Source: Anaerobacillus alkalidiazotrophicus (lineage in GTDB: Bacteria > Bacillota > Bacilli > Bacillales_H > Anaerobacillaceae). Taken from it: 64,000 bases of DNA. Every line of letters starts with the position of its first letter. Positions within the stretch are counted from its first letter, which is position 1. The stretch spans positions 440,899-504,898 of the forward strand of contig NZ_MLQS01000017.1 in assembly GCF_001866055.1 (NCBI RefSeq). Direction: 5' to 3'. The position numbers and the translations under genes are program-made. This document shows, in pieces, positions 1-64,000 of this stretch. The notes under the pieces were generated by a model. The model was given only the letters and a program-made list of their open reading frames with translations, had not been told where the DNA came from and did not search any database.

Positions 1-2341
1 TCGTGAAGAAGGTTTAAGCCGTTATGACTTAGGTCGTGAGAAGTTTTTAGAAAAATCTTGGGAATGGAAGCACGAGTACGCTGATTTTATTCGTAAGCAA
101 TGGTCAAAGCTTGGGCTTTCATTAGACTATTCTCGTGAACGTTTTACATTAGATGAGGGCTTATCAAAAGCTGTTCGTGAAGTGTTTGTTAAACTATATG
201 AAAAAGGGCTAATTTACCGTGGCGAGTACATCATTAACTGGGACCCACAAACAAAAACGGCATTATCGGATATTGAAGTTATTTATAAAGACGTTCAAGG
301 TGCCTTCTACCACATGAAATATCCGTTAGCCGATGGAACGGGTTATATTGAAGTCGCGACAACTCGTCCCGAAACAATGTTAGGTGATACTGCTGTAGCT
401 GTTCACCCTGAAGATACTCGTTATCAACATTTAATAGGTAAAAAAGTTAAGCTTCCTATAGTAGGTCGTGAAATTGAAATTGTTGCTGATGATTATGTAG
501 ATATGGAATTTGGTTCCGGAGCTGTAAAGATTACTCCAGCCCATGATCCAAATGATTTTGAAATTGGGAACCGTCATAATCTTGAACGCATCCTTGTTAT
601 GGATGAGTCAGGTAAAATGAATGAAAATGCGGGTAAGTATGAAGGTTTAGATCGTTTTGAGTGCCGTAAGCAAATTGTAAAAGACCTACAAGATGCAGAA
701 GTATTATTTAAAATTGAAGAACATATGCATTCAGTTGGTCACTCAGAACGTAGTGGAGCTGTTGTCGAGCCATATCTTTCAACACAATGGTTTGTTCGTA
801 TGGGACCTCTTGCTGAAGAAGCGATTAAGTTACAAAAGTCGGAAGGGAAAGTCAATTTTGTTCCTGAACGCTTTGAAAAGACTTATTTACACTGGATTGA
901 AAATATTCGTGATTGGTGTATTTCTCGTCAGCTATGGTGGGGTCACCGCATTCCTGCTTGGTACCATAAAGAGACGAAAGAAGTATATGTTGGTCATGAA
1001 GCACCAGCAGATCTTGAAAATTGGACACAAGACGAAGATGTTCTTGATACATGGTTTTCATCAGCGTTATGGCCATTTTCTACAATGGGTTGGCCAGATA
1101 AAGATGCGGCTGACTTTAACCGTTATTATTCTACAGACGTTCTAGTAACTGGCTATGATATTATTTATTTCTGGGTTGCGCGAATGATTTTCCAAGGTTT
1201 AGAGTTTACTGGTGAACGTCCATTCAAAGACGTGCTTATTCACGGATTAGTACGCGATTCTGAGGGACGTAAAATGAGTAAGTCATTAGGAAATGGTGTT
1301 GATCCGATGGATGTCATTGACAAATATGGTGCCGATGCCCTCCGTTTCTTCCTTTCAACGGGAAGTTCCCCGGGAAATGATTTGCGTTTTTATTGGGAAA
1401 AAGTCGAATCAACATGGAATTTCGGGAATAAAATTTGGAACGCATCCCGTTTTGCTTTAATGAATATGGAAGGCTTAACTTATGAAGAAATTGATCTTAC
1501 TGGCAAAAAGTCAATAGCAGATCAGTGGATATTGACACGCCTACAAGAAACAATTGAAAATGTTACACGATTAATTGATGCCTATGAATTCGGTGAAGTA
1601 GGTCGCCTACTTTATAACTTTATTTGGGATGATTTCTGTGACTGGTATATTGAAATGGCAAAATTACCTTTGTACGGGGAAGATGAAGAAGCTAAGAAAA
1701 CAACTCGTTCAATTTTAGCTTACGTTCTTGATCATACAATGAAACTGTTGCATCCATTTATGCCGTTTATTACAGAAGAAATTTGGCAGCACCTTCCGCA
1801 CGTAGGAGAGTCAATTACAGTTGCACCTTGGCCAGTAAGAAACGAAATGCTAGTTTTTCCAGAAGCAACAAAGAAAATGAATTTACTTAAGGAAATCATT
1901 CGATCTGTTCGTAATACAAGAGCAGAGTTAAACGTTCCAATGAGTAAAAAGATTGAGTTGTTAATAAAGGCAAAAGATAGCGAAGTACTAAGCAATCTTG
2001 AAGAAGGACGTAGTTATTTAGAGAAGTTCTGTAATCCAGATCAATTAATACTTGGTACTGATTTACAAGCACCAGAAAAATCAATGTCATCAGTTCTTAC
2101 TGGTGTAGAATTGTACTTACCATTAGCAGGGCTACTAGACCTTGATGCAGAAATCTCTCGCCTAGAAAAAGAATTAAAACGACTTGATAGTGAAGTCGAA
2201 CGTGTACAAAAGAAATTAAATAACCAAGGCTTCGTTTCTAAAGCACCGGCTAAGGTTATTGAAGAAGAGAAAGCAAAAGAAAAAGACTATTTAGAAAAAC
2301 GTTCGACTGTGCAAGCAAGAATTGATGAGTTGAAAGCATAA
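1..2341 (+). CDS. valS: Valyl-tRNA synthetase, 5' end outside the window
   Basis: This class I aminoacyl-tRNA synthetase charges tRNA-Val in the cytoplasm. The reading frame is open from base 2, and the coding sequence upstream of the first in-window ATG (182) is plainly ValRS-like, so the gene is cut by the window edge and not internally started. The visible part holds the editing (CP1) domain, the catalytic KMSKS loop ([14 protein letters not shown]), the anticodon-binding domain ([15 protein letters not shown]) and the C-terminal coiled-coil arm rich in Leu, Glu and Lys. The HIGH motif and any upstream T-box leader are not visible. A strong hairpin follows the stop codon. Its place immediately before folC is the usual Bacillaceae arrangement. 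Confidence 0.97.
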
Positions 2342-2346
2342 AGCTA

Positions 2347-2390
2347 AAGAGGGTGCCCGAAAAGTGTCTGACACTTTTGGGCACCCTCTT
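2347..2390. terminator. Hairpin between convergent valS and the DUF3889 gene
   Basis: A 12-base arm (2347-2358) is repeated inverted at 2379-2390, and an inner 9-bp stem (2360-2368 with 2370-2378) extends it almost to the loop. It lies between two convergent genes, so it can act in both directions. The T-run on the plus side is weak. Confidence 0.75.
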
Positions 2391-2393
2391 GCT

Positions 2394-2714
2394 TTACCTA
2401 TCTGTTTCTCGAAATGAAATAGATCTAAATTGATTAGTTTGTGGATCAAATTCAACATCGACAAAAACACCAAACTCACGATTATTCTCGCGTAGCCATA
2501 GTTTAAACTTTTCAATGGAAATCTGATTGGTTTTATTTTCTCTCCCTATATGAAGATAATCAATGACACTTGCATTTGGATACTTCTTTATAGTTTCTTT
2601 AATAGCTATGCTTCCCCATTTAGCATAAGGTGGTATCTCATTATCAGCCAATACTCCTATTGATAACATCCCAAGTAAACAAAAAACTATTGTGAAAGTA
2701 ACTGTATGCCTCAT
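2394..2714 (-). CDS. Small secreted DUF3889 (YqzG/YhdC-like) protein
   Basis: The 106-residue product starts with a hydrophobic signal segment (residues about 5-23, ending near VLADNE). A PYAKWGSIAIKETIKKYP block follows, with a second half ending FDPQTNQFRSISF. This is the pattern of the Bacillus YqzG/YhdC family (DUF3889), secreted proteins of unknown function. An AAAGGT ribosome-binding site precedes the ATG. The gene follows the ATP-grasp gene on the same strand after about 40 bp, so the two are probably co-transcribed. The function is not known; the family call rests on the PYAKWG motif and the size. Confidence 0.7.
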   Translation of the reverse strand: MRHTVTFTIVFCLLGMLSIGVLADNEIPPYAKWGSIAIKETIKKYPNASVIDYLHIGRENKTNQISIEKFKLWLRENNREFGVFVDVEFDPQTNQFRSISFRETDR

Positions 2715-2753
2715 TTATCACACTACCTTTTTTAAGCATAGTATGTACATTAG

Positions 2754-3620
2754 TTACTCTAAACTTTTCAAAATATACTCTAAATAAAGTTTTACAATAT
2801 TAACATTGGAATGAGCATAAAGTGTTCGTGATCCAGCAACATCTTCAATTTCATTAAAAATAAATGAACCATCTTTTGCAAAAAGGAAGTCTATACCGAC
2901 AAAGCCAAATTCATCGTCAAATTGATCTATGATCTTATGTACTAACGCCTGTTGTTCACTCGATAACTCGTACAGCCGAGCTTTCCCACCTAATGAGAAA
3001 TTAGCACGAAAATCATTATCAGAATACCGGAGTATTGCAGCAATAATTGTTTTTCCTACTACAAATACACGTACATCACGTCCAGGAACATCCCCCATTC
3101 GTTGAATAATTAGTTCTTTAGCTTGAACTTTCCAAAGTAACGTCCTTAATTCCTCTACGCTAGATGCTGTAAACACTTCATTCCCACCTCTTCCAGTGAC
3201 ATCTTTGACGACGACCGGATATGGAAATGGTAAATAATTGGGTTCGAATTCGTCCCGATTTATAAATAATGTATCTAGCATTGGAATGTCTTTATTAGCT
3301 AAAAATTGGTGTGTCTTCCCTTTATGATTACAAATATCTGATGTGAACGCTGAGTTATAAACTTTAATTTGTAAATCTTCGAGCTGTTTACTCAGTAGCG
3401 GGTCATTATTTCGTGAAATTACAAAATTGGGTTTTTCAAGCGTGACTCCTTTATGTAGAATAAATAGTCTATGATTTAATACACCATAGCTAAGGTCCTC
3501 TTTTAGTAGTAAACGAAGGTCAATATTTAGTTTTGTTGCTTCTTCTATAAACCATGTAATAAAGCCTTCGTTTATCTTCGAACTTTCTTTATTATAAATT
3601 AACCATCCTGTTTTTTTCAT
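2754..3620 (-). CDS. RimK-like ATP-grasp ligase
   Basis: The 288-residue protein has the ATP-grasp layout. A variable N-terminal domain carries an SRNNDPLLSK segment, the nucleotide-binding region contains the glycine loop KDVTGRGGNEVF (about residues 138-150), and a C-terminal Mg-binding strand reads GVDFLF-like (GIDFLF) then FNEIEDVAGSRT. ATP-grasp enzymes of the RimK group join an amino acid or amine to a carboxylate through an acyl-phosphate; the substrate here cannot be read from sequence. The start has a TAGGAG site upstream and is divergent from folC. It most resembles the uncharacterised RimK-family ligases of bacilli. Confidence 0.7.
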   Translation of the reverse strand: MKKTGWLIYNKESSKINEGFITWFIEEATKLNIDLRLLLKEDLSYGVLNHRLFILHKGVTLEKPNFVISRNNDPLLSKQLEDLQIKVYNSAFTSDICNHKGKTHQFLANKDIPMLDTLFINRDEFEPNYLPFPYPVVVKDVTGRGGNEVFTASSVEELRTLLWKVQAKELIIQRMGDVPGRDVRVFVVGKTIIAAILRYSDNDFRANFSLGGKARLYELSSEQQALVHKIIDQFDDEFGFVGIDFLFAKDGSFIFNEIEDVAGSRTLYAHSNVNIVKLYLEYILKSLE

Positions 3621-3710
3621 TTGTACTCCTACCTATTCTTAAATTTTCTTGCTTGTAAGACATTCATATTATACACTAATATGAAACATAATTTTAAAGG
3701 AGCTCGAACG

Positions 3711-4985
3711 ATGATCTCTTATGATGAAGCATGTAATATTGTAAATTCGGCTAGTAAATTTGGAATTTGTTTAGGCTTGGAGCGAATGGAAGAAATATTA
3801 GTCCACATTGGTTCTCCAGAAAAAAAAATACCGGCAATTCATTTGGCTGGTACAAATGGTAAAGGCTCTACCCTAACTTACTTAAAATCCATTTTTACGG
3901 AAGCGGGGTATTCCGTAGGGACGTTTACTTCACCAGCTATTCGTAAAATAAATGATAAAATTCAAGTGAATGATAAAGAAATTCCAGATTCTGACTTTGC
4001 TCTTATCGTTGAGCAACTGAGCCCAATTATTAATAAAATAAAAAGAACAAGCTTAGGGGCACCAACAGAGTTTGAAATCATGACTGCTGTTGCATTTCAA
4101 TATTTTGCAACAAAGGCAAAACCAGATATTGTACTAATTGAAACAGGACTCGGAGGTAGATTAGATTCTACGAATGTCATTCAACCGCTCGTCTCAATAA
4201 TAACCAATATTGGACATGATCATATGGATATTCTTGGTCATACAATTGAAGCAGTAGCTCAAGAAAAAGCAGGTATTATTAAACAAGGTGTACCTGTTGT
4301 TTCAGGGTGTAAACAATCAGATGCTATTGAAGTAATGAAGAAAAAAGCGAAAGAAGCTTCCGCTACTCTTTATCAATTTGAAGAAGACTTTACTTGTGAT
4401 CGTTCCGGAGATCATTTTTCTTTTCAATACAAAGATTATGTTATACAAAATTTAAAGACTGGGATGCTAGGAAGCCACCAACAAGAAAATGCAGCGTTAG
4501 CGTTGATGGCAATTTGTATCCTTGAAAAAAATGGTTTTCAGGTTGGAGAAAAATCTATTCGAAACGGGTTGGTTAAGGCAAAGATCGCTAATCGAATTGA
4601 AATCGTTCAAGAACAACCAACGATTATCTTTGATGGTGGGCACAATCCAGAAGGGATGGAGGCTTTAGCAACAACGTTAGCAAATTCTTTTCCTTCTAAA
4701 AGTGTATACATCCTTTTTTGCGCAATGAAGGATAAGAATATTAAAGATATGTTAAAACCGATTAGTACGTTTGCAAAAGAAATTATTTTAACGAGCTTTT
4801 TATATGATCGCTCCATGGATCCACACCAAGTTTATGAAGAATGTTCGTATCCGAATAGCAAAGTAATTGAAAATGTATCTGATGCTTATGATTACTTAGG
4901 AAAAGAATTACATGCTGATGATGTATTAGTTGTGACTGGGTCGTTATATTTCTTAAATTATTTTAGAAATGAATGTAAAAAGTAG
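3711..4985 (+). CDS. folC: Folylpolyglutamate synthase / dihydrofolate synthase
   Basis: FolC adds glutamate to dihydropteroate and folates in the cytoplasm. The product has the Mur-ligase-like ATP loop AGTNGKGST (about residues 45-53), the folate loop after TFTSPA, the conserved ETGLGGRLDSTN and NIGHDHMDILG motifs, and a C-terminal DGGHNPEG. The frame is open back to 3621, but the ATG at 3711 is chosen because AAAGGAG lies 8 bases before it and the product then begins MISYDEA, as expected for the family. At 424 residues it has the usual length. The stop codon lies inside a hairpin terminator, which separates it from the pilus genes downstream. Confidence 0.95.
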   Translation: MISYDEACNIVNSASKFGICLGLERMEEILVHIGSPEKKIPAIHLAGTNGKGSTLTYLKSIFTEAGYSVGTFTSPAIRKINDKIQVNDKEIPDSDFALIVEQLSPIINKIKRTSLGAPTEFEIMTAVAFQYFATKAKPDIVLIETGLGGRLDSTNVIQPLVSIITNIGHDHMDILGHTIEAVAQEKAGIIKQGVPVVSGCKQSDAIEVMKKKAKEASATLYQFEEDFTCDRSGDHFSFQYKDYVIQNLKTGMLGSHQQENAALALMAICILEKNGFQVGEKSIRNGLVKAKIANRIEIVQEQPTIIFDGGHNPEGMEALATTLANSFPSKSVYILFCAMKDKNIKDMLKPISTFAKEIILTSFLYDRSMDPHQVYEECSYPNSKVIENVSDAYDYLGKELHADDVLVVTGSLYFLNYFRNECKK

Positions 4986-5000
4986 TACTTGCTACTTTTT
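4977..5000 (+). terminator. Intrinsic terminator overlapping the folC stop codon
   Basis: AAAAAGTAG (4977-4985) pairs perfectly with CTACTTTTT (4992-5000) around a 6-base loop, giving a stem that ends in a T-run. The left arm contains the folC stop codon. Confidence 0.7.
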
Positions 5001-5026
5001 ACAAATACCCAATGCTTTTATTTTAT
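4998..5026 (+). promoter_or_regulatory. Candidate sigma-A promoter for the pilus operon
   Basis: TTTACA (4998-5003) is separated by 17 bases from TTTTAT (5021-5026), upstream of the first minor prepilin gene. The match is modest. An imperfect 9-bp inverted repeat (5008-5016 with 5035-5043) overlaps the presumed start region and could be an operator or leader hairpin. Confidence 0.35.
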
Positions 5027-5082
5027 AGTATATTAGTATTGGGGACTATCTACCTAGAAAATAGATTCGAAGGGAGAAGGTA

Positions 5083-5592
5083 ATGTTTAGAAAAAAAATA
5101 AAAAATATATTATCTTCTGTTGAGGCTAAGCTATTTTACGGTAGTCAAGGTGGTTTTACGCTAATTGAAGTTCTTGCATCATTGGTTATTCTATCAATTA
5201 TTCTAGTAACTTTTTTTAGTTTTTTTAATCAAGCTTTAATATTTTCAGGTAAAAATGAAGAAAAACTTGTAGCTTACAACTTAGCAAGAAAAACATTAAA
5301 CATCGTAGAGGAAGATTATGCTGATCTGAATGGAATTGAACTAACCATTTCATGTGAAAGTTACCCAACTAATTATCGTGACGATTTAAAGTTGGCTCTC
5401 TATGAAACAACATGTTATTACAAAGAAAATAATCGTTATTATTTTCCAGAAATAACGATTACGAAACAATCTTTTGATAATTTTACAAGTCCAGTTTTAT
5501 ACCTTATTCATGTCAAAATATATTCATCTGATCATTTAGTAGAACGAGAACTTTTGTCTGAAACGTTTGGGTATGTAAGGGGTGGAGGTTAA
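5083..5592 (+). CDS. Type IV minor prepilin (PilV/PilI-like)
   Basis: The 169-residue protein carries a class III prepilin signal, GGFTLIEVLASLVILSII. Cleavage would fall between Gly24 and Phe25, giving a mature N-terminal Phe and the conserved Glu at +5 (Glu29). The leader of 24 residues is long for a type IVa pilin. A hydrophobic helix follows, then a polar globular domain with cysteines at about residues 86 and 110. An AGGGAGAAGG site precedes the ATG. It opens a run of three prepilin-like genes, which suggests that they form the priming tip complex of the pilus. Confidence 0.85.
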   Translation: MFRKKIKNILSSVEAKLFYGSQGGFTLIEVLASLVILSIILVTFFSFFNQALIFSGKNEEKLVAYNLARKTLNIVEEDYADLNGIELTISCESYPTNYRDDLKLALYETTCYYKENNRYYFPEITITKQSFDNFTSPVLYLIHVKIYSSDHLVERELLSETFGYVRGGG

Positions 5593-5595
5593 TTG

Positions 5596-6069
5596 ATGTA
5601 TGTAAAAAATAGTAAAGGTTTAACATTAATTGAGCTATTAGCTACCCTTTCAATTTCAATAATTATTTTAGGGCTCGTTTCGAGTGTTCTTATTCAGAGT
5701 TATCGAAGTATGGAAGTAAGTAACACCCATATTGATCTGAGGCAAGAAGCCAATATTATTATAACGATGTTGGCGAACGCTCACGAAAAAAATAATTATG
5801 AGATTTTCTATAGTAAAACTGAGAATGATGAATGGGAAATTATGATAGGAGATCAAAAAATTATAAGTAGAGATTATGATCTTGTAGTAAAACTAATTTC
5901 AGATAACTCAACTTTAGAAATTGATACTAGTATAACAGATCCACAATCCATTAGTCTTCTTTTTACAGTGAATGTAAAAGAGCCGCTACATGTACAGGAA
6001 TTAAGATTAACGGATATAAATGATCCGACAAAATCATTTGAACTATCTACAATTATAAGCCGTTTGTAG
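5596..6069 (+). CDS. Type IV minor prepilin (PilW/PilJ-like)
   Basis: The short leader ends at Gly8 and the mature protein would begin LTLIELLATLSISIIIL, with Glu at +5 (Glu13). A hydrophobic N-terminal helix and a polar C-terminal half make up 157 residues. The frame also permits a TTG at 5593, but the ATG at 5596 has GGAGG seven bases upstream. The gene begins 3 bases after the stop of the preceding prepilin gene, so the two are translationally close. It probably forms part of a minor pilin complex; no further specificity is visible. Confidence 0.82.
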   Translation: MYVKNSKGLTLIELLATLSISIIILGLVSSVLIQSYRSMEVSNTHIDLRQEANIIITMLANAHEKNNYEIFYSKTENDEWEIMIGDQKIISRDYDLVVKLISDNSTLEIDTSITDPQSISLLFTVNVKEPLHVQELRLTDINDPTKSFELSTIISRL

Positions 6070-6082
6070 GAGGTAGGTATAC

Positions 6083-7060
6083 ATGAAACGATATTTCAAT
6101 AATCGAGGTTATACTCTAATAATAGTCCTCCTAACTATTGTATTAATTAGTTTGTTTTCCTTAATGCTTATTCCCAAAGCCTTAAGTACATCATTGCAGG
6201 TAAATAAAAGCGAAGGAATGGCACAAGCGAAAGATCTTTCTGAAATGGGCATCCATTACGCACATGCATATTTTGAAAATATAGTAAATCTGGCTATTGA
6301 ACAGGCCAAAGCTGACCCGGGGTTTATAAATCAGACAGTAAATCATGATTTACTTTTTTGTGAAAATTTTATTAGTCTTTTACCAATCGAGCAAACATTT
6401 GCTGAAAAAAGCATAAATAATTCGGCTTATTATTATAAGGTGAGTTTTGAGAAAGAGGTTAATGATTTTTTTACCAATTGCAGTGGTTTTCAGGAAATTA
6501 TACTTCCGATTGAGAGTATAGGAAAGGTAGATAATAACTCAAATTCAGAAAAGCTAATTAGAGCAAATTTTGTTGTAGAAAATGAAGGTGAAAAATCAAT
6601 CATAGGTCCATGTCAGGGGGAAATTTGTCCACCACCACCACCTCCTGAAAATTTACCTTTTAATATAATAAATACAGAGATCAACCTCTCAGGTCAGACT
6701 GTATCAAACTATATATACACTTCCCCTAAGTTTACACAATCAGTTGTCTTAGCAGGGAATTCTAGACTGATAGTTGGTGGAAATGCTTGGGTTAGTGGCT
6801 CTTCGCTTCGTTTTAATGGTAATAATGCAGAGTTAATAGTTGGTGGAAATGCATACTTCACAAGTCCAATTGATTTTAGAGGTAATGGAAATAAAATATG
6901 CATTAGAGGAACGGCTTATCTTTATGATCACATTGAAAAAAAATGGAACGTTTACGATGTTCCACAATTTATTAAATCATGTTCAGGAGTTAATGAAATA
7001 GGGTATTTTTACGATATTAATCAATGGAAAATAAATGAAGATATAGATGTATATTATTAG
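6083..7060 (+). CDS. PilX/GspK-like minor pilin with a beta-repeat C-terminus
   Basis: The N-terminus MKRYFNNRGYTLIIVLLTIV is a prepilin signal (Gly9/Tyr10), but +5 is Ile (residue 14) in place of Glu. Loss of this Glu is typical of tip subunits of the GspK/PilX type. The middle of the 325-residue protein is polar. A six-proline run at about residues 183-189 links it to a C-terminal domain of about 110 residues with two or three 22-residue repeats (LIVGGNAxxxxxxxxFxGNxx). These look like rungs of a beta-solenoid. An AGGAGG site precedes the ATG. The neighbours indicate a pilus tip or adhesion role, which is inference. Confidence 0.75.
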   Translation: MKRYFNNRGYTLIIVLLTIVLISLFSLMLIPKALSTSLQVNKSEGMAQAKDLSEMGIHYAHAYFENIVNLAIEQAKADPGFINQTVNHDLLFCENFISLLPIEQTFAEKSINNSAYYYKVSFEKEVNDFFTNCSGFQEIILPIESIGKVDNNSNSEKLIRANFVVENEGEKSIIGPCQGEICPPPPPPENLPFNIINTEINLSGQTVSNYIYTSPKFTQSVVLAGNSRLIVGGNAWVSGSSLRFNGNNAELIVGGNAYFTSPIDFRGNGNKICIRGTAYLYDHIEKKWNVYDVPQFIKSCSGVNEIGYFYDINQWKINEDIDVYY

Positions 7061-7091
7061 TTACGTATTTTAACATAAAGGGTGACATACC

Positions 7092-8039
7092 TTGGTACAG
7101 TTTATTTTTATCATTATTGGAGTTGTTTTCTCGGTTCTAATTTTTAGAATTTTTCCTTTTAACGTAAAGCGTAAGTATTTAATAAAGGTGATAGGTATTG
7201 CTGCTGTAAATGTACTACTCACTTTTTTGATGTATTCCATGTTTTCATTACCTGCTGCTTTAGGTGGCCTTTTAGTATTGACAGCTCTATTTGCTTATTT
7301 AGTAACGAACCAAGAAGCAGTTGATACTTATGTATATAAAGAAGTGAGTGAGAAAGATACAGAAAAAAATGAACAACACGTACAACAACCAAATGAGCTT
7401 AATACTCCACATATTCAATTAGGTCAAGATAGCATTGATCATCTCGTTCAGGCTGTTGCTGTTGAGGGCTTAGAGAGTGCGTTAGAGAAGGAAATCACTC
7501 CTAGATTAAAAGAGACTTTTACTTCACCTGAAGAGAATCAAGCTATTAAACAACAAGATGAGCAGGAAAATCTTGAAGTAAATGAATATATTATAAGTGA
7601 ACCTATACAGAAAATAAAAATAGAAGGAGAAAACATGGTTCACATTGAAGAACCCTCTGAAAAAATTTCAAAAGATAAAGAGATTGAATTGTTAGGTGAA
7701 GATGAAAATAGGGGGGAGTCTTTTGAGTACAATGAACGAATAGAAAGGAATGGGACTTCTAGTAAAGATGAACTAGAACTATTTTTTGCAGGCAGTACTC
7801 GAAAGATCATGCTTGAAGATGAAATAGAAGATCATAAAGAAGCAACAGAATACCATTTACCTCTTTATGAAAGAAGCGTATTTAATGAAATTAAGTCCGA
7901 AAAAGTGACTGAATTAGATGAAATAAATAAAGATAAGCAATATGTTGATGTTGAAGCAAATAATAAGCAAAGTGAATTAAAGGAAAGTATCTTGAAAAAA
8001 CGCACAAAGCTTTTTGAAGATATTGAAAAAGATTACTAA
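7092..8039 (+). CDS. Membrane protein with a long acidic cytoplasmic tail, unknown function
   Basis: Two hydrophobic segments (about residues 3-20 and 29-77, the second probably two helices) are followed by some 230 residues that are highly charged and rich in Glu and Lys. They have low complexity and probable coiled-coil character. The start is a TTG with AAAGGGTG eight bases upstream; no better start is available. The gene lies 31 bp after the PilX-like gene and 21 bp before the VanW-like gene, so it belongs to the pilus operon. I do not recognise a family. An assembly or scaffold role at the membrane is only suggested by context. Confidence 0.6.
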   Translation: MVQFIFIIIGVVFSVLIFRIFPFNVKRKYLIKVIGIAAVNVLLTFLMYSMFSLPAALGGLLVLTALFAYLVTNQEAVDTYVYKEVSEKDTEKNEQHVQQPNELNTPHIQLGQDSIDHLVQAVAVEGLESALEKEITPRLKETFTSPEENQAIKQQDEQENLEVNEYIISEPIQKIKIEGENMVHIEEPSEKISKDKEIELLGEDENRGESFEYNERIERNGTSSKDELELFFAGSTRKIMLEDEIEDHKEATEYHLPLYERSVFNEIKSEKVTELDEINKDKQYVDVEANNKQSELKESILKKRTKLFEDIEKDY

Positions 8040-8060
8040 ATTAAGGGAGAGGAAGGGAGT

Positions 8061-9350
8061 ATGAAGGATTACCGGTTTTTTAGTAAAACGTTTTTAATAA
8101 TATTATTTTATACTTCTTTTATCGGTTTGTTCTCTGTAGGTGGAACTTATGCAATCGAGACATACTACCCTAAACAAAGTTATTTTCCAGACGGCACAAT
8201 GCTAAGTTCAATACCGATTAGTGGATTATCAGAAGCTGAAGCTAAAGATGCAGTAAGAAGTGAAATTGAAAATTGGAAAAGTAGTGCATCTCTTTCAATC
8301 GTATACTTTGATGAAGCAGTTGAATTAGATACTAGTCAAATTGAGTTTTTCATTCAAGAAAGTTTACAAGGTGTTGAAAATGGATATGGTGACCTTTACT
8401 CAAATGTTTCATCAATGACATTAAAGAAAGCTATTGAATCTCTTTCTTATGATGTTAATACCATAAATCTAAATTCGCTAACGGAAGAAGTTCAAACCTA
8501 TGTAAATTTACTAAGTACAAGCCCACTTTTTATTGATATAAATGACTACGTATCACCTAATCGTCCAATTGAAGTTGTCGCAAGTAGTGTTACAACAAAT
8601 TTTGAAAGTACATTATTACTCCCAAGATGGGTAGAACAACTCGATGGCGTTGTGATTGATGGCAGAAGTAGATTTTCTTTGCTTCAAACTATGGCTGACC
8701 TAGGTGCAGTACGTACAGAGACAGAATCATTAAATGTATTAGCTACTGCTCTTTACAATTTGTTTTTAGAAACGAACTTTCAATTTATTGAACGACATGG
8801 TGGGAGGGTTTTACCGAATTATGCAGATGCAGGTTATTATTCAGTTGTTAAACCTGATCAAGCAGATTTGATTGTAGAAAATCCTAATTATTATTCGTAT
8901 ACACTCAAATTGGCATTGGTGAATAATGAATTGACAGCTTCACTTGAAGGGGTATCTTTACCATATCAATTTACAGCTGTTACAAAAAATGAAAAAGTCA
9001 TTGTTCCAAGGAAAGTGGTTCATTTTTCTTCTACTCGTAGGAAAGGTGACAAACAAATAGTTGAAAATGGCAAAAATGGTTATTTTGTAGAATTGTACCG
9101 TCAAATAAGAAATAAAGAATCAAACAAACTGATTAAAGAGTACTTATTATTTGAAGATTTTTATTCACCAGTCCATCAAGTTGAGGAATGGAGTATAAAA
9201 GAGCGACTAGAACAGCTTCGAAATGCTAATGACATTGAAGAACAATTAGACAAAGGTGAATTATTACCGCAGCCCGTAGAGGATCAAGATGATATTGGTT
9301 CAGATGAACAATATTTTGATGAAGCAGATGAATTAATGAAAGGTTATTAA
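8061..9350 (+). CDS. VanW-like exported protein in the pilus cluster
   Basis: The 429-residue protein has an N-terminal membrane anchor or signal (residues about 8-32) and a domain with a SGLSEAEA segment like the YoaR-type peptidoglycan-binding region. A VanW-like region spans about residues 195-300: IDGRSRFSLLQTMADLG, then a helix ending ATALYNLFLETNFQFIERHG, then a terminal strand region. In typical VanW proteins the helix carries a G-CQVSST motif with a cysteine; here that position reads ETESLNVLATALYN, so the Cys is gone. The C-terminus is acidic. A GGAAGGGAG site precedes the ATG. VanW-like proteins act at the cell wall in a way that is not well defined. Confidence 0.65.
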   Translation: MKDYRFFSKTFLIILFYTSFIGLFSVGGTYAIETYYPKQSYFPDGTMLSSIPISGLSEAEAKDAVRSEIENWKSSASLSIVYFDEAVELDTSQIEFFIQESLQGVENGYGDLYSNVSSMTLKKAIESLSYDVNTINLNSLTEEVQTYVNLLSTSPLFIDINDYVSPNRPIEVVASSVTTNFESTLLLPRWVEQLDGVVIDGRSRFSLLQTMADLGAVRTETESLNVLATALYNLFLETNFQFIERHGGRVLPNYADAGYYSVVKPDQADLIVENPNYYSYTLKLALVNNELTASLEGVSLPYQFTAVTKNEKVIVPRKVVHFSSTRRKGDKQIVENGKNGYFVELYRQIRNKESNKLIKEYLLFEDFYSPVHQVEEWSIKERLEQLRNANDIEEQLDKGELLPQPVEDQDDIGSDEQYFDEADELMKGY

Positions 9351-9466
9351 CTGAGAAAAGTTCATAATTATCCAAAACACTATAGCTATATTTAGTTATG
9401 ATCGGTTTTACCGTAACTAAATGATGGATCTTAGTGGCGAGAATAATAAATGATGAAATTTCATTA
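9350..9466 (+). repeat. Family 2 nested-palindrome repeat, copy upstream of pilB
   Basis: This 117-bp segment matches the copy at 18838-18959 in order and spacing. Shared blocks are ACTGAG, TTCATAATTA, an AGCTA, a central hairpin, TAG(TG)GCGA-AATAA and ATGAAA-TTCATTA. The central hairpin here is TTTAGTTA (from about 9391) with TAACTAAA, which differs in sequence from the other copy but keeps its position. It fills most of the pilB leader. Confidence 0.6.
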
Positions 9467-9510
9467 ACGACCTTTGCTGATATTACTTAATTGTTAAGTG
9501 GGGTATTTGC

Positions 9511-11175
9511 ATGGCAAAAGAACGAAAGCGATTAGGCGACCTACTTGTTGAAGCAGGTCTTTTACAGAAAGATCAAGTTGAAGCAACGTTAAGGTCGAAA
9601 AAACAAGGTCAAAAGCTTGGCGACGCGTTACTTGAACGAGGTTTAATCACAGAGCAGCAATTAATTGAAGTATTAGAATTTCAATTAGGTATACCTCATA
9701 TTTCCTTGCAACGCTATCCTGTAGATACAACATTAATGAATATTGTTCCTAAGGAGCTTGCACGAAGAAACATTTTAATCCCAATAAAAAGGAATGGAGA
9801 TCAACTTCTCGTTGCAATGGCTGATCCGATGGACTACAATGCGCTAGATGATTTACGTATGTCTACAGGTTTCCAAGTTGAACAAGTCATTGCATCTAAA
9901 GAAGATATTCTACAAGCGATTAACAAACATTATGCAATAGATGAGTCCATGCGAGACTCTCTTGTAGAACAACTTGAGGAAGATTTAGCTGCAGCTGTAG
10001 CCAATGCAGGTGAAGAAGATGCGCCAGCCATTCGTTTGGTCAATCAAATTTTACTAAATGGAATTCAAAAGAAAGCTAGTGATATTCATATTGATCCTCA
10101 AGAAAAGAAGTTACTTGTTAGGTATAGAGTCGATGGTCTCTTAAAAACTGAGAGAGCTTTACCAAAAAATTTACAAAATGTCTTAACAGCTAGGATTAAA
10201 ATAATGGCAAACTTAAATATTACTGAAACGAGGTTGCCACAAGATGGTAGGATTAAGGTTACGATTGATTTTAATCCGATTGATTTACGAATTTCAACAT
10301 TACCTACTGTTTATGGAGAGAAAATTGTTATACGAATTTTAGATTTAGGTTCTGCCTTAGTGAACCTTGGACAACTTGGTTTTAATAAAATCAACTATAA
10401 ACATTTTGTAAACTTAATTGCAAAGCCTTCAGGTATTATTTTAATTACTGGACCTACGGGTTCTGGGAAAACCTCAACATTATATGCAGCATTGAACCAC
10501 TTAAATAGTGATGAAGTTAATATTATTACGGTTGAGGATCCTGTTGAATATCAAATCGAAGGCATTAATCAAGTACAAGTTAATACAAATGTTGGACTAA
10601 CTTTTGCTACTGGTTTACGTTCAATTTTACGTCAGGACCCTAATATAGTTATGGTCGGGGAAATTCGTGATGCTGAAACTGCTGAAATTGCGATTAGAGC
10701 TTCGCTAACAGGGCATTTAGTATTAAGTACACTCCATACGAATAGTGCAATTGCGACAATTCCCAGGTTAATTGATATGGGGATAGAGCCTTTTTTAGTT
10801 GTATCTTCACTTTCTGGGATCGTTGCTCAACGACTTGTCAGAAAAATTTGTCGTGAATGTAAGGAAGAGTATGAACCAACAGAAATGGAAAAAAATCTAT
10901 ATATACGCCGCGGTATTAAAATGGGTAAAACATATCGTGGTAAAGGCTGTGAGGTTTGTGGTTCTACGGGGTATCAAGGACGTGTCGCAATTCAAGAAAT
11001 ATTGGTTATTGACGATGAAATTCGCCAGATGATGATGAATAACAAAACGACAACATCTATTCGTGATTACGCACTTCAAAATGGGATGGTTTTTCTTATG
11101 GATGATGGTTTATTAAAAGTTAAGCAAGGACTAACAACAATAGAAGAAGTACTAAGGATTGCAATAGAAGACTAG
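9511..11175 (+). CDS. pilB: Type IV pilus extension ATPase with MshEN c-di-GMP motifs
   Basis: PilB is the hexameric cytoplasmic ATPase that powers pilus polymerisation. The N-terminal MshEN region holds two 24-residue motifs, RLGDLLVEAGLL... (from residue 7) and KLGDALLERGLI... (from about residue 35). They match the c-di-GMP-binding consensus except for Lys in the last position of the first. The motor domain has Walker A GPTGSGKT (residues 314-321), an Asp box, a Walker B near MVGEIRDAE and a His box LSTLHTNSA. Four cysteines (447, 450, 480, 483) form the zinc site of GspE/PilB ATPases. pilT follows after 18 bp. Confidence 0.95.
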   Translation: MAKERKRLGDLLVEAGLLQKDQVEATLRSKKQGQKLGDALLERGLITEQQLIEVLEFQLGIPHISLQRYPVDTTLMNIVPKELARRNILIPIKRNGDQLLVAMADPMDYNALDDLRMSTGFQVEQVIASKEDILQAINKHYAIDESMRDSLVEQLEEDLAAAVANAGEEDAPAIRLVNQILLNGIQKKASDIHIDPQEKKLLVRYRVDGLLKTERALPKNLQNVLTARIKIMANLNITETRLPQDGRIKVTIDFNPIDLRISTLPTVYGEKIVIRILDLGSALVNLGQLGFNKINYKHFVNLIAKPSGIILITGPTGSGKTSTLYAALNHLNSDEVNIITVEDPVEYQIEGINQVQVNTNVGLTFATGLRSILRQDPNIVMVGEIRDAETAEIAIRASLTGHLVLSTLHTNSAIATIPRLIDMGIEPFLVVSSLSGIVAQRLVRKICRECKEEYEPTEMEKNLYIRRGIKMGKTYRGKGCEVCGSTGYQGRVAIQEILVIDDEIRQMMMNNKTTTSIRDYALQNGMVFLMDDGLLKVKQGLTTIEEVLRIAIED

Positions 11176-11193
11176 ACAAGGAGGAGCAATGAA

Positions 11194-12234
11194 ATGAAAG
11201 AACGACTTGAAGGATTGTTAAGAGCGGCTTTTGAAAAGGGTGCATCTGATTTACATTTAACAGTCGGTGTTCCTCCTGTTATGAGAATTAACGGTGACCT
11301 AAAACAGTTTGGAGAAGATATTTTAAAGCCAAATGATACAGAAGCAATGGCTAAATCAATCATTTCAGAAGGACTTTGGAAGGTTTTTTTGAAAAAAGGT
11401 GAATTGGACTTTTCTCATGGAATAATTGGTTTATCTAGGTTTCGGATAAATGCTTATTTTCAACGTTCCTGTGTTAGTATGGCTATACGAGTTGTACCGA
11501 CAAGCATACCAACACTCGAACAATTAAACATGCCAGTAGTTCTTAAAGATATAGCCAAAAAACCACATGGACTTGTTCTTGTCACAGGTCCAACTGGAAG
11601 CGGAAAGTCAACGACTCTTGCTGCGATGATTGATCATGTAAATAACACCTATCGAAAGCATATTATTACGTTGGAAGATCCAATAGAATACTTGCATAAA
11701 CATCGCCTATGTATTATTGATCAACGAGAAATAGGGTTTGACACTCAAAATTTTGCTAATGGTCTCCGTGCGTGCTTACGTCAAGATCCTGATGTTATTT
11801 TGGTAGGGGAAATGCGAGATTTAGAAACAATTTCTACAGCTATTACCGCTGCAGAAACAGGTCACCTTGTATTAGGGACGTTGCACACGACAGATGCTCC
11901 CGCTACCATTGATCGAATTATTGATGTATTTCCACCAAACCAACAACCGCAAGTTCGAATACAGCTTGCCTCTGTATTAAAGGCAATTGTGTCTCAACGA
12001 TTACTACCAACTGCAGATAATCAAGGTCGTTGCGCTGCTACGGAAATATTAATTAATAATTCTGCTATAAAAAACTTAATACGAAATGAAAAAATACATC
12101 AAATAACAAGTGTCATGCAGACTAGTAGGGCAGTAGGGATGCATACTCTTGAAATGTCAATAAAAGAGCTCTTAGAACAGAAAAAAATAAGTGAGGAAGT
12201 TGCTCAACCTTATGTTAGTGAGTTGGGGTCGTAA
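11194..12234 (+). CDS. pilT: Type IV pilus retraction ATPase
   Basis: PilT depolymerises pili, giving twitching motility and DNA or surface pulling. The 346-residue protein has Walker A GPTGSGKST from residue 132, ITLEDPIEYLH, Walker B ILVGEMRD and the His box LGTLHTTDA. It lacks both the MshEN region and the zinc cysteines of PilB, as expected. AGGAGG precedes the start. An ATG at 11189 opens only ATGAAATGA and is not the start. The stop overlaps the pilC start by one base, which suggests coupled translation. Its presence argues for retractile pili and against a purely ComG-type pseudopilus. Confidence 0.95.
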   Translation: MKERLEGLLRAAFEKGASDLHLTVGVPPVMRINGDLKQFGEDILKPNDTEAMAKSIISEGLWKVFLKKGELDFSHGIIGLSRFRINAYFQRSCVSMAIRVVPTSIPTLEQLNMPVVLKDIAKKPHGLVLVTGPTGSGKSTTLAAMIDHVNNTYRKHIITLEDPIEYLHKHRLCIIDQREIGFDTQNFANGLRACLRQDPDVILVGEMRDLETISTAITAAETGHLVLGTLHTTDAPATIDRIIDVFPPNQQPQVRIQLASVLKAIVSQRLLPTADNQGRCAATEILINNSAIKNLIRNEKIHQITSVMQTSRAVGMHTLEMSIKELLEQKKISEEVAQPYVSELGS

Positions 12235-13439
12235 TGCCGTATTTTAAGTATACTGCAAGAGATAGAACCGGTAAGTTAAAAGAAGGACGAATAAAAAGTT
12301 TCTCAGAGAGAGAAGCAAAAGAAACATTAATCGCTGATGGAATGATTTTGAAGGAAATTGAAGAATTAACGGGGCTATTATATAAAGATATTTCCTTTGG
12401 AAGTGCGGTAAAGTCACAACAATTTGTCATGTATTTACGTCAATTTTCAACGTTACTAAAAGCTGGAATTTCAGTTATTGATGCGACTAGTATATTAGCT
12501 GAACAAACAAACTCGAAACGATTACAATATACATTAAAATCAATTGAAATAGAACTTCGAGCTGGAAATCCATTCTCTGAAGCTGCTGAAGCTCATAAAA
12601 AAGTTTTTCCAGCCTTGTTTACAAATATGCTTCGTGCAGGTGAAGTAGGCGGGAATTTAGATGAGGTTTTAGAAAGGTTAGCTACTTATTATGAAAAGCA
12701 ATATCTTACTAGACAAAAAGTAATTTCTGCTCTTTCATATCCTGCAGTCGTAGGCTCTATTGCGATAATTGTTGTCGTCTTTCTATTGTCATTCGTCGTT
12801 CCGACATTTGCTGATTTGTTTCGATCATTCGATTCAGAGCTTCCGTTGATTACCAAGATGGTTTTATCAGCTGGTAGTGTTTTTAAAAAAGTTTGGTGGT
12901 TGCTAATTTTATTATTTATTGGCATGGTTGTCGCTTTTAAAGTCATTCAAGAAAATCGACGCTATAAATATTATTTTGACTTATTAATTTTGAAAATTCC
13001 TATCTTTGGATCATTATTTCAAAAAGCGGTATTAGCAAGAATGACACGTACACTAGGGTCACTATTTTCTTCATCAGTCCCAATTTTACATGCAGTTTCG
13101 ATCGTTGAGAAAATAGTAGGAAATGAAGTAGTGGCAAAGGTAATCCGTGAATCCCGAAACGCACTAGAAAAAGGGGAATCGATAGCGGGTCCTATGGAAG
13201 CCCATTGGATTTTTCCACCACTTGTAACTCAGATGGTGCGAGTAGGAGAGAAAACGGGATCACTTGACACAATGCTAGACAAGGTCGCCGATTTTTACGA
13301 GACAGAAGTAGACATCGCTACAGAACGCATTAAATCATTAATAGAACCTTTAATGATAGTCGTTCTAGCAGGTATAGTCGGAGTTATCGTTGCTTCGATT
13401 GCCATACCAATGTTTCAGATTTTTGAAAATATTGGGTAA
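12234..13439 (+). CDS. pilC: Type IV pilus inner-membrane platform protein
   Basis: PilC is the polytopic platform on which PilB and PilT act. The 401-residue sequence has the family start (PYFKYTARDRTGKLKEG), two GspF domains with the RAGEVGGNLDEVLERLA and RVGEKTGSLDTMLDKVA repeats, and three membrane segments (about residues 167-190, 215-236 and 370-393). The final helix ends in the usual PMFQIFENIG. It begins on the last base of the pilT stop codon. No clear terminator follows; the 285-bp gap before pilA contains a separate promoter candidate. Confidence 0.95.
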   Translation: MPYFKYTARDRTGKLKEGRIKSFSEREAKETLIADGMILKEIEELTGLLYKDISFGSAVKSQQFVMYLRQFSTLLKAGISVIDATSILAEQTNSKRLQYTLKSIEIELRAGNPFSEAAEAHKKVFPALFTNMLRAGEVGGNLDEVLERLATYYEKQYLTRQKVISALSYPAVVGSIAIIVVVFLLSFVVPTFADLFRSFDSELPLITKMVLSAGSVFKKVWWLLILLFIGMVVAFKVIQENRRYKYYFDLLILKIPIFGSLFQKAVLARMTRTLGSLFSSSVPILHAVSIVEKIVGNEVVAKVIRESRNALEKGESIAGPMEAHWIFPPLVTQMVRVGEKTGSLDTMLDKVADFYETEVDIATERIKSLIEPLMIVVLAGIVGVIVASIAIPMFQIFENIG

Positions 13440-13607
13440 AAAGTCATAAAAAGTACTAGTCAAAATGATATAAAACTACTAGAAGAAAACTATTAATAGT
13501 ATTATAATAGTATTAGTATTAAATAAAACAATATTTTGAAGCAAAGAAGAATCATCTATATTTGGGCACTTGGATGATTTGGAGCTAGTAGTGCAACCGG
13601 CCAAATT

Positions 13608-13636
13608 TTGTATATGCATAAATTTATGGATATAGA
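13608..13636 (+). promoter_or_regulatory. Candidate sigma-A promoter for the major pilin gene
   Basis: TTGTAT (13608-13613) and TATAGA (13631-13636) are spaced by exactly 17 bases and lie 89 bp upstream of pilA. The rest of the 285-bp gap (13440-13724) is AT-rich. It contains an imperfect AATACTATTA palindrome cluster near 13490-13520 and an ATCATC/GATGAT hairpin at about 13551-13578, with no gene. A separate pilin promoter would allow high pilin output. Confidence 0.5.
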
Positions 13637-13724
13637 AGAGTTGGTCGTCTTTTATTTTTAAAGTCATTTCGTTGCAAACAGCTTTAAGTAAACTTCAAAA
13701 AAACTTATTAATGGAGGAAAGATA

Positions 13725-14165
13725 ATGAGAAAATTGTTAAAAAACCAAAAAGGTTTGACGTTAATTGAATTGTTAGCAGTTATTGTTATTTTAGGGATTA
13801 TTGCAGCGATTGCAGTACCGAGTATAGGTGGGATAATAAGTAAAACTGAGGATAAAGCAATTGTAGCAGAGGCAATCCAGATCATTAACGCAGCTAAATT
13901 AGATCGAGCTGCTAATGGAGCTGCAATGAAATGGACACATACTGGTAAAGATAATAGTAGAAAATTGGAGGAATATTTAGAGAAAGTAGATCAAAATAAT
14001 ACTAATTATACTGTTACACGTAATGGAGTAGAATTTTCAATAAGTGGACATCCAGCAGTTCAAAAAATAGGTGGTACAGTAGATGGAAGTGTTACTGAAA
14101 AAGAATTAAATGACTTTGCTAGAGATGGTAAAAAGAAAGAAAGTGATCCTGATCCTAATGATTAA
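13725..14165 (+). CDS. pilA: Major type IV pilin
   Basis: The leader ends at Gly10 and the mature protein starts LTLIELLAVIVILGIIAAIAVPSI, with Glu at +5 (Glu15) and the Pro of type IVa pilins. The 146-residue product has a short globular domain and a polar, charged end (KKKESDPDPND). No cysteine pair is visible, so there is no disulfide-bounded D-region. GGAGGAAAG precedes the ATG. The gene ends in two consecutive stops. Beyond them, in the same frame, 14170-14199 repeats 28 of 30 bases of the coding tail 14104-14133. This indicates a tandem duplication that replaced the original C-terminus (see findings). Confidence 0.92.
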   Translation: MRKLLKNQKGLTLIELLAVIVILGIIAAIAVPSIGGIISKTEDKAIVAEAIQIINAAKLDRAANGAAMKWTHTGKDNSRKLEEYLEKVDQNNTNYTVTRNGVEFSISGHPAVQKIGGTVDGSVTEKELNDFARDGKKKESDPDPND

Positions 14166-14199
14166 TAACAATTAAATGATTTTGCTAGAGAAGGTAAAA
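14104..14199 (+). repeat. In-frame tandem duplication of the pilA tail
   Basis: The units 14104-14133 and 14170-14199 match at 28 of 30 bases and are offset by 66 bases, exactly 22 codons. The first lies inside pilA (ELNDFARDGK). The second follows the double stop and would read QLNDFAREGKTIVD before its own double stop. Confidence 0.85.
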
Positions 14200-14272
14200 C
14201 GATTGTTGATTAATAGTATGTGAGAAAAAATGAGTTATTATAAATATTCATAGAAAGGTATGTCACTTATTT

Positions 14273-15040
14273 ATGATGGCAAGTATCTACCTCTACACCT
14301 TCACCCTAGGTCTTGTCCTAGGGTCTTTTTACAACGTCGTTGGTTTGCGGTTGCCGAATGGTCAATCGATTGTTCGTCCCCGTTCTCACTGTTCAAAATG
14401 CAAGCGGACGTTATCTGCATTAGAATTGATTCCTGTTACTTCTTACATATTTCAAAAGGGGAAGTGTAAAGGATGTGGGACGAAAATATCTCCCATCTAC
14501 CCTTTCATAGAGGCTGCTACGGGTCTTTTATTTGTTTATGCATTTTATCAATTTGGGCTTACATTGGAAACTATTGTTGCTTGGGTTTTCATTTCATTAC
14601 TCATTATCATTTTTGTTTCTGATATCCACTATATGATAATCCCAGATCAAGTTTTACTTTTCTTTGCACCAATTCTTTTAGTCATGCGTTTGTTTGTAGC
14701 GCCTTTAGACACATGGTGGAACCCATTTTTAGGTGGAGTTATCGGCTTTACTTTACTACTAGCCATTGCCATTATTAGTAAAGGTGGTATGGGTGGCGGT
14801 GACATTAAATTATTTGCTGTCATTGGGATTACTTTAGGGTGGTCCGGGGTTTTACTTGCTTTTTTTCTTTCTACATTGATCGGGGCAATTATTGGTATAA
14901 TAGGTTTAACGTTAGGGAAAATAAGGCGTGGTGAGCCCATACCATTTGGACCATTTATCGTAATAGCAACTCTCATCACTTATTTTTTCGAAAAAGAGAT
15001 TTTTACATGGTATTGGAGTTTATTTATATCCCACTATTAA
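14273..15040 (+). CDS. pilD: Prepilin leader peptidase / N-methyltransferase
   Basis: This A24 aspartic protease cleaves prepilins after Gly and methylates the new N-terminus. It is the orthologue of comC, which occupies this place in B. subtilis. The 255-residue protein has the cytoplasmic zinc-type CxxC pairs (CSKCKRTL and CKGCG, about residues 43-72), two catalytic aspartates (VSDIHYMIIPDQ and GGGDIKLF) and about seven membrane helices. ATGs at 14273 and 14276 are both possible; an AAAGG lies rather far upstream, so the start is approximate. It should process all four prepilins encoded upstream. Confidence 0.93.
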   Translation: MMASIYLYTFTLGLVLGSFYNVVGLRLPNGQSIVRPRSHCSKCKRTLSALELIPVTSYIFQKGKCKGCGTKISPIYPFIEAATGLLFVYAFYQFGLTLETIVAWVFISLLIIIFVSDIHYMIIPDQVLLFFAPILLVMRLFVAPLDTWWNPFLGGVIGFTLLLAIAIISKGGMGGGDIKLFAVIGITLGWSGVLLAFFLSTLIGAIIGIIGLTLGKIRRGEPIPFGPFIVIATLITYFFEKEIFTWYWSLFISHY

Positions 15041-15131
15041 ATGGGCATTTACCTACAACAGAAAAAAGGGAAAATTTGGTTTGGGAGAAACGATTCTGAA
15101 AATCGGACAAGTTTACCTTTTAATTATGAAG

Positions 15132-15137
15132 TATAAT
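15132..15137 (+). promoter_or_regulatory. Possible -10 element before pilM
   Basis: A perfect TATAAT lies 68 bp before pilM in a 164-bp gap. No good -35 is seen at 16-18 bases, so this may be an extended or activator-dependent promoter, or chance. Confidence 0.25.
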
Positions 15138-15204
15138 GACCCTGCTTACTGAATGGTGGTAAAATTAGTTAGAATCATTGTCATTAGAAACGTGGTGAAA
15201 AACT

Positions 15205-16206
15205 GTGGTGTTTTTTCGTGGAAAAAAGCAAATGAGAACAGCGATAATCATTAAAGATCATGTGATTCGCTTTGTTCATGCAAAGCGAGCAGACTTAGCT
15301 AGTATTGATTCCTTTGGAGAAAGGTATTTACCTACTGGAGTGATTCATGATGGGAAAATCGTCGAGTGGGAAACGTTAGAAGGGATATTGCAGGATTGTA
15401 TTGAAGAATGGCAGTTAAAGAAACATTATGTTCAGTTTATTGTTCCTGATGCCTATACGGTTTTACGTCATGTTCAAGTACCCCTTAGCATAAAAGTAGA
15501 TGAAATAAAGGGGTATTTATATACAGTTATTGGCGAAACGGTACATCTGCCGTTTGATGAAGCTACCTTTGATATCCATAACTTAGGTGAGAAAGATGGT
15601 CAAAGAGAAGTTTTGTTAATTGCTACACCAGAAAAGAAAGTCCAGGAATACGTAAATTTATTAACTGAAGTGAAGGTAAAGCCGAATGCTGCCGACATCT
15701 CAGTTTTATCTCTATACAGATTAGTACATTTTTTGGATCGAGATAATAAAAATGATCATTTTTTGTTTGTACAAGTTGATTTACTATCAATAAATATTAC
15801 AATTTTTCATAATCAGAAACCTGTTTTTATGAGGCACATAAAGCTATCGACCGAAAATAAGTGGAGGTATTTGAACGAAGGTGAAGGTATCGAAGAAGTT
15901 TCTTGGGAAGGAAATCAAAGTGAGATAGAAAACCAAGTACAAGACATCATAACGGAAGTTGAGCGGATTATGAATTATTATCGTTACAGTATGAGGCAAG
16001 GAAAATATCGTGTAACAAAATTGGTTGTAGTCGGAGATCATCCATATTTAAGTGATATTAGGAAGAAATTTCAAAAATCTTTTGATATTGATATCGAAAC
16101 GATAAGCAAAGAGTCAATTAAGACTATGAATGGAAAAGAGATACCTGAACGCTTCTATGAAATTGTAGGATTAGCTTTGAAAAAAGAGGTTCACGATGTT
16201 AGTTGA
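15205..16206 (+). CDS. pilM: PilM-like actin-fold pilus assembly ATPase
   Basis: PilM is a cytoplasmic actin-like protein that recruits PilN and couples the motor to the membrane alignment complex. The 333-residue protein matches the family pattern: a strand IIIKDHVIRFVHAK, an early YLPTGVIHDGKI segment, an FIVPDAYTVLRHV strand, and later FVQVDLLSINITIF and KLVVVGDHPYL. The start is uncertain. GTG at 15205 or 15208 is used by the frame, while ATG at 15232 would remove nine residues. It overlaps pilN by 11 bases. Confidence 0.8.
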   Translation: MVFFRGKKQMRTAIIIKDHVIRFVHAKRADLASIDSFGERYLPTGVIHDGKIVEWETLEGILQDCIEEWQLKKHYVQFIVPDAYTVLRHVQVPLSIKVDEIKGYLYTVIGETVHLPFDEATFDIHNLGEKDGQREVLLIATPEKKVQEYVNLLTEVKVKPNAADISVLSLYRLVHFLDRDNKNDHFLFVQVDLLSINITIFHNQKPVFMRHIKLSTENKWRYLNEGEGIEEVSWEGNQSEIENQVQDIITEVERIMNYYRYSMRQGKYRVTKLVVVGDHPYLSDIRKKFQKSFDIDIETISKESIKTMNGKEIPERFYEIVGLALKKEVHDVS

Positions 16207-16774
16207 AATTAATTTATTAACGGAAAAAGATAAAAAAGATATAACGAATTGGCTAATCGTCACGGTGATCTTTGTCCTATTACTCGTTTCTTTACTATTC
16301 ATTTATGTCCATAGTAATAAATATGAGGTAGAAATTGATGCTCTTACAGACGAGCGCTCCTTCGTTCAGGAACAAATTTCCCTAAAACAGCAGTTATTCG
16401 ACGATAAGCCAGCTTCCTATCATGAACAATTGAAAACAGCAATTTATTCTTTAGAAAAAAGAGTTATTCCAACTTCAATGCTTCTAAATGAGGTGGTGAG
16501 ATTATTGCCTGAACATGGTTATTTCTCACAGTTTTACTTTCAAAAACCTGACGAGGTAACGATAATTGCTTATTTTGACCAAATGTCTTCCATTGCTGCC
16601 TATAGTTATGAGCTAAATAAGTCTCCATATATGTTTTCTGTTCATTTAACGAGTATTGAAACAGCAATGATGGTTGGAAATGAAACGATAGTTGATGATA
16701 TTTTACCGAGGTATGTTGCTAGTTTTACAATAAAAGTAAATCGATCAGCTTTTCTTGTAAGGGAGGACTCATAG
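16196..16774 (+). CDS. pilN: PilN-like membrane assembly protein
   Basis: The product starts MLVEINLLTEKDK, a version of the INLLP-type cytoplasmic motif by which PilN binds PilM. One membrane helix follows (about residues 19-39), then a periplasm-equivalent coiled coil and a ferredoxin-like domain ending in a beta-rich region. At 192 residues it is normal in size. It overlaps the end of pilM by 11 bases, which supports coupled synthesis. A Gram-positive cell has no secretin, so the complex probably aligns the platform with the wall. Confidence 0.8.
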   Translation: MLVEINLLTEKDKKDITNWLIVTVIFVLLLVSLLFIYVHSNKYEVEIDALTDERSFVQEQISLKQQLFDDKPASYHEQLKTAIYSLEKRVIPTSMLLNEVVRLLPEHGYFSQFYFQKPDEVTIIAYFDQMSSIAAYSYELNKSPYMFSVHLTSIETAMMVGNETIVDDILPRYVASFTIKVNRSAFLVREDS

Positions 16775-17458
16775 ATGAAAGTATCATTTACGAAGAAAAA
16801 ACTGATCACTCTCATTACTGGAATAGTTTTAGTTTTCATTAGTTACCTGGGTTGCTACTTTTATTTGATTTACCCCAAATTAACGATTATCGATCAGGTA
16901 ACTCACCAACTTGAAACTGAAAAACAAATTTTATTGACATTAGAAAAAAGTCTTTTAAAAGAAGAGGACCATATTGAAGAAACAACTGAACTGCAAAGGC
17001 AGCTACCAGTTGAGCCACTCATGGACCAATTACTATTAGATTTTCAGAGAGTAGAGGCATTATCAAACAGCTACATTATTTCAATGACTATTGATCAGGA
17101 TTCAACCGTTCATTCTGTGGTTCAAGAAGACGTGGAAGAAAACTTGGAAAATTCGTTTGATACAATAGAAGGAATAGTGGTAATGAATGTAAGTGTAACA
17201 GTCAATGCAAAAATGTATGAAGATCTTTTTCAATTTCTTGTTGAGATCGACCGTTTACCTAGAATAGTAAGTATAGATAACATTTCATTTATAGGAGCGC
17301 AAGAAACAGAAATCATTCACGATCCTCAAGAGTATCTTGAGTTTTTTGTAACAGTAAGTACGTTTTATTACCCTGATTTATATGAGTTGAGTGATGAGGT
17401 ACCAAAAGTTATTCATCCTAACCCTAGTGAGAAACAAAGTCCGCTTCTCATCCAATAA
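16775..17458 (+). CDS. pilO: PilO-like membrane assembly protein
   Basis: The 227-residue protein has one N-terminal membrane helix (about residues 9-30), a coiled coil (QLETEKQILLTLEKSLLKEE) and a C-terminal alpha/beta domain, the PilO layout. The LPVEPLMDQLLLDFQRVEALS segment resembles the LP-x-EIPxLLxxISxxA motif of PilO. It begins immediately after the pilN stop, with GGGAGG seven bases before the ATG. It closes the pilus operon at a strong terminator. The sequence is diverged, so the name rests on order and topology as well as on the motif. Confidence 0.75.
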   Translation: MKVSFTKKKLITLITGIVLVFISYLGCYFYLIYPKLTIIDQVTHQLETEKQILLTLEKSLLKEEDHIEETTELQRQLPVEPLMDQLLLDFQRVEALSNSYIISMTIDQDSTVHSVVQEDVEENLENSFDTIEGIVVMNVSVTVNAKMYEDLFQFLVEIDRLPRIVSIDNISFIGAQETEIIHDPQEYLEFFVTVSTFYYPDLYELSDEVPKVIHPNPSEKQSPLLIQ

Positions 17459-17465
17459 AAAAATT

Positions 17466-17530
17466 AGAACAAGACTGACTTAAAGTGTACTACGTGTAAA
17501 AGACATTTTATCAGAAGTCTTGTTCTTTTT
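17466..17530 (+). terminator. Intrinsic terminator of the pilus operon
   Basis: AGAACAAGACT (17466-17476) pairs perfectly with AGTCTTGTTCT (17516-17526), followed by a T-run. Confidence 0.85.
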
Positions 17531-17626
17531 TAGGAAATTATTTCTATATCCCTTTTATTTTTCTAGTTCTATCTATCAATATTTATTAATAGACTATAGT
17601 AAATTGATTATAGAAAGGAGCTGGCA

Positions 17627-18751
17627 ATGTTGGACAATACGAAGAAGAATGACCGGCGAATTTCAATCGTATTAAATGGACAAGAGAAACGGTATGAAGA
17701 GCTGGAGAAGGACAAGCACGCCTATGAGCATTTACTAGAAAAGGAGATAAGTGCAACTCAAGAAGAGGATCAAAAGGATGAATTTCATTGGATCCTCCCT
17801 GAAAACGAAACAAACGATTCTTCACCTAAAATTGTTGACTTAGGGGAGAGGCGTCATAATAAAAAAAAGTTAGAGGGGCCTTTTTGGGATGATGGAAAAA
17901 GTGAACAAGCCCCTAAGTTGCCACCAACAAAAAGAAAAAAGAAACAAAAGTTTGATTTTAAATTTAAAATCAAAGACCTTCCCTTAGGAATTATTGGTAT
18001 TGTTATGTCTGCAATTATCGTAGGTGTTAGTTTTGGCTTTATGATGTTAACGATCTTTACTGGTGATAAACCACAAGCCATGGAAGTGATAAATCCTGTA
18101 CAAGCTACAGAAATCGCGACAACAGAAATTGAAGCCCCGGAAGTGGTTATGAATGGACAAATTCCTGTTCTTGGAGTCGAGATTGTGCAAGGTGGTGCGT
18201 TTTCTTTAGTAGATAAAGCTACTGAAACAGCGCAGTCTATCCAAAATAAAGGATTTGCAGCAGCGATCACAAATACAACCGAGCCTATCTATTTATTTAT
18301 TGGCCTTGGTATAGACCGAGAACAAGCGAATGTTTTAGCCGAGCATTATAAGGCTAATGGACAAGATGTATATGTAAAGCCATATGCTGTTACAACTTCA
18401 GGTACGGTTGATAGTCAAGAACAATCTCTTTTCCTAGAAACAAGTGTAGATTTATACCAACAACTAATTTTATTATCCGTAAATGGACTAGCTAATGGAT
18501 CATCATTAGTAACAGACGAAACCCTAGCTGATTTAAAGGCAACTAATGAGATACTTGTATCATTAGGGAACCCTTTTAAAGATAGTGAACAAGAAACGTT
18601 AGCTAACGATTTTCAACACGCATTAGATAATGCTTATCAAAGTATGTTAAGTTTTGCTTCTTCTCAAGAATCAAACAACCTATGGCAAGTACAACAATTC
18701 TTATTAGATGGAATGTTAGCCTATGAGAAGTTAGTGAAGACCTTTACGTAA
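17627..18751 (+). CDS. spoIIB: Stage II sporulation protein B (SPOR-domain protein)
   Basis: SpoIIB localises to the polar septum and helps engulfment begin. The 374-residue protein has a charged cytoplasmic N-terminus with a Lys-rich stretch, one membrane helix (about residues 122-147), and an external SPOR domain (about 190-265). The domain is recognisable by VEIVQGGAFS, an AQSIQNKGFAAAI helix and the FIGLGIDREQANVLAEHYKANG repeat. The rest is helical. AAAGGAG precedes the ATG. Its place between the prepilin peptidase gene and maf is the same as in B. subtilis, which supports the name. Confidence 0.9.
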   Translation: MLDNTKKNDRRISIVLNGQEKRYEELEKDKHAYEHLLEKEISATQEEDQKDEFHWILPENETNDSSPKIVDLGERRHNKKKLEGPFWDDGKSEQAPKLPPTKRKKKQKFDFKFKIKDLPLGIIGIVMSAIIVGVSFGFMMLTIFTGDKPQAMEVINPVQATEIATTEIEAPEVVMNGQIPVLGVEIVQGGAFSLVDKATETAQSIQNKGFAAAITNTTEPIYLFIGLGIDREQANVLAEHYKANGQDVYVKPYAVTTSGTVDSQEQSLFLETSVDLYQQLILLSVNGLANGSSLVTDETLADLKATNEILVSLGNPFKDSEQETLANDFQHALDNAYQSMLSFASSQESNNLWQVQQFLLDGMLAYEKLVKTFT

Positions 18752-18767
18752 TTCTAAAATGGCAAAA

Positions 18768-18825
18768 GAGGATGACTCAAACGTCGTATAAACGATCAAT
18801 GAGTTCAGCCTCTATTCTTTTTCTT
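18768..18825 (+). terminator. Terminator after spoIIB
   Basis: An imperfect stem pairs 18768-18780 with TGAGTTCAGCCTCT (18801-18814), and T-rich sequence follows. Confidence 0.65.
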
Positions 18826-18837
18826 ATTTTTGTTTTG

Positions 18838-18959
18838 ACTGAGTGAATTTCATAATTACCTAAATGGAGCTACATAAGTCTAAATGTTGTTGGAAACGAT
18901 CTTCATCCAACAACATTTAGTATCAGAGTAGCGAAAATAAGCAATTATGAAATTCATTA
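18838..18959 (+). repeat. Family 2 nested-palindrome repeat, best-preserved copy
   Basis: Outer arms TGAATTTCATAATT (18844-18857) and AATTATGAAATTCA (18943-18956) are perfect 14-bp inverted repeats. Inside is a perfect 15-bp hairpin, CTAAATGTTGTTGGA (18880-18894) with TCCAACAACATTTAG (18906-18920). Related copies lie at 9350, 47490 and 58145. It occupies most of the 329-bp gap between spoIIB and aspA. Confidence 0.75.
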
Positions 18960-18971
18960 GACTTTTATCTT

Positions 18972-19000
18972 TTTACAATTTATAACTAATGTTGTACATA
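18972..19000 (+). promoter_or_regulatory. Candidate aspA promoter
   Basis: TTTACA (18972-18977) and TACATA (18995-19000) are separated by 17 bases, about 80 bp before aspA and just after the family 2 repeat. Confidence 0.4.
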
Positions 19001-19080
19001 ATATAAAAATGTTAGGGTAAAGCTGAAATGAATGTCACACGTTAGATGCAACAAATAGACAAAGAGGTGGAGGTTTTTAC

Positions 19081-20496
19081 ATGTCAAATGTTCGAATTGA
19101 ACGCGATTTAATGGGAGAAAAGGAAATACCTCAAGACGCTTATTATGGGATCCAAACGGCACGTGCCATTGAGAATTTTCCAATCACTGGTTATCCGCCA
19201 CACCGTGAATTAATTCGAGCGTTCGGGTTTGTAAAAAAAGCAGCAGCAATGGCAAATCGCGATGTAGGGGTATTAAATAAAAAAATTGCTGATGCCATCG
19301 TTAAAGCGAGTGACGAGATCATTGAAGGAAAGCTCATTGAACATTTTGTTGTTGATTCGATACAAGGTGGTGCTGGGACTTCATTTAATATGAATGCAAA
19401 TGAAGTAATTGCTAATCGGGCAATTGAATTCCTCGGGGGGAAAAAGGGAGACTACATGACAGTTAGTCCGAATTCGCATGTTAATATGGCCCAATCAACA
19501 AATGATACGTTTCCAACAGCAATCCATATTGCCTGCTTACATTTAGCTAGAGGGCTTACAAGTTCATTACATGAATTAATTACTGCATTGGAGAAAAAAG
19601 AAAAAGAATTTGATCAAATCATAAAAATGGGGCGTACCCATCTTCAAGATGCTGTACCTATTCGTCTTGGGCAAGAGTTTGGTGCGTATAAACGTGTTTT
19701 GTCTCGTGATTTAAAACGCATTGAAAATTCGGTCGGTCATTTATATGAAATTAATATGGGAGCCACCGCTGTAGGTACTGGATTAAATGCAGTACCAGAA
19801 TATATTACTCTTGTTGCAAAATATTTAGCAGAACATACAGGTATGCCGTTTAAAAGTGCTGAAGATCTTGTTGATGCTACGCAAAATACCGATGCATATA
19901 CTGAACTTTCGAGTTCATTAAAAATATTAGCGATTAATATATCAAAAATTGCTAACGACTTAAGATTGATGAGTTCTGGCCCGCTTACTGGAATAAATGA
20001 AATTAACTTGCCACCTCGCCAAGCAGGTTCATCGATTATGCCTGGTAAAGTCAACCCGGTTATGTGTGAAGTCATAAACCAAATCTCGTTTCAAGTGATT
20101 GGTAATGATCACACGATTTCTTTAGCATCTGAAGCAGGTCAATTAGAATTAAATGTGATGGAACCTGTATTAGTATTTAATTTATTACAATCTTTATCAA
20201 TTCTTCAAAATGGAATGAAAGTATTTAAAGAATACTGTATCGAGGGAATAACTGCTAACAGAGAGCGTTGCTTAGATATGGTAGAAGGAAGTGTTGGAAT
20301 TATTACTGCAATAAACCCACACGTAGGATATGAGGTAGCAGCTAGAATTGCAAAAGAAGCCATTCAGACAAAACGTCCAGTTAGAGAAATTTGTATTGAA
20401 AAAGGGATACTCTCAGAGGAAGAGTTAAAAGTTATTCTAGATCCAAATGAAATGACTGTACCTGGAATTGCTGGGGCAGATCTACTTTTTGAATAA
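19081..20496 (+). CDS. aspA: Aspartate ammonia-lyase (aspartase)
   Basis: This cytoplasmic tetramer converts aspartate to fumarate and ammonia. The 471-residue sequence opens with RIERDLMGEKEIPQDAYYGIQT, the aspartase form of the fumarase/aspartase superfamily N-terminus. It carries MGRTHLQDAVPI and the signature loop GSSIMPGKVNPV with the catalytic Ser. The C-terminal domain ends VPGIAG. GGTGGAGG precedes the ATG. It stands alone between spoIIB and maf, an insertion relative to B. subtilis, with its own promoter candidate and terminator. Fumarase (fumC) is the main alternative, but the N-terminus favours aspartase. Confidence 0.92.
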   Translation: MSNVRIERDLMGEKEIPQDAYYGIQTARAIENFPITGYPPHRELIRAFGFVKKAAAMANRDVGVLNKKIADAIVKASDEIIEGKLIEHFVVDSIQGGAGTSFNMNANEVIANRAIEFLGGKKGDYMTVSPNSHVNMAQSTNDTFPTAIHIACLHLARGLTSSLHELITALEKKEKEFDQIIKMGRTHLQDAVPIRLGQEFGAYKRVLSRDLKRIENSVGHLYEINMGATAVGTGLNAVPEYITLVAKYLAEHTGMPFKSAEDLVDATQNTDAYTELSSSLKILAINISKIANDLRLMSSGPLTGINEINLPPRQAGSSIMPGKVNPVMCEVINQISFQVIGNDHTISLASEAGQLELNVMEPVLVFNLLQSLSILQNGMKVFKEYCIEGITANRERCLDMVEGSVGIITAINPHVGYEVAARIAKEAIQTKRPVREICIEKGILSEEELKVILDPNEMTVPGIAGADLLFE

Positions 20497-20608
20497 GTAA
20501 ATGTCTTAGTTTACCAAAACCAACCGACATAAAACTATAGCTAGTTGGAGTGGTTCAACGATATAGTATCTTGGTGGAGAAAATAATTTAAAAATAAAAA
20601 AAATAATT

Positions 20609-20666
20609 GAAAATTTTGTACAATTTGGTATCCTAAGTATATCCTTTGTACAAAATTTTCTTTTTA
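20609..20666 (+). terminator. AT-rich perfect palindrome after aspA
   Basis: GAAAATTTTGTACAA (20609-20623) is perfectly inverted at 20646-20660 and followed by TTTTT. It reads as an intrinsic terminator, although the stem is unusually AT-rich. The rest of the 20497-20772 gap shows no gene. Confidence 0.55.
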
Positions 20667-20772
20667 CATGAAGTTCAAAAAATAGGCACATATTTTGCTG
20701 CCCTACCTTTTGGTCCTCAAGGTAACGTTTTGAACAGCTATGAGAAAAATAATTAGACAAAGGAGAATCTTC

Positions 20773-21330
20773 GTGAAAAAACTCATATTAGCCTCTGGCT
20801 CACCTCGCCGAAAACAGCTTCTTGAACAAGGGAAGCTTGAATTTTCTATTTCCACAAGCACAGTTGATGAAAACGTAGATGAAACGACCCCAAATGAAGT
20901 AGTAGAAGAGCTTGCGATGAGAAAGGCAAAAGATGTCTTATTACGTCATGATGATAGTATTATTATCGGAGCTGATACAATTGTTTCTATAAATGGGCAA
21001 ATTTTAGGAAAGCCTAATAATGAAACTGAAGCAACAGAAATGCTCCAACTCCTTTCAGGAAACGATCATGATGTATACACTGGTGTAGCAATACTCTCAA
21101 AAGAGAAAACTGTACTCTTTCACGAAAAAACAGTTGTATCTTTTTGGGAGCTAACAAACGAAGAAATTTTTCAATATATTGCAAGTGGTGAACCTTTTGA
21201 TAAGGCTGGATCCTATGGTATACAAGGGTTAGGTGCTTTATTTGTCAAAAAAATTCACGGTGACTATTTTACTGTTGTCGGACTACCACTAGCGAGGACC
21301 ATAAGAGAGTTAAAAACTTTCGAAGTTTAA
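20773..21330 (+). CDS. maf: Maf-family nucleotide pyrophosphatase
   Basis: Maf proteins hydrolyse dTTP, UTP and modified pyrimidine triphosphates. In Bacillus this gene is linked to septum formation and competence. The product begins MKKLILASGSPRRKQLLEQ, with the SxSPRR substrate loop, and later has GADTIV and GLPL near the end. The frame extends upstream to 20740. The GTG at 20773 is preferred because AAAGGAG lies just upstream and the product then begins where family members begin. It has 185 residues, the normal size, and lies directly upstream of radC as in B. subtilis. Confidence 0.93.
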   Translation: MKKLILASGSPRRKQLLEQGKLEFSISTSTVDENVDETTPNEVVEELAMRKAKDVLLRHDDSIIIGADTIVSINGQILGKPNNETEATEMLQLLSGNDHDVYTGVAILSKEKTVLFHEKTVVSFWELTNEEIFQYIASGEPFDKAGSYGIQGLGALFVKKIHGDYFTVVGLPLARTIRELKTFEV

Positions 21331-21402
21331 TCGGGAGTCGCTTAAGTTTTCGATACCATGTCTTGCATCAAAAGCTGCTCCCACGAAAAAGGAGGAGAAT
21401 TT

Positions 21403-22092
21403 ATGCAAGCAAAACCACTAATGATTCGTGATGTACCAAGTGGAGAAAGACCAAGGGAACGTCTGTTAAAAGAGGGGGCTCAAGCTCTATCTAACCACGA
21501 ACTCATTGCAACAATTTTAGGTTCCGGGACAAGGCAGGAATCTGTCATTCAGTTATCTCAACGAATTTTACATCATTTTAACGGATTACGTCTTTTAAAA
21601 GAAGCAACGGTTGAGGAATTGAAAAGCATAAAAGGTATTGGTGATACAAAAGCAGTACAAATTCTTGCGGCGATAGAATTGGGGAGTAGAATTCATAAAC
21701 TGCAGGCAGAAGATCGCTTTATTATTCGCTCACCAGAAGATGTTTCTCGCTATGTGATGGAAGACATGCGTTTTTTAACACAAGAACATTTTGTATGTTT
21801 ATATCTCAACACAAAAAATCATGTTATTTTCAAAAAAACAATTTTTATTGGAAGTCTTAATGCTAGTATTGTACACCCAAGGGAGATATACAAAGAGGCA
21901 TTTCGACATTCAGCTGCATCAATTATTTGTCTTCATAACCACCCCAGTGGGGACCCGGCCCCAAGTAGAGAAGATATTGAAGTCACTAAGCGTCTTGTTG
22001 AAAGTGGAAAAGTAATTGGAATCGAAGTTTTGGATCACATTATTATTGGTGAGAAGAAATTTGTAAGTTTGAAGGAGAAGGGGTATGTTTAA
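21403..22092 (+). CDS. radC: RadC-family JAB-domain protein
   Basis: The 229-residue protein has the UPF0758 layout: an N-terminal helix-hairpin-helix segment (LKSIKGIGDTKAVQILAAIELG, about residues 75-96) and a C-terminal JAB/MPN metalloprotease-like domain with the HNHPSGDPAPSRED zinc motif. Despite the name its DNA-repair role is not established. The frame is open back to 21358, but the ATG at 21403 has GGAGGAG at the right distance and gives MQAKPLMIRDVPSGERPRER, the family start. Confidence 0.93.
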   Translation: MQAKPLMIRDVPSGERPRERLLKEGAQALSNHELIATILGSGTRQESVIQLSQRILHHFNGLRLLKEATVEELKSIKGIGDTKAVQILAAIELGSRIHKLQAEDRFIIRSPEDVSRYVMEDMRFLTQEHFVCLYLNTKNHVIFKKTIFIGSLNASIVHPREIYKEAFRHSAASIICLHNHPSGDPAPSREDIEVTKRLVESGKVIGIEVLDHIIIGEKKFVSLKEKGYV

Positions 22093-22123
22093 ATTGGAAA
22101 AAAGTTCGTGAAAAAGAGGAATA

Positions 22124-22170
22124 TTGAAAGTAGGCGCTTTGAAGCGCTTACTTTCAAATTTGTTTTTTTT
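22124..22170 (+). terminator. Terminator after radC
   Basis: A 16-bp stem with one G-U pair (22124-22139 with 22142-22157) is followed by eight T. Between it and mreB (22171-22382) I see no gene and no convincing promoter. Confidence 0.85.
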
Positions 22171-22382
22171 AGCTTCGATATTCTCCATGAAATCACTATC
22201 CTTTTTTATTTTTTTTATATATAATCAAATTTATGGATTTATTTATGCATTAAAAAAGTGTAAGCTTATTGGTGGTAATAAAAAACAATTCTAAATAATT
22301 TGTTGATAAGCGCCAAGGAACCATATACAACTAGAATAACATTTTTAGCGGTAACGCTTTTCGATTGAAGGGAGATACATAC

Positions 22383-23420
22383 ATGTTTGGTGGTTTTTCA
22401 AAAGATTTAGGAATAGATTTAGGTACAGCTAATACCCTAGTTTACGTGAAGGGTAAAGGTGTTATCGTTCGTGAACCTTCTGTTGTTGCGATTAGAACAG
22501 ATACAGGTACTATTGAAGCAGTTGGTAATGATGCAAAGAACATGATCGGTAGAACACCAGGAAATATTGTAGCAGTTAGACCAATGAAAGACGGTGTAAT
22601 TGCAGACTTTGATACAACTGCAACTATGATGAAATATTTTATTAGGCAAGCACAAAAAAGTAGATCGATTTTCACCCGTAAACCAAATGTGATGGTGTGT
22701 GTACCATCAGGAATTACCGCAGTAGAAAAACGTGCGGTTGAAGATGCTACAAAACAGGCGGGAGCGCGTGAAGCTTATACGATTGAAGAGCCTTTTGCAG
22801 CAGCAATTGGTGCAGATCTTCCAGTTTGGGAGCCTACTGGTAGTATGGTTGTCGATATCGGTGGTGGTACGACTGAAGTTGCGATTATTTCATTAGGTGG
22901 TATTGTTACGAGCCAGTCAATTCGTGTAGCAGGCGATGAAATGGATGATGCAATTATCCAATATATTAAGAAAGCTTATAACTTAATGATTGGTGAGCGT
23001 ACAGCTGAAGCTGTTAAGTTTGAAATAGGCTCTGCAGGTGTCCCAGAAGGTATTGATGATATGGATATCCGCGGTCGTGACCTTGTTACTGGTTTACCAA
23101 AAACAATCTCGATTACTGCAGTGGAAATAGCAGAGGCGCTTGCAGATACAGTTAACACTATTATTGAATCAGTGAAAAACACATTAGAAAAGTCTCCACC
23201 AGAATTGGCAGCAGATATTATGGATCGTGGTATTGTTCTAACTGGTGGTGGTGGTTTATTACGTAATTTAGATAGAGTATTAAGTGATGAGACACATATG
23301 CCAGTATTGGTGGCTGAAAATCCGTTAGATTGTGTTGCGCTTGGAACAGGGAGAGCTTTAGAAAATCTTCATTTGTTCCGCTCGAAGGCAGGTATTACAG
23401 TTCGTTCAAATCGTAAGTAA
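22383..23420 (+). CDS. mreB: Rod-shape-determining actin homologue MreB
   Basis: MreB filaments move with the elongasome and set rod shape. The product has the phosphate-1 loop [17 protein letters not shown], the phosphate-2 loop [14 protein letters not shown] and the adenosine motif [12 protein letters not shown]. At 345 residues it is full length. TTG at 22365 is in frame, but the ATG at 22383 follows AGGGAG at correct spacing and matches other MreB starts ([10 protein letters not shown]). It opens the mreB-mreC-mreD-minC-minD run. Confidence 0.97.
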
Positions 23421-23433
23421 GTAGGTGTGTTAA

Positions 23434-24312
23434 ATGCCCCAATTTTTTTCAAATAAAAGACTAATAGTGCTTCTCGTTAGTATTATTCTATTGGTGGCAT
23501 TAGTAGGCTACTCCATGAATGATCGACGAAGCTTAACATGGCCCGAGCAGTTTGTCAAAGATTCAGTCGGTTGGGTCCAGACCGTTTTCCAACAACCCGC
23601 TCTTTATGTAGCGGGTTTCTTTGAGAACGTAAATAATATGAAAAATTTATATGAAGAAAACCAGATATTAAAAGCGCACCTAGATCATTATGCCGAAACT
23701 GCAGTAGAGGTTAATGTATTAAGAAGGCAAAATAAAAATTTAAAAGAAGCGTTAGACATTACAGAAAGCCTATTTGATCATAAGGTTAGGCCAGCCCTAG
23801 TTATTCATCGTTCTCCAGATCGTTGGAATGAATATATCGGTATAAATAAAGGTGAACAGCATGGTGTCAAGACAGATATGGCCGTTATTACATCAAAGGG
23901 CTTGGTTGGTAAGGTTAAACATGTTTCACAATTTACTTCTACTATTCAACTACTAACAGATCACGATCGTACGAATCGTATTTCTGCAATGGTGGATGCC
24001 GAAGATAAAGAAGTATTTGGTTTTATTGAGGGATATGATGAGATATCTGGAGCATTGATGCTCCGTAAAATAGAGGCAGATGCCGAAATCGAAGAAGGTC
24101 AAAAAGTCATTACTTCTGGATTAGGTGGAGTTTTCCCTCAAGGATTGTTAATTGGAGAAATAATTCGTGTTGAGGCAGATGAATATGGACTGACAAAAAA
24201 TGCATACGTCCAACCATCAGCGAGCTTTCATAATCTAGATTATGTATTAATTATCGAACGTACTAGCCCGCAACTTGATGATGAGATAATTTCAAAACAG
24301 GAGGGAGGATAA
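23434..24312 (+). CDS. mreC: Cell-shape protein MreC
   Basis: MreC is a bitopic membrane protein linking MreB to the wall-synthesis enzymes. The 292 residues comprise a short cytoplasmic start, one membrane helix (about residues 8-25), a coiled coil (NNMKNLYEENQILKAHL) and a beta-rich outer domain. The domain has the conserved GLVGKVKHV, LLTDHDRTNRISAMV and VITSGLGGVFPQGLLIGEI motifs. It starts 13 bp after mreB and ends 1 bp before mreD. Confidence 0.96.
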   Translation: MPQFFSNKRLIVLLVSIILLVALVGYSMNDRRSLTWPEQFVKDSVGWVQTVFQQPALYVAGFFENVNNMKNLYEENQILKAHLDHYAETAVEVNVLRRQNKNLKEALDITESLFDHKVRPALVIHRSPDRWNEYIGINKGEQHGVKTDMAVITSKGLVGKVKHVSQFTSTIQLLTDHDRTNRISAMVDAEDKEVFGFIEGYDEISGALMLRKIEADAEIEEGQKVITSGLGGVFPQGLLIGEIIRVEADEYGLTKNAYVQPSASFHNLDYVLIIERTSPQLDDEIISKQEGG

Positions 24313-24313
24313 T

Positions 24314-24874
24314 ATGGTTCGCTTTTTCCTTCCTTTTCTTATTTTCCTCCTTTTTATTATTGAGGGAACGATTATGCAAACTTTTTCTCCAGAACGGTTC
24401 GGATCTGAGTACTTTATCATTCCACGATTTGCTTTTCTTGTTGTTCTCGTTTTAAGTATTTTTTTTGGAAGAGCATTAGGTACTGTTTATGGTCTGATTT
24501 TAGGTTTGTTCCAAGATGTTGTTTATACTCATATTTTAGGTATATATATTTTTAGTATGGGTTTAATCGCTTATTTTTTAGGGTTTTCATATAAGATATT
24601 TCAAAAAAATCTGTTTTTATTAATTATTACAGCGGTTTTTGGTACGGTATTATTAGACTATCTAGTTTTCGGTTTACATACAATGATTGGAATAACTGAA
24701 CTTGTCCATGAGCGCTTTTTTCGAGAAAGACTTTTGCCGAGTATCATTATCAATAGTGTATTCATGATCTTGTTTGCATATCCTTTAAGAAAATTTTTAG
24801 TTTTTTTACAAAAAAGTGATGATATTGAAGAAAAAATAAACAAAAGAAAAAAGGATTTTAGATGGCAACGTTGA
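24314..24874 (+). CDS. mreD: Cell-shape protein MreD
   Basis: MreD is the integral membrane partner of MreC in the elongasome. The 186-residue protein has about five or six hydrophobic helices and the conserved GLILGLFQDVVY segment (G-L-x-D motif). The basic C-terminus (KINKRKKDFRWQR) is typical. GGGAGG precedes the ATG, and spacing to mreC is one base. Confidence 0.93.
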   Translation: MVRFFLPFLIFLLFIIEGTIMQTFSPERFGSEYFIIPRFAFLVVLVLSIFFGRALGTVYGLILGLFQDVVYTHILGIYIFSMGLIAYFLGFSYKIFQKNLFLLIITAVFGTVLLDYLVFGLHTMIGITELVHERFFRERLLPSIIINSVFMILFAYPLRKFLVFLQKSDDIEEKINKRKKDFRWQR

Positions 24875-24904
24875 ATAAATGAAAGTTGAGGTGAACTTTG
24901 GAAC

Positions 24905-25570
24905 ATGCAAAAAACTAATAATATAACCATAAGAGGGACCAAAGAAGGCCTAATTTTATTTTTAGACGACGAATGTTCGTTTTTTGATCTAGTTAGTGAG
25001 CTTGAAGAAAAGCTTTCCTCAAAGTATCCTCAATCTTCAGAAGGACCTGCAGTGCAAGTTAAGGTATCTGTTGGAAATCGTTATTTAACAGAAGAACAGA
25101 AAATTGAGCTTAAGAAAATTATTAATGATAAGCAAAAGTTAATTATTAATGAAATCGAATCGAATGTTATGACGAAGGACGAGGCAGAAAATCTAATAAA
25201 AGAATCACAAATGACGACGATTGTAAAAGTAGTTCGCTCAGGTCAAGTTTTAGAAGTAAAAGGAGATCTACTTCTCATCGGTGATGTTAATCCTGGTGGA
25301 ACTGTAGTTGCTACAGGTAATATTTATATTTTAGGTGTATTACGTGGAATTGCTCATGCAGGTAGTGAAGGGGATAAAGATGCTGTTATTTCCGCTTCAA
25401 GAATGGAGCCGTCACAATTGAGAATAGCAGAAATTGTAAGCCGTTCACCAGATTATGAAGAGAATGAGACACATGATATGGAATGCGCCTACATAGGTAA
25501 CGATAGCAATATGGCTATTGAGCGCGTTCAACACTTGGGGAAAATACGTCCTAAAATAACAAATGTTTAG
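24905..25570 (+). CDS. minC: Septum-site inhibitor MinC
   Basis: MinC blocks FtsZ polymerisation away from mid-cell. The 221-residue protein has a diverged N-terminal FtsZ-inhibiting domain (about 1-100) and the conserved C-terminal beta-helix. The latter starts VKVVRSGQVLEVKGDLLLIGDVNPGGTVVATGNIYILG and binds MinD, ending in the MAIERVQHLGKI region. It follows mreD by 30 bp and precedes minD by 115 bp. Confidence 0.95.
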   Translation: MQKTNNITIRGTKEGLILFLDDECSFFDLVSELEEKLSSKYPQSSEGPAVQVKVSVGNRYLTEEQKIELKKIINDKQKLIINEIESNVMTKDEAENLIKESQMTTIVKVVRSGQVLEVKGDLLLIGDVNPGGTVVATGNIYILGVLRGIAHAGSEGDKDAVISASRMEPSQLRIAEIVSRSPDYEENETHDMECAYIGNDSNMAIERVQHLGKIRPKITNV

Positions 25571-25685
25571 GTAGATGTAAAGTGTGTAAAAAATTGTGAT
25601 AGAAAGCTTTAGTAGTAAAACTATCAAAATCTATCTACATGTTACATTGTTTATGTTACATTCGAATTAGAAAGGGGAATTTCGC

Positions 25686-26483
25686 ATGGGAGAGGCGATT
25701 GTAATAACTTCTGGAAAAGGTGGAGTTGGAAAGACAACTACATCTGCAAATATTGGTACTGCCCTTGCGCTTTCAGGTAAAAGAGTTTGCTTAGTGGATA
25801 CAGATATCGGTCTTCGTAACCTTGATGTTGTTATGGGGTTAGAAAATCGAATTATCTATGATATCGTTGATGTTGTTGAGGAACGTTGTCGTCTTCATCA
25901 AGCCTTAATAAAAGACAAGCGATTTGAATGTTTAATGCTTTTGCCCGCCGCTCAAACAAAGGATAAAGCAGCTGTAAATCCAGAGCAAATGAAATTGATG
26001 ATTAACGAGTTAAAAGAAGATTACGATTACGTAATTATTGACTGTCCAGCAGGAATTGAACAAGGCTTTAAAAATGCTGTTGCAGGTGCTGATAAAGCAA
26101 TAGTAGTTACGACACCTGAAACGTCTGCTGTTCGTGACGCAGATCGGATAATTGGACTTCTTGAGCAAATTGACATAGAACCGCCGAAATTAGTTGTTAA
26201 TCGGATTCGTAGTCATATGATGAAAAATGGAGATATGCTTGATGTTGATGAAATTGTATCAATTTTAGCTATAGGACTTTTAGGAATTGTTGCTGATGAC
26301 GATGATGTTATAAAAGCGTCAAATAAAGGTGAGCCAATTGCTTTTCAACCAAACAGTCGAGCTTCACTTGCCTATCGAAATATTGCTAGACGTATCTTAG
26401 GCGAATCTGTGCCTTTACTGTCTCTAGATGAAAATAAAGGTATGTTTTCAAAAGTGAAAAAGTTTTTTGGAATGCGAGCGTAA
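25686..26483 (+). CDS. minD: Septum-site ATPase MinD
   Basis: MinD is the membrane-binding ParA-type ATPase that recruits MinC. The deviant Walker A reads KGGVGKTTTSANIG near the N-terminus, with VDTDIGLRNLDVVMG (switch) and VIIDCPAGIEQG after it. The last residues, FSKVKKFFGMRA, form the amphipathic membrane-targeting helix. The 265 residues are standard. AAAGGGG precedes the ATG. A family 1 repeat begins within two bases of the stop codon. Confidence 0.97.
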   Translation: MGEAIVITSGKGGVGKTTTSANIGTALALSGKRVCLVDTDIGLRNLDVVMGLENRIIYDIVDVVEERCRLHQALIKDKRFECLMLLPAAQTKDKAAVNPEQMKLMINELKEDYDYVIIDCPAGIEQGFKNAVAGADKAIVVTTPETSAVRDADRIIGLLEQIDIEPPKLVVNRIRSHMMKNGDMLDVDEIVSILAIGLLGIVADDDDVIKASNKGEPIAFQPNSRASLAYRNIARRILGESVPLLSLDENKGMFSKVKKFFGMRA

Positions 26484-26484
26484 A

Positions 26485-26645
26485 TTTATCCCACTCTTAA
26501 GGGGCAAGTAAGACCCCCACCTCAAAACTTAAGAAAATCGAGAAGTTTAGGTGGGGGATAAACTGCCCCTAAAGGTCCGATATAGAATAACTTTCATCAG
26601 TGGGGGATGAAGGAAAACCCCCACTGATTGAAGTTCAGCTTTATT
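26485..26645 (+). repeat. Family 1 structured repeat, longest copy
   Basis: The segment starts after TTTAT with CCCACTCTTAAGGGGCA and ends near TGATTGAAGTTCAGC. Three helices are visible: an outer stem TTAAGGGGCA (26497-26506) with TGCCCCTAA (26564-26572), a hairpin CCCCCACCT (26514-26522) with AGGTGGGGG (26549-26557), and a perfect 11-bp hairpin (26596-26606 with 26618-26628). Shorter copies lie at 31411-31525 and 47405-47460. There is no ORF inside. The layout suggests the joined ends of an IS200/IS605-type element. Confidence 0.7.
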
Positions 26646-26710
26646 AGGCATTTGCTTCTTTTTAGGGAAGTGAGACTCGTTGAATTATAAATATCTAATA
26701 GTAAACACGT

Positions 26711-26745
26711 GAAAGTTAGCAGGGAAATACTTGCTAGCTTTTTTG
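26711..26745 (+). terminator. Hairpin with T-run in the minD-spoIVFA gap
   Basis: A short stem (AAGTTAGCA with TTGCTAGCTT) is followed by TTTTTTG. It would end transcripts running through the family 1 repeat from minD. Confidence 0.6.
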
Positions 26746-26820
26746 TTATATAAAGTGAGTTCTTCCATAAAAGAATATAGCATAACCTCTCGGGACAAGT
26801 CATATCTATAAGTAATAATC

Positions 26821-26890
26821 GTAGAATGTAAAATGTAAAATGAATGATCTTTTAAATAAAGATCTACCACACATCCATTTTACATTCTAC
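26821..26890 (+). repeat. Nested inverted repeat upstream of spoIVFA
   Basis: GTAGAATGTAAAATG (26821-26835) is perfectly inverted at 26876-26890, and inside it GATCTTT (26846-26852) pairs with AAAGATC (26858-26864). It ends 29 bp before the spoIVFA start. It could be a leader hairpin, an operator or a small palindromic element; no second copy was found in the window. Confidence 0.6.
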
Positions 26891-26919
26891 ATTTTATATA
26901 TAAAAGGGGATGAGGGTAG

Positions 26920-27708
26920 ATGGCGAATAGGGTAGACAAACTTCGTCGAGAAATTGAAGCTAGAAGGAAAAAGATTAATAGTTCGATTGGTAGGAAAGAA
27001 CGCTCACAACCTCAGTATTATCCTAGTCATAGTGAGTCAAGAGATGATTCTGAATTCTACTTTGCTGGTGATTCCGATGAGAAGGGACAACCAGAAGAGA
27101 AGTTTTTTCGAAAAGAGATTTTTGTCTTACAAGTGCTTGTTGCTATTTGTTTATTTTTAGTTGTCGGAATATTATTTAAAACTCAATCTCCTCAATTCGA
27201 AGGAGCTAGACAATTTGTAAAAACCTCTTTTGAAGAAGAATTTCAATTTACTGTTGTGGCTGATTGGTATGAAAATCAATTTGGTAAACCTTTAGCTCTA
27301 CTTCCAACAACAACGAATGTGGCATTAAATGATTTCGAGAGTGACGAATTACAAGTTGCATATGCTGTGCCAGCTGTTGGGAGAGTGGCACAAGGGTTTG
27401 AGCAAGATGGGAAAGGGGTCATAGTTGAGACGACCTCGAATTCTAATGTTGAAGCTGTTAAAAGTGGTATGGTAAGGTTTGTAGCAGAAGAAGAAACATT
27501 GGGTAAAACGATTATTATAGCTCACTATGATGGAGGTGAATCATGGTATGGAATGCTTGATCATGTAGAGGTAAACTTATACGATCATGTAGAGCCAGGT
27601 AGTAAGATTGGAACAGTATCTCTAAAAGACAATAATGGTTTTTACTACTTTGCGTTAAAAGAAGGAGAAACCTTCATTGATCCAATTGATGTGATTTCAT
27701 TTGACTAA
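26920..27708 (+). CDS. spoIVFA: Stage IV sporulation protein FA
   Basis: SpoIVFA holds the SpoIVFB protease in the outer forespore membrane with BofA until the forespore signal arrives. The 262-residue protein has a basic cytoplasmic N-terminus (MANRVDKLRREIEARRKK), one membrane helix (about residues 68-86), and a C-terminal degenerate M23/LytM domain. The latter contains VAQGFEQDGKGVIVET and WYGMLDHVEVN, without the full zinc ligands. GGATGAGGG precedes the ATG. It overlaps or abuts spoIVFB, as in other bacilli. Confidence 0.92.
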   Translation: MANRVDKLRREIEARRKKINSSIGRKERSQPQYYPSHSESRDDSEFYFAGDSDEKGQPEEKFFRKEIFVLQVLVAICLFLVVGILFKTQSPQFEGARQFVKTSFEEEFQFTVVADWYENQFGKPLALLPTTTNVALNDFESDELQVAYAVPAVGRVAQGFEQDGKGVIVETTSNSNVEAVKSGMVRFVAEEETLGKTIIIAHYDGGESWYGMLDHVEVNLYDHVEPGSKIGTVSLKDNNGFYYFALKEGETFIDPIDVISFD

Positions 27709-27709
27709 T

Positions 27710-28567
27710 ATGGGTTCCTTAGTTAAAAAAATTAAAATTAATCCACTTTTTTGGTTCGTAATCGGTATTGGTATTATTACAGGTTATTTTAGAGAAGTTA
27801 TCATGGTTTTTAGCATTGTTTTTATTCATGAAATGGGTCATAGTGTGGCGGCTCATTACTTTAAGTGGAGAATTCGAAAAATTGAACTTCTGCCTTTTGG
27901 TGGAGTAGCTGAGGTTGAAGAATATGGTAATCGTCCTTTAAAAGAAGAATTTATTGTAATTATAGCTGGTCCATTACAACACATATGGTTAATTTCCATA
28001 TCTTTTTTTCTCCTTCCGTTTGATTTTTGGACTAGTACCGACCACAAGTTGTTTTTAACTCACAACTTAATGATATTATTATTCAACTTACTACCTATTT
28101 GGCCACTTGATGGTGGTAAATTAATGTATTTACTCTTTTCCAAAAGACTTCCATTTCTTCAAAGCATTACTACAACTTTGAAAATCTCGTTGTTTTTATT
28201 ATTTTTGTTTACAGTCATTAGTCTTTATTTTTTTCCGTTTCATTTAAATCTGTGGGTAGTTTTACTATTTCTTTTGTTTAGTCACTATTCTGAATGGAAA
28301 CAAAGAAGTTATGCTTATATGCGCTTTTTAATGGAAAGACATAATCAGAAACAAAACCCTTTTATTCAAACGATACCGATTGTAGTTCCTGATAAATCAA
28401 CTGTACAAGATGTCATAAAAAGGTTTCAACGTGGTGTTAAGCACAAAGTTATCGTCAAAAACCAATCTTATGAACCAATGAGAGTTATTTCAGAAAAAAT
28501 AATTTTACAAGCTTTCTTTGAACAAAATAAGGCATCAGTACCTATTGGTCGAATTTTACCACCATAA
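27710..28567 (+). CDS. spoIVFB: Stage IV sporulation protein FB, intramembrane metalloprotease
   Basis: SpoIVFB is the site-2 protease that cleaves pro-sigma-K in the mother cell. The zinc motif HEMGH is at about residues 40-44, the second motif LLPIWPLDGGK carries the conserved Asp, and several membrane helices surround them. The C-terminal part (from about residue 220) is CBS-like. TTG at 27701 is in frame and would overlap spoIVFA by 8 bases. The ATG at 27710 is taken as the likelier start. The pair indicates a spore-forming organism. Confidence 0.93.
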   Translation: MGSLVKKIKINPLFWFVIGIGIITGYFREVIMVFSIVFIHEMGHSVAAHYFKWRIRKIELLPFGGVAEVEEYGNRPLKEEFIVIIAGPLQHIWLISISFFLLPFDFWTSTDHKLFLTHNLMILLFNLLPIWPLDGGKLMYLLFSKRLPFLQSITTTLKISLFLLFLFTVISLYFFPFHLNLWVVLLFLLFSHYSEWKQRSYAYMRFLMERHNQKQNPFIQTIPIVVPDKSTVQDVIKRFQRGVKHKVIVKNQSYEPMRVISEKIILQAFFEQNKASVPIGRILPP

Positions 28568-28570
28568 TTT

Positions 28571-28600
28571 TTGGTGTTTGTAATTAAAAGATGCTATACT
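28571..28600 (+). promoter_or_regulatory. Candidate rng promoter
   Basis: TTGGTG (28571-28576) and TATACT (28595-28600) are separated by 18 bases just after spoIVFB. A hairpin terminator begins only 8 bases after the -10, so transcripts would meet it almost at once. Confidence 0.45.
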
Positions 28601-28608
28601 TAAGTAGT

Positions 28609-28636
28609 AACCAGCCGTATAAAGGCTGGTTTTTTC
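28609..28636 (+). terminator. Hairpin between spoIVFB and rng, possible attenuator
   Basis: AACCAGCC (28609-28616) pairs perfectly with GGCTGGTT (28624-28631), followed by T. It may end the spoIVF transcript or attenuate rng. Confidence 0.75.
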
Positions 28637-28665
28637 ACCTTACTAGACGTTAAAGAGGGATACCA

Positions 28666-30150
28666 TTGAAATCATTTATTTTTAATATGTTAACAAATGA
28701 AAGAAGACTAGCGATTCTCGAAAATAAAAAAGTAGTAGAAATCTTAATCGAGCGTCCTCAAATTAATAAAATTGTAGGTAATGTGTACAAAGGTAAAGTA
28801 GTAAATGTACTTCCAGGAATGCAAGCAGCATTTGTGGATATTGGATTAGACAAGAATGGCTTTTTATATAGAGACGAGCTTTTGAGTTTTCAACAACTAG
28901 AAGAAAAAGATGAAGTGAAAAAAGAAAAATCAATCTCACAATTTGTAACAGTGGGGCAAGAGCTATTAGTACAAGTGACAAAAGAGGGATTCGGTAAAAA
29001 AGGACCAAGACTGACTGAAGTTGTTTCTTTTCCTGGTAAATACATTGTGTATATGCCAAATGGAGGTTATGTTGGTGTATCGAAACGGATGCAAACTGAA
29101 GATGTACGTGAGAAATGGCGTAAAATTGGGGAAGAACTTTGTGTTGGCAAAGAAGGTATGATTATACGTACAGCTTCTGAAAATTTAACAGAAGAGAATG
29201 TTGCTCAAGATTTATTTTTTCTACGGAAGCTTTGGGAAGACGTATGGAAAGACGGAAAAAACTTAAAACCACCTAGTTTAATTTACGAAGATAAATCAAT
29301 TTTAGAAAAAGTGATGAGGGACTTTGACTTTGATGATCTAGACGAAATAGTTATCGATTCAATGGACGAATATCTACTAATTAAAAATATGTTTCAGCCT
29401 TATCCAAACCTTTTAGAAAAACTTCGCTTCTATCAACAAAGGGAAAACATATTTTCATTTTATCATATTGAATCAGAGCTTGAAAAAGCTTTGCGAAGAC
29501 AAGTTTGGTTGAAAAGTGGTGCGTATTTAGTCATTGATCAAACCGAAGCTCTAACTGTTTTTGATGTAAATACCGGTAAATATACTGGAAAGTTAGATTT
29601 ACAAGAAACGATCGTAAAAACAAACATTGATGCTGCTAAAGAAATTGCAAGACAGTTACGACTTCGAGATATTGGCGGTATTATTATTATAGACTTCATT
29701 GATATGAAAAGCGATAAAGATAAACAAACTGTTTTAAATGCGTTTAATCAAACTTTAAAAAATGATCGTACCAAAACAAATGTAGTAGGATTTACTGGAC
29801 TAGGATTATTAGAAATGACCCGTAAGAAAGCCCGTCAAAATCTACAGGATAGTGTTTCGACTATTTGCCCGGCTTGTTTTGGTAAAGGGAAAGTATTTTC
29901 GGACGAAGCTGTTGCACATAAAGTAGAGAGAGCATTATGGGAATATAAAGGTATGGATAATGAAGCGTTACTCGTGGAAGTCCCAGCGAATGTTGTTCCG
30001 ATTCTTAAAGGTCCTAAAGACAAAAATCTAATCCGACTACAAACCGTTCTTCATTATCAACTATTTATTAAAGAAAACGAAAAGCTCGCTCCAAACGACT
30101 TTGAGATCCGATTCATAGGTAGTATCGAGGAAGTCGAACAAAGGTTGTAG
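28666..30150 (+). CDS. rng: Ribonuclease E/G family endoribonuclease
   Basis: RNase E/G enzymes cut AU-rich single-stranded RNA and have 5'-end sensing. The 494-residue protein has an N-terminal S1 domain (GNVYKGKVVNVLPGMQAAFVDIGLDKNGFLY, about residues 37-67) and the catalytic segment ALTVFDVNTGKYTG...GGIIIIDFIDM with the two metal-binding Asp. The zinc-link CPACFGKGKV lies near residue 404. Start is TTG at 28666 with AAGAGGGA upstream. It lacks the long RNase E tail, so RNase G-like is appropriate. B. subtilis itself has no such gene, while several other bacilli carry it at this position. Confidence 0.92.
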   Translation: MKSFIFNMLTNERRLAILENKKVVEILIERPQINKIVGNVYKGKVVNVLPGMQAAFVDIGLDKNGFLYRDELLSFQQLEEKDEVKKEKSISQFVTVGQELLVQVTKEGFGKKGPRLTEVVSFPGKYIVYMPNGGYVGVSKRMQTEDVREKWRKIGEELCVGKEGMIIRTASENLTEENVAQDLFFLRKLWEDVWKDGKNLKPPSLIYEDKSILEKVMRDFDFDDLDEIVIDSMDEYLLIKNMFQPYPNLLEKLRFYQQRENIFSFYHIESELEKALRRQVWLKSGAYLVIDQTEALTVFDVNTGKYTGKLDLQETIVKTNIDAAKEIARQLRLRDIGGIIIIDFIDMKSDKDKQTVLNAFNQTLKNDRTKTNVVGFTGLGLLEMTRKKARQNLQDSVSTICPACFGKGKVFSDEAVAHKVERALWEYKGMDNEALLVEVPANVVPILKGPKDKNLIRLQTVLHYQLFIKENEKLAPNDFEIRFIGSIEEVEQRL

Positions 30151-30206
30151 AAGTGTCTTTTGTTTTTCTTCACAAGCTGTTATTAAAATCTCGATTGGAA
30201 ACATCG

Positions 30207-30235
30207 TTGACTCTAACTACTAAAAATGGTATTAT
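30207..30235 (+). promoter_or_regulatory. Sigma-A promoter of the rplU operon
   Basis: TTGACT (30207-30212) and TATTAT (30230-30235) are separated by 17 bases, the best promoter match in the window. It lies upstream of the L21 leader. Confidence 0.8.
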
Positions 30236-30241
30236 ATTTTT

Positions 30242-30360
30242 TGTTAGTTATTTGGATAACCTCCAAAGAGCTATAACCGCTCATAAAAGGGTTTTAAAGA
30301 ATTTACTCGTGTAAATCACCCTCGATGGCGAGTCTGAGTATAATAAGGAGGTGCACGTTA
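30242..30360 (+). ncRNA. Ribosomal protein L21 leader (autoregulatory 5' UTR)
   Basis: The 125 bases between the promoter and rplU include a block AGAGCTATAACCGCTCATAA and then short paired segments around ACTCG...CGAGT. This agrees with the position and general appearance of the L21 leader of Firmicutes, by which the operon is thought to be regulated by a ribosomal protein. I cannot check the covariance model; the position is the main support. Confidence 0.5.
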
Positions 30361-30669
30361 ATGTACGCAATTATTGAAACTGGTGGTAAGCAAATTAAAG
30401 TTCAAGAAGGTCAAGAGATCTACATTGAGAAGTTAGATGCTGAAGTTGGTGCAACAGTAAGCTTTGACAACGTATTAATGGTTGGTGGTGACTCTGTGAA
30501 AGTAGGAGCTCCATTCGTAGAAGGAGCAACTGTTACTGCTAAAGTTGAAAAAGTAGGTCGCGCTAAGAAAATCTTAGTTTATAAATACAAAGCTAAGAAA
30601 AACTATCGTCGTAAGCAAGGTCATCGTCAACCTTACACTAAAGTTGTTATCGAAAAGATCAACGCGTAA
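30361..30669 (+). CDS. rplU: 50S ribosomal protein L21
   Basis: The 102-residue product [18 protein letters not shown]... ending [19 protein letters not shown] is a standard L21, which binds 23S rRNA in the large subunit. The frame continues upstream to 30325, but the ATG at 30361 has AAGGAGGTG before it and gives the family start. prp and rpmA follow closely. Confidence 0.98.
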
Positions 30670-30678
30670 GGAAATGAC

Positions 30679-31011
30679 ATGATTACTGTTACAGTTGTTC
30701 GACATACTGATAACAACATTGTTTCCTTTGAAATGAGTGGTCATGCAGATAGCGGGCCATATGGACAAGATATTGTTTGTGCTGGGGCTTCAGCCGTTTC
30801 ATTTGGAACTGTAAATGCTATCGATAAATTATGTGATGTTCAATTAGAAGTGGAAATGGATGATGATGGTGGCTTTCTCCGCTGCACTGTCCCAAAAGGT
30901 TTGGACGTGTCAACTTATGAGAAAGTTCAGCTTCTTTTGGAAGCAATGGTTGTTTCACTCACTTCAATTAGTGAACAGTACGGTAAACATATCAAAATTA
31001 GTGAAACCTAG
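30679..31011 (+). CDS. prp: Ribosomal-processing cysteine protease Prp
   Basis: Prp (YsxB) removes the N-terminal extension of ribosomal protein L27 in Firmicutes. The catalytic pair is visible: His22 in SGHADSGPYGQ and Cys34 in DIVCAGASAVS. The 110-residue length is normal. It lies between rplU and rpmA, as in all bacilli with this system, and its substrate gene follows with the expected cleavage site. Confidence 0.95.
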   Translation: MITVTVVRHTDNNIVSFEMSGHADSGPYGQDIVCAGASAVSFGTVNAIDKLCDVQLEVEMDDDGGFLRCTVPKGLDVSTYEKVQLLLEAMVVSLTSISEQYGKHIKISET

Positions 31012-31024
31012 GAGGTGAACTCAT

Positions 31025-31315
31025 ATGTTAAAAATGAACCTTCAATTTTTCGCATCGAAAAAAGGGGTAGGTAGTACAAAGAACGGTCGTGACTCAATCT
31101 CGAAGCGTCTTGGTACAAAGCGTGCTGACGGTCAAACAGTAACTGGCGGATCTATTTTAGTTCGTCAACGTGGAACACGTATTTACCCTGGTGTAAACGT
31201 AGGTAGAGGTGGAGATGACACTTTATTCGCTAAAGTTGACGGCGTAGTTAAGTTTGAACGCGTAGGACGTGACAGAAAGCAAGTAAGTGTATACCCAGTA
31301 GCTCAAGAAGCTTAA
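31025..31315 (+). CDS. rpmA: 50S ribosomal protein L27 with Prp-cleaved extension
   Basis: The product begins [14 protein letters not shown]. The LQFF/ASKKG junction (after Phe9) is the Prp cleavage site, giving the mature N-terminus that reaches the peptidyl-transferase centre. The rest is typical L27 (GSTKNGRDS...[10 protein letters not shown]). GAGGTG precedes the ATG. It ends the operon at a terminator; spo0B and obg, which normally follow, are not present. Confidence 0.98.
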
Positions 31316-31330
31316 GAACTCTAAAACGAT

Positions 31331-31359
31331 AAGTCCTAGCCATTTGGTTAGGGCTTTTT
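31331..31359 (+). terminator. Terminator of the rplU-prp-rpmA operon
   Basis: AAGTCCTAGCC (31331-31341) pairs, with two G-U pairs, with GGTTAGGGCTT just downstream and a T-run. Confidence 0.8.
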
Positions 31360-31410
31360 CTAATCATCTAAAATGTAAAGTAGTGTGTTTATATGTTTTG
31401 TATGGATGAA

Positions 31411-31525
31411 TTTTATCCCACTCTTAAGGGGCATTAAGGCCCCCACCTCAAAACGTAAGAAAATCGAGAATTTTAGGTGGGAGATGAAGGAAAACTCCCA
31501 CTGATTGAAGTTCAGCTATATTATA
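31411..31525 (+). repeat. Family 1 structured repeat, internally deleted copy
   Basis: It begins after TTTAT with the same CCCACTCTTAAGGGGCA block as the copy at 26485 and ends in the same TGATTGAAGTTCAGCT block. The segment between GGTGGG and GTGGGGGATGAAGG of the longer copy is missing. The final hairpin is GTGGGAG (31477-31483) with CTCCCAC (31495-31501). The other copy has GTGGGGG with CCCCCAC, a compensatory pair change. Confidence 0.7.
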
Positions 31526-31540
31526 CATTTTAGTTAGAAA

Positions 31541-31588
31541 AAAATAGGGTGTTCAAAAGCTATGCTTTTGAACACCCTATTTTTGATT
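31541..31588. terminator. Bidirectional terminator between rpmA and opuAC
   Basis: A perfect 20-bp stem (31541-31560 with 31564-31583) with A-rich and T-rich flanks lies between convergent operons, directly after the leftward opuAC stop. Confidence 0.85.
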
Positions 31589-32476
31589 TTATTTGCTTTC
31601 ACCTTTCATTTCTGCTACTTTTTCTTGATTATTATCAATCCATTCACGAGCTACGTCTTCGGCAGAGCGCCCATTATCAATTTCTACAATCATTTGTTCA
31701 ATATCACCAACATCAATACTCCAGTTGCTTAAAAATTCGTATGCTTCAGGAATACGATCTTTGAAATCATTATTCGTTAAAACATGAACCTCTGATGTAG
31801 CAAAAAATTCATCTTGTCCTTCTAGTACTTTTAAATCATAGTCGACAAACATTGGATGCGGTCTCCATCCAAGGAATACTACCGGTCTTTCTGCACCAAT
31901 TTGTCTTGCAACTTGGGCGAGCATGCCACCTTCACTAGATGCAACATATTGTAAATCTAAGTCAAACTCTTCAATCATCTCTCTTGAAGTAATAGTCATT
32001 CCAGCGCCTTCTTCAATACCATAGATTTCTCCATCAAAAATATCTTCATTTCCTTTAATGTCTTCAATTGAGTTAATTTCCTCTACGTATGTTGGGGTAA
32101 CCCACCCTAACTCACCGTCTGGATAGCTTATAGCAGTGCTATCTATGTTATCTCCAAATTGCTCCATATAGCTTGCGTGCATATCAGGTAACCAAGCATC
32201 CATGAAAACATCAATGTCACCTCGTGATAGGCCTGTATAGACACCACCAGCATCAGCTTCAATCTGGTTTACTTCATAACCCATATCCTCTAAAAGTAAC
32301 ATTGCAATCGTAGTTGGTGGAATGGTACTCGTCCAAGGAGTCATTCCAAATGTAATTGATTGGTCTTGAGCAGGTTGATCACCTGCTTGTGGGTCTTCTG
32401 CTGTATCTGCAGGACCGCACCCTATAATTAATGCAAAAATCGTAAACGTAAATACAAGTAATTTAAAATGTTTCAC
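31589..32476 (-). CDS. opuAC: Glycine betaine-binding lipoprotein of the OpuA importer
   Basis: The substrate-binding lipoprotein delivers glycine betaine (possibly proline betaine) to OpuAA/AB. The signal peptide ends in a lipobox at IIGCG (Cys20). An Asp-rich linker leads to an OpuAC-type domain with ITFGMTPWTSTIPPTTIAMLLLEDMGY, MDAWLPDMHASY and VVFLGWRPHPMF, whose tryptophans form the betaine cage. At 295 residues it is full length. It is last in the leftward opuAA-AB-AC operon. Confidence 0.92.
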   Translation of the reverse strand: MKHFKLLVFTFTIFALIIGCGPADTAEDPQAGDQPAQDQSITFGMTPWTSTIPPTTIAMLLLEDMGYEVNQIEADAGGVYTGLSRGDIDVFMDAWLPDMHASYMEQFGDNIDSTAISYPDGELGWVTPTYVEEINSIEDIKGNEDIFDGEIYGIEEGAGMTITSREMIEEFDLDLQYVASSEGGMLAQVARQIGAERPVVFLGWRPHPMFVDYDLKVLEGQDEFFATSEVHVLTNNDFKDRIPEAYEFLSNWSIDVGDIEQMIVEIDNGRSAEDVAREWIDNNQEKVAEMKGESK

Positions 32477-32498
32477 TATTTGTACCTCCTAGTTTTTA

Positions 32499-33332
32499 TT
32501 ACTTAGTTTTTTCACCAATACCTTGAGTAATCCTATCTAAAATGATGGCAAGAACAACAATTCCTAGTCCACCAGTTAACCCTAAACCAACATTAACCCT
32601 TGATATACCTGCTAAGACGACTGAACCTAGTCCTGGAGCACCAATCATTGAGGCGATAACAGCCATAGATAAAGCTAACATAATAGTTTGGTTGATCCCC
32701 GCCATGATCGTCGGTATTGCCATTGGTAATTGCACCTTTGTTAGCATTTGCCAATAGGTTGAACCAAATGCCCTGGCAGCTTCAACAACATCAGTAGGTA
32801 CTTGTTTTATCCCTAAGGTAGTCATTCTTACCGCAGGTGGAGTAGCAAAGACAAAAGTTGAGATAACTGCTGGTACTCCCCCTAAGCCAAATAAGAGAAT
32901 GGCAGGAATTAAATAAACGAAACTTGGTAAAGTTTGCATAAAGTCTAAAATGGGTCTAACTATCCTATTAACAACTGGAGATTTTGCGCTCCAAATACCA
33001 ATCGGTATACCAATTACTATAGAAAAAATTGTCGCAACAATGACAATCGCTAACGTTTGCATTGCAGCATACCATAAATCTACTGACCCTAAGTAAAGGG
33101 AACCTATTAATGTGAAAATAGCTACCCCAACCCCAGCAAAACGCCAAGCTAAGATAATTAATAGTAGCGCCATTAATTCAGCTGGTAAAAAATTCAATAA
33201 ATCAGTAACTAATGAAATAAAAGTAGCAACGATTGAACTGATTGAGTCAAAGAAGCCACCTAATACTGGTATTAACCAATTATTAACAAAGCGATTTGTC
33301 CATTCCTCTAAAGGTAGATGGAAGTAATTCAT
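32499..33332 (-). CDS. opuAB: Glycine betaine ABC transporter permease
   Basis: The 277-residue membrane protein has about seven hydrophobic helices and the ABC-importer EAA loop (VEAARAFGSTYWQMLTKVQLPMAIPTIMAGINQTIM). The N-terminal amphipathic stretch LPLEEWTNRFVNNWLIP is that of OpuAB/ProW. It begins on the final base of the opuAA stop, so translation is coupled. It forms the transmembrane channel of the osmoprotectant importer. Confidence 0.93.
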   Translation of the reverse strand: MNYFHLPLEEWTNRFVNNWLIPVLGGFFDSISSIVATFISLVTDLLNFLPAELMALLLIILAWRFAGVGVAIFTLIGSLYLGSVDLWYAAMQTLAIVIVATIFSIVIGIPIGIWSAKSPVVNRIVRPILDFMQTLPSFVYLIPAILLFGLGGVPAVISTFVFATPPAVRMTTLGIKQVPTDVVEAARAFGSTYWQMLTKVQLPMAIPTIMAGINQTIMLALSMAVIASMIGAPGLGSVVLAGISRVNVGLGLTGGLGIVVLAIILDRITQGIGEKTK

Positions 33333-34528
33333 TATTCACTCACCTCCTCTCGTTGTTTTCCGAGAGTAAGTCCTGAAAGGATTGAAACCCTTACAATTAT
33401 CCCCATTAATTTTTTATTTTCAACAACTGCGATTGGATATTTTGTTTCAGTTGCAATTTGAATTAAATCACTTAAAGGTGTATCTGGTTTTGTGGTATGG
33501 AAATCTTGAATGAGTACATCTTCAACCCATTTATTACTTTTATAAGCTTTAATGGCTTCGTCAATTGTTAAAAGCCCTTTTAAATTTTTCTCTTTATCAA
33601 CAACGAAAATGCTTGATAAACCGGCCTCTTCCATTTTCCTAATGGCAGCTCTTGCTCCTTCTTTCCATGTGGTAATCACATCAGGCTTTTTCATTATATT
33701 GGAGGCAACAAGTACTTTTGTACGGTCAACATCTTCTACAAAATTTGAAACGTATTCATTAGCAGGATTTTCTAATATTTCTTCTGGTGTTCCAATTTGA
33801 ACGATAATACCATTTTTCATAATGGCGATACGATCGCCTAATTTAAGTGCTTCATCTAAATCATGGGTAATAAATAATATAGTTTTTCCTAATTTACTTT
33901 GTAACATTAATAATTCGTCTTGCATTTCTTTTCTAATCAGAGGGTCTAGAGCGCTAAAGGCTTCATCCATTAGTAAAATGTCCGTATCATTTGCTAATGC
34001 TCTAGCTAGTCCAACCCGCTGTTGCATACCACCACTTAGTTCATCAGGGTAACTGTTTTCGTATCCTTTAAGTCCAACATCTTCTATTGATTTTAAGGCT
34101 TTATTAACTCGTTCACTTTTAGGAACATCCTGTATTTCTAACCCGTATTCAACATTTGTAGCTACAGTTCTATGCGGAAAAAGTGCAAATTTTTGAAAAA
34201 CCATTCCAAGTTTTTTTCTTCTTGTATTCATTAAGTCTTGTTTATTCATAGTGGTAATGTTTTCACCATCTATTAGAATTTCTCCTGAAGTAGGTTCAAT
34301 TAAGCGGTTTATTAGGCGAATTAATGTTGATTTTCCACTCCCTGATAATCCCATAATAACGAAGAACTCCCCTTCGTTAATTTTAAAACTTGCTTGGTTA
34401 ACACCGACTGTAAGTCCAGTTTCATTTAAAATTTTTTCCTTACTTTGGCCTTCCTTTAAACGTTTTATTCCTTCTTTAGGATTATGACCGAAGATTTTTG
34501 TTAAATTATTGACCTCGATTTTATGCAT
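33332..34528 (-). CDS. opuAA: Glycine betaine ABC transporter ATPase with CBS tandem
   Basis: This cytoplasmic ATPase energises betaine uptake. Walker A is GLSGSGKSTL, the signature LSGGMQQRVGLARALA, Walker B ILLMDEAFSALDP, and the C-terminal third is a CBS pair. In OpuA transporters that pair senses ionic strength and, in some species, c-di-AMP. TTG at 34534 is in frame, but the ATG at 34528 has AAAGGAG at 8 bases and gives 398 residues. The gene diverges from the small gene at 34668 and leads the operon. Confidence 0.94.
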   Translation of the reverse strand: MHKIEVNNLTKIFGHNPKEGIKRLKEGQSKEKILNETGLTVGVNQASFKINEGEFFVIMGLSGSGKSTLIRLINRLIEPTSGEILIDGENITTMNKQDLMNTRRKKLGMVFQKFALFPHRTVATNVEYGLEIQDVPKSERVNKALKSIEDVGLKGYENSYPDELSGGMQQRVGLARALANDTDILLMDEAFSALDPLIRKEMQDELLMLQSKLGKTILFITHDLDEALKLGDRIAIMKNGIIVQIGTPEEILENPANEYVSNFVEDVDRTKVLVASNIMKKPDVITTWKEGARAAIRKMEEAGLSSIFVVDKEKNLKGLLTIDEAIKAYKSNKWVEDVLIQDFHTTKPDTPLSDLIQIATETKYPIAVVENKKLMGIIVRVSILSGLTLGKQREEVSE

Positions 34529-34667
34529 AATCAATTTCTCCTTTGAGCTAGCTGTCTATTGATTATCGTTTGCTACTTCTCCACTAATATTCTTTTTTTG
34601 CAAAAGTGTATAAGAATAATAAAAAAAAGTGACTATATAAAAAAGGAATTGAGGAGGGAATCTGTTT

Positions 34668-34877
34668 ATGAAGAAGAATTATAAAAACCTACTTAAAAAA
34701 CAGTTAAGATCGATTATGAAGGAAACAGACAACCCAGCGATCATTCAAGATGTTACAGATACTGAGTTCGGGGTAATTCCGGGAGATTTTGAAAAACAGG
34801 TTTTTCGTCAAAGAAATAAAGATAACAATGTTACTAGAAATAGTACTGATGGCAAAACATGGAATGATATTGAATAG
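34668..34877 (+). CDS. Small hydrophilic protein, unknown function
   Basis: The 69-residue, charged, soluble product (MKKNYKNLLKKQLRS...) has no signal or membrane segment and no family that I recognise. It has an excellent GAGGAGGGA ribosome-binding site eight bases before the ATG and its own terminator, so it is probably expressed. It is divergent from opuA, but no functional link is visible. Confidence 0.6.
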   Translation: MKKNYKNLLKKQLRSIMKETDNPAIIQDVTDTEFGVIPGDFEKQVFRQRNKDNNVTRNSTDGKTWNDIE

Positions 34878-34908
34878 TTTAAAGATGTTATACAGTATGA
34901 TTGCAATG

Positions 34909-34940
34909 AAAGTCCTAGTTAAATTAGCTAGGGCTTTTAT
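34909..34940 (+). terminator. Terminator after the 69-residue protein gene
   Basis: AAAGTCCTAG (34909-34918) pairs with CTAGGGCTTT (34928-34937) with one G-U pair, followed by T. Confidence 0.7.
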
Positions 34941-35022
34941 TGTCCATTTGTTAAAATGTTAAATGAATCTAAAAAAGGTATGCTACATAGTGTTTACGTT
35001 ATGTATAACAAAGGGGGATAAA

Positions 35023-35757
35023 ATGAAATTAACCATTGTAGGACACTGGGGGGCATTTCCAGAAGTAGGAGAGGCTACTTCTTGTTATTTATTAGAGCAG
35101 GATGGGTTTAAATTACTTGTCGATTGTGGTAGTGGAGCCCTATCTCAACTACAACACTACTGTTCATTAGCTGATCTAGATGCAGTCATCCTTTCTCATT
35201 ATCACCATGATCATATAGCCGATATTGGCCCGCTTCAGTATAGTCGTCTAGTTGATCAGCAGTTAAATAGGACAAATCAACCACTTTCAATTTATGGACA
35301 TCCTTATGATCAAAAAGAGTTTCAAAAGTTAGCAAAGCCACCCCATGTACTATCATTTATTTATAATGAAAAAGCAGAATCTAAGATTGGTCCTTTTCGA
35401 GTTTCATATTTAGAGACTAATCATAAAGCAAAATGTTTTGCGATGCGTTTTGAAGTTGGAGGAAAATCAATCGTATATTCGGCTGATAGCAGTTACAAGG
35501 AAGAATTCATTTCCTTTACAAAAGATGCTCATATATTTATTTGTGAAACAAGCTTCTATGCCGATCAAAATGGAGAACCATACGGTCATATGAATAGTAT
35601 TGATGCTGCGTCAATTGCTAAGGAGGCAATGGCAAAAAAACTTATTCTCACTCATCTACCTCACTTTGGTGAGCATCAGCAACTATTAGTAGAAGCGCAG
35701 TCAATTTTTAAAGGAGAAGTTTTTTTAGCAAAGAAGGGTTTAACCATACAACTTTAA
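35023..35757 (+). CDS. Metallo-beta-lactamase-fold hydrolase (YhfI-like)
   Basis: The 244-residue protein begins MKLTIVGHWGAFPEVGEATSCYLLE and carries the metal motif LSHYHHDHIADIG (HxHxDH type), SADSSYKEEF and the C-terminal THLPHFGEH. This is the RNase Z/ElaC-like superfamily pattern of B. subtilis YhfI. The enzyme is probably a phosphodiesterase, but its substrate is unknown. The frame is open back to 34963; the ATG at 35023 has AAGGGGGAT upstream and matches the family start. Confidence 0.8.
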   Translation: MKLTIVGHWGAFPEVGEATSCYLLEQDGFKLLVDCGSGALSQLQHYCSLADLDAVILSHYHHDHIADIGPLQYSRLVDQQLNRTNQPLSIYGHPYDQKEFQKLAKPPHVLSFIYNEKAESKIGPFRVSYLETNHKAKCFAMRFEVGGKSIVYSADSSYKEEFISFTKDAHIFICETSFYADQNGEPYGHMNSIDAASIAKEAMAKKLILTHLPHFGEHQQLLVEAQSIFKGEVFLAKKGLTIQL

Positions 35758-35760
35758 CGA

Positions 35761-35787
35761 AAAACCTCGTTTTACGAGGTTTTTTTC
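35761..35787 (+). terminator. Terminator after the MBL-fold hydrolase
   Basis: AAAACCTCGT (35761-35770) and ACGAGGTTTT (35774-35783) form a perfect stem with a T-run. Confidence 0.9.
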
Positions 35788-35823
35788 ACATAATCAGAAT
35801 TTATAAATTTCTAACTTGGAAAC

Positions 35824-35992
35824 TGTCTAGCGCAAGCAGCCTACGAGCTCGGTCACATCAGTCAAGCAACTAACTTCAATTACCTCTTGAAATTCTTCGT
35901 TGATTAGCTTCATGCAGCTTTGCTCTTGAGCAAACGGAGTGGCACAGGAGCAGCTGCTCGTGACCAAGGCGCTTGCGCTTTTCTTCTGCTTA
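35824..35992. repeat. GC-richer Bacillaceae extragenic repeat
   Basis: This block starts TGTCTAGCGCAAGC and ends GGCGCTTGCGCTTTTCTT. Its ends pair as AGCGCAAGC (35829-35837) with GCTTGCGCT (35971-35979), and a palindrome GAGCAGCTGCTC sits at 35948-35959. It is clearly more GC-rich than its surroundings. From memory, repeats with these ends (TGTCTAG...GCGCTTGCGCTTTTCTT) occur often between genes in many bacilli; I cannot confirm this here. It lies directly upstream of the Pho boxes. Confidence 0.6.
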
Positions 35993-36024
35993 TTTTCCTC
36001 ATGAAATACAAAAGGAAAAGCAAA

Positions 36025-36073
36025 TTTACAAATCATTTACATTCCATTACAAATCATTTACATCTAATTTATC
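36025..36073 (+). promoter_or_regulatory. PhoP-box array of the pst operon
   Basis: Hexamers resembling the PhoP half-site TT(A/T/C)ACA recur at 36025, 36036, 36046, 36057 and 36068 (TTTACA, TTTACA, ATTACA, TTTACA, TTTATC). The start-to-start distance is 10-11 bases, one helical turn. This is the direct-repeat pattern bound by PhoP dimers upstream of pst promoters in bacilli. A TATACT -10 follows at 36094-36099, about 21 bases downstream, without a strong -35, as expected for an activated promoter. Confidence 0.8.
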
Positions 36074-36093
36074 CCCTCTTAACATTCCGCTAC

Positions 36094-36099
36094 TATACT
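36094..36099 (+). promoter_or_regulatory. -10 element of the pst promoter
   Basis: TATACT lies about 70 bp before pstS and downstream of the Pho boxes. Confidence 0.55.
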
Positions 36100-36167
36100 A
36101 GCAATTGTGATAGAGAAAAAACAAACTCTATCAAATTATGAAGCTAAACATAGGGAGGAAATTAGTA

Positions 36168-37190
36168 GTGAATTTCAAAAAGATTTTTTTATTATTAGCT
36201 TTAGTAACATTCATGGTAATGGTTGCAGCATGTGGCAACAACGACACAGCAAGTGAGAAAAATGAGGAGTCTACTAATCAAACAGAAGTAAATCAAGATG
36301 AAAATAAAGAAGAACAAAAAGAAGAAGAGCTTTCAGGCTCAGTAGTTATCGATGGATCAGGTACTGTATATCCATTAATGGCTCGTATTGCTGAAGAGTT
36401 TATGATAGAAGTACAACCAAATATTAGTGTTGAAGTTAGCCGAGCTGGTACAAGTGCAGGAATGAAAAAATATGTAGTTGGTGAAACAGACTTTTCGAAT
36501 GCTTCACGAGAAATTAAAGAAGAAGAAATTGCTGAATTATCAGCAAATAATATTGATTCAAAAGAATTTAAAATTGCTCTTGATGGTATGACATTAGTTA
36601 TTAACCCTGAAAACGATTGGGCAACTGAGATGACTGAAGAAGAAATTACAACAATGTTCGTAACTGGAGCGATTAAAGATAATGATGAAGTTTTATGGTC
36701 AGATATTCGACCGGAATGGCCAGCTGAAAAAATTAACTTTTATGGTCCAAACGAGAACCATGGAACGTATGAATTTTTCGTTGAAGTACTACTTCAAAAG
36801 CAAGATTTAGTAAATGGAATTAACTTACAACAAGAATATTCTACATTAGTAAATTTAGTTTCTGAAGACAAAAATGGAATTGCATTTTTTGGATATGGTT
36901 ACTATGCAAATAACTCAGATAAAATTACTGCTGTTAAAGTAGATTTTGGAAATGGTCCTGTAGGTCCTTCATTAGACACAATAGCAGAAGACGGTGAGTA
37001 TGGTCCATTTACTCGTCCAGTATTTACAAACTTAAGTATTGACTCAGCTAAGGAAAAGGCACAAGTTAAAGCATTCGCTGAGTACGTATTTGGAGAAGGT
37101 GCTGGTAAATTTGCAGGGGAGACTGGATTTGCTCCTCTTCCTGAAGAGGAATTAAAAGAAAGTTTAGAGTTTGTAAAATCAATCAATTAA
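36168..37190 (+). CDS. pstS: Phosphate-binding lipoprotein PstS
   Basis: PstS binds phosphate outside the membrane for the high-affinity Pst importer. The lipobox is MVAACGN, followed by an acidic Gln/Glu-rich linker and the binding domain (SVVIDGSGTVYPLMARIAEEF, the GTSAGMKKYVVGETDFSNASREI loop, FYGPNENHGTYEFF). An ATG at 36138 is in frame, but GGGAGG lies at 36153-36158. That makes the GTG at 36168 the correct start and gives a normal signal peptide (MNFKKIFLLLALVTFMV). Confidence 0.94.
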   Translation: MNFKKIFLLLALVTFMVMVAACGNNDTASEKNEESTNQTEVNQDENKEEQKEEELSGSVVIDGSGTVYPLMARIAEEFMIEVQPNISVEVSRAGTSAGMKKYVVGETDFSNASREIKEEEIAELSANNIDSKEFKIALDGMTLVINPENDWATEMTEEEITTMFVTGAIKDNDEVLWSDIRPEWPAEKINFYGPNENHGTYEFFVEVLLQKQDLVNGINLQQEYSTLVNLVSEDKNGIAFFGYGYYANNSDKITAVKVDFGNGPVGPSLDTIAEDGEYGPFTRPVFTNLSIDSAKEKAQVKAFAEYVFGEGAGKFAGETGFAPLPEEELKESLEFVKSIN

Positions 37191-37200
37191 ATGATAGATC

Positions 37201-37248
37201 ATAGTTTGAAGATGGGCTGTACGCAAGTACACCTCGTCTTCATACTAT
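37201..37248 (+). terminator. Long hairpin between pstS and pstC
   Basis: ATAGT and GAAGATG pair with CGTCTTC and ACTAT around a GTAC-GCAA-GTAC core. It has no long T-run. It may be a partial terminator or an RNA-stabilising stem that keeps the binding protein in excess of the permeases. Confidence 0.5.
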
Positions 37249-37306
37249 TTTCATGTTTTATAGTTTTTAACTTAAAGAGAATGAGTAAGGGAAGGGGCAG
37301 TTCATC

Positions 37307-38242
37307 ATGGCGAAGATAGAGAGCGTCAAAGATTTAATTTATAAAAAGAAACAGTTAACTAGTGCTACAACTATCATAGAAAAAATTGTTCCTGTTGTTC
37401 TTTTTCTTACAGCACTTATTTCTATCTTGACTACTGTAGGAATTGTAATGACATTAGTTTTTGAAACAGTATTATTTTTTAAAGAAGTATCTTTTATACA
37501 ATTTTTCACCAGTACAGAATTAAGACCATTAAGTCCTGTTGAGCCTAAATTCAGTATCTTACCATTAGTGATGGGGACGTTACTGACATCTGTTATTGCC
37601 ATGTTTGTTGCTATTCCAATAGGTTTAACAACAGCCGTTTTTTTAAGTGAGTACGCAACAGAAAATACAAGAAAAATATTAAAACCAATCATTGAAGTTC
37701 TAGCTGGAATACCAACAATAGTTTATGGATTCTTTGCTTTTACATTCGTAACACCAATATTAAGAGAATTTATCCCAGCCTTACAAGCCACAAATGCATT
37801 GAGTCCAGGTATTGTTATGGGAATTATGATTATTCCATTAGTAGCATCACTTTCTGAAGATGCCATGAATTCAGTTCCTAATTCGATGAGAGAAGGTGCT
37901 ATGGCTTTAGGTGCAACGAAATTTGAAGTGACGATACGTGTTGTTATCCCTGCTGCAATTTCAGGAATTATCGCTTCCTTTGTATTAGGTATTTCAAGAG
38001 CGATAGGAGAAACAATGATTGTAACAATTGCAAGTGGTAGCTCAAAAAACTTTACATTTGATATTACTCAATCAATGCAAACAATGACAGCTTATATTGT
38101 TGAAGTAACAAGTGGAGATGCTGCAGCCGGGACAACTGCTTATTATAGTTTATACGCTGTTGCGATGACATTATTTGTATTTACATTATTAATGAATTTA
38201 CTAGCAAGATATATTTCCCGAAAATATAGGGAGGTTTACTAA
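37307..38242 (+). CDS. pstC: Phosphate ABC transporter permease PstC
   Basis: One of two channel subunits of the Pst importer. The 311-residue protein has about six membrane helices and the EAA-like loop SMREGAMALGATKFEVTIRVVIPAAISGI. The PstC-specific external segment FFTSTELRPLSP is also present. GGAAGGGG precedes the ATG. It is followed by pstA two bases after its stop. Confidence 0.94.
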   Translation: MAKIESVKDLIYKKKQLTSATTIIEKIVPVVLFLTALISILTTVGIVMTLVFETVLFFKEVSFIQFFTSTELRPLSPVEPKFSILPLVMGTLLTSVIAMFVAIPIGLTTAVFLSEYATENTRKILKPIIEVLAGIPTIVYGFFAFTFVTPILREFIPALQATNALSPGIVMGIMIIPLVASLSEDAMNSVPNSMREGAMALGATKFEVTIRVVIPAAISGIIASFVLGISRAIGETMIVTIASGSSKNFTFDITQSMQTMTAYIVEVTSGDAAAGTTAYYSLYAVAMTLFVFTLLMNLLARYISRKYREVY

Positions 38243-38244
38243 AA

Positions 38245-39129
38245 ATGAAATATATTGATCTCAATGTCGTTCAAAAGAGGATGAATACGAGACTTTTTAT
38301 AAATCAGCTTGTAAAAAATCTATTTTTACTATCTACATTATTTGGTTTAGTTATTCTTGTCATCTTACTTTCTCGAGTTTATGTAGATAGTATCGGTTGG
38401 CTTAATTTCGAGTTTTTAATGAATAAATTATCGACAAGACCTGAACGGGCAGGAATTCAGGGTGCTATTGTTGGGACATTATGGCTAATGGTTATTGTTG
38501 GACCGGTAACAATGTTTCTAGGGGTAGGAACAGCCATTTATTTAGAAGAATATGCGAAGAAAGGGAAGTTACATTCGTTTATTCAAACAAATATAACGAA
38601 TTTGGCTGGAGTTCCATCTATTGTTTTTGGTTTATTAGGATTAACAGTTTTCGTACGTCTATTTGGCCTAGGTTCAATTGTTTTAGCAGGTGGGCTAACG
38701 ATGTCTCTTCTCGTTTTACCAATTGTAGTGGTTGCTAGTCAAGAAGCCATACGCTCTGTCCCACAATTTTTGAGAGAAGCTTCTTACGGAATGGGGGCAA
38801 CAAAATGGCAAACTATTAAAAATGTCATACTTCCAGCAGCTATACCAGGAATTTTAACAGGTGTTATTTTGGCATTATCGAGAGCAATAGGAGAAACGGC
38901 ACCACTAGTTGTTATTGGGATACCTGCATTGTTAATTCCTATTCCAAGTGGAATATTTGATCGATTTACAGTAATGCCAATGCAAATTTACTATTGGACT
39001 ATAGATTCTGTGTTAGTTGATGAATATGCAAATCTCGCTGCTGCAACTATTCTTGTTTTACTAATTGTGTTGTTTGTTATGAATTCAATTGCCATTGTCA
39101 TTAGAAACAAATTTCAAAACAGATTTTAA
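38245..39129 (+). CDS. pstA: Phosphate ABC transporter permease PstA
   Basis: The second channel subunit, 294 residues, has about six helices and the EAA loop LREASYGMGATKWQTIKNVILPAAIPGILTG. A GIQGAIVGTLWLM segment is typical of PstA. GGGAGG precedes the start, and the gene lies two bases after pstC. Confidence 0.94.
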   Translation: MKYIDLNVVQKRMNTRLFINQLVKNLFLLSTLFGLVILVILLSRVYVDSIGWLNFEFLMNKLSTRPERAGIQGAIVGTLWLMVIVGPVTMFLGVGTAIYLEEYAKKGKLHSFIQTNITNLAGVPSIVFGLLGLTVFVRLFGLGSIVLAGGLTMSLLVLPIVVVASQEAIRSVPQFLREASYGMGATKWQTIKNVILPAAIPGILTGVILALSRAIGETAPLVVIGIPALLIPIPSGIFDRFTVMPMQIYYWTIDSVLVDEYANLAAATILVLLIVLFVMNSIAIVIRNKFQNRF

Positions 39130-39153
39130 ATTTAATATATGGGGGAATGTTAG

Positions 39154-39996
39154 ATGGCAACTTTAACTGTAAAGGATATGGTTAAGGAAGTAAATGAAGC
39201 ACATCGTAATATAGCATCAAATGCAGTTCTCGCAGATAAGAAAAAAATTGTCTATAACACGAAAAGTCTAAACCTTTGGTATGGAAAAGATCATGCCTTG
39301 AAAAATATTGATCTTCCAATTTATGAAAATGAAGTTACAGCTATTATAGGACCTTCTGGTTGTGGAAAATCAACATATATTAAGACATTAAATAGAATGG
39401 TAGAGCTAGTTCCGATTGTTCGCATTACAGGTGAAATTTTATACCGAGAGCGAAATATATTTGAAAAGTCATACAAAGTAGAAGAGCTTCGTACTCGCGT
39501 TGGAATGGTGTTTCAAAAACCAAATCCATTTCCAAAATCAATTTTTGAAAATGTAGCGTATGGACCTAAAATTCATGGTATTAGAGATAAAAAATTATTA
39601 AAAGAAATAGTTGAAAAAAGTTTACGAGGAGCAGCAATTTGGGATGAAGTGAAAGACAGACTTCATGAGAATGCATATGGATTATCGGGTGGACAACAAC
39701 AACGTTTATGTATCGCTCGTTGCTTAGCCATTGAACCAGATGTGATTCTTATGGATGAACCAACATCGGCACTAGATCCGATCTCGACTTTAAAAGTTGA
39801 AGAACTCGTACAAGAACTTAAGAAAGAGTATAGTATCGTGATTGTTACTCACAATATGCAGCAAGCAGCTCGAATTTCAGATAAAACAGCATTTTTCTTA
39901 AATGGCGAAGTAGTAGAGTACGATGATACAAATGTCATTTTCTCCAATCCGCAAGACAAACGAACAGAAGACTATATTACCGGCAGATTCGGTTAA
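39154..39996 (+). CDS. pstB: Phosphate ABC transporter ATPase PstB
   Basis: This 280-residue ATPase drives phosphate import. Walker A is GPSGCGKST, followed by [13 protein letters not shown] (the PstB-specific NRM segment), signature [16 protein letters not shown] and Walker [14 protein letters not shown]. The N-terminal 35 residues (to about IVYNTKSL) precede the ABC fold. GGGGG precedes the ATG. It completes the importer. Confidence 0.95.
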
Positions 39997-40012
39997 GGGG
40001 CGAGAAAAGTTC

Positions 40013-40669
40013 ATGCACACTAGAGAAACGTTTCATTCAGGGTTAAGTGGTTTAAAAGAAAGTATTGTCAAATTGGGTGAACAGGTTGATCAAGCTTTTC
40101 ATCATGCAATGGACGCCTTTGTTAATAATGATTTTGAAAAAATTCAGAATATTAAAGAAAACGATCTGAAAATCAACCAGCAAGAATTAGTTGTTAATGA
40201 AAAAGCAACGTTACTAATAGCAAGACAACAACCTGTTGCCTCAGACCTCAGAAAAATTATCGTTGCCTTTAAGATCTCTAGTGACCTAGAGCGTGTAGGT
40301 GATTTAGCGGTTGATATTTGTAAAGCCGCAGAAAGAATTCCTAAAACAGAAATGGAAATTGATACAACAATATTAGTAGAAATGGCTATCATTGCTAGTG
40401 GAATGGTTACAAATGCATTAAGAGCCTATGAATCAGGAAATGTTTTAGAAGCTCAGCAAATTGCCCACCTTGATGATCAGGTTGATGATATGTATGCACG
40501 ATTTGTAAAGCAACTTTTTAATATTGTTATCTCAGATCAATTAGAAATTGAACAAGTAACTCAGTTAGCTTTTATTTCACGCTATATTGAAAGAATTGCT
40601 GATTATGCGACAAATATTGCTGAGTTAATTATTTACGAAGTAAATGGTCAATATTTTGACTTAAACTAA
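40013..40669 (+). CDS. phoU: Phosphate signalling protein PhoU
   Basis: PhoU is a helical metal-binding protein that couples Pst transport to Pho signalling and phosphate homeostasis. The 218-residue product has two three-helix repeats with the E/D-rich motifs DLERVGDLAVDICKAAER and YIERIADYATNIAELI. The frame is open from 39923 inside pstB, but the ATG at 40013 gives MHTRETFHSGLSGLKESI, the family start, with AAGGGGCG upstream. Confidence 0.94.
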   Translation: MHTRETFHSGLSGLKESIVKLGEQVDQAFHHAMDAFVNNDFEKIQNIKENDLKINQQELVVNEKATLLIARQQPVASDLRKIIVAFKISSDLERVGDLAVDICKAAERIPKTEMEIDTTILVEMAIIASGMVTNALRAYESGNVLEAQQIAHLDDQVDDMYARFVKQLFNIVISDQLEIEQVTQLAFISRYIERIADYATNIAELIIYEVNGQYFDLN

Positions 40670-40682
40670 TGATAAGCTGACA

Positions 40683-40713
40683 AAGAGAGTGGGATTATAC
40701 CTACTCTTTTTGT
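40683..40713 (+). terminator. Terminator after phoU
   Basis: An imperfect stem (AAAGAGAGTGG with CCTACTCTTTTT) with a T-run separates phoU from the regulator gene. Confidence 0.65.
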
Positions 40714-40737
40714 TAAAGTTAGTTTCTGGAGGTAAGG

Positions 40738-41544
40738 ATGAGCCAACTAATACTCAAGATAAATCCAGACCCGATTATCACAACAAAAATCAGAGAGGAT
40801 TTTAACGCTGCAGGCTTTGGACTAATTCATACAAATGATATAGAAGAAGCTCTAGAAATAGTAGATAGATTTGAACCTACTATAATCCTTCTTGATTTAG
40901 ACTTTATCAGATTCCAAGCATTTGACTTTTGTAGGACGTTACGGCTGCAAAAAGATAATTGGACACCCTTGATTCTAATGTCGGAGAAAGACGAAGAATT
41001 TGATTTAGTACTTGGATTAGAACTAGGAGCAGATGATTATATTCGAAAACCAGTTAGATCTAAGGAATTGGTGGCGCGAGTTAAATCAATTTTGAGACGT
41101 CAAAGCATTTCATGGCCAAAAAACAAGGAGAAATTTTCTAATGGTACTAATAACCATGACATAATTATAATTGGAAAACTTACAATTTGTCCCTCAAATT
41201 ATACCATTAGGATAAATGATAAGATCATTGATTTTACAAGAAAAGAGTTCGAAATCATTTTATATTTATCTCAAAACAAAGGAACAGCTATATCACGAGA
41301 ACAACTTCTATCGGTACTAAACGAGGAAGAATTTTTAGCAGATGTACGTGTTATTGATGTTTTTATAAGCAGAATTAGGGAAAAAATTGAGCCATGTCGT
41401 AGTAAACCCTCGTATATAAAAACAGTTAGAGGCGTTGGATATATGATGCTCCATCAAAATTTACCTTACATAAAGAAAAGCGCAAGATCCCTTAATCATC
41501 CATGTACTTATCATGATAATGAATATCCCTTAAAAAGTTTTTAA
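40738..41544 (+). CDS. Atypical OmpR-family response regulator
   Basis: The receiver domain keeps the phospho-acceptor Asp53 (IILLDLDF), Ser82 and Lys104 (DDYIRKPV). At the first strand it reads LILKINPD, where active receivers have two acidic residues for Mg. A winged-helix DNA-binding domain spans about residues 145-240 (FTRKEFEIILYLSQNKG...DVFISRIREKIEP...RGVGYM). About 25 extra residues, including His, Cys and basic residues, follow the usual end. TGGAGG precedes the ATG. No histidine kinase gene is adjacent. It follows phoU after a terminator, so a link to phosphate is possible but unproved. Confidence 0.8.
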   Translation: MSQLILKINPDPIITTKIREDFNAAGFGLIHTNDIEEALEIVDRFEPTIILLDLDFIRFQAFDFCRTLRLQKDNWTPLILMSEKDEEFDLVLGLELGADDYIRKPVRSKELVARVKSILRRQSISWPKNKEKFSNGTNNHDIIIIGKLTICPSNYTIRINDKIIDFTRKEFEIILYLSQNKGTAISREQLLSVLNEEEFLADVRVIDVFISRIREKIEPCRSKPSYIKTVRGVGYMMLHQNLPYIKKSARSLNHPCTYHDNEYPLKSF

Positions 41545-41561
41545 ATTCGCCGCTAATGGAG

Positions 41562-41590
41562 AAAAGCCTATTCGTCATAGGCTTTTTCTG
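41562..41590 (+). terminator. Terminator after the response regulator
   Basis: AAAAGCCTAT (41562-41571) and ATAGGCTTTT (41577-41586) form a perfect stem with a T-run. Confidence 0.9.
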
Positions 41591-41768
41591 TTGCTTCTAA
41601 TTTATTGTTGACCCATTAGCTTACTCCAGTTCGCTTTTCAATATCATATATTCAACTCATAGACAGAATTAATATTTTTTAATAATAACTTTTACATTTG
41701 ATTAATATTTCCTTAACAAATTATTGGTATATTTGTCATATCGTGTAGAAACTAGGGGGTTGCTTTTC

Positions 41769-43508
41769 GTGAAATATATATATTTTAGTAAAAAAAATTC
41801 AAAGAAAGAAAGTAAAAAGAATTATTTGAATACTTTTCATACTGTATTATCAAAGATAAGTTTGCGAAACCGATTGTTATTTCTGTTTATTACTTTATTA
41901 ATTATAGCTACTAACGCCGTTGGAATAACATCCTATATAAAAGCAAAAGAAACAGTTATCCAAACAATTGAAAATCGTCTTCAACGAGAAGCTGAAATGA
42001 TGTCATACATTGCAACAAATTTAAAATTTTTATATGTAAGTGATATGGATTATTTTATGCAACAACTAGAAGTAAATGTCCGTTCACAACAAGGACAGTT
42101 AAATGAGGATGGTATTGAAGCTTACTTTTATTACATAAATAATAACGAAATTACACCTTTTCAAATAAATCAGGACATAGATATCTTGCTTTATCCATCT
42201 CTATTCGAAACAATTCAAAAAAATGAAACAAGAGTGTTCCATACAAGTATTGAAGGAGAAGATTATACAATATCAACGCACGAATTAAAGGAAATTGATG
42301 CTATGTATTTGATCGTTGTACCAACAAAATCTTATATAGACCCAATAAATGAGATTGCTAAATTTACAATAATGGTGATTATTGTTAGCCTAATTATTTC
42401 AGTTATTATTATTTTATTATTTGTACAAACATTAACGAACCCATTAAACGTTTTACAAAATACGATGAGGGAAGTTCGTGAAGGAAATTTAAGTAGTGCA
42501 ATTTCCATTAAAACAACATTACCTGAAATTATTTCTCTAAATAAGAGTTATAATGCGATGGTTGGGCAAATGCGACAAATGTTAAATGAAATTACAGATA
42601 CGACAGTCAAGTTAGAAAATACTGGTAGTGAATTGAAGAGATCCTCTGAAGGAGCGCTAGAGTATAGTCGTCAGCTGATTGAAGCTATTAGTGTTGTGAA
42701 AGAAGGGGCTGACCAAACGGCGGCGAATTCAGAAAGTAGTGTAAATAGTTTCAAAGATATAAAGCAAAAAGTTGAAGAAATGATGGGTAACATTAACTTA
42801 GTTTATAAAAGTTCAATTGGTATGAACACATCTGCTCAATGTGGAGAGAAAAATATTACTCAATTAATAAAAACCATTCATTCTTTTGAAGAAGATTTTG
42901 ATCATATGACAAAAACAATCCAACAAGTAAAAAATCATTCAAGCTCTATTGCTAATTTAGTTGGGTTAATCAATGGAATAGCAGAACAAACAAAATTATT
43001 AGCCCTAAATGCGACCATTGAAGCTGCTAGAGCTGGCGAATCTGGTAGAGGCTTTGCTGTAGTAGCTAACGAAGTACGGAAATTAGCAGAACAATCAACA
43101 ATTGCAACCGAAGAAATCACTCAATCTATTGGGACCATGGAACAAGTTAGTATCGTAGCTACAAACGAGTTCGATCATGTTTTGACAAAAATAAAGGCAA
43201 ACTTATCAGCAGCAAATGAATCAAAGGATTCTTTTGATAATCTTATGGAAGAAATCAATTCGGTAAGTAATAAAATATTAAGTACACAAGAACAACTAGG
43301 AGACTTACAGTTGATATTACCAAGTATTGAGCAATCAACCATTAGCTTTGCTTCGGTTTCCCAGGAAACTTTGGCTAGTGCTGAGGAAATGTTTGCAACA
43401 AGTGATGAGCAAATACAGCAAATGGAAAAAACGAATGAAATTGGGTCAAAGTTAACACAAACATCTAATTCATTATTAAACCTCACAAAACAATTTAAGC
43501 TAAATTAA
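41769..43508 (+). CDS. Methyl-accepting chemotaxis protein with extracytoplasmic sensor
   Basis: A basic N-terminus leads to a first membrane helix (about residues 34-56) and an extracellular domain of about 150 residues. A second helix ([20 protein letters not shown]), a HAMP linker and the MA signalling domain follow. The hairpin tip reads [40 protein letters not shown]. The frame opens at 41724, but the GTG at 41769 has AGGGGG about ten bases upstream. The ligand is unknown; the outer domain may be a small Cache-type fold. It should signal to CheA, controlling either flagella or the pilus. Confidence 0.88.
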
Positions 43509-43574
43509 AAAGAGATATGAAATTGAAGAAATAAGTTCATGTGAAGTAGCGATATGAAGGATTGGGGATTATAC

Positions 43575-44432
43575 ATGGTAATAAAAGTACTCCAAAATAA
43601 AAGTTTCTTTCAAAGATGGAAATTTAATCGAAGTTTAGCTAGGCATATGGAGTTAAAAAAATTAAAGTATAGTGAAATATTACAAGTATTAAAATATAAA
43701 AATATTAATACATTGTTTCAACCTATTGTAGGTGTTGTGAACAGTTCATTAATCGGTTATGAAGCATTAAATCGTCCAATTAAACCAAGAAACTTTTCAT
43801 CGACCGAAGATTTTTATCGGTTTTTAGGGGATACAGATCAAATATTTCAATTTGAACAGTTAACACGTCAACATTCAATTGAGAAATACGTTGAACTAAG
43901 TTGGAAAAACAAAAGTACAAATAAAGAGTTTATCTTTTTAAATGTTCATCCTAAAGTATTAAATGATGCAAATTACCGAAGCGGAGAAACACTTTTTTTC
44001 GTAGAGAAATACGGGCTTGACCCGAGGCAAATTGTTTTTGAAATAACAGAAAAGCAAGCGGTACATGATTATACTCAATTTGAAAGAGTATTAGCTAATT
44101 ATCGTTATCAAGGCTTTAAAATTGCTATTGATGACGTTGGTGCAGGGTATAATAGTTTGAAAACGATGATGTGTATAAAGCCGGATTTCATTAAATTGGA
44201 TCGATCATTTATTCAAAAGATAGATAAAAATCATTCACAACAAGAGCTAGTCAATCTATTTGTTCAATATGCCTCTCAAGCAAACTCTAAAGTTATAGCA
44301 GAAGGGGTCGAAAGGTTTGAAGAGCTACAAATATTAATAAAGTTAAAGGTCGATTATGCCCAAGGGTATTATATCGGTAGACCTTCTGTAAGTCTTATTG
44401 AAAGTGATCTTGACTATAAATTTTCAATTTAA
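43575..44432 (+). CDS. EAL-domain c-di-GMP phosphodiesterase
   Basis: The 285-residue protein is almost entirely one EAL domain. The motif is present as YEALNRP, with EITEKQAVHD, FKIAIDDVGAGYNSL (DD pair), FIKLDRSFI (Lys) and VIAEGVE, so the catalytic set looks intact. No membrane or sensory domain is visible apart from about 45 N-terminal residues. ATG at 43554 is in frame. The ATG at 43575 follows AAGGATTGGGG and is preferred. It lies 66 bp after the chemoreceptor and may share its transcript. It would lower c-di-GMP, a likely ligand of the PilB encoded here. Confidence 0.85.
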   Translation: MVIKVLQNKSFFQRWKFNRSLARHMELKKLKYSEILQVLKYKNINTLFQPIVGVVNSSLIGYEALNRPIKPRNFSSTEDFYRFLGDTDQIFQFEQLTRQHSIEKYVELSWKNKSTNKEFIFLNVHPKVLNDANYRSGETLFFVEKYGLDPRQIVFEITEKQAVHDYTQFERVLANYRYQGFKIAIDDVGAGYNSLKTMMCIKPDFIKLDRSFIQKIDKNHSQQELVNLFVQYASQANSKVIAEGVERFEELQILIKLKVDYAQGYYIGRPSVSLIESDLDYKFSI

Positions 44433-44462
44433 TACTTTTCAATATGAAATTCCTATAAGTAT

Positions 44463-44529
44463 AACTCCACATTATTCATTCGATTTTTGTACATAATACA
44501 TTTGAAAAATAATGTGATAATGTGGAGTT
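44463..44529 (+). repeat. Perfect inverted repeat enclosing the hydrolase ribosome-binding site
   Basis: AACTCCACATTAT (44463-44475) is perfectly inverted at ATAATGTGGAGTT (44517-44529). The right arm contains the GGAG used by the gene starting at 44538, so a folded leader would hide it. Alternatively it is an operator. Confidence 0.65.
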
Positions 44530-44537
44530 GGTATTTT

Positions 44538-45359
44538 ATGGACAGAAATCAAATTAAAAGCGAGTTTATTACAATTTCTAATGTTAAAATTTTTTGTGAA
44601 CATGTTATAAATGGAAAACCTCCAATGCTCTTCATTCACGGCTTCGCATCCTCTACATATACTTTTAACCGTCTTTTTCCACTAATAGAAAAACATTTCT
44701 CTATAATTGCTATTGATCTTCCAGGGTTTGGGAGGAGTGAAAAGTCTACAACATTTGTCTATTCATTTAAGAATTATGCCGAATTAATTGAGCAGTGTAT
44801 CGATTATTTTAAGCTTACAAATGTAACGATTGTTGGTCACTCTATGGGTGGGCAAATTGCATTATATACCGCTAAAGCTGTGCCAGAAAAAATCAATAAA
44901 TTGATTCTATTAGGATGCTCAGGTTATTTAAAACGCGCAAAAAAGTTCCTAATATATGCATCCTACTTACCGTTCTTTAACTATATTATCTACTTCTACA
45001 TTCATAAAAAAGAAGTGAAAGATTACTTGAAAAATGTATTTTATAATCACTCATTAATCAACGATGAAATGATTAGTGAATTTCGTAAACCGTTATTAGA
45101 AAAGAAGTTTTATCAGTCACTTACTCGTTTACTTAGATACCGTGAAGGCGACCTACTATCTCATCAACTAAAGGCTATTTACACGCCTACATTGTTGATA
45201 TGGGGGGAGGAAGACAATGTTGTTTCAGTAAATATAGGGAAGAGGTTAGTTTATGATTTACCAAATGCAAAACTAATCACATATAAAGAAACTGGTCACC
45301 TCATAACTGAAGAAAGACCGGTCGAAGTTTTTGAAGACATATTATCATATACATCTTAA
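44538..45359 (+). CDS. Alpha/beta-fold hydrolase
   Basis: The 273-residue protein has the oxyanion region LFIHGFASSTYTFNRL, nucleophile elbow VGHSMGGQ (Ser), a late Asp in WGEEDNVV and His in ETGHLI, the classical Ser-Asp-His triad. A cap region with hydrophobic helices (FLIYASYLPFFNYIIYFYIHKK) might bind lipids. The frame opens at 44487; the ATG at 44538 is chosen for its GGAGTTGG site. The substrate is unknown. It is convergent with the PAP2 gene. Confidence 0.85.
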   Translation: MDRNQIKSEFITISNVKIFCEHVINGKPPMLFIHGFASSTYTFNRLFPLIEKHFSIIAIDLPGFGRSEKSTTFVYSFKNYAELIEQCIDYFKLTNVTIVGHSMGGQIALYTAKAVPEKINKLILLGCSGYLKRAKKFLIYASYLPFFNYIIYFYIHKKEVKDYLKNVFYNHSLINDEMISEFRKPLLEKKFYQSLTRLLRYREGDLLSHQLKAIYTPTLLIWGEEDNVVSVNIGKRLVYDLPNAKLITYKETGHLITEERPVEVFEDILSYTS

Positions 45360-45381
45360 AGTGAAACTCATTCAATTATTA

Positions 45382-45927
45382 CTATTGTCCAGTAAAGAAA
45401 ACGAATGAGCAAAACACAACAATGATTGACGATACAGTCCCTAGAACTGCACCTATAATACAGTCAGTTGGATAATGTAGACCGAGATACATACGTGAAA
45501 TTCCAACTAAAATGGCGATTGGTAAAAAGAAAATGCTCAACATTGGCATGTGAAGAGAAAAAACGATAGCTATAGAAAAAGCAGCCGTTGTATGACCGGA
45601 GGGGAATGAGTAATCTGTAAGTGGGTTTGAGCATAATGTAACGTTAGCTAATTTGTTATAAGGTCGCTCTCGGCAATACATTTTTTTAATAATGTGAACG
45701 ATGATATGACTTAAGGATAGGGAAATAAGGGCTTCAATAGCCCATGTCTGAACAACTTTTTCTGAAAAGATCATCACGATAAGCAATGTAAGTATTGTAA
45801 ATGTAGCTCCCCCTATATGGGTGATTTTAGGTAGGATATAGTCAAAAGCTCTACATCTTAATTTTGAATTTACGAAATGAAAAAGCTGAGTATCATTTAC
45901 AGAAATCCAATTTACAAATCGGTCCAA
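45382..45927 (-). CDS. PAP2-superfamily membrane phosphatase
   Basis: The three PAP2 motifs are present: KKMYCRERP, FPSGHTTA and SRMYLGLHYPTD, set among about five or six membrane helices. Such enzymes dephosphorylate undecaprenyl pyrophosphate, phosphatidylglycerophosphate or phosphatidic acid at the outer face. The frame extends to 45948, but a TGGGAGGG site lies inside it. The TTG at 45927 is therefore the likely start (181 residues). A small divergent region of about 200 bp separates it from the glycosyltransferase gene. Confidence 0.85.
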   Translation of the reverse strand: MDRFVNWISVNDTQLFHFVNSKLRCRAFDYILPKITHIGGATFTILTLLIVMIFSEKVVQTWAIEALISLSLSHIIVHIIKKMYCRERPYNKLANVTLCSNPLTDYSFPSGHTTAAFSIAIVFSLHMPMLSIFFLPIAILVGISRMYLGLHYPTDCIIGAVLGTVSSIIVVFCSFVFFTGQ

Positions 45928-46129
45928 CGAATTTCCCTCCCAGTACAATTATTGTAGGTTTAAAGGTATTCACTACGCTTCCTTCTACTTCCTATCATAA
46001 TACATAATTGTAAAGATCACGTTAGTGTCCTGTTGAGATTTTTGTTAAATCTTAATATGAGCTAAATATTATTTTCATAATTATTTGTTAAGTTATAATT
46101 GAAACTACTAATTATGGGAGTGAGTGAAA

Positions 46130-47290
46130 ATGCGTATAGCTATATTTTCTGATACCTACGCCCCCGAAATTAATGGGGTTGCAAAAACTTTAAAGCGATA
46201 CACGGACTATTTAGAAAAAAAGGGTATTGAATATAAGTTATTTGTTCCGGAAAGTAGTACAGCAGTTCCAACAGTCCCTCAAGTTCAACGTTTTACAAGT
46301 ATTCCTTTCTTATTGTACCCTGAATGCCGAATAGCCCTTCCTAATCCAGTGCACATTAAGCAAACATTAGAAGAATTCAAGCCAACTCTTATTCATATCG
46401 CTACGCCATTTAACCTTGGCCTTTTTGGTCTTCATTATGGAAAAAAACACAATATTCCAATGGTAGCATCCTATCATACGCATTTTGATGATTACCTAGA
46501 GTATTACCATTTAACCTTTTTGCAAAAATGGATTTGGAAATACATGGCATGGTTTCATGATTCTTTTGAAAAAGTTTATGTACCTTCACAAAGTACGAAA
46601 GAAAAGCTGCTTAACCAAAAAATTCACAATAATATCGATATTTGGGGAAGAGGTGTAAATCATGATTTTTTTACACCGCTTAAACGAGCATCTGACATAA
46701 GAAAAAAATATAATATTAACGAGAAGAATGTTCTTCTCTATGTTGGGAGGATTGCTCCAGAAAAAGATGTTCATACTGTTTTAGAGACATTTCATGCATT
46801 ACCAGAAAGGGTAAAAAAAGATACCCATCTGCTTATTGTTGGGGATGGTCCACTATTTAAGCAGTTATCTGAACAAAAATATCCGAATATTACATGGACA
46901 GGATTTAAAAAAGGTGAGGAATTGGCAGAGATTTATGCTTCTAGTGATGTCTTTATCTTTCCTTCATCTACAGAAACATTTGGAAATGTTGTATTAGAAG
47001 CACTTGCCTCTGGAATACCTGTTATTGGAGCGAACGAGGGAGGTATTCAACATCTTATTTCTCATGGAGAAACTGGCTTTTTATGCGGTAAGAAAAATGT
47101 AGAAGAATTTGTTTATCAAACTACAATTCTATTAGAGCAAGAATATTTACGTAATGAGTTTGCAGAAAATGCACGACGTTTTGCATTAACTCTTTCGTGG
47201 GATGAAATCTTTGACCAATTGATTAATAGCTATCAAGATATCATATATAAATCATGGCTTGCAAACAGCCGGAATAGACATTATGCATAG
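46130..47290 (+). CDS. GT4-family glycosyltransferase
   Basis: The N-terminal domain begins MRIAIFSDTYAPEINGVAKTLKRY, the GT4 glycine loop, and contains SYHTHFDDYL. The C-terminal domain has VLLYVGRIAPEKDV, LIVGDGP and FPSSTETFGNVVLEALASGIPVIG (the E-x7-E donor-binding motif). This resembles diacylglycerol or phosphatidyl-inositol-type mannosyl/glucosyltransferases that make glycolipids. GTG at 46124 is in frame, but the ATG at 46130 has GGGAG at nine bases. The PAP2 and hydrolase neighbours are compatible with a lipid role. The 386-residue protein is full length. Confidence 0.88.
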   Translation: MRIAIFSDTYAPEINGVAKTLKRYTDYLEKKGIEYKLFVPESSTAVPTVPQVQRFTSIPFLLYPECRIALPNPVHIKQTLEEFKPTLIHIATPFNLGLFGLHYGKKHNIPMVASYHTHFDDYLEYYHLTFLQKWIWKYMAWFHDSFEKVYVPSQSTKEKLLNQKIHNNIDIWGRGVNHDFFTPLKRASDIRKKYNINEKNVLLYVGRIAPEKDVHTVLETFHALPERVKKDTHLLIVGDGPLFKQLSEQKYPNITWTGFKKGEELAEIYASSDVFIFPSSTETFGNVVLEALASGIPVIGANEGGIQHLISHGETGFLCGKKNVEEFVYQTTILLEQEYLRNEFAENARRFALTLSWDEIFDQLINSYQDIIYKSWLANSRNRHYA

Positions 47291-47368
47291 ATAATTATTT
47301 GGATTAGACCATAACATATCGTACTATGCCAACATATTTTAGTAGATTGTTAATCGAATATTAATCAT

Positions 47369-47408
47369 AAAGTGATTTGCTCTAACCTTTAGAGTAAATC
47401 ACTTTTTT
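47369..47408 (+). terminator. Terminator after the glycosyltransferase gene
   Basis: A 15-bp stem with one G-U pair (47369-47383 with 47391-47405) ends in TTTTTT. The family 1 repeat fragment starts within this T-run. Confidence 0.85.
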
Positions 47409-47460
47409 ACCCACTCTTAAAGGGCATTAAGACCCGCTATGATTGAAGTTCGCTTTATAG
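47405..47460 (+). repeat. Family 1 repeat, short degenerate copy
   Basis: After TTTAC it reads CCACTCTTAAAGGGCATTAAGACC, then jumps to TGATTGAAGTTCGCTTTATA. It keeps the two ends of the longer copies and lacks the interior hairpins. Confidence 0.65.
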
Positions 47461-47489
47461 TACGAAAAAGTAAGGTTAATAGAGTATTA

Positions 47490-47525
47490 TATGTAGCTCC
47501 ATTTAGGTAATTATGAGTCACTCAA
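47490..47525 (-). repeat. Family 2 repeat fragment
   Basis: 27 bases (47490-47516) are the exact reverse complement of 18850-18876. GAGTGA lies just beyond, as in the full copy. Confidence 0.7.
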
Positions 47526-48035
47526 ATGTTAAAAATATTAATATAAATTCAGTTTACTTAATCAATTTTACGATTACGAAAATATAATTATCAAACAATA
47601 ACATTTACTTAATACTACCTCAAAGTTAATTGACTATTATTGTTTCAGGAGGAAAAAGGTGTTTACGAGAAGGTAAGGACGCGTTTGTGTGTTGTATTTA
47701 TACTATCCCGTGTAGCGTTAGTTGTGGTTGGTGGTGAAGATTAAGAAAAAAGTTAGGAAGCCCTCACCAAGTATTACTAGACTTCGAATGCATCAACTGA
47801 TGTAAAAGAAGATTCACGTTCTGCTTGACTTTAAACTTACATATGCAATTTTTCCTACTGAGGATCAAGATGTTGAAAAAAACAGTCTATGAAATGGATC
47901 GGCGTTAGCTACCGCTTTTCTATTTTAAAGAATTTTACAATTAGATATTATGCCTGAGCGAATGTTGAATCCATTCAAACGCTATTAACACTACTTTGTT
48001 AAATTATGAATGGTAAGCTTTGTGAAAACAAAATA
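47526..48035. other. Gene-free stretch between the repeats and the HAD phosphatase gene
   Basis: No frame longer than about 25 residues has a credible start here. An AGGAGG at about 47648 is followed by an open stretch reading CVVFILSRVALVVVGGED before a stop. That could be the remnant of a membrane protein gene, but it lacks a start codon. This is the longest non-coding region in the window. Confidence 0.5.
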
Positions 48036-48048
48036 GGAGGGGTTAGTA

Positions 48049-48843
48049 TTGTTAAACGTTAAAGCGATTGTTCTAGACTTGGATGGTACTCTTTTAAAAA
48101 AGGATGATACGATATCTAGTAGAAATAAAGAGTTTTTAATGGAACAGAAAAAACAAGGAATAAAGATTATCTTAGCTACGGGGCGTCCGATAAATATGAC
48201 ATTGAAATATCATGAGGAGTTACAACTAGATACGCCATTAATTTGTTTGAACGGCGCAGTCATTTTTGATCGACTGAAAGAAAATATTCTAGAGCAATCC
48301 GTTATTAGCCCGGTTGAAGCAACAATGGTTTTTGATACAGTTTCTGACCACTATGCTAAAGTTATGATTAGTCATACTTCAAAAGCTAACTATGAAATGA
48401 TCAATCTAATCGGAGATAAAATAACAAATCATGGTCCAATAGAACCAAAAGGAATTTACCCTAATAAGTATGAACCATTATTAAAATTATCTGTTCATTT
48501 TCAAAATGTGGCTTCAGCTTCTTATGCGTATACAAAACTTCTTTCTCACTTTGAAATCGCCAATTGGGGTGATAGTTTTGAAATTACGAAAAAGTCGATA
48601 ACCAAATGGCATGCTCTGCAAAATGTCTTAAGCTCTTTTCAAATATTACCTCAAGAGGTAGTTGCTTTTGGTGATGGTCCAAATGATATTGAGATGTTAA
48701 AAAATGTTGGTTGCGGGGTTGCTATGGAGAATGGACGGTTTATGGTAAAGAAAGTAGCTAAATATGTAACTTTGGACCACGAAAACGACGGAATTACCGA
48801 ATTTTTTTGTAGGCAACTAACAAAATCAACTCTAATAATTTAA
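48049..48843 (+). CDS. Cof-type HAD-IIB phosphatase
   Basis: The HAD motifs are AIVLDLDGTLL (motif I), LATGRP (motif II), a C2B cap domain, then Lys around ITKKSITKWHAL and VAFGDGPNDIEML (motif IV). Such enzymes dephosphorylate small phosphates such as sugar phosphates or flavin and pyridoxal precursors. The start is TTG with AGGAGGGG upstream. Length (264) is normal. It precedes the MFS gene, with a terminator-like stem between them. Confidence 0.87.
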   Translation: MLNVKAIVLDLDGTLLKKDDTISSRNKEFLMEQKKQGIKIILATGRPINMTLKYHEELQLDTPLICLNGAVIFDRLKENILEQSVISPVEATMVFDTVSDHYAKVMISHTSKANYEMINLIGDKITNHGPIEPKGIYPNKYEPLLKLSVHFQNVASASYAYTKLLSHFEIANWGDSFEITKKSITKWHALQNVLSSFQILPQEVVAFGDGPNDIEMLKNVGCGVAMENGRFMVKKVAKYVTLDHENDGITEFFCRQLTKSTLII

Positions 48844-48854
48844 AAAACTTTGAA

Positions 48855-48892
48855 AAAGGCGATCTGACAATATCTGTTATCGTCTTTTTTTC
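48855..48892 (+). terminator. Terminator after the HAD gene
   Basis: AAGGCGAT pairs with ATCGTCTT (one G-U pair), followed by TTTTTT. Confidence 0.65.
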
Positions 48893-48913
48893 ATTTAAAA
48901 GGAGTTCGTTTAA

Positions 48914-50167
48914 TTGAGTAAATACATCGGGAAAAATAGCAGTGACCAATCTATCATTGCTGTTTCATTAGTAACTGCACTATGTTTAATAGGAGATTCT
49001 ATGCTTTATATTGCTTTACCAATCTATTATAAAGAAGTTGGTTTACAATCACTTTGGGAAGTTGGATTAATATTATCATTAAATCGTCTTATAAGGATTC
49101 CAGTTAACCCTTTTATTGGCTTAGCATATCGCAAGATCACTTTAAAGTTTGGATTAATGATTGCTGTATTTTTAGCTGTAGTGACAACGATAGGGTACGG
49201 AGTTGGTTATGGACTGATAATTTGGATTATCCTACGGTGTTTATGGGGAGTTTCTTGGGCATTTTTAAGGTTAGGAGGCTTATTCGCTGTTGCAGAATGC
49301 TCCACAAATTCAAATCGTGGAAGATTGATGGGACTTTATAATGGTCTTTACAGACTTGGAAGTTTATTTGGTATGTTAGTTGGAGGTATTTTAGTAAGCT
49401 ATTTAGGTTTAAAAGTAGTGGGTATTGCCTTCGGTGCACTGATGATTTTGGGTTTTCCACTAATCGCTTGGTTAGTTCCTAGGAAACATGTAGAAAGAGA
49501 GAGAAAAGTATCAACCAATACGTCTATTACTAGACTGTTTAATAAATCAGTAATCTTAGTTGTTATTAGTGGTTTATTACTTGCTTTCATTATTCAAGGA
49601 TTGTTTGTCTCTACATTAAGTCTTGTTATGCTAAAGCATTATAGTCATCAAGTTCAAATCATTGGAATGACAATAGGGGTAACGTCATTAGCAGGGATTG
49701 TTCAAGGAATTCGTTGGGCATGGGAGCCATTTGTAGCATTGAAGTTTGGTCAACTTTCAGATGGAAAAGATGGTAGGTTACCATTATTTATCATGTTCTT
49801 AACTTCAGCAGCTATTTGTTTAGCCCTAATTCCTATATCGATGCCTCTTTATATTTGGATCATCATAACTATTTTCTTCATGTTATCAACGACAATCATC
49901 ACAACACTTGTTGATGCTTTAGCTACTGATGTTGGAAAAACATCTGATATTAACATAGTGATGACGTATTACACTGTTTTTTTAGATGTAGGTGCTGCTT
50001 TAGGGCCAATCATCGCATATTTAATCATTAGCTTTGGGAATGGGCTGAATTTTTCATATTATATAGGGGCTCTCATCTTTTTAATCGTAGCAGCCATATG
50101 GTTAAGAGAGTACAAAGCAATAGTTAAAGAGCAGCGAAGACAACCGAACTCTTCTGTTATTCATTAA
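48914..50167 (+). CDS. MFS transporter
   Basis: The 417-residue protein has twelve predicted hydrophobic helices with a central cytoplasmic loop around residues 195-210 (PRKHVERERKVSTN). A typical motif A-like segment is replaced by GLAYRKITLKFG after helix 2, and helix 5 contains GSLFGMLVGG. It is probably a proton-driven drug or metabolite exporter of the DHA1 type; the substrate is unknown. The start is TTG with GGAG nine bases upstream. Confidence 0.82.
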   Translation: MSKYIGKNSSDQSIIAVSLVTALCLIGDSMLYIALPIYYKEVGLQSLWEVGLILSLNRLIRIPVNPFIGLAYRKITLKFGLMIAVFLAVVTTIGYGVGYGLIIWIILRCLWGVSWAFLRLGGLFAVAECSTNSNRGRLMGLYNGLYRLGSLFGMLVGGILVSYLGLKVVGIAFGALMILGFPLIAWLVPRKHVERERKVSTNTSITRLFNKSVILVVISGLLLAFIIQGLFVSTLSLVMLKHYSHQVQIIGMTIGVTSLAGIVQGIRWAWEPFVALKFGQLSDGKDGRLPLFIMFLTSAAICLALIPISMPLYIWIIITIFFMLSTTIITTLVDALATDVGKTSDINIVMTYYTVFLDVGAALGPIIAYLIISFGNGLNFSYYIGALIFLIVAAIWLREYKAIVKEQRRQPNSSVIH

Positions 50168-50439
50168 ACATACAGTATCCGACAGTCACTTACGCTTCTT
50201 TATACGGAGCCCACCATTTTGGTCTGTGTTATACAAAGGGGGAAGTGCCTTTGAACTGGTAGGTGCAGACGCTAGACAACTTTCTAACTTCAGAAAAAAT
50301 ATATTTTCTTATCTCTAAAAAGAAACGTACGTTCTTTAATTTTGGTATAATTAAGTATAGGAGAAATAGAAATATAATTTTAAACATTTGGAAATTATTA
50401 GTATAATGAGTTTGGACATGAATGAAAAGGAGTGAGAAA

Positions 50440-53388
50440 ATGCTAGTAGTTAAATATTCAGATTTAAAAGATGTAGCTAAAACAGATCGACTTACGAAAA
50501 GTTTTCAAAGACAAAAAGAAGTAGGGAAACCTATTTATTACATACTACCTTCTAATAAATGGCTTCAGGCTGCACGTAAACGCAAGGCTGGCATGGCCTT
50601 TAAAACGTTTGATGATCTCGCTGATTTATTATTAAAAAAAGCCAATATTAAGTATTTTCCTGTGTCAGAAAGTGAACGAACGATTTTTTTTCAAGAATTG
50701 ATGTCAAATGATAAAAACCGTTTTTTAAATAATCCTCAAGAATTACGACATAAGGCCAAAGCCATCGCCGAGACATATGGTCAGTTAAAACGTATTGGGT
50801 TAACTTTAGAAAATCTACCTACTCAATTTAGACAAATGGAACCGATTTTTAGAGAATATGAGACAGAATGGGTGAAGAAGAAACGTCTATTAGACCCTGA
50901 GCATCGTATTCATGAAGCGGTTTCATTACCAATGAATCAAGAATTAAACCTAGGTGGAATTGTCATTGATGGTTATCTTGATTTTAGTACACTGCAATAT
51001 ATGGTGATTGCTTATTTTGTCTCATTGGGTATAGACATTACAGTGTATCTTCCTAGAATACAAGGAGCAGAAATTGTTGAAGGTACTGAAAAACAGCTTA
51101 AAAAACTAGGCTTTACTGTAGATAAAGAAGAAATTAGGCAAATTATGATAACTAAGTCAAATGTAGAGGTGAAATCAGCCACAACTATGGAAGAAGAAAT
51201 TTACGGTGTATTACATGAAATTTCTGAAAAAAGCCAGGTAACACCACTTACTGATATAGGGATTGTACTCGCCGACGAAAGCGGTTATCAAGAAAAGCTG
51301 ATTAAAGCAGCTGAAAAAAAGCAGATCCCGTTAAAGGTACCAGTTAAGAAAAAGGTTAAAGATACACAGTTTATTCAGTTTATTTACAAATCTTTATTAA
51401 AGCACAATGGAAGATTTATAAACCGATGGGATACCCTTGATCTAGTAGATACGATGCTTAGACTTCATTTCTATAAAAGTATAAATTATATGAACAAAAA
51501 GAAAAATTATATCGAAATTGGATTTTTACCAGAAGATGAAAAAAAACAAGTAGAAGCATTTATAAATTTTCGAAAAACAATTCCTAAAAAAACTAGTGTT
51601 ATAACGTACTTATCTTCATTAAAGGAATTATTGGTTAATAGTGACTTTACATGTTCTTGGAAAAAACAAATCCTTGAAGAAAAAAACACAGAGAAACTTC
51701 TGCAAATTCGCCTTGAGTGGAAGGCGTATGATTATCTTGTCATGCTAGTGACTAGAAAAATCGAAATGTTAAAACAACAAGGTCTCGAAGATTTACAAGT
51801 TCATTATCATATTTTTGTTGATTGGCTTTATGAAGGGATTCAAGGTGGAAGTATTTTCGTAGAAAGAACTCCAGTTACTGGAATTCAACTTTATTCATTT
51901 AGAGATGTAGGGTTATTCGAAGGAAAAAGTCTATATGTTTTAGGAATGAATGAAGGTACATTTCCAAAAGGCCACAAACTGTCGGGTTATTTTCAAGAAA
52001 GCGATTTAAAAAATCTCCCTGTTCCGTATGCTAGCCCAACAAAAAAGTTATTTCGACAAAAGGATGACACCTTTTTCAAACAGTTATTTGAGTTAGCTGA
52101 TGAACTATCTTTTTCATATGTTGTAGGAGTTGATCCACATAACCCGATATTACCTTCGGGGTACCTTGAAGCGTGGAAGGATCAAATTCAGGATCGAAAA
52201 TATAGTGCCGCAAATCGTTATACTGAGAAGGTGAGTGACTCTCAAAATGATTATGAGGAAAAAATGGCCTACCATGTTGGGGTAGGAAAATTAGTCCACC
52301 ATCTTCCAGAATCATTAGAACGAATGGTTGCAAAATTAAGTGAGCTTGAGGGTGGGATAGAAAAAGTGTCCCCTTATTGGGAAGAAAGATTAAAACGAGA
52401 CAAGCTTTCTGTTACAATGCTTGAAAGCTATGCCATGTGTCCTTTTAAATATGCTCTTGAGAGAATATTAAAAATTAAGGAGCCTGTGGAAAAACAAACG
52501 ATACTTGATTTTCGTGATGTAGGTTCAATGTTACATGACATTATTGAAAAATTTTATAAGCAATTAAACTTAATTGGAAAACCATTTTCTGCTTTTACTG
52601 AGGAGATGAAGGAAACAGCTGAGACGTTTTTACTAGATATATTTGAAGAAGAGTGGTCTATTGTCGAAGCAAATCATCTAGACTTCTCGAAGCTTCAGCT
52701 TTCAATTGAAAAAGAAGAATGGTTGAAAAAATTAAAAAAATGGTGGCTTGCTGAAAGACACCACTTTTGGGAAAATAAGCAACTTCAATCGATGCACTTA
52801 TTTCGTTTAGAAGAAGCAGTTGAACTAGATATAAAGCTAGACGATGACACAACCATTACAATGTCAGGAAAAGTCGATCGGGTCGATATTGATGATCATG
52901 GTTTTGTTATTTATGACTATAAATCAGGTTTTGCTTCTTTAAACTTTATGAAAGAAGTGCGTCCAGGGTTAAAACTGCAATTACCTCTTTATTTAGTTGC
53001 AATGGAAAAGCGCCTTGCAAATGGTCATTATCAAATTGATTTAACGGAATGTTTTGAAAGCCTACCAGAAAATTTAACTGCTCATGGTGCATCTTACATT
53101 TCCCTTAGAGAACCATTAAAGCGTGCTGGAAATAGTGTTTGGCGCGAGGAACATTTTCGCAAGAATAGTCCGTTTTCCGTTAATTCTTATGCGACTAAGG
53201 AAGAAACGTTGGAAGCAGAAGCTCTACTTGCTAAATATGAGTTGAAACAACGAATAAAAGAACTTTGGCAAGGAAGTAGTCATGACTTCTCAGTAAGGCC
53301 TTTAAAATGCATTAGCAGTTGTGCTTATCGACCGGTTTGTCGTGTTACTCAAGATCAAATTGAAGAAGGGGAGGGGGAATTTAAATGA
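50440..53388 (+). CDS. AddB-like PD-(D/E)XK nuclease subunit without Walker A
   Basis: The 982-residue protein aligns in plan with AddB. An inactive helicase-like region (starting IYYILPSNKWLQAARKRK) precedes a C-terminal PD-(D/E)XK nuclease with Asp813 (SGKVDRVD), Asp826 and Lys828 (YDYKSG). Cys667, Cys957, Cys961 and Cys967 match the iron-sulfur staple of AddB. Unlike AddB (about 1,160 residues) it has no GxxGxGKT loop at its N-terminus. ATG at 50422 is in frame; AAAGGAG places the start at 50440. It overlaps the helicase gene by four bases. A DNA end-processing complex is likely. Confidence 0.8.
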   Translation: MLVVKYSDLKDVAKTDRLTKSFQRQKEVGKPIYYILPSNKWLQAARKRKAGMAFKTFDDLADLLLKKANIKYFPVSESERTIFFQELMSNDKNRFLNNPQELRHKAKAIAETYGQLKRIGLTLENLPTQFRQMEPIFREYETEWVKKKRLLDPEHRIHEAVSLPMNQELNLGGIVIDGYLDFSTLQYMVIAYFVSLGIDITVYLPRIQGAEIVEGTEKQLKKLGFTVDKEEIRQIMITKSNVEVKSATTMEEEIYGVLHEISEKSQVTPLTDIGIVLADESGYQEKLIKAAEKKQIPLKVPVKKKVKDTQFIQFIYKSLLKHNGRFINRWDTLDLVDTMLRLHFYKSINYMNKKKNYIEIGFLPEDEKKQVEAFINFRKTIPKKTSVITYLSSLKELLVNSDFTCSWKKQILEEKNTEKLLQIRLEWKAYDYLVMLVTRKIEMLKQQGLEDLQVHYHIFVDWLYEGIQGGSIFVERTPVTGIQLYSFRDVGLFEGKSLYVLGMNEGTFPKGHKLSGYFQESDLKNLPVPYASPTKKLFRQKDDTFFKQLFELADELSFSYVVGVDPHNPILPSGYLEAWKDQIQDRKYSAANRYTEKVSDSQNDYEEKMAYHVGVGKLVHHLPESLERMVAKLSELEGGIEKVSPYWEERLKRDKLSVTMLESYAMCPFKYALERILKIKEPVEKQTILDFRDVGSMLHDIIEKFYKQLNLIGKPFSAFTEEMKETAETFLLDIFEEEWSIVEANHLDFSKLQLSIEKEEWLKKLKKWWLAERHHFWENKQLQSMHLFRLEEAVELDIKLDDDTTITMSGKVDRVDIDDHGFVIYDYKSGFASLNFMKEVRPGLKLQLPLYLVAMEKRLANGHYQIDLTECFESLPENLTAHGASYISLREPLKRAGNSVWREEHFRKNSPFSVNSYATKEETLEAEALLAKYELKQRIKELWQGSSHDFSVRPLKCISSCAYRPVCRVTQDQIEEGEGEFK

Positions 53389-56300
53389 ATTTTAACGAAG
53401 AGCAAAAAGCCGCTATATATAGTGAAAAACCACTAGTCGTTATTTCTGCTGGGGCTGGTTCTGGTAAAACACGTGTATTGACGGAACGATTTGTATATAT
53501 ATGTGAAGAAAAATTAAAGGAACGTCTTGGTAAGAAAAATAAATCACCGATAGGAGCTACGGTTGAGGAAATTGTAGCCATTACATTTACTGAAAAAGCA
53601 GCACGTGAAATGAAGGACCGTATTCGTGGACGTATAGAGGAGATACGCCAAAATGTACATGAACGTTATGATGCGAGTGAACATGAGTTTGCAAGAAATT
53701 TCTGGCAGGAACAAAAGGATGCGTTAGATGGCGCCCTTATAACTACATTTCATAGTTTTTGTCACAAACTTCTTGGAGAATATGCGTTTCTTGCAGATGT
53801 CCCTCCTAAGTTTACTGTGTTAGATGATGTTGGGGCTAAGTTGATTCAAATTGACATATTTGATGAAATGTTTGATTCGCCAGAGTATCATCGTAAATGG
53901 CGACCGCTGTACAACTTTTATACTCGTGGACAACTGAAAGAAGCTATTAAAGCAGTGTATAGTCAGATGAAGGAAATCATTACTTCAGTAGAGTCTATCG
54001 AATCATTTTTCGATTCCGAAACCATTGTAAAGCTTCAGTTACAATCGATAGAAAGTGATCGTAAATTTGTATTAACGAATTTTTATAAAGAAGCACGCCC
54101 GCATGTGATGGAACTTGATGACAGTGATAAGGCCTCAAAGAAAATTACGGAACACTTTTCTGAAGTAACCGATCTTTCGTTTGAAAATCCAGCTGTTCTA
54201 TATGAGGCATTAGAAGAAGCACTTCCGAAAAAAGTAAATAAAAAATGGCAAGAAACAAATCCACCATTATATGATTTGTTTGAGTATTTATATAAACCTT
54301 TAAAAGAGACGTGGAAAAAATTAAAAGGACCATCAAGTGTTGACATTAAAGAGATTAAAGAAATTATTAACCTTTTTGTCCAAGTGCTTCAAGTGTTCCA
54401 CGAAAAGTATGATGAGGCGAAACGAGAACGAGCAGCAATGGATTTTTCTGATCTACAGCAAAAGGCAATTACTCTTTTAGAAAAGAAAGAAGTTCAGGAT
54501 GATTGCCGAAAGAAGTATCGTCATATGATGATTGATGAAGCCCAAGACACGAACCAACTGCAAATGAATATGTTAACGTTTATCCAACCGAAATATAGAT
54601 TTATAGTTGGTGATGGAAAGCAGTCTATTTACCGATTTCGTGGAGCAGATGTTAGCTTGATGAATGAACTTGTAGATTTCTCAAAGAAAGATCTTAATAG
54701 CGATTTTATAAATATGAGTACGAACTATCGTACATGTGAGAGTATTATTGACTTTGTAAACATTGCGTTTAATGAAATAATGGGGGCAGAAAAGTCAGAA
54801 TTGGACCCGTTGTATAAAATTCATTACACGAATATTAATAGTCATCGCAACGGGATAGAAGAACAAAAATGTCGTGTTGAACTTATAACAATCCCTAAAA
54901 AAGATGAACCAAAAGAAGGCATAGAAGGTCAAGCAGAGCAACCGGATGATGAACAATCAGAATTTGAAGTTATTGCGAACCGTATGCTTGAAATAATGGA
55001 AGAAGGCCAATCAATTGTCTCTGACAAAGACGCTTGGCGAACGCCTTCTTGGAGCGATTTCGCTATCTTAATACAAACAAGAACAAAGTTATCAAAATTA
55101 GAGCGTTCGTTAAAGCAAAAGGGAATTCCATATGTAGTTTATGGTGGGATCGGCTTTTATGAAAAACAAGAAATTCGAGATATGCTTACCCTTCTCAATT
55201 GGTTAAATAGACCGTGGGAATCGCTTTATATATTATCGTTACTAAGAAGCCCGCTTTTTGGTGTTTCGGTTGAAGACTTCTTATCGATTGATGAGTGTTT
55301 AGAGGAAGATATTCCTTTGGCGACCTTTATATACGAAGGGTTATTTGATAACGATGTAAATATCGGTGAAGAGCTTAAGAGCACATTAACTAAGCTTAAA
55401 CAGTTTTATGAAGATTGGGTTCCTTATCGTCCTCAAGTTTCAACCCGCGAATATTTTGAAGATCTTTTCTTGAAATCGGGCTTAAAAAAAATGTTATTAT
55501 TACAAAAAAATAATTTGCAACAAATTAAAAATGTTGAAAAACTGATCGATGTTTTAGCTCAGTTTCAAACAGCTTCTTTAGATGAATTGTTAAAACAAGT
55601 GAAACAATTAGCAGACTTATCGGATAAAGAAGGTGAAGCAGAAGTAGAGTTAGCAGAAGGAAATATGGTCCATATTATGACTGTACATGCTTCTAAAGGG
55701 TTAGAATTTCCAATTGTCTTTTTACCAGATTTAGCTAAAGGTCCAAGAGGAGATTCAGGAAATATCCGTTTTGATAAAGATGTAAGGATCGTTTTACAGT
55801 ATGAGAAGGAAAAAGAAAATGAACCATTAAAAAAACCTGATAAAAAATATTCTCCATCATTTGAAAGAATTAAAGAAAAGACAAAGGATCAAGCGATTGA
55901 AGAATCAAAGCGATTATTTTATGTTGCTACTACTAGGGCAAAAGATTATCTAGTATTGTCTACAGTGGATAAACCGACTAAAGACTCATGGTATGACATG
56001 CTACTTAAGGCGATGGAACAAAACACGAGTTTAGAAAATCGTATAAAGCAAACTTCTAATGTACCTGACTATGAAGAGTGGCAAGAAAAAGGGCAAGAAT
56101 ATGAACCACCGCTAATTCAAAACAGAAATAAGGTACTACCTAGTTTTTCAGTTTCAGAAATCATGACATATATGAATGACCCGATAAAATATTATTATAA
56201 ATACATTGTGAAAATTGAAGATGAGTGGTTAGTTGAACAGGAGGAATTACCGAAGTTTGTAGAAGAAAAAGAATTTGTCTCAGGTGCAAAACTTGGTACG

Positions 56301-56837
56301 ATTGTTCACCGCGCATGTGAACTTTTAGATAACGGATACTCTCTTGAAGAAGCACAGGAAGAAGCGCTAGCTTTACTCGAAGAAGAACAAGAGCTAGGTG
56401 ATTACGAACAAGCAGTAAGTGACCTAGTAACCAAATATCAGGCACTTAATGAGTTAAGTCTAGGAAGTAACTATGCTAATGAATGGGCGTTTATTGTTGA
56501 GATAGAAGGTGCACAAATTATAGGGGAAATAGATAAGATTGTTGAAAAAAACGGAAAATTTCACCTTATTGACTTAAAAACGAATAAAAGTAATAACGTT
56601 GAAAAGTTGGTTTCATATTATTCACCTCAGCTATATTTGTATAAGATGGCATTTGAAAAACTAACTCGTCTAAACGTTAGTGAGTTGTCATTATTTTTTA
56701 TGCGTGAAGGATTAGAAGGTTTTTCAAGTATTGAAATTGACAAAACAATGGAAGAGCGTATTAGGGAGATAATTAAAGAAATGTCTCATTTAAAAATGAC
56801 CCTTGCTGCAAAAGATAGTTATGAAAGAATCGGGTGA
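53385..56837 (+). CDS. AddA-like UvrD helicase-nuclease subunit
   Basis: The 1,150-residue protein starts with a Q motif and Walker A, AGAGSGKT (residues 22-29). The SF1A motifs follow: AITFTEKAAREMKDRI, TTFHSFCHKLL, MIDEAQDTNQLQ (Walker B), VGDGKQSIYRFRGAD, MTVHASKGLEFPIVF and LFYVATTRAKDYL. A C-terminal PD-(D/E)XK domain has Asp1050 (GEIDKI), Asp1063 and Lys1065 (LIDLKTN). It therefore resembles AddA but differs from the standard Bacillus AddA, so it may be a second, paralogous system. The start overlaps the previous stop (ATGA), showing coupled expression of the two subunits. Confidence 0.85.
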   Translation: MNFNEEQKAAIYSEKPLVVISAGAGSGKTRVLTERFVYICEEKLKERLGKKNKSPIGATVEEIVAITFTEKAAREMKDRIRGRIEEIRQNVHERYDASEHEFARNFWQEQKDALDGALITTFHSFCHKLLGEYAFLADVPPKFTVLDDVGAKLIQIDIFDEMFDSPEYHRKWRPLYNFYTRGQLKEAIKAVYSQMKEIITSVESIESFFDSETIVKLQLQSIESDRKFVLTNFYKEARPHVMELDDSDKASKKITEHFSEVTDLSFENPAVLYEALEEALPKKVNKKWQETNPPLYDLFEYLYKPLKETWKKLKGPSSVDIKEIKEIINLFVQVLQVFHEKYDEAKRERAAMDFSDLQQKAITLLEKKEVQDDCRKKYRHMMIDEAQDTNQLQMNMLTFIQPKYRFIVGDGKQSIYRFRGADVSLMNELVDFSKKDLNSDFINMSTNYRTCESIIDFVNIAFNEIMGAEKSELDPLYKIHYTNINSHRNGIEEQKCRVELITIPKKDEPKEGIEGQAEQPDDEQSEFEVIANRMLEIMEEGQSIVSDKDAWRTPSWSDFAILIQTRTKLSKLERSLKQKGIPYVVYGGIGFYEKQEIRDMLTLLNWLNRPWESLYILSLLRSPLFGVSVEDFLSIDECLEEDIPLATFIYEGLFDNDVNIGEELKSTLTKLKQFYEDWVPYRPQVSTREYFEDLFLKSGLKKMLLLQKNNLQQIKNVEKLIDVLAQFQTASLDELLKQVKQLADLSDKEGEAEVELAEGNMVHIMTVHASKGLEFPIVFLPDLAKGPRGDSGNIRFDKDVRIVLQYEKEKENEPLKKPDKKYSPSFERIKEKTKDQAIEESKRLFYVATTRAKDYLVLSTVDKPTKDSWYDMLLKAMEQNTSLENRIKQTSNVPDYEEWQEKGQEYEPPLIQNRNKVLPSFSVSEIMTYMNDPIKYYYKYIVKIEDEWLVEQEELPKFVEEKEFVSGAKLGTIVHRACELLDNGYSLEEAQEEALALLEEEQELGDYEQAVSDLVTKYQALNELSLGSNYANEWAFIVEIEGAQIIGEIDKIVEKNGKFHLIDLKTNKSNNVEKLVSYYSPQLYLYKMAFEKLTRLNVSELSLFFMREGLEGFSSIEIDKTMEERIREIIKEMSHLKMTLAAKDSYERIG

Positions 56838-56894
56838 CAAAGCATTTGTAGGTCGCCGAAAACGAACTGTTAAATTAGTAAGAGAAATTTACAA

Positions 56895-56932
56895 AAGGTT
56901 TTGCCAATATGATGGCAAAACCTTCATTTTTT
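56895..56932 (+). terminator. Terminator between the AddA-like gene and ald
   Basis: AAGGTTTTGCC (56895-56905) and GGCAAAACCTT (56914-56924) form a perfect stem with T-rich sequence after it. Confidence 0.85.
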
Positions 56933-56993
56933 CGTAAAGTGACTAGAGAGTATGAAGTTTTGAAGGGAGAGCTTTCTAGCTTAAGCCTTAATA

Positions 56994-58118
56994 CTATATT
57001 CTATAATGTAAGGCTTCTGAAACGGGTACATAATCGTAACCTAAGTCTTTAGCAACAGCTTCATAAGTAATGGAACCATTTGCAACGGTCACACCTAATT
57101 CTAATGCTTTATTTTGGACTACTGCAGCAAACACCCCATTATTTGCAATTTGAAGAGCGTACCCTATCGTTACATTTGTTAAAGCGATTGTTGAAGTGCG
57201 AGGTACTGCACCTGGCATATTTGCAACAGCATAATGAACAATACCATGTTTCTCATAAGTAGGATCGCTATGTGTAGTAATACGATCAACAGTTTCGAAA
57301 ATTCCACCTTGGTCAATCGCAACATCAACAATAACTGAGCCTGGTGACATTGTTTTAACCATTTCTTCAGTCACCAACTTAGGTGCTTTAGCACCCGTTA
57401 TTAAAACGGCTCCGATCACTAGGTCACTTTCACGAACGGTATCAGCAATGTTTAATGGATTTGACATTAATGTATTAATACTAGATCCAAAAATATCATC
57501 TAAATAGCGTAAACGTTCTGGACTTAAATCAATAATAGTTACATCTGCTCCTAAGCCGACTGCAAGTTTAGCGGCATTTGTACCTACAACACCACCACCA
57601 ATAATGGTAACTTTTGCCCGCTTTACACCTGGAACACCAGCTAGTAAGATGCCTTTTCCTCCTTTAGGTTTTTCTAAAAATTGAGCACCAATTTGCGAAG
57701 CCATCCGCCCTGCTACTTCACTCATCGGAGTTAGTAATGGCAAAGTCTTGTTTACTTCAACTGTTTCATAAGCTATCGCAATAACACCTTTACTAGTTAA
57801 TGCTTTGGCAAGAGCAGGTTCAGCTGCTAAATGTAAATAGGTAAATAAAATGAGACCTTCACGAAAATATTCGTATTCACTGGCTAAAGGTTCTTTAACT
57901 TTCATAATCATTTCAGCTTTTGACCAAACGTCAGCTGCATTATCAAGAATTGTTGCACCTGCATCGATATATGCTTCATTTGTAAAGCCACTTCCAACCC
58001 CTGCATTTGTTTCAATTAGTATCTTATGACCAGAATTCACTAGGGTAATTACGCCGCCTGGGGTAATAGCAACACGATTTTCATTGTTTTTTTTCTCTTT
58101 TGGTATACCAATTATCAT
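56994..58118 (-). CDS. ald: Alanine dehydrogenase
   Basis: This NAD-dependent enzyme interconverts alanine and pyruvate plus ammonia and serves alanine use during sporulation. The 374-residue sequence begins [22 protein letters not shown]. It contains the catalytic His in YLHLAAEP, the [12 protein letters not shown] segment, the nucleotide loop [17 protein letters not shown] and [12 protein letters not shown], all of them Ald signatures. It stands alone and converges with the AddA-like gene. Confidence 0.96.
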
Positions 58119-58144
58119 TGTTAATCCCTCTTTTTCCTCTTATT

Positions 58145-58198
58145 TGAGTGAATTTCATATCCAGTTAATCATATAGAAGTGTATTATGAAATTTATTA
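58145..58198 (+). repeat. Family 2 repeat, short copy with outer arms only
   Basis: TGAGTGAATTTCATA and ATTATGAAATTTATTA (58183-58198) match the ends of the copy at 18838-18959. The central hairpin is absent. It lies just upstream of ald (on its leader side). Confidence 0.5.
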
Positions 58199-58278
58199 AA
58201 ATATATAAGTATAGTATAATTTGTATCTATTTATCGAAACAATGAATATTCATTATGACGGAAGAAAATCTAACAGAA

Positions 58279-58318
58279 AAAAACTGAGCTTGAATGCGAC
58301 ATCAAGTTCAGTTTTTAC
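58279..58318 (-). terminator. Terminator of the KTSC-domain gene
   Basis: AAAAACTGAGCTTGA (58279-58293) pairs with TCAAGTTCAGTTTTT (58302-58316), one G-U pair. The A-run gives a U-run on the minus strand, after the leftward gene at 58376. Confidence 0.8.
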
Positions 58319-58375
58319 TAAATACTATAATTTTTTTGAAATACCTTTTGGTAAATTCAAAGGGCTGCTTTTCTT

Positions 58376-58588
58376 TTAATGTAGTTTCCTTTTATCATAT
58401 TTTATAGTAAGGCGATCTCTAACATATTTACTATGATCACTTGTAGATAAGAACCCTACATAATCAATTGGAATAACGTCATAATATACATAGTAATCAC
58501 CATTAGTAAACCGAATGTACAATTGATGTGTAACATCATCATATGATGCAGACTTAATATCCTCTGAATTGATATTTGTTGTTTCCAT
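58376..58588 (-). CDS. KTSC-domain small protein
   Basis: The 70-residue product carries the SxxYDxxTHQLYIRFTNGDYYVYYDVIPIDYVGFLSTSDHS pattern. It is close to the KTSC domain, a short beta-rich domain found alone or fused to RNA-related enzymes and of unknown function. The last motif residues differ (HSKYVRDRL). The frame extends to a TTG at 58606, but GGAGGGAG places the start at the ATG at 58588. Confidence 0.7.
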   Translation of the reverse strand: METTNINSEDIKSASYDDVTHQLYIRFTNGDYYVYYDVIPIDYVGFLSTSDHSKYVRDRLTIKYDKRKLH

Positions 58589-58813
58589 ACTCCAAACTCC
58601 CTCCAAATATTAGTGTATTTATATTAAAGTATTCCCAATGAAACAATAAGGAAACACTTTTTCATACATTTAAGTGACAAGAAATATTAGGAGAAAACAC
58701 CTACTTTCAAAAAAGCTATTTAAAGAAAGCTTGAAGTCTTGCTTTCTAGGGAAATAACCTTGTAAACAATTGAAGTTTTAAAAAATTTCATGATAAATTA
58801 ACGAACTATTCAC

Positions 58814-58841
58814 TTGAAACTTTCATATATAAGGCTACAAT
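58814..58841 (+). promoter_or_regulatory. Candidate promoter of the globin-coupled receptor gene
   Basis: TTGAAA (58814-58819) and TACAAT (58836-58841) are 16 bases apart, 44 bp before the start. A sigma-D-type GCCGATAA was not seen. Confidence 0.6.
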
Positions 58842-58885
58842 GATAGTGGAAGTAATCTTAGATTTAAGTAGTAGGGGGGATTTCG

Positions 58886-60646
58886 ATGTTTTTTACGAAA
58901 AGAATAAATGTGGAGAAAAAGGTTCAACCCTTAAATGATACAGATATTCAATCAACAGATCGAATGCAAAATAAGTTGTCATATTTACAGCTAAATAATA
59001 AAGACTTAGAAATTATTAAAAAGCTTGATTACTTATTTGATAAATACTGTGAAGATATAACGGAAAGACATTATGAAATGGTGGGGAGATTTGCAAATTT
59101 ACAAAATATCATCGATCAACATAGTACAAGGGAGAGATTGTCAAATACCTTTATTAAATATTTACAGTCCATTCCAAGGTCAGAAATTAATGAAGAATAT
59201 ATTTCAGGGCGAGTAAAAATTGGAGATATACATAGTAAGATTCGGTTAACACCAGAGTTTTACACTGGCTCTTACATACGTGTATATGAGTATCTTATAC
59301 CCTCTATTATTTCTGAATTTGGAAACTCTCCTGAACAATTATCTGAACTATTATTAAGCCTAATAAAGTTTATTACGTTAGATTCACAAATAGTACTTGA
59401 ATCTTACCAAGAAGGAAATGATTATAAAGTTGTTTCTAATATAAGTTCTGTCATGGAATTAATAACAAAAATTAATAAAATGAAGGATCTATTAGCTGTT
59501 GTTGATAGTACAATTGCAGAAGCAGAAGCAGTAGCGGCTGCAGCCGAGGAGCTTTCCTCTTCGGTAGAGGAAGTCGCCAATAATGCAATAAATGTATCGG
59601 AAAATGCTGAAGAAACAATTCTTCAAGCTAATAACGGTCAAAAAGTAATTGAAGAGTCATTAAAAGGTTTCCTTTCTATGACAGAAGATTTTAGTGAAAC
59701 AAAGGAGAAAATTAATAATCTCCTTAAAGAAATTCAAAATGTTACTACTGTCGTTTCATTTATACGTGATGTATCGGAACAGACGAATTTATTAGCTTTA
59801 AATGCCTCTATAGAAGCAGCTAGAGCCGGGGAACATGGAAAAGGGTTTGCAGTTGTAGCAAATGAAGTTCGTAAACTTTCTGAGCAAACGAATACGTCGG
59901 TTCAAAAAATTACATCTACGATAGAAAAGATTCAAGCTGAGGCAAATGAAGTAGATCAAAATTCTGATCGAATGTCTACGCAACTTGGTGTGCGAGTTAA
60001 CAAAACAAGAGATGCTATTGATGTTCTAGATCAAATTATCACAAGAATAGAAGATGTAGGTGGAGCAACTTCAAATATCGCTGCAATTGCAGAGGAACAG
60101 TCTGCTGCTACTCAGGATATTACTTCAAGAATAAACGAAGTGTTACAGCATGTTGATGAAATAAGGACAGCTACAAAAGAAACGGGTAGTACGATTTACG
60201 ATGCAAGCTATAAAGTTAATGAATTACGAAAAGAAGTATTAAAATCAATTCCACGACTTAGTGGTGAAAATTTATTACGAGTAATGAAAACTGAATATGA
60301 AACGTGGAAATGGTGGATATATAATACGATGATCGAATTCCATGATTTAAGTGAGGGAGACATCGCTCGTAGACAAGAGAGTCGTTTATCAACTTGGTTT
60401 ACTACCATAAAAAATGATCCACTGATTCAATCTCAATCCGTTTTCACAACGGCAGAAAAATTGCACAATGATATATTTACTTTAGCTAATGATGCGTTAG
60501 GAGCTATGAAACGAGGTCATTTTTCTGAAATTAGTCAAATACTAGAACAACTAGACACAAAAACTGAAGCTATTAAAGAGTGTTTAGACGAACTAAGTCT
60601 AGGTGTAGCTGAAAGAAAAACAGGTAAGAGGCATCAACATAGCTAG
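58886..60646 (+). CDS. Globin-coupled chemoreceptor (HemAT-like)
   Basis: The 586-residue soluble receptor begins with a protoglobin-type haem domain (about residues 25-185). The proximal His is His116, in [27 protein letters not shown]. An MA signalling domain follows with tip [48 protein letters not shown]-terminal region of about 110 residues ([15 protein letters not shown]...RLSTWF...EKLHNDIF) resembles a chemoreceptor zinc-binding domain but lacks its Cys. No membrane helix is present. It probably senses oxygen for aerotaxis. AGGGGGG precedes the ATG. Confidence 0.9.
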
Positions 60647-60668
60647 ATGCTAACTATTTGGAGGCCGT

Positions 60669-62441
60669 ATGAACATAAGTAGTCAATATAATCATGAAAT
60701 TGAACGTGAAAAGGATAAGCCTTCTAATGTAAGGTATAAATTAATTGAAATTTTCCGGGAGTTTGAATTGGAGGAAGGACTAGAAGGGGCTATTAAACTA
60801 AGACAAATTATTGATAGCCTCTGCTTTGTCCTAGGGCAAACTGTTACTATTTTTATTACCAACCGAAATGGAAAGATTTTATATTCCAATGATCATCTTC
60901 GGTTCTCAACCAAATTAAGAGAGGTTGGTATTATTGAAAATGATGTGATTAATATAGAACAAAAAGTTTTAGGTAGGAATTTGAATGTAGAAGATTTAAT
61001 TTCTGAAGAAACCATGCATCAAATTTCTGACGAACTTATGTATATACATTCGCATATTTCACCAGTGAGAAGAGATGATGAGGTAAGCCACTTCATCATC
61101 GCTTTTCATGATGTAACTCAACTAAGGCGTGCAGAATCACAATTAAATATTATGTATTCAATAGATCCTTTAACTCAATTGCCCAATAGACATTGTTTCG
61201 AAGAAGATTTATTAAAAAAACTACAATTAGAAAAGAAAAGTCAAAATCCTTTTGCCCTATTTTTTCTTGATTTAGACCGTTTTAAATTTTTTAATGATAC
61301 GTTAGGACATCAAGTTGGCGATGAGTTAATTATGGATATTGCAAATAAACTACGAGATATTGAAAATAAGTATATTACTTTGTACCGCTTTGGTGGCGAT
61401 GAATTTATTTTTCTGATTAAAAAAGTTGATACAGAAGAGCAAATTGATGAGTTAGCTGAGAAAATATTACAAATATTTAAGTCAGCCTTTATTATTCAAG
61501 GAAATAGTCTTATGTTAACTTGTAGTATTGGCATCAGTATTTATCCAGATTCAAGTACTAGCCTAAAAAAACTAGTAGAATGTGCGGATACTGCCATGCA
61601 TTATGCTAAGGAACGAGGGAAAGATACATATCAAATTTTTTCTGAAAATATGAACACTGCTTATTCAGAGAGGTTGAAAATGGAAGCTCAACTTCGCATC
61701 GCATTAGAGAAAAATCAATTTTTCCTACATTATCAACCCCAAATTGATATGAAAACGAATAAGATCATTGGAGTAGAAGCATTAGTTCGTTGGAATAATC
61801 CTGAATTAGGCATTGTCGCTCCTAATGAATTTATTCCACTCGCTGAAGAAATAGGTCTTATTGATCCGATAGGAGACTGGGTTTTGAAGACAGCATGTCA
61901 ACAAGTGAAAAATTGGCAGAAGGAATTAGGTTTATATATTAGAGTGGGAATTAATATTTCACCGAAACAATTTCAACGCCCTGATTTTGTTAGCAAAGTA
62001 GAAAGAGTATTACAGGAAACTGGATTAGCGCCTAACTATGTTGATTTGGAAATTACTGAAAATGGATTAATGCAAAATAGCGCAGATTGTTTGCAAACAT
62101 TATATCGTTTAAAAAGCCACGGTGTAAAAATATCAATCGATGACTTTGGGACAGGTTATTCTTCCTTAAGTTACTTAAAGCGGTTTCCAATTGATACTTT
62201 GAAAATAGATCAATCGTTCGTTAGAGATTTAATCGAAGATACAAATGATCAAGCAATTGTTACTTCAATAATTAGTTTAGCGCACAATATGAAACTGAAT
62301 GTAATTGCAGAAGGTGTAGAAACTGTCGAAATTGTTAATTTCTTAAATCGTCATAAATGTGATGAAATGCAAGGCTACTTATATAGTAAACCTCTAAATC
62401 CACATGATTTTGAAAGCTTTCTAAAAAAAATGAAGCAATAA
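60669..62441 (+). CDS. PAS-like, GGDEF and EAL bifunctional c-di-GMP protein
   Basis: The 590-residue cytoplasmic protein has an N-terminal sensory part (about residues 40-155, with a PAS-like TIFITNRNGKILYSND). A GGDEF domain follows with RFGGDEF intact at residues 242-246, and then an EAL domain with EALVRW (Glu370), ITENGLM, SIDDFGTGYSSL, LKIDQSFV and VIAEGVE. Both active sites look complete, so net synthesis or breakdown cannot be told from sequence. GGAGG precedes the ATG, 22 bp after the receptor gene, so oxygen sensing and c-di-GMP turnover may be co-expressed. Confidence 0.92.
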   Translation: MNISSQYNHEIEREKDKPSNVRYKLIEIFREFELEEGLEGAIKLRQIIDSLCFVLGQTVTIFITNRNGKILYSNDHLRFSTKLREVGIIENDVINIEQKVLGRNLNVEDLISEETMHQISDELMYIHSHISPVRRDDEVSHFIIAFHDVTQLRRAESQLNIMYSIDPLTQLPNRHCFEEDLLKKLQLEKKSQNPFALFFLDLDRFKFFNDTLGHQVGDELIMDIANKLRDIENKYITLYRFGGDEFIFLIKKVDTEEQIDELAEKILQIFKSAFIIQGNSLMLTCSIGISIYPDSSTSLKKLVECADTAMHYAKERGKDTYQIFSENMNTAYSERLKMEAQLRIALEKNQFFLHYQPQIDMKTNKIIGVEALVRWNNPELGIVAPNEFIPLAEEIGLIDPIGDWVLKTACQQVKNWQKELGLYIRVGINISPKQFQRPDFVSKVERVLQETGLAPNYVDLEITENGLMQNSADCLQTLYRLKSHGVKISIDDFGTGYSSLSYLKRFPIDTLKIDQSFVRDLIEDTNDQAIVTSIISLAHNMKLNVIAEGVETVEIVNFLNRHKCDEMQGYLYSKPLNPHDFESFLKKMKQ

Positions 62442-62561
62442 GTAATCAGACTACTAAAAATCCGAAAAATGCACTTAGGAATGTAAGGTACACCTGTATG
62501 GAATTTGATTTACTGGAAAAAATAAACTAAGTAGTAAATGAGGATAAAGGTGGGAACAAAA

Positions 62562-62849
62562 GTGAAACGTTTTTCATTAAGTATTGCAGCATTTTTATTC
62601 ATTGCATGGATTGCAGCTCTCTTATTAAACATTGATATTTATCGGAAGGCAAATATAGAATTAAATATATTTGGACCGATTTTAGACGCGGTCTTACTCA
62701 TGCTCATTGGGTTAGTTATTTTTGTTTTAGTAGCCATTTCTAGTGAGAATGTAGAAACCCCTAAAAAATGGGTAAACACTAGTTTGTTTTTATTAGGTTT
62801 AGGTGCAATATTTTTCATTTCATTTTTTTACATCGTAACGTTTTATTAA
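62562..62849 (+). CDS. Small membrane protein, unknown function
   Basis: The 95-residue product has three hydrophobic helices (about residues 4-22, 36-58 and 70-92) with a short polar loop (SSENVETPKKW). The frame begins at 62538, but the GTG at 62562 has AAAGGTGGGA upstream and gives MKRFSLSIAAFLFIAW, a normal membrane start. No family is recognised. Confidence 0.6.
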   Translation: MKRFSLSIAAFLFIAWIAALLLNIDIYRKANIELNIFGPILDAVLLMLIGLVIFVLVAISSENVETPKKWVNTSLFLLGLGAIFFISFFYIVTFY

Positions 62850-62926
62850 TAGTCAATACTGTAGTGTAAGTGGTACAATGTACTCGTTCCTTTTATTATT
62901 TTTTAGCTAACAGGAGGTGAGAATTG

Positions 62927-63286
62927 GTGGAATTTCCTTTTGATTTATCTATAATTTGGCTTTCTATATTGCTTTCTATTATTTTTGTTGTAGCTTTCGT
63001 CTTTCGTTGTAACTGTTATCCGCCTTTAAAGAAGCAACAATCTTTTGGAAAAGTAAATAAACATATATTTAAAACAAATACATCTGATACCTTTTTATTT
63101 GAAAGACTTCATATTGTTTATCGAAAGATCCCTACTAAAGAAACTAGTAGTAATTCAATAGATGAAGAGCATTGTTTTCCTTGTCTTAAATTATATTTCA
63201 ATTACAGAGGAGGACATAAAAGATGGGGAAAAATCTCCAATTGCTCACATCTAAATATAGAAAAGGTAGTTTATTTCTCGTATTAA
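62927..63286 (+). CDS. Possible small membrane protein overlapping the yidC start
   Basis: An AGGAGGTG site lies seven bases before a GTG (62927), which opens a frame with one N-terminal membrane helix (DLSIIWLSILLSIIFVVAFVF). About 95 mostly polar residues, with several Cys, follow. The last 64 bases overlap the start of yidC in another frame, which is unusual. It may be a real short gene with an extended frameshifted tail. The strong ribosome-binding site is the main support. Confidence 0.4.
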   Translation: MEFPFDLSIIWLSILLSIIFVVAFVFRCNCYPPLKKQQSFGKVNKHIFKTNTSDTFLFERLHIVYRKIPTKETSSNSIDEEHCFPCLKLYFNYRGGHKRWGKISNCSHLNIEKVVYFSY

Positions 63287-64000
63287 TTATAACATTGGTT
63301 TCACTTACAGGTTGTGGTATGAATGCTGGTCCAATAACAGTGGATAGCCCTGGTGTTTTTAATCATTATCTTGTTTATCCATTTTCTTGGTTACTTTTGA
63401 AAACTGCAGTGGTTTTTGGTAATAGTTTTGGCTTTTCAATTATTGCTGTAACGATACTAATCAGATTTATGTTATTACCGTTAATGATTAAGCAATCAAA
63501 GAATATGAAGGCTATGCGTTTAATTCAACCAAAACTAAATGAATTAAAAGAAAAGTATTCAGGTAAAGATGAAAAAAACCAAAGAAAGCTTCAAGAAGAA
63601 ACAATGATGCTTTTTAAAGCTGAAGGTGTTAATCCAATCGGAAGTGGTTGTTTACCACTACTAATTCAAATGCCAATTATGCTTGCCTTCTATTATGCGA
63701 TTATGCGTACAGAAGAGCTGGCTCGCCATTCATTTCTTTGGTTTGATTTGGGAGCACCTGATCCACTATATATTTTACCTATGCTTGCGGCGATAACAAC
63801 ATTTATCCAATTAAAAGTGACCGCTGCTCAAAATCCTGTTAATACTCAAATGGCTATAGTAAATAATATTATGCCAGCTATGATTTTAGTTTTTGCGATA
63901 AGTCTTCCATCTGCTCTTTCGTTATATTGGGTTATTGGTGGAATTTTTGGTATTGCTCAAGCCTATTTCTTAAATATTGATAGATCACAAATCAAACAAG
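63223..64000 (+). CDS. YidC/OxaA/SpoIIIJ-type membrane insertase, 3' end outside the window
   Basis: The protein inserts membrane proteins with or without SecYEG. In bacilli one paralogue (SpoIIIJ) is also needed in sporulation. The frame begins MGKNLQLLTSKYRKG with a lipoprotein signal ending LTGCG. The core follows: YPFSWLLLKTAVVFGNSFGFSIIAVTILIRFMLLPLMIKQSKNMKAM (with the functional Arg), QPKLNELKEKYSG, GCLPLLIQMPIMLAFYYAI and LPSALSLYWVIGGIFGIAQ. AGAGGAGG lies nine bases before the ATG. The reading frame runs off the window. It is not in the rnpA-jag context visible here, so it could be the YqjG paralogue. Confidence 0.93.
   Translation, partial: MGKNLQLLTSKYRKGSLFLVLIITLVSLTGCGMNAGPITVDSPGVFNHYLVYPFSWLLLKTAVVFGNSFGFSIIAVTILIRFMLLPLMIKQSKNMKAMRLIQPKLNELKEKYSGKDEKNQRKLQEETMMLFKAEGVNPIGSGCLPLLIQMPIMLAFYYAIMRTEELARHSFLWFDLGAPDPLYILPMLAAITTFIQLKVTAAQNPVNTQMAIVNNIMPAMILVFAISLPSALSLYWVIGGIFGIAQAYFLNIDRSQIKQ

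Follow-up and report, generated by a model that had tools for sequence, protein, structure and literature searches.

A folded, TTTAT-bounded non-coding repeat family of Bacilli that resembles palindrome-associated elements and may be moved in trans

The locus analysed here raises the question of what kind of element can occur as several copies with common ends but different interiors, and which enzyme might move it. Within the window, by which we mean the whole stretch of 64,000 nucleotides analysed, the three copies of the preliminary description were recovered with like ends and differing interiors, all on the + strand. All three are intergenic. Copy 1, the full-length form of 155 nt (26490..26644), has a minD-like gene on one side and an M23 peptidase gene on the other, is preceded by the target-type pentamer TTTAT (26485..26489) and terminates in TTTAT (26640..26644). 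Copy 2, an internal-deletion form of 105 nt (31417..31521), lacks the segment that two GTGGGGGAT repeats enclose in the long form, and its right end reads TATAT instead of TTTAT. Copy 3, a terminal-only form of 49 nt (47410..47458), has lost what lies in the long form between a pair of CCCCCAC repeats, so the interiors of the three copies are nested deletions. The short target proposed earlier to the left of each copy is TTTAT for copy 2 as well (31412..31416), but copy 3 has the imperfect TTTTA (47405..47409).

A covariance model built from 24 copies of the element returned copy 1 with E=2.9e-35, a score that follows by construction because copy 1 is one of the 24 model sequences, and retrieved copies 2 and 3, both outside the model, with E=4.6e-15 and E=0.012, respectively. 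A probable decayed fourth copy at 15025..15169 (+ strand; covariance model E=1.2e-4) adds to the three described before. That the resemblance is a product of chance or an alignment artefact has a negligible probability and is refuted for copies 1 and 2: copy 3 taken alone is weak and folds no better than shuffled sequences, but the score of copy 2, the match of copy 1 in the nearest genome compared, Anaerobacillus alkalilacustris DSM 18345 (G001; E=6e-66), and five forms of ~50 nt with the same ends among the G001 loci read all speak against it.

The element is widespread. In G001, we found 62 BLAST pieces at E<=10 and 50 at E<=1e-3, the clear copies measuring ~50–213 nt, which, like the 49–155 nt of the window copies, is too short for a transposase. 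Another genome, G192, has 109 matches, G050 and G061 have 10 and 15 BLAST pieces, and the carriers amount to 43 of the 398 sampled Bacilli genomes, covering 25 of 145 genera. Copies in the IMG/VR contigs L225–L228 are matched by model R1 as well, and L228 carries a gene of the heterocycloanthracin/sonorensin family, which we take to point to a host of the B. cereus group. BclA_C was tried as a marker for genomes of this group and discarded as unspecific, being present in 95 of the 398 genomes. Two copies gave no match among phage records, and a plasmid blastn with three copies gave no B. cereus-group record among the matches listed, in a collection that may include none; plasmids of the group were likewise not found among the 60 of 4013 records listed in a tblastn search with TnpB. 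Together, the copies, those of the window included, are one mobile, non-coding family.

The boundaries of the element were defined in G192 with 80 copies from a list of 92 among the 109 matches (17 matches stood outside the list, and 12 of the 92 were omitted, 8 as shorter than 130 nt and 4 others). TTTAT is found on the left of 70 and on the right of 74 of the 80 copies, and the flanks are otherwise unrelated, save that they are rich in T/A and that G is scarce at right +1. One pentamer is altered in 16 of the 80 copies, never identically on both sides, and the rate of change in the pentamers does not exceed that in the ends. The earlier description overlooked that TTTAT also occurs at the right end (TATAT in copy 2), and the five-letter motif therefore stands on both flanks. 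Such an arrangement looks identical to a fixed 5-bp target duplication, as would be produced if the copies were MITEs of a DDE transposase making 5-bp TTTAT duplications. The direct repeat flanking most copies agrees with that origin, as does the classing of the bcr1 repeat as a MITE or MITE-like element in parts of two reports (PMC3733652, PMC3446304). However, we regard it as very improbable, as the element has no terminal inverted repeat (at best 9 of 20 ungapped matches between the consensus ends at offsets 0–5) and as the supposed duplication consists, at both margins of the 80 copies, nearly always of the same five letters, unlike ordinary target duplications.

Comparison with relatives for empty sites, suggested in the preliminary description, yielded one: at the site of copy 2, G001 reads flank-TTTAT-flank (GATGAATTTTAT^TATTCATTT), retaining the TTTAT that stands left of the copy. 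This one site excludes the refuting condition of that description that no empty site exists. The site of copy 3 was considered as a second precise empty site and rejected, since G001 has another abundant repeat (starting CAGTATCAGAATTT) there, to which the shared letters belong; at the site of copy 1, G001 has yet another repeat (famX), and that site is therefore not empty either. Also rejected were a G046 copy missing from G192, where the junction is blurred, and the site of a second G046 copy, where G192 has unrelated sequence. Six genomes contain head-to-tail tandem units with one common TTTAT (TTTAC in G335). A fixed target of 4–5 nt to the left of the element, as is characteristic of IS200/IS605, is present in the family.

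Copy 1 is structured, as had been proposed, with a minimum free energy of -67 kcal/mol (z -6.96; 0 of 200 shuffles equally good), but the outer stem and two hairpins first drawn are corrected to a long 5' domain (26488..26581, + strand), in which an outer stem and an inner hairpin make up helices 1 and 2, and a 3' hairpin domain (26584..26640, + strand; helix 3), which adjoins the right end. Taken alone, copies 2 and 3 gain little or nothing over shuffled sequences in folding (z -1.9 and 0.0, respectively). The structure test used 15 near-full-length loci of the 28 loci L192–L219, 13 shorter or looser ones being omitted. Changes on both sides were observed in 20 of 46 pairs, in comparison with 10.0 (sd 2.0) in shuffles and at most 13 in slid controls, and in 57 cells, in comparison with 15.8 and at most 16; helices 1 and 2 account for 12 of the pairs and helix 3 for 8. 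The element folds into two long imperfect hairpins, with covariation in support, and palindromes lie close to both termini, as in the palindrome-associated transposable elements (PATEs). Read on one strand, it consists of 5'-TTTAT, the 5' domain, the 3' hairpin and TTTAT-3', and pieces of the interior have been lost between short direct repeats.

In keeping with the absence of a transposase from the window, noted before, seven Y1/TnpB proteins found no relative there (tblastn, best E 0.33). Genes for tnpA or tnpB bounded by the element's ends, for which a search had been advised, did not appear in the 53 + 44 loci inspected (~1.5 kb on each side; part of all hits). Frames of ~200 aa with a Y1 domain occur in many carriers, and the presence of Y1 is weakly associated with the element (34 of 43 carriers vs 21 of 37 element-free genomes, the latter drawn non-randomly from those without a match in the 398-genome survey; p=0.052). 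The domain is absent in 9 of the 43 element-bearing genomes, and none was found in G050 and G061. In the loci read, Y1 genes are not flanked by elements, the exception being G343, where one copy and a Y1 gene are ~0.7 kb apart. Several candidates for an autonomous partner were rejected: the IS200 elements of G001 have other ends and a target near TTTAATT; the G001 element with tnpA and tnpB (L065) and some of the ~200-aa Y1 genes are not bounded by the element's ends; and the two IS605 copies of G192 have other ends and seem to start at TTGAT. Right-end-like matches near the tnpA/tnpB loci L066, L105 and L102 proved separate or partial, and the copies at G001 contig starts, which resembled the right end of some larger element, turned out to be broken up by another insertion sequence. 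The preliminary description was right about a structured element that is mobile and non-autonomous and lies 3' of TTTAT; the element also has no inverted repeats and behaves like a PATE of the IS200/IS605 type. Its derivation from IS200/IS605 is unproven, and the other refuting condition of that description, no relation to any IS200/IS605 ends, may still hold, because tnpA/tnpB with these ends did not turn up in the loci inspected and 9 of 43 carriers lack a Y1 domain.

The orientation of the copies bears on the enzyme. In G192, 58 of the 80 copies are oriented with the replication fork (p=2.9e-4 vs the 52% share of the target motif), and the bias points the same way in each of four gene contexts (22:10, 11:2, 15:6 and 8:2; one-sided p 0.04, 0.02, 0.06 and 0.07, respectively). 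The neighbouring genes are split, both running with the element in 24 and both against it in 21 of the 80 cases. In G001, 34 of 42 rows, those with more than 6 end mismatches being dropped, are on the G-rich strand, a count confounded with gene direction; the G001 row L012 (79 nt) re-reads the right end of another copy. The trend is reversed in G211, with 9 copies with and 20 against the fork (p=0.06) among the 29 of 76 matches that are listed on C4. By analogy, the fork-following orientation in G192 is as for single-strand transposition of the IS200/IS605 type. A replication-oriented bias is also described for other IS families in part of PMC5371812.

The element could now mainly be a functional RNA or regulatory structure (a terminator, a UTR element or a TnpB-type guide scaffold) that was mobile in the past. 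Base pairing is kept across genera, interior pairs included, the window copies are intergenic, and in B. cereus the bcr repeats, 18 families together, are transcribed in 84 of 165 cases in ATCC 10987 and 62 of 155 in ATCC 14579, according to part of PMC3446304. On the other hand, the orientation in G192 tracks replication while the neighbouring genes are split, most of the fold is missing from truncated copies, an Rfam search over the three window copies gave no match at E<=1, and the TnpB domain is missing in 3 of 7 carriers, and we consider this role quite unlikely. Somewhat less unlikely is movement by another enzyme, such as a site-specific recombinase of the serine or tyrosine type that acts on TTTAT, an idea put forward in print for bcr repeats. 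TTTAT on both sides of the element, the carriers devoid of Y1 and the reversed trend in G211 are consistent with a recombinase, whereas the covarying hairpins and the fork-following orientation in G192 would be unexpected for double-strand recombination.

On balance, we lean toward a PATE- or bcr1-like non-autonomous element that is mobilised in trans, in all likelihood by a Y1 transposase. The enzyme would be a Y1 (HUH tyrosine) transposase from the IS200/IS605/TnpA-REP superfamily whose gene lies elsewhere; it would recognise the hairpins while the lagging-strand template is single-stranded and cut 3' of both TTTAT motifs, and the single-strand circle would then enter 3' of a TTTAT elsewhere. 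Copy 1 has an AAGG at +10 to +13 that looks like what we take to be the left guide of IS608. More tentatively, and with considerable doubt, the copies may belong to a class-wide family of folded single-strand mobile elements with a modular build, bcr1 being only its B. cereus branch; these would depend on a host-borne HUH transposase unlinked to any insertion sequence and would have gained or exchanged lineage-specific hairpin modules (63 nt in G192, ~52 nt in G001) between the end domains.

New here are the wide distribution of the family and the conservation of its modular fold. A family of similar appearance in 25 of the 145 Bacilli genera sampled, which in G192 has 109 matches, tight TTTAT boundaries and a replication-linked orientation, lets the question of the moving enzyme be addressed directly in harmless hosts; the family would further account for many intergenic hairpins that Bacilli genomes leave without annotation. 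Among known systems, IS608 and ISDra2 of the IS200/IS605 family use the lagging strand for insertion 3' of TTAC and TTGAT and duplicate no target, as given in parts of PMC8612924 and PMC5371812. Our family resembles them in its insertion 3' of a short fixed target, its end hairpins, its lack of inverted repeats and its orientation with replication in G192, the trend being reversed in G211, and differs in that none of the loci inspected has tnpA/tnpB between such ends. REP sequences and their TnpA-REP (RAYT) proteins are similar as many small palindromic repeats thought, in the relevant parts of PMC3733652 and PMC6006769, to depend on a HUH transposase in trans; here, apart from the G343 copy, the Y1 genes of the loci read are not flanked by elements. 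The PATEs of Haloquadratum walsbyi, as far as the portion of PMC3119063 used here describes them, are alike in lacking terminal inverted repeats, in carrying palindromes close to either end, in their non-coding size and short target, in including terminal-only forms of 52 bp that arise by deletion between direct repeats, and in palindromes that are landing sites for other mobile elements. The differences are that our hosts are Bacilli and not haloarchaea, that the loci inspected yielded no IS605-type element whose ends match, and that a long two-domain fold is kept over many genera. The bcr1 repeat of the B. cereus group is, by its description in parts of PMC6542083, PMC3446304, PMC2267715, PMC3733652 and PMC8725734, a structured sequence of ~150–170 bp with tens of copies and a TTTAT motif, and the window family, at ~155 bp and with the same motif, agrees with this; in the parts of PMC4877379 and PMC5541007 at hand, 'bcr1' occurs in a reference or primer name only. 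The mobility of bcr1 is described, in the portions of these sources cited, only as a possible recombination-like process. The same portions describe bcr1 as restricted to the B. cereus group, whereas the window family occurs in Anaerobacillus and across the sampled genera of Bacilli.

The preliminary description had claimed three stretches with common ends and differing interiors, and re-reading of all three bore this out. Without the left pentamer, copy 1 spans 26490–26644, copy 2 31417–31521 and copy 3 47410–47458. R1, a covariance model of the element built from 24 copies, matched copies 2 and 3 with E = 4.6e-15 and E = 0.012 and copy 1, by construction as one of the 24, with E = 2.9e-35. 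An R1 match at 15025–15169, flanked by genes for a type IV leader peptidase and a PilM-like protein, is a probable decayed fourth copy. Just right of copy 2, a strong hairpin (CAAAAGCTATGCTTTTG core; 31541–31583) is likely a shared terminator and gave a weak match to a microRNA model, far under that model's cut-off. One arm of an exact 27-bp inverted repeat (18850–18876 and 47490–47516) lies 32 bp right of copy 3.

The fold was assessed with 21 rows, comprising copy 1, a copy from Anaerobacillus alkalilacustris DSM 18345 (G001) and one representative each from 19 other genomes or records, with shorter representatives left out. In the resulting 46-pair fold, 92% of cells are paired, and two-sided changes occur in 20 of the 46 pairs (shuffles 10.0, SD 2.0; slid controls at most 13) and in 57 cells (shuffles 15.8, SD 3.3; slid controls at most 16); derivation from the same rows partly favors this fold. 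From the first alignment, RNAalifold had derived a consensus of just 14 pairs with a covariation term of -0.42 kcal/mol. The size classes differ by defined pieces: copies of ~105 nt lack that between two GTGGGGGAT repeats and copies of ~50 nt that between two CCCCCAC repeats, while in those of ~206–222 nt an additional hairpin-like module separates the domains, and this module differs between G001 and a second carrier genome, G192.

Of 398 Bacilli genomes, 43 had R1 matches at E ≤ 1e-4, representing 25 of 145 genera, under strict filters and with at most seven candidates scored per genome. When seven of these carriers were searched more closely, G192 had 109 matches and G211 had 76, with 4 to 15 in each of the remaining five. 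By BLAST, copy 1 matched 14 of 61 genomes, including G001, to which the window is close (33% of its sampled 31-mers are common to both); at least 62 pieces were found there at E ≤ 10 and at least 50 at E ≤ 1e-3, with 40 of 178 candidates scored. As blastn at E ≤ 0.01 gave no match to copy 1 in six other genomes of this genus (G002–G007), the family seems patchy within it. A short copy with both ends lies in CP079755.1 (221561–221631; L189 2980–3071), whose record name is Klebsiella grimontii plasmid pNY3A; this is an odd place for a Bacilli element, perhaps explained by transfer or a mixed assembly.

The family is, with near certainty, mobile and non-autonomous. The expectation of empty sites in a close relative held at site 2, where the window has ATGGATGAATTTTAT, the copy and TATACATTTTAG and G001 has ATGGATGAATTTTAT followed by TATTCATTTCAG; as a caution, another repeat sits just upstream in G001 and limits the directly alignable left flank to ~16 bases, the older flank resuming beyond it. 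At sites 1 and 3 of G001 the element is also absent, but other repeats are present and the junction is not clean. Among 80 G192 copies read with flanks, TTTAT forms the left pentamer in 70 and the right end in 74, and 16 have one of the two pentamers altered, none with the identical change on both sides. Change per site is similar in pentamers (2–2.5%) and element ends (1.9–4.1%), and altered pentamers may therefore be simply later mutations. The outer flanks are T/A-rich with no common sequence, and the first base to the right is G in just three of the 80. Head-to-tail units with one common TTTAT occur in G050, G414, G317, G018 and G211, and with TTTAC in G335; since the units are near-identical in several arrays, these may have been amplified rather than inserted separately.

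Other repeats meet the element in G001. An insertion sequence ending in TTAGCCTGATGACATTG lies at the same palindrome point in three copies (contigs C46, C41 and C38; L011, L028 and L168) and elsewhere in two more (C34, L154; C1:765 kb, L147); the palindrome insertions are reminiscent of SMR-A elements attacking PATEs (palindrome-associated transposable elements). A second abundant family (CAGTATCAGAATTTATAAATTTC...), with one window copy at 35793–35851 and many loci in G001, lies there at or close to each of the three sites that the element occupies in the window. A third, famX, with a similar core (CTTAAGGGGCATAGACCC), replaces copy 1 at site 1 (C50, ~229.3–229.5 kb) and matches 13 further fetched G001 loci, some partially.

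For the movement of the element, single-strand transposition by a Y1 (HUH tyrosine) transposase is our best guess, held by a slight balance of probability. The Y1 domain (PF01797) was present in 34 of 43 carriers versus 21 of 37 non-carriers (P = 0.052). The suggested tnpA or tnpB between the same ends was not found: none of the 53 + 44 Y1/TnpB loci examined is bounded by them, and one Y1 locus, in G343, has an element copy ~0.7 kb away. Two of the first seven carriers checked lack Y1 and three lack the TnpB (OrfB_IS605) domain; the mobilizing enzyme may have been lost in some hosts, be unlinked or not be Y1. Orientation relative to replication was also computed. In G192, where the sign of the GC skew switches between 1.71 and 1.80 Mb, the TTTAT-left strand is fork-directed, that is, on the lagging-strand template, in 67 of 92 copies (P = 1.9e-5, Fisher test, 1.75-Mb cut), while TTTAY itself is ~52% fork-oriented (sum over 20 sampled stretches). 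The 80 copies read divide 58 with to 22 against the fork, and by gene context 22:10 where genes run with the fork, 11:2 against it, 15:6 between convergent and 8:2 between divergent genes (one-sided P = 0.04, 0.02, 0.06 and 0.07), neighbors being called from open frames only and four of the 80 copies having no called neighbor on one side. Because gene direction confounds the G001 count (34 of 42 rows lie on the strand that is locally richer in G) and G211 shows 9 with versus 20 against the fork (P = 0.06; 29 of 76 matches used), the strand rule holds strongly in a single genome but does not generalize.

The element is real, widespread and PATE/bcr1-like. R1-like copies occur in IMG/VR contigs (L225–L228), and L228 also carries a gene of the heterocycloanthracin/sonorensin family as well as one for AimR, a content that we take to point to the Bacillus cereus group; its second copy presumably resembles bcr1, a repeat of that group. 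The titles and abstracts listed from the open-licence PMC literature, a scope outside which most subscription papers fall, contain no description of the family outside the B. cereus group. By its description in PMC6542083, bcr1 is alike in size, TTTAT and habit. With PATEs, the element shares the features decidable here, a set to which target duplication and an IS605-element link do not belong. It is also like the PATEs of Haloquadratum in having terminal-only short forms, ~50 nt here and 52 bp there, the latter arising by repeat-mediated deletion according to PMC3119063.
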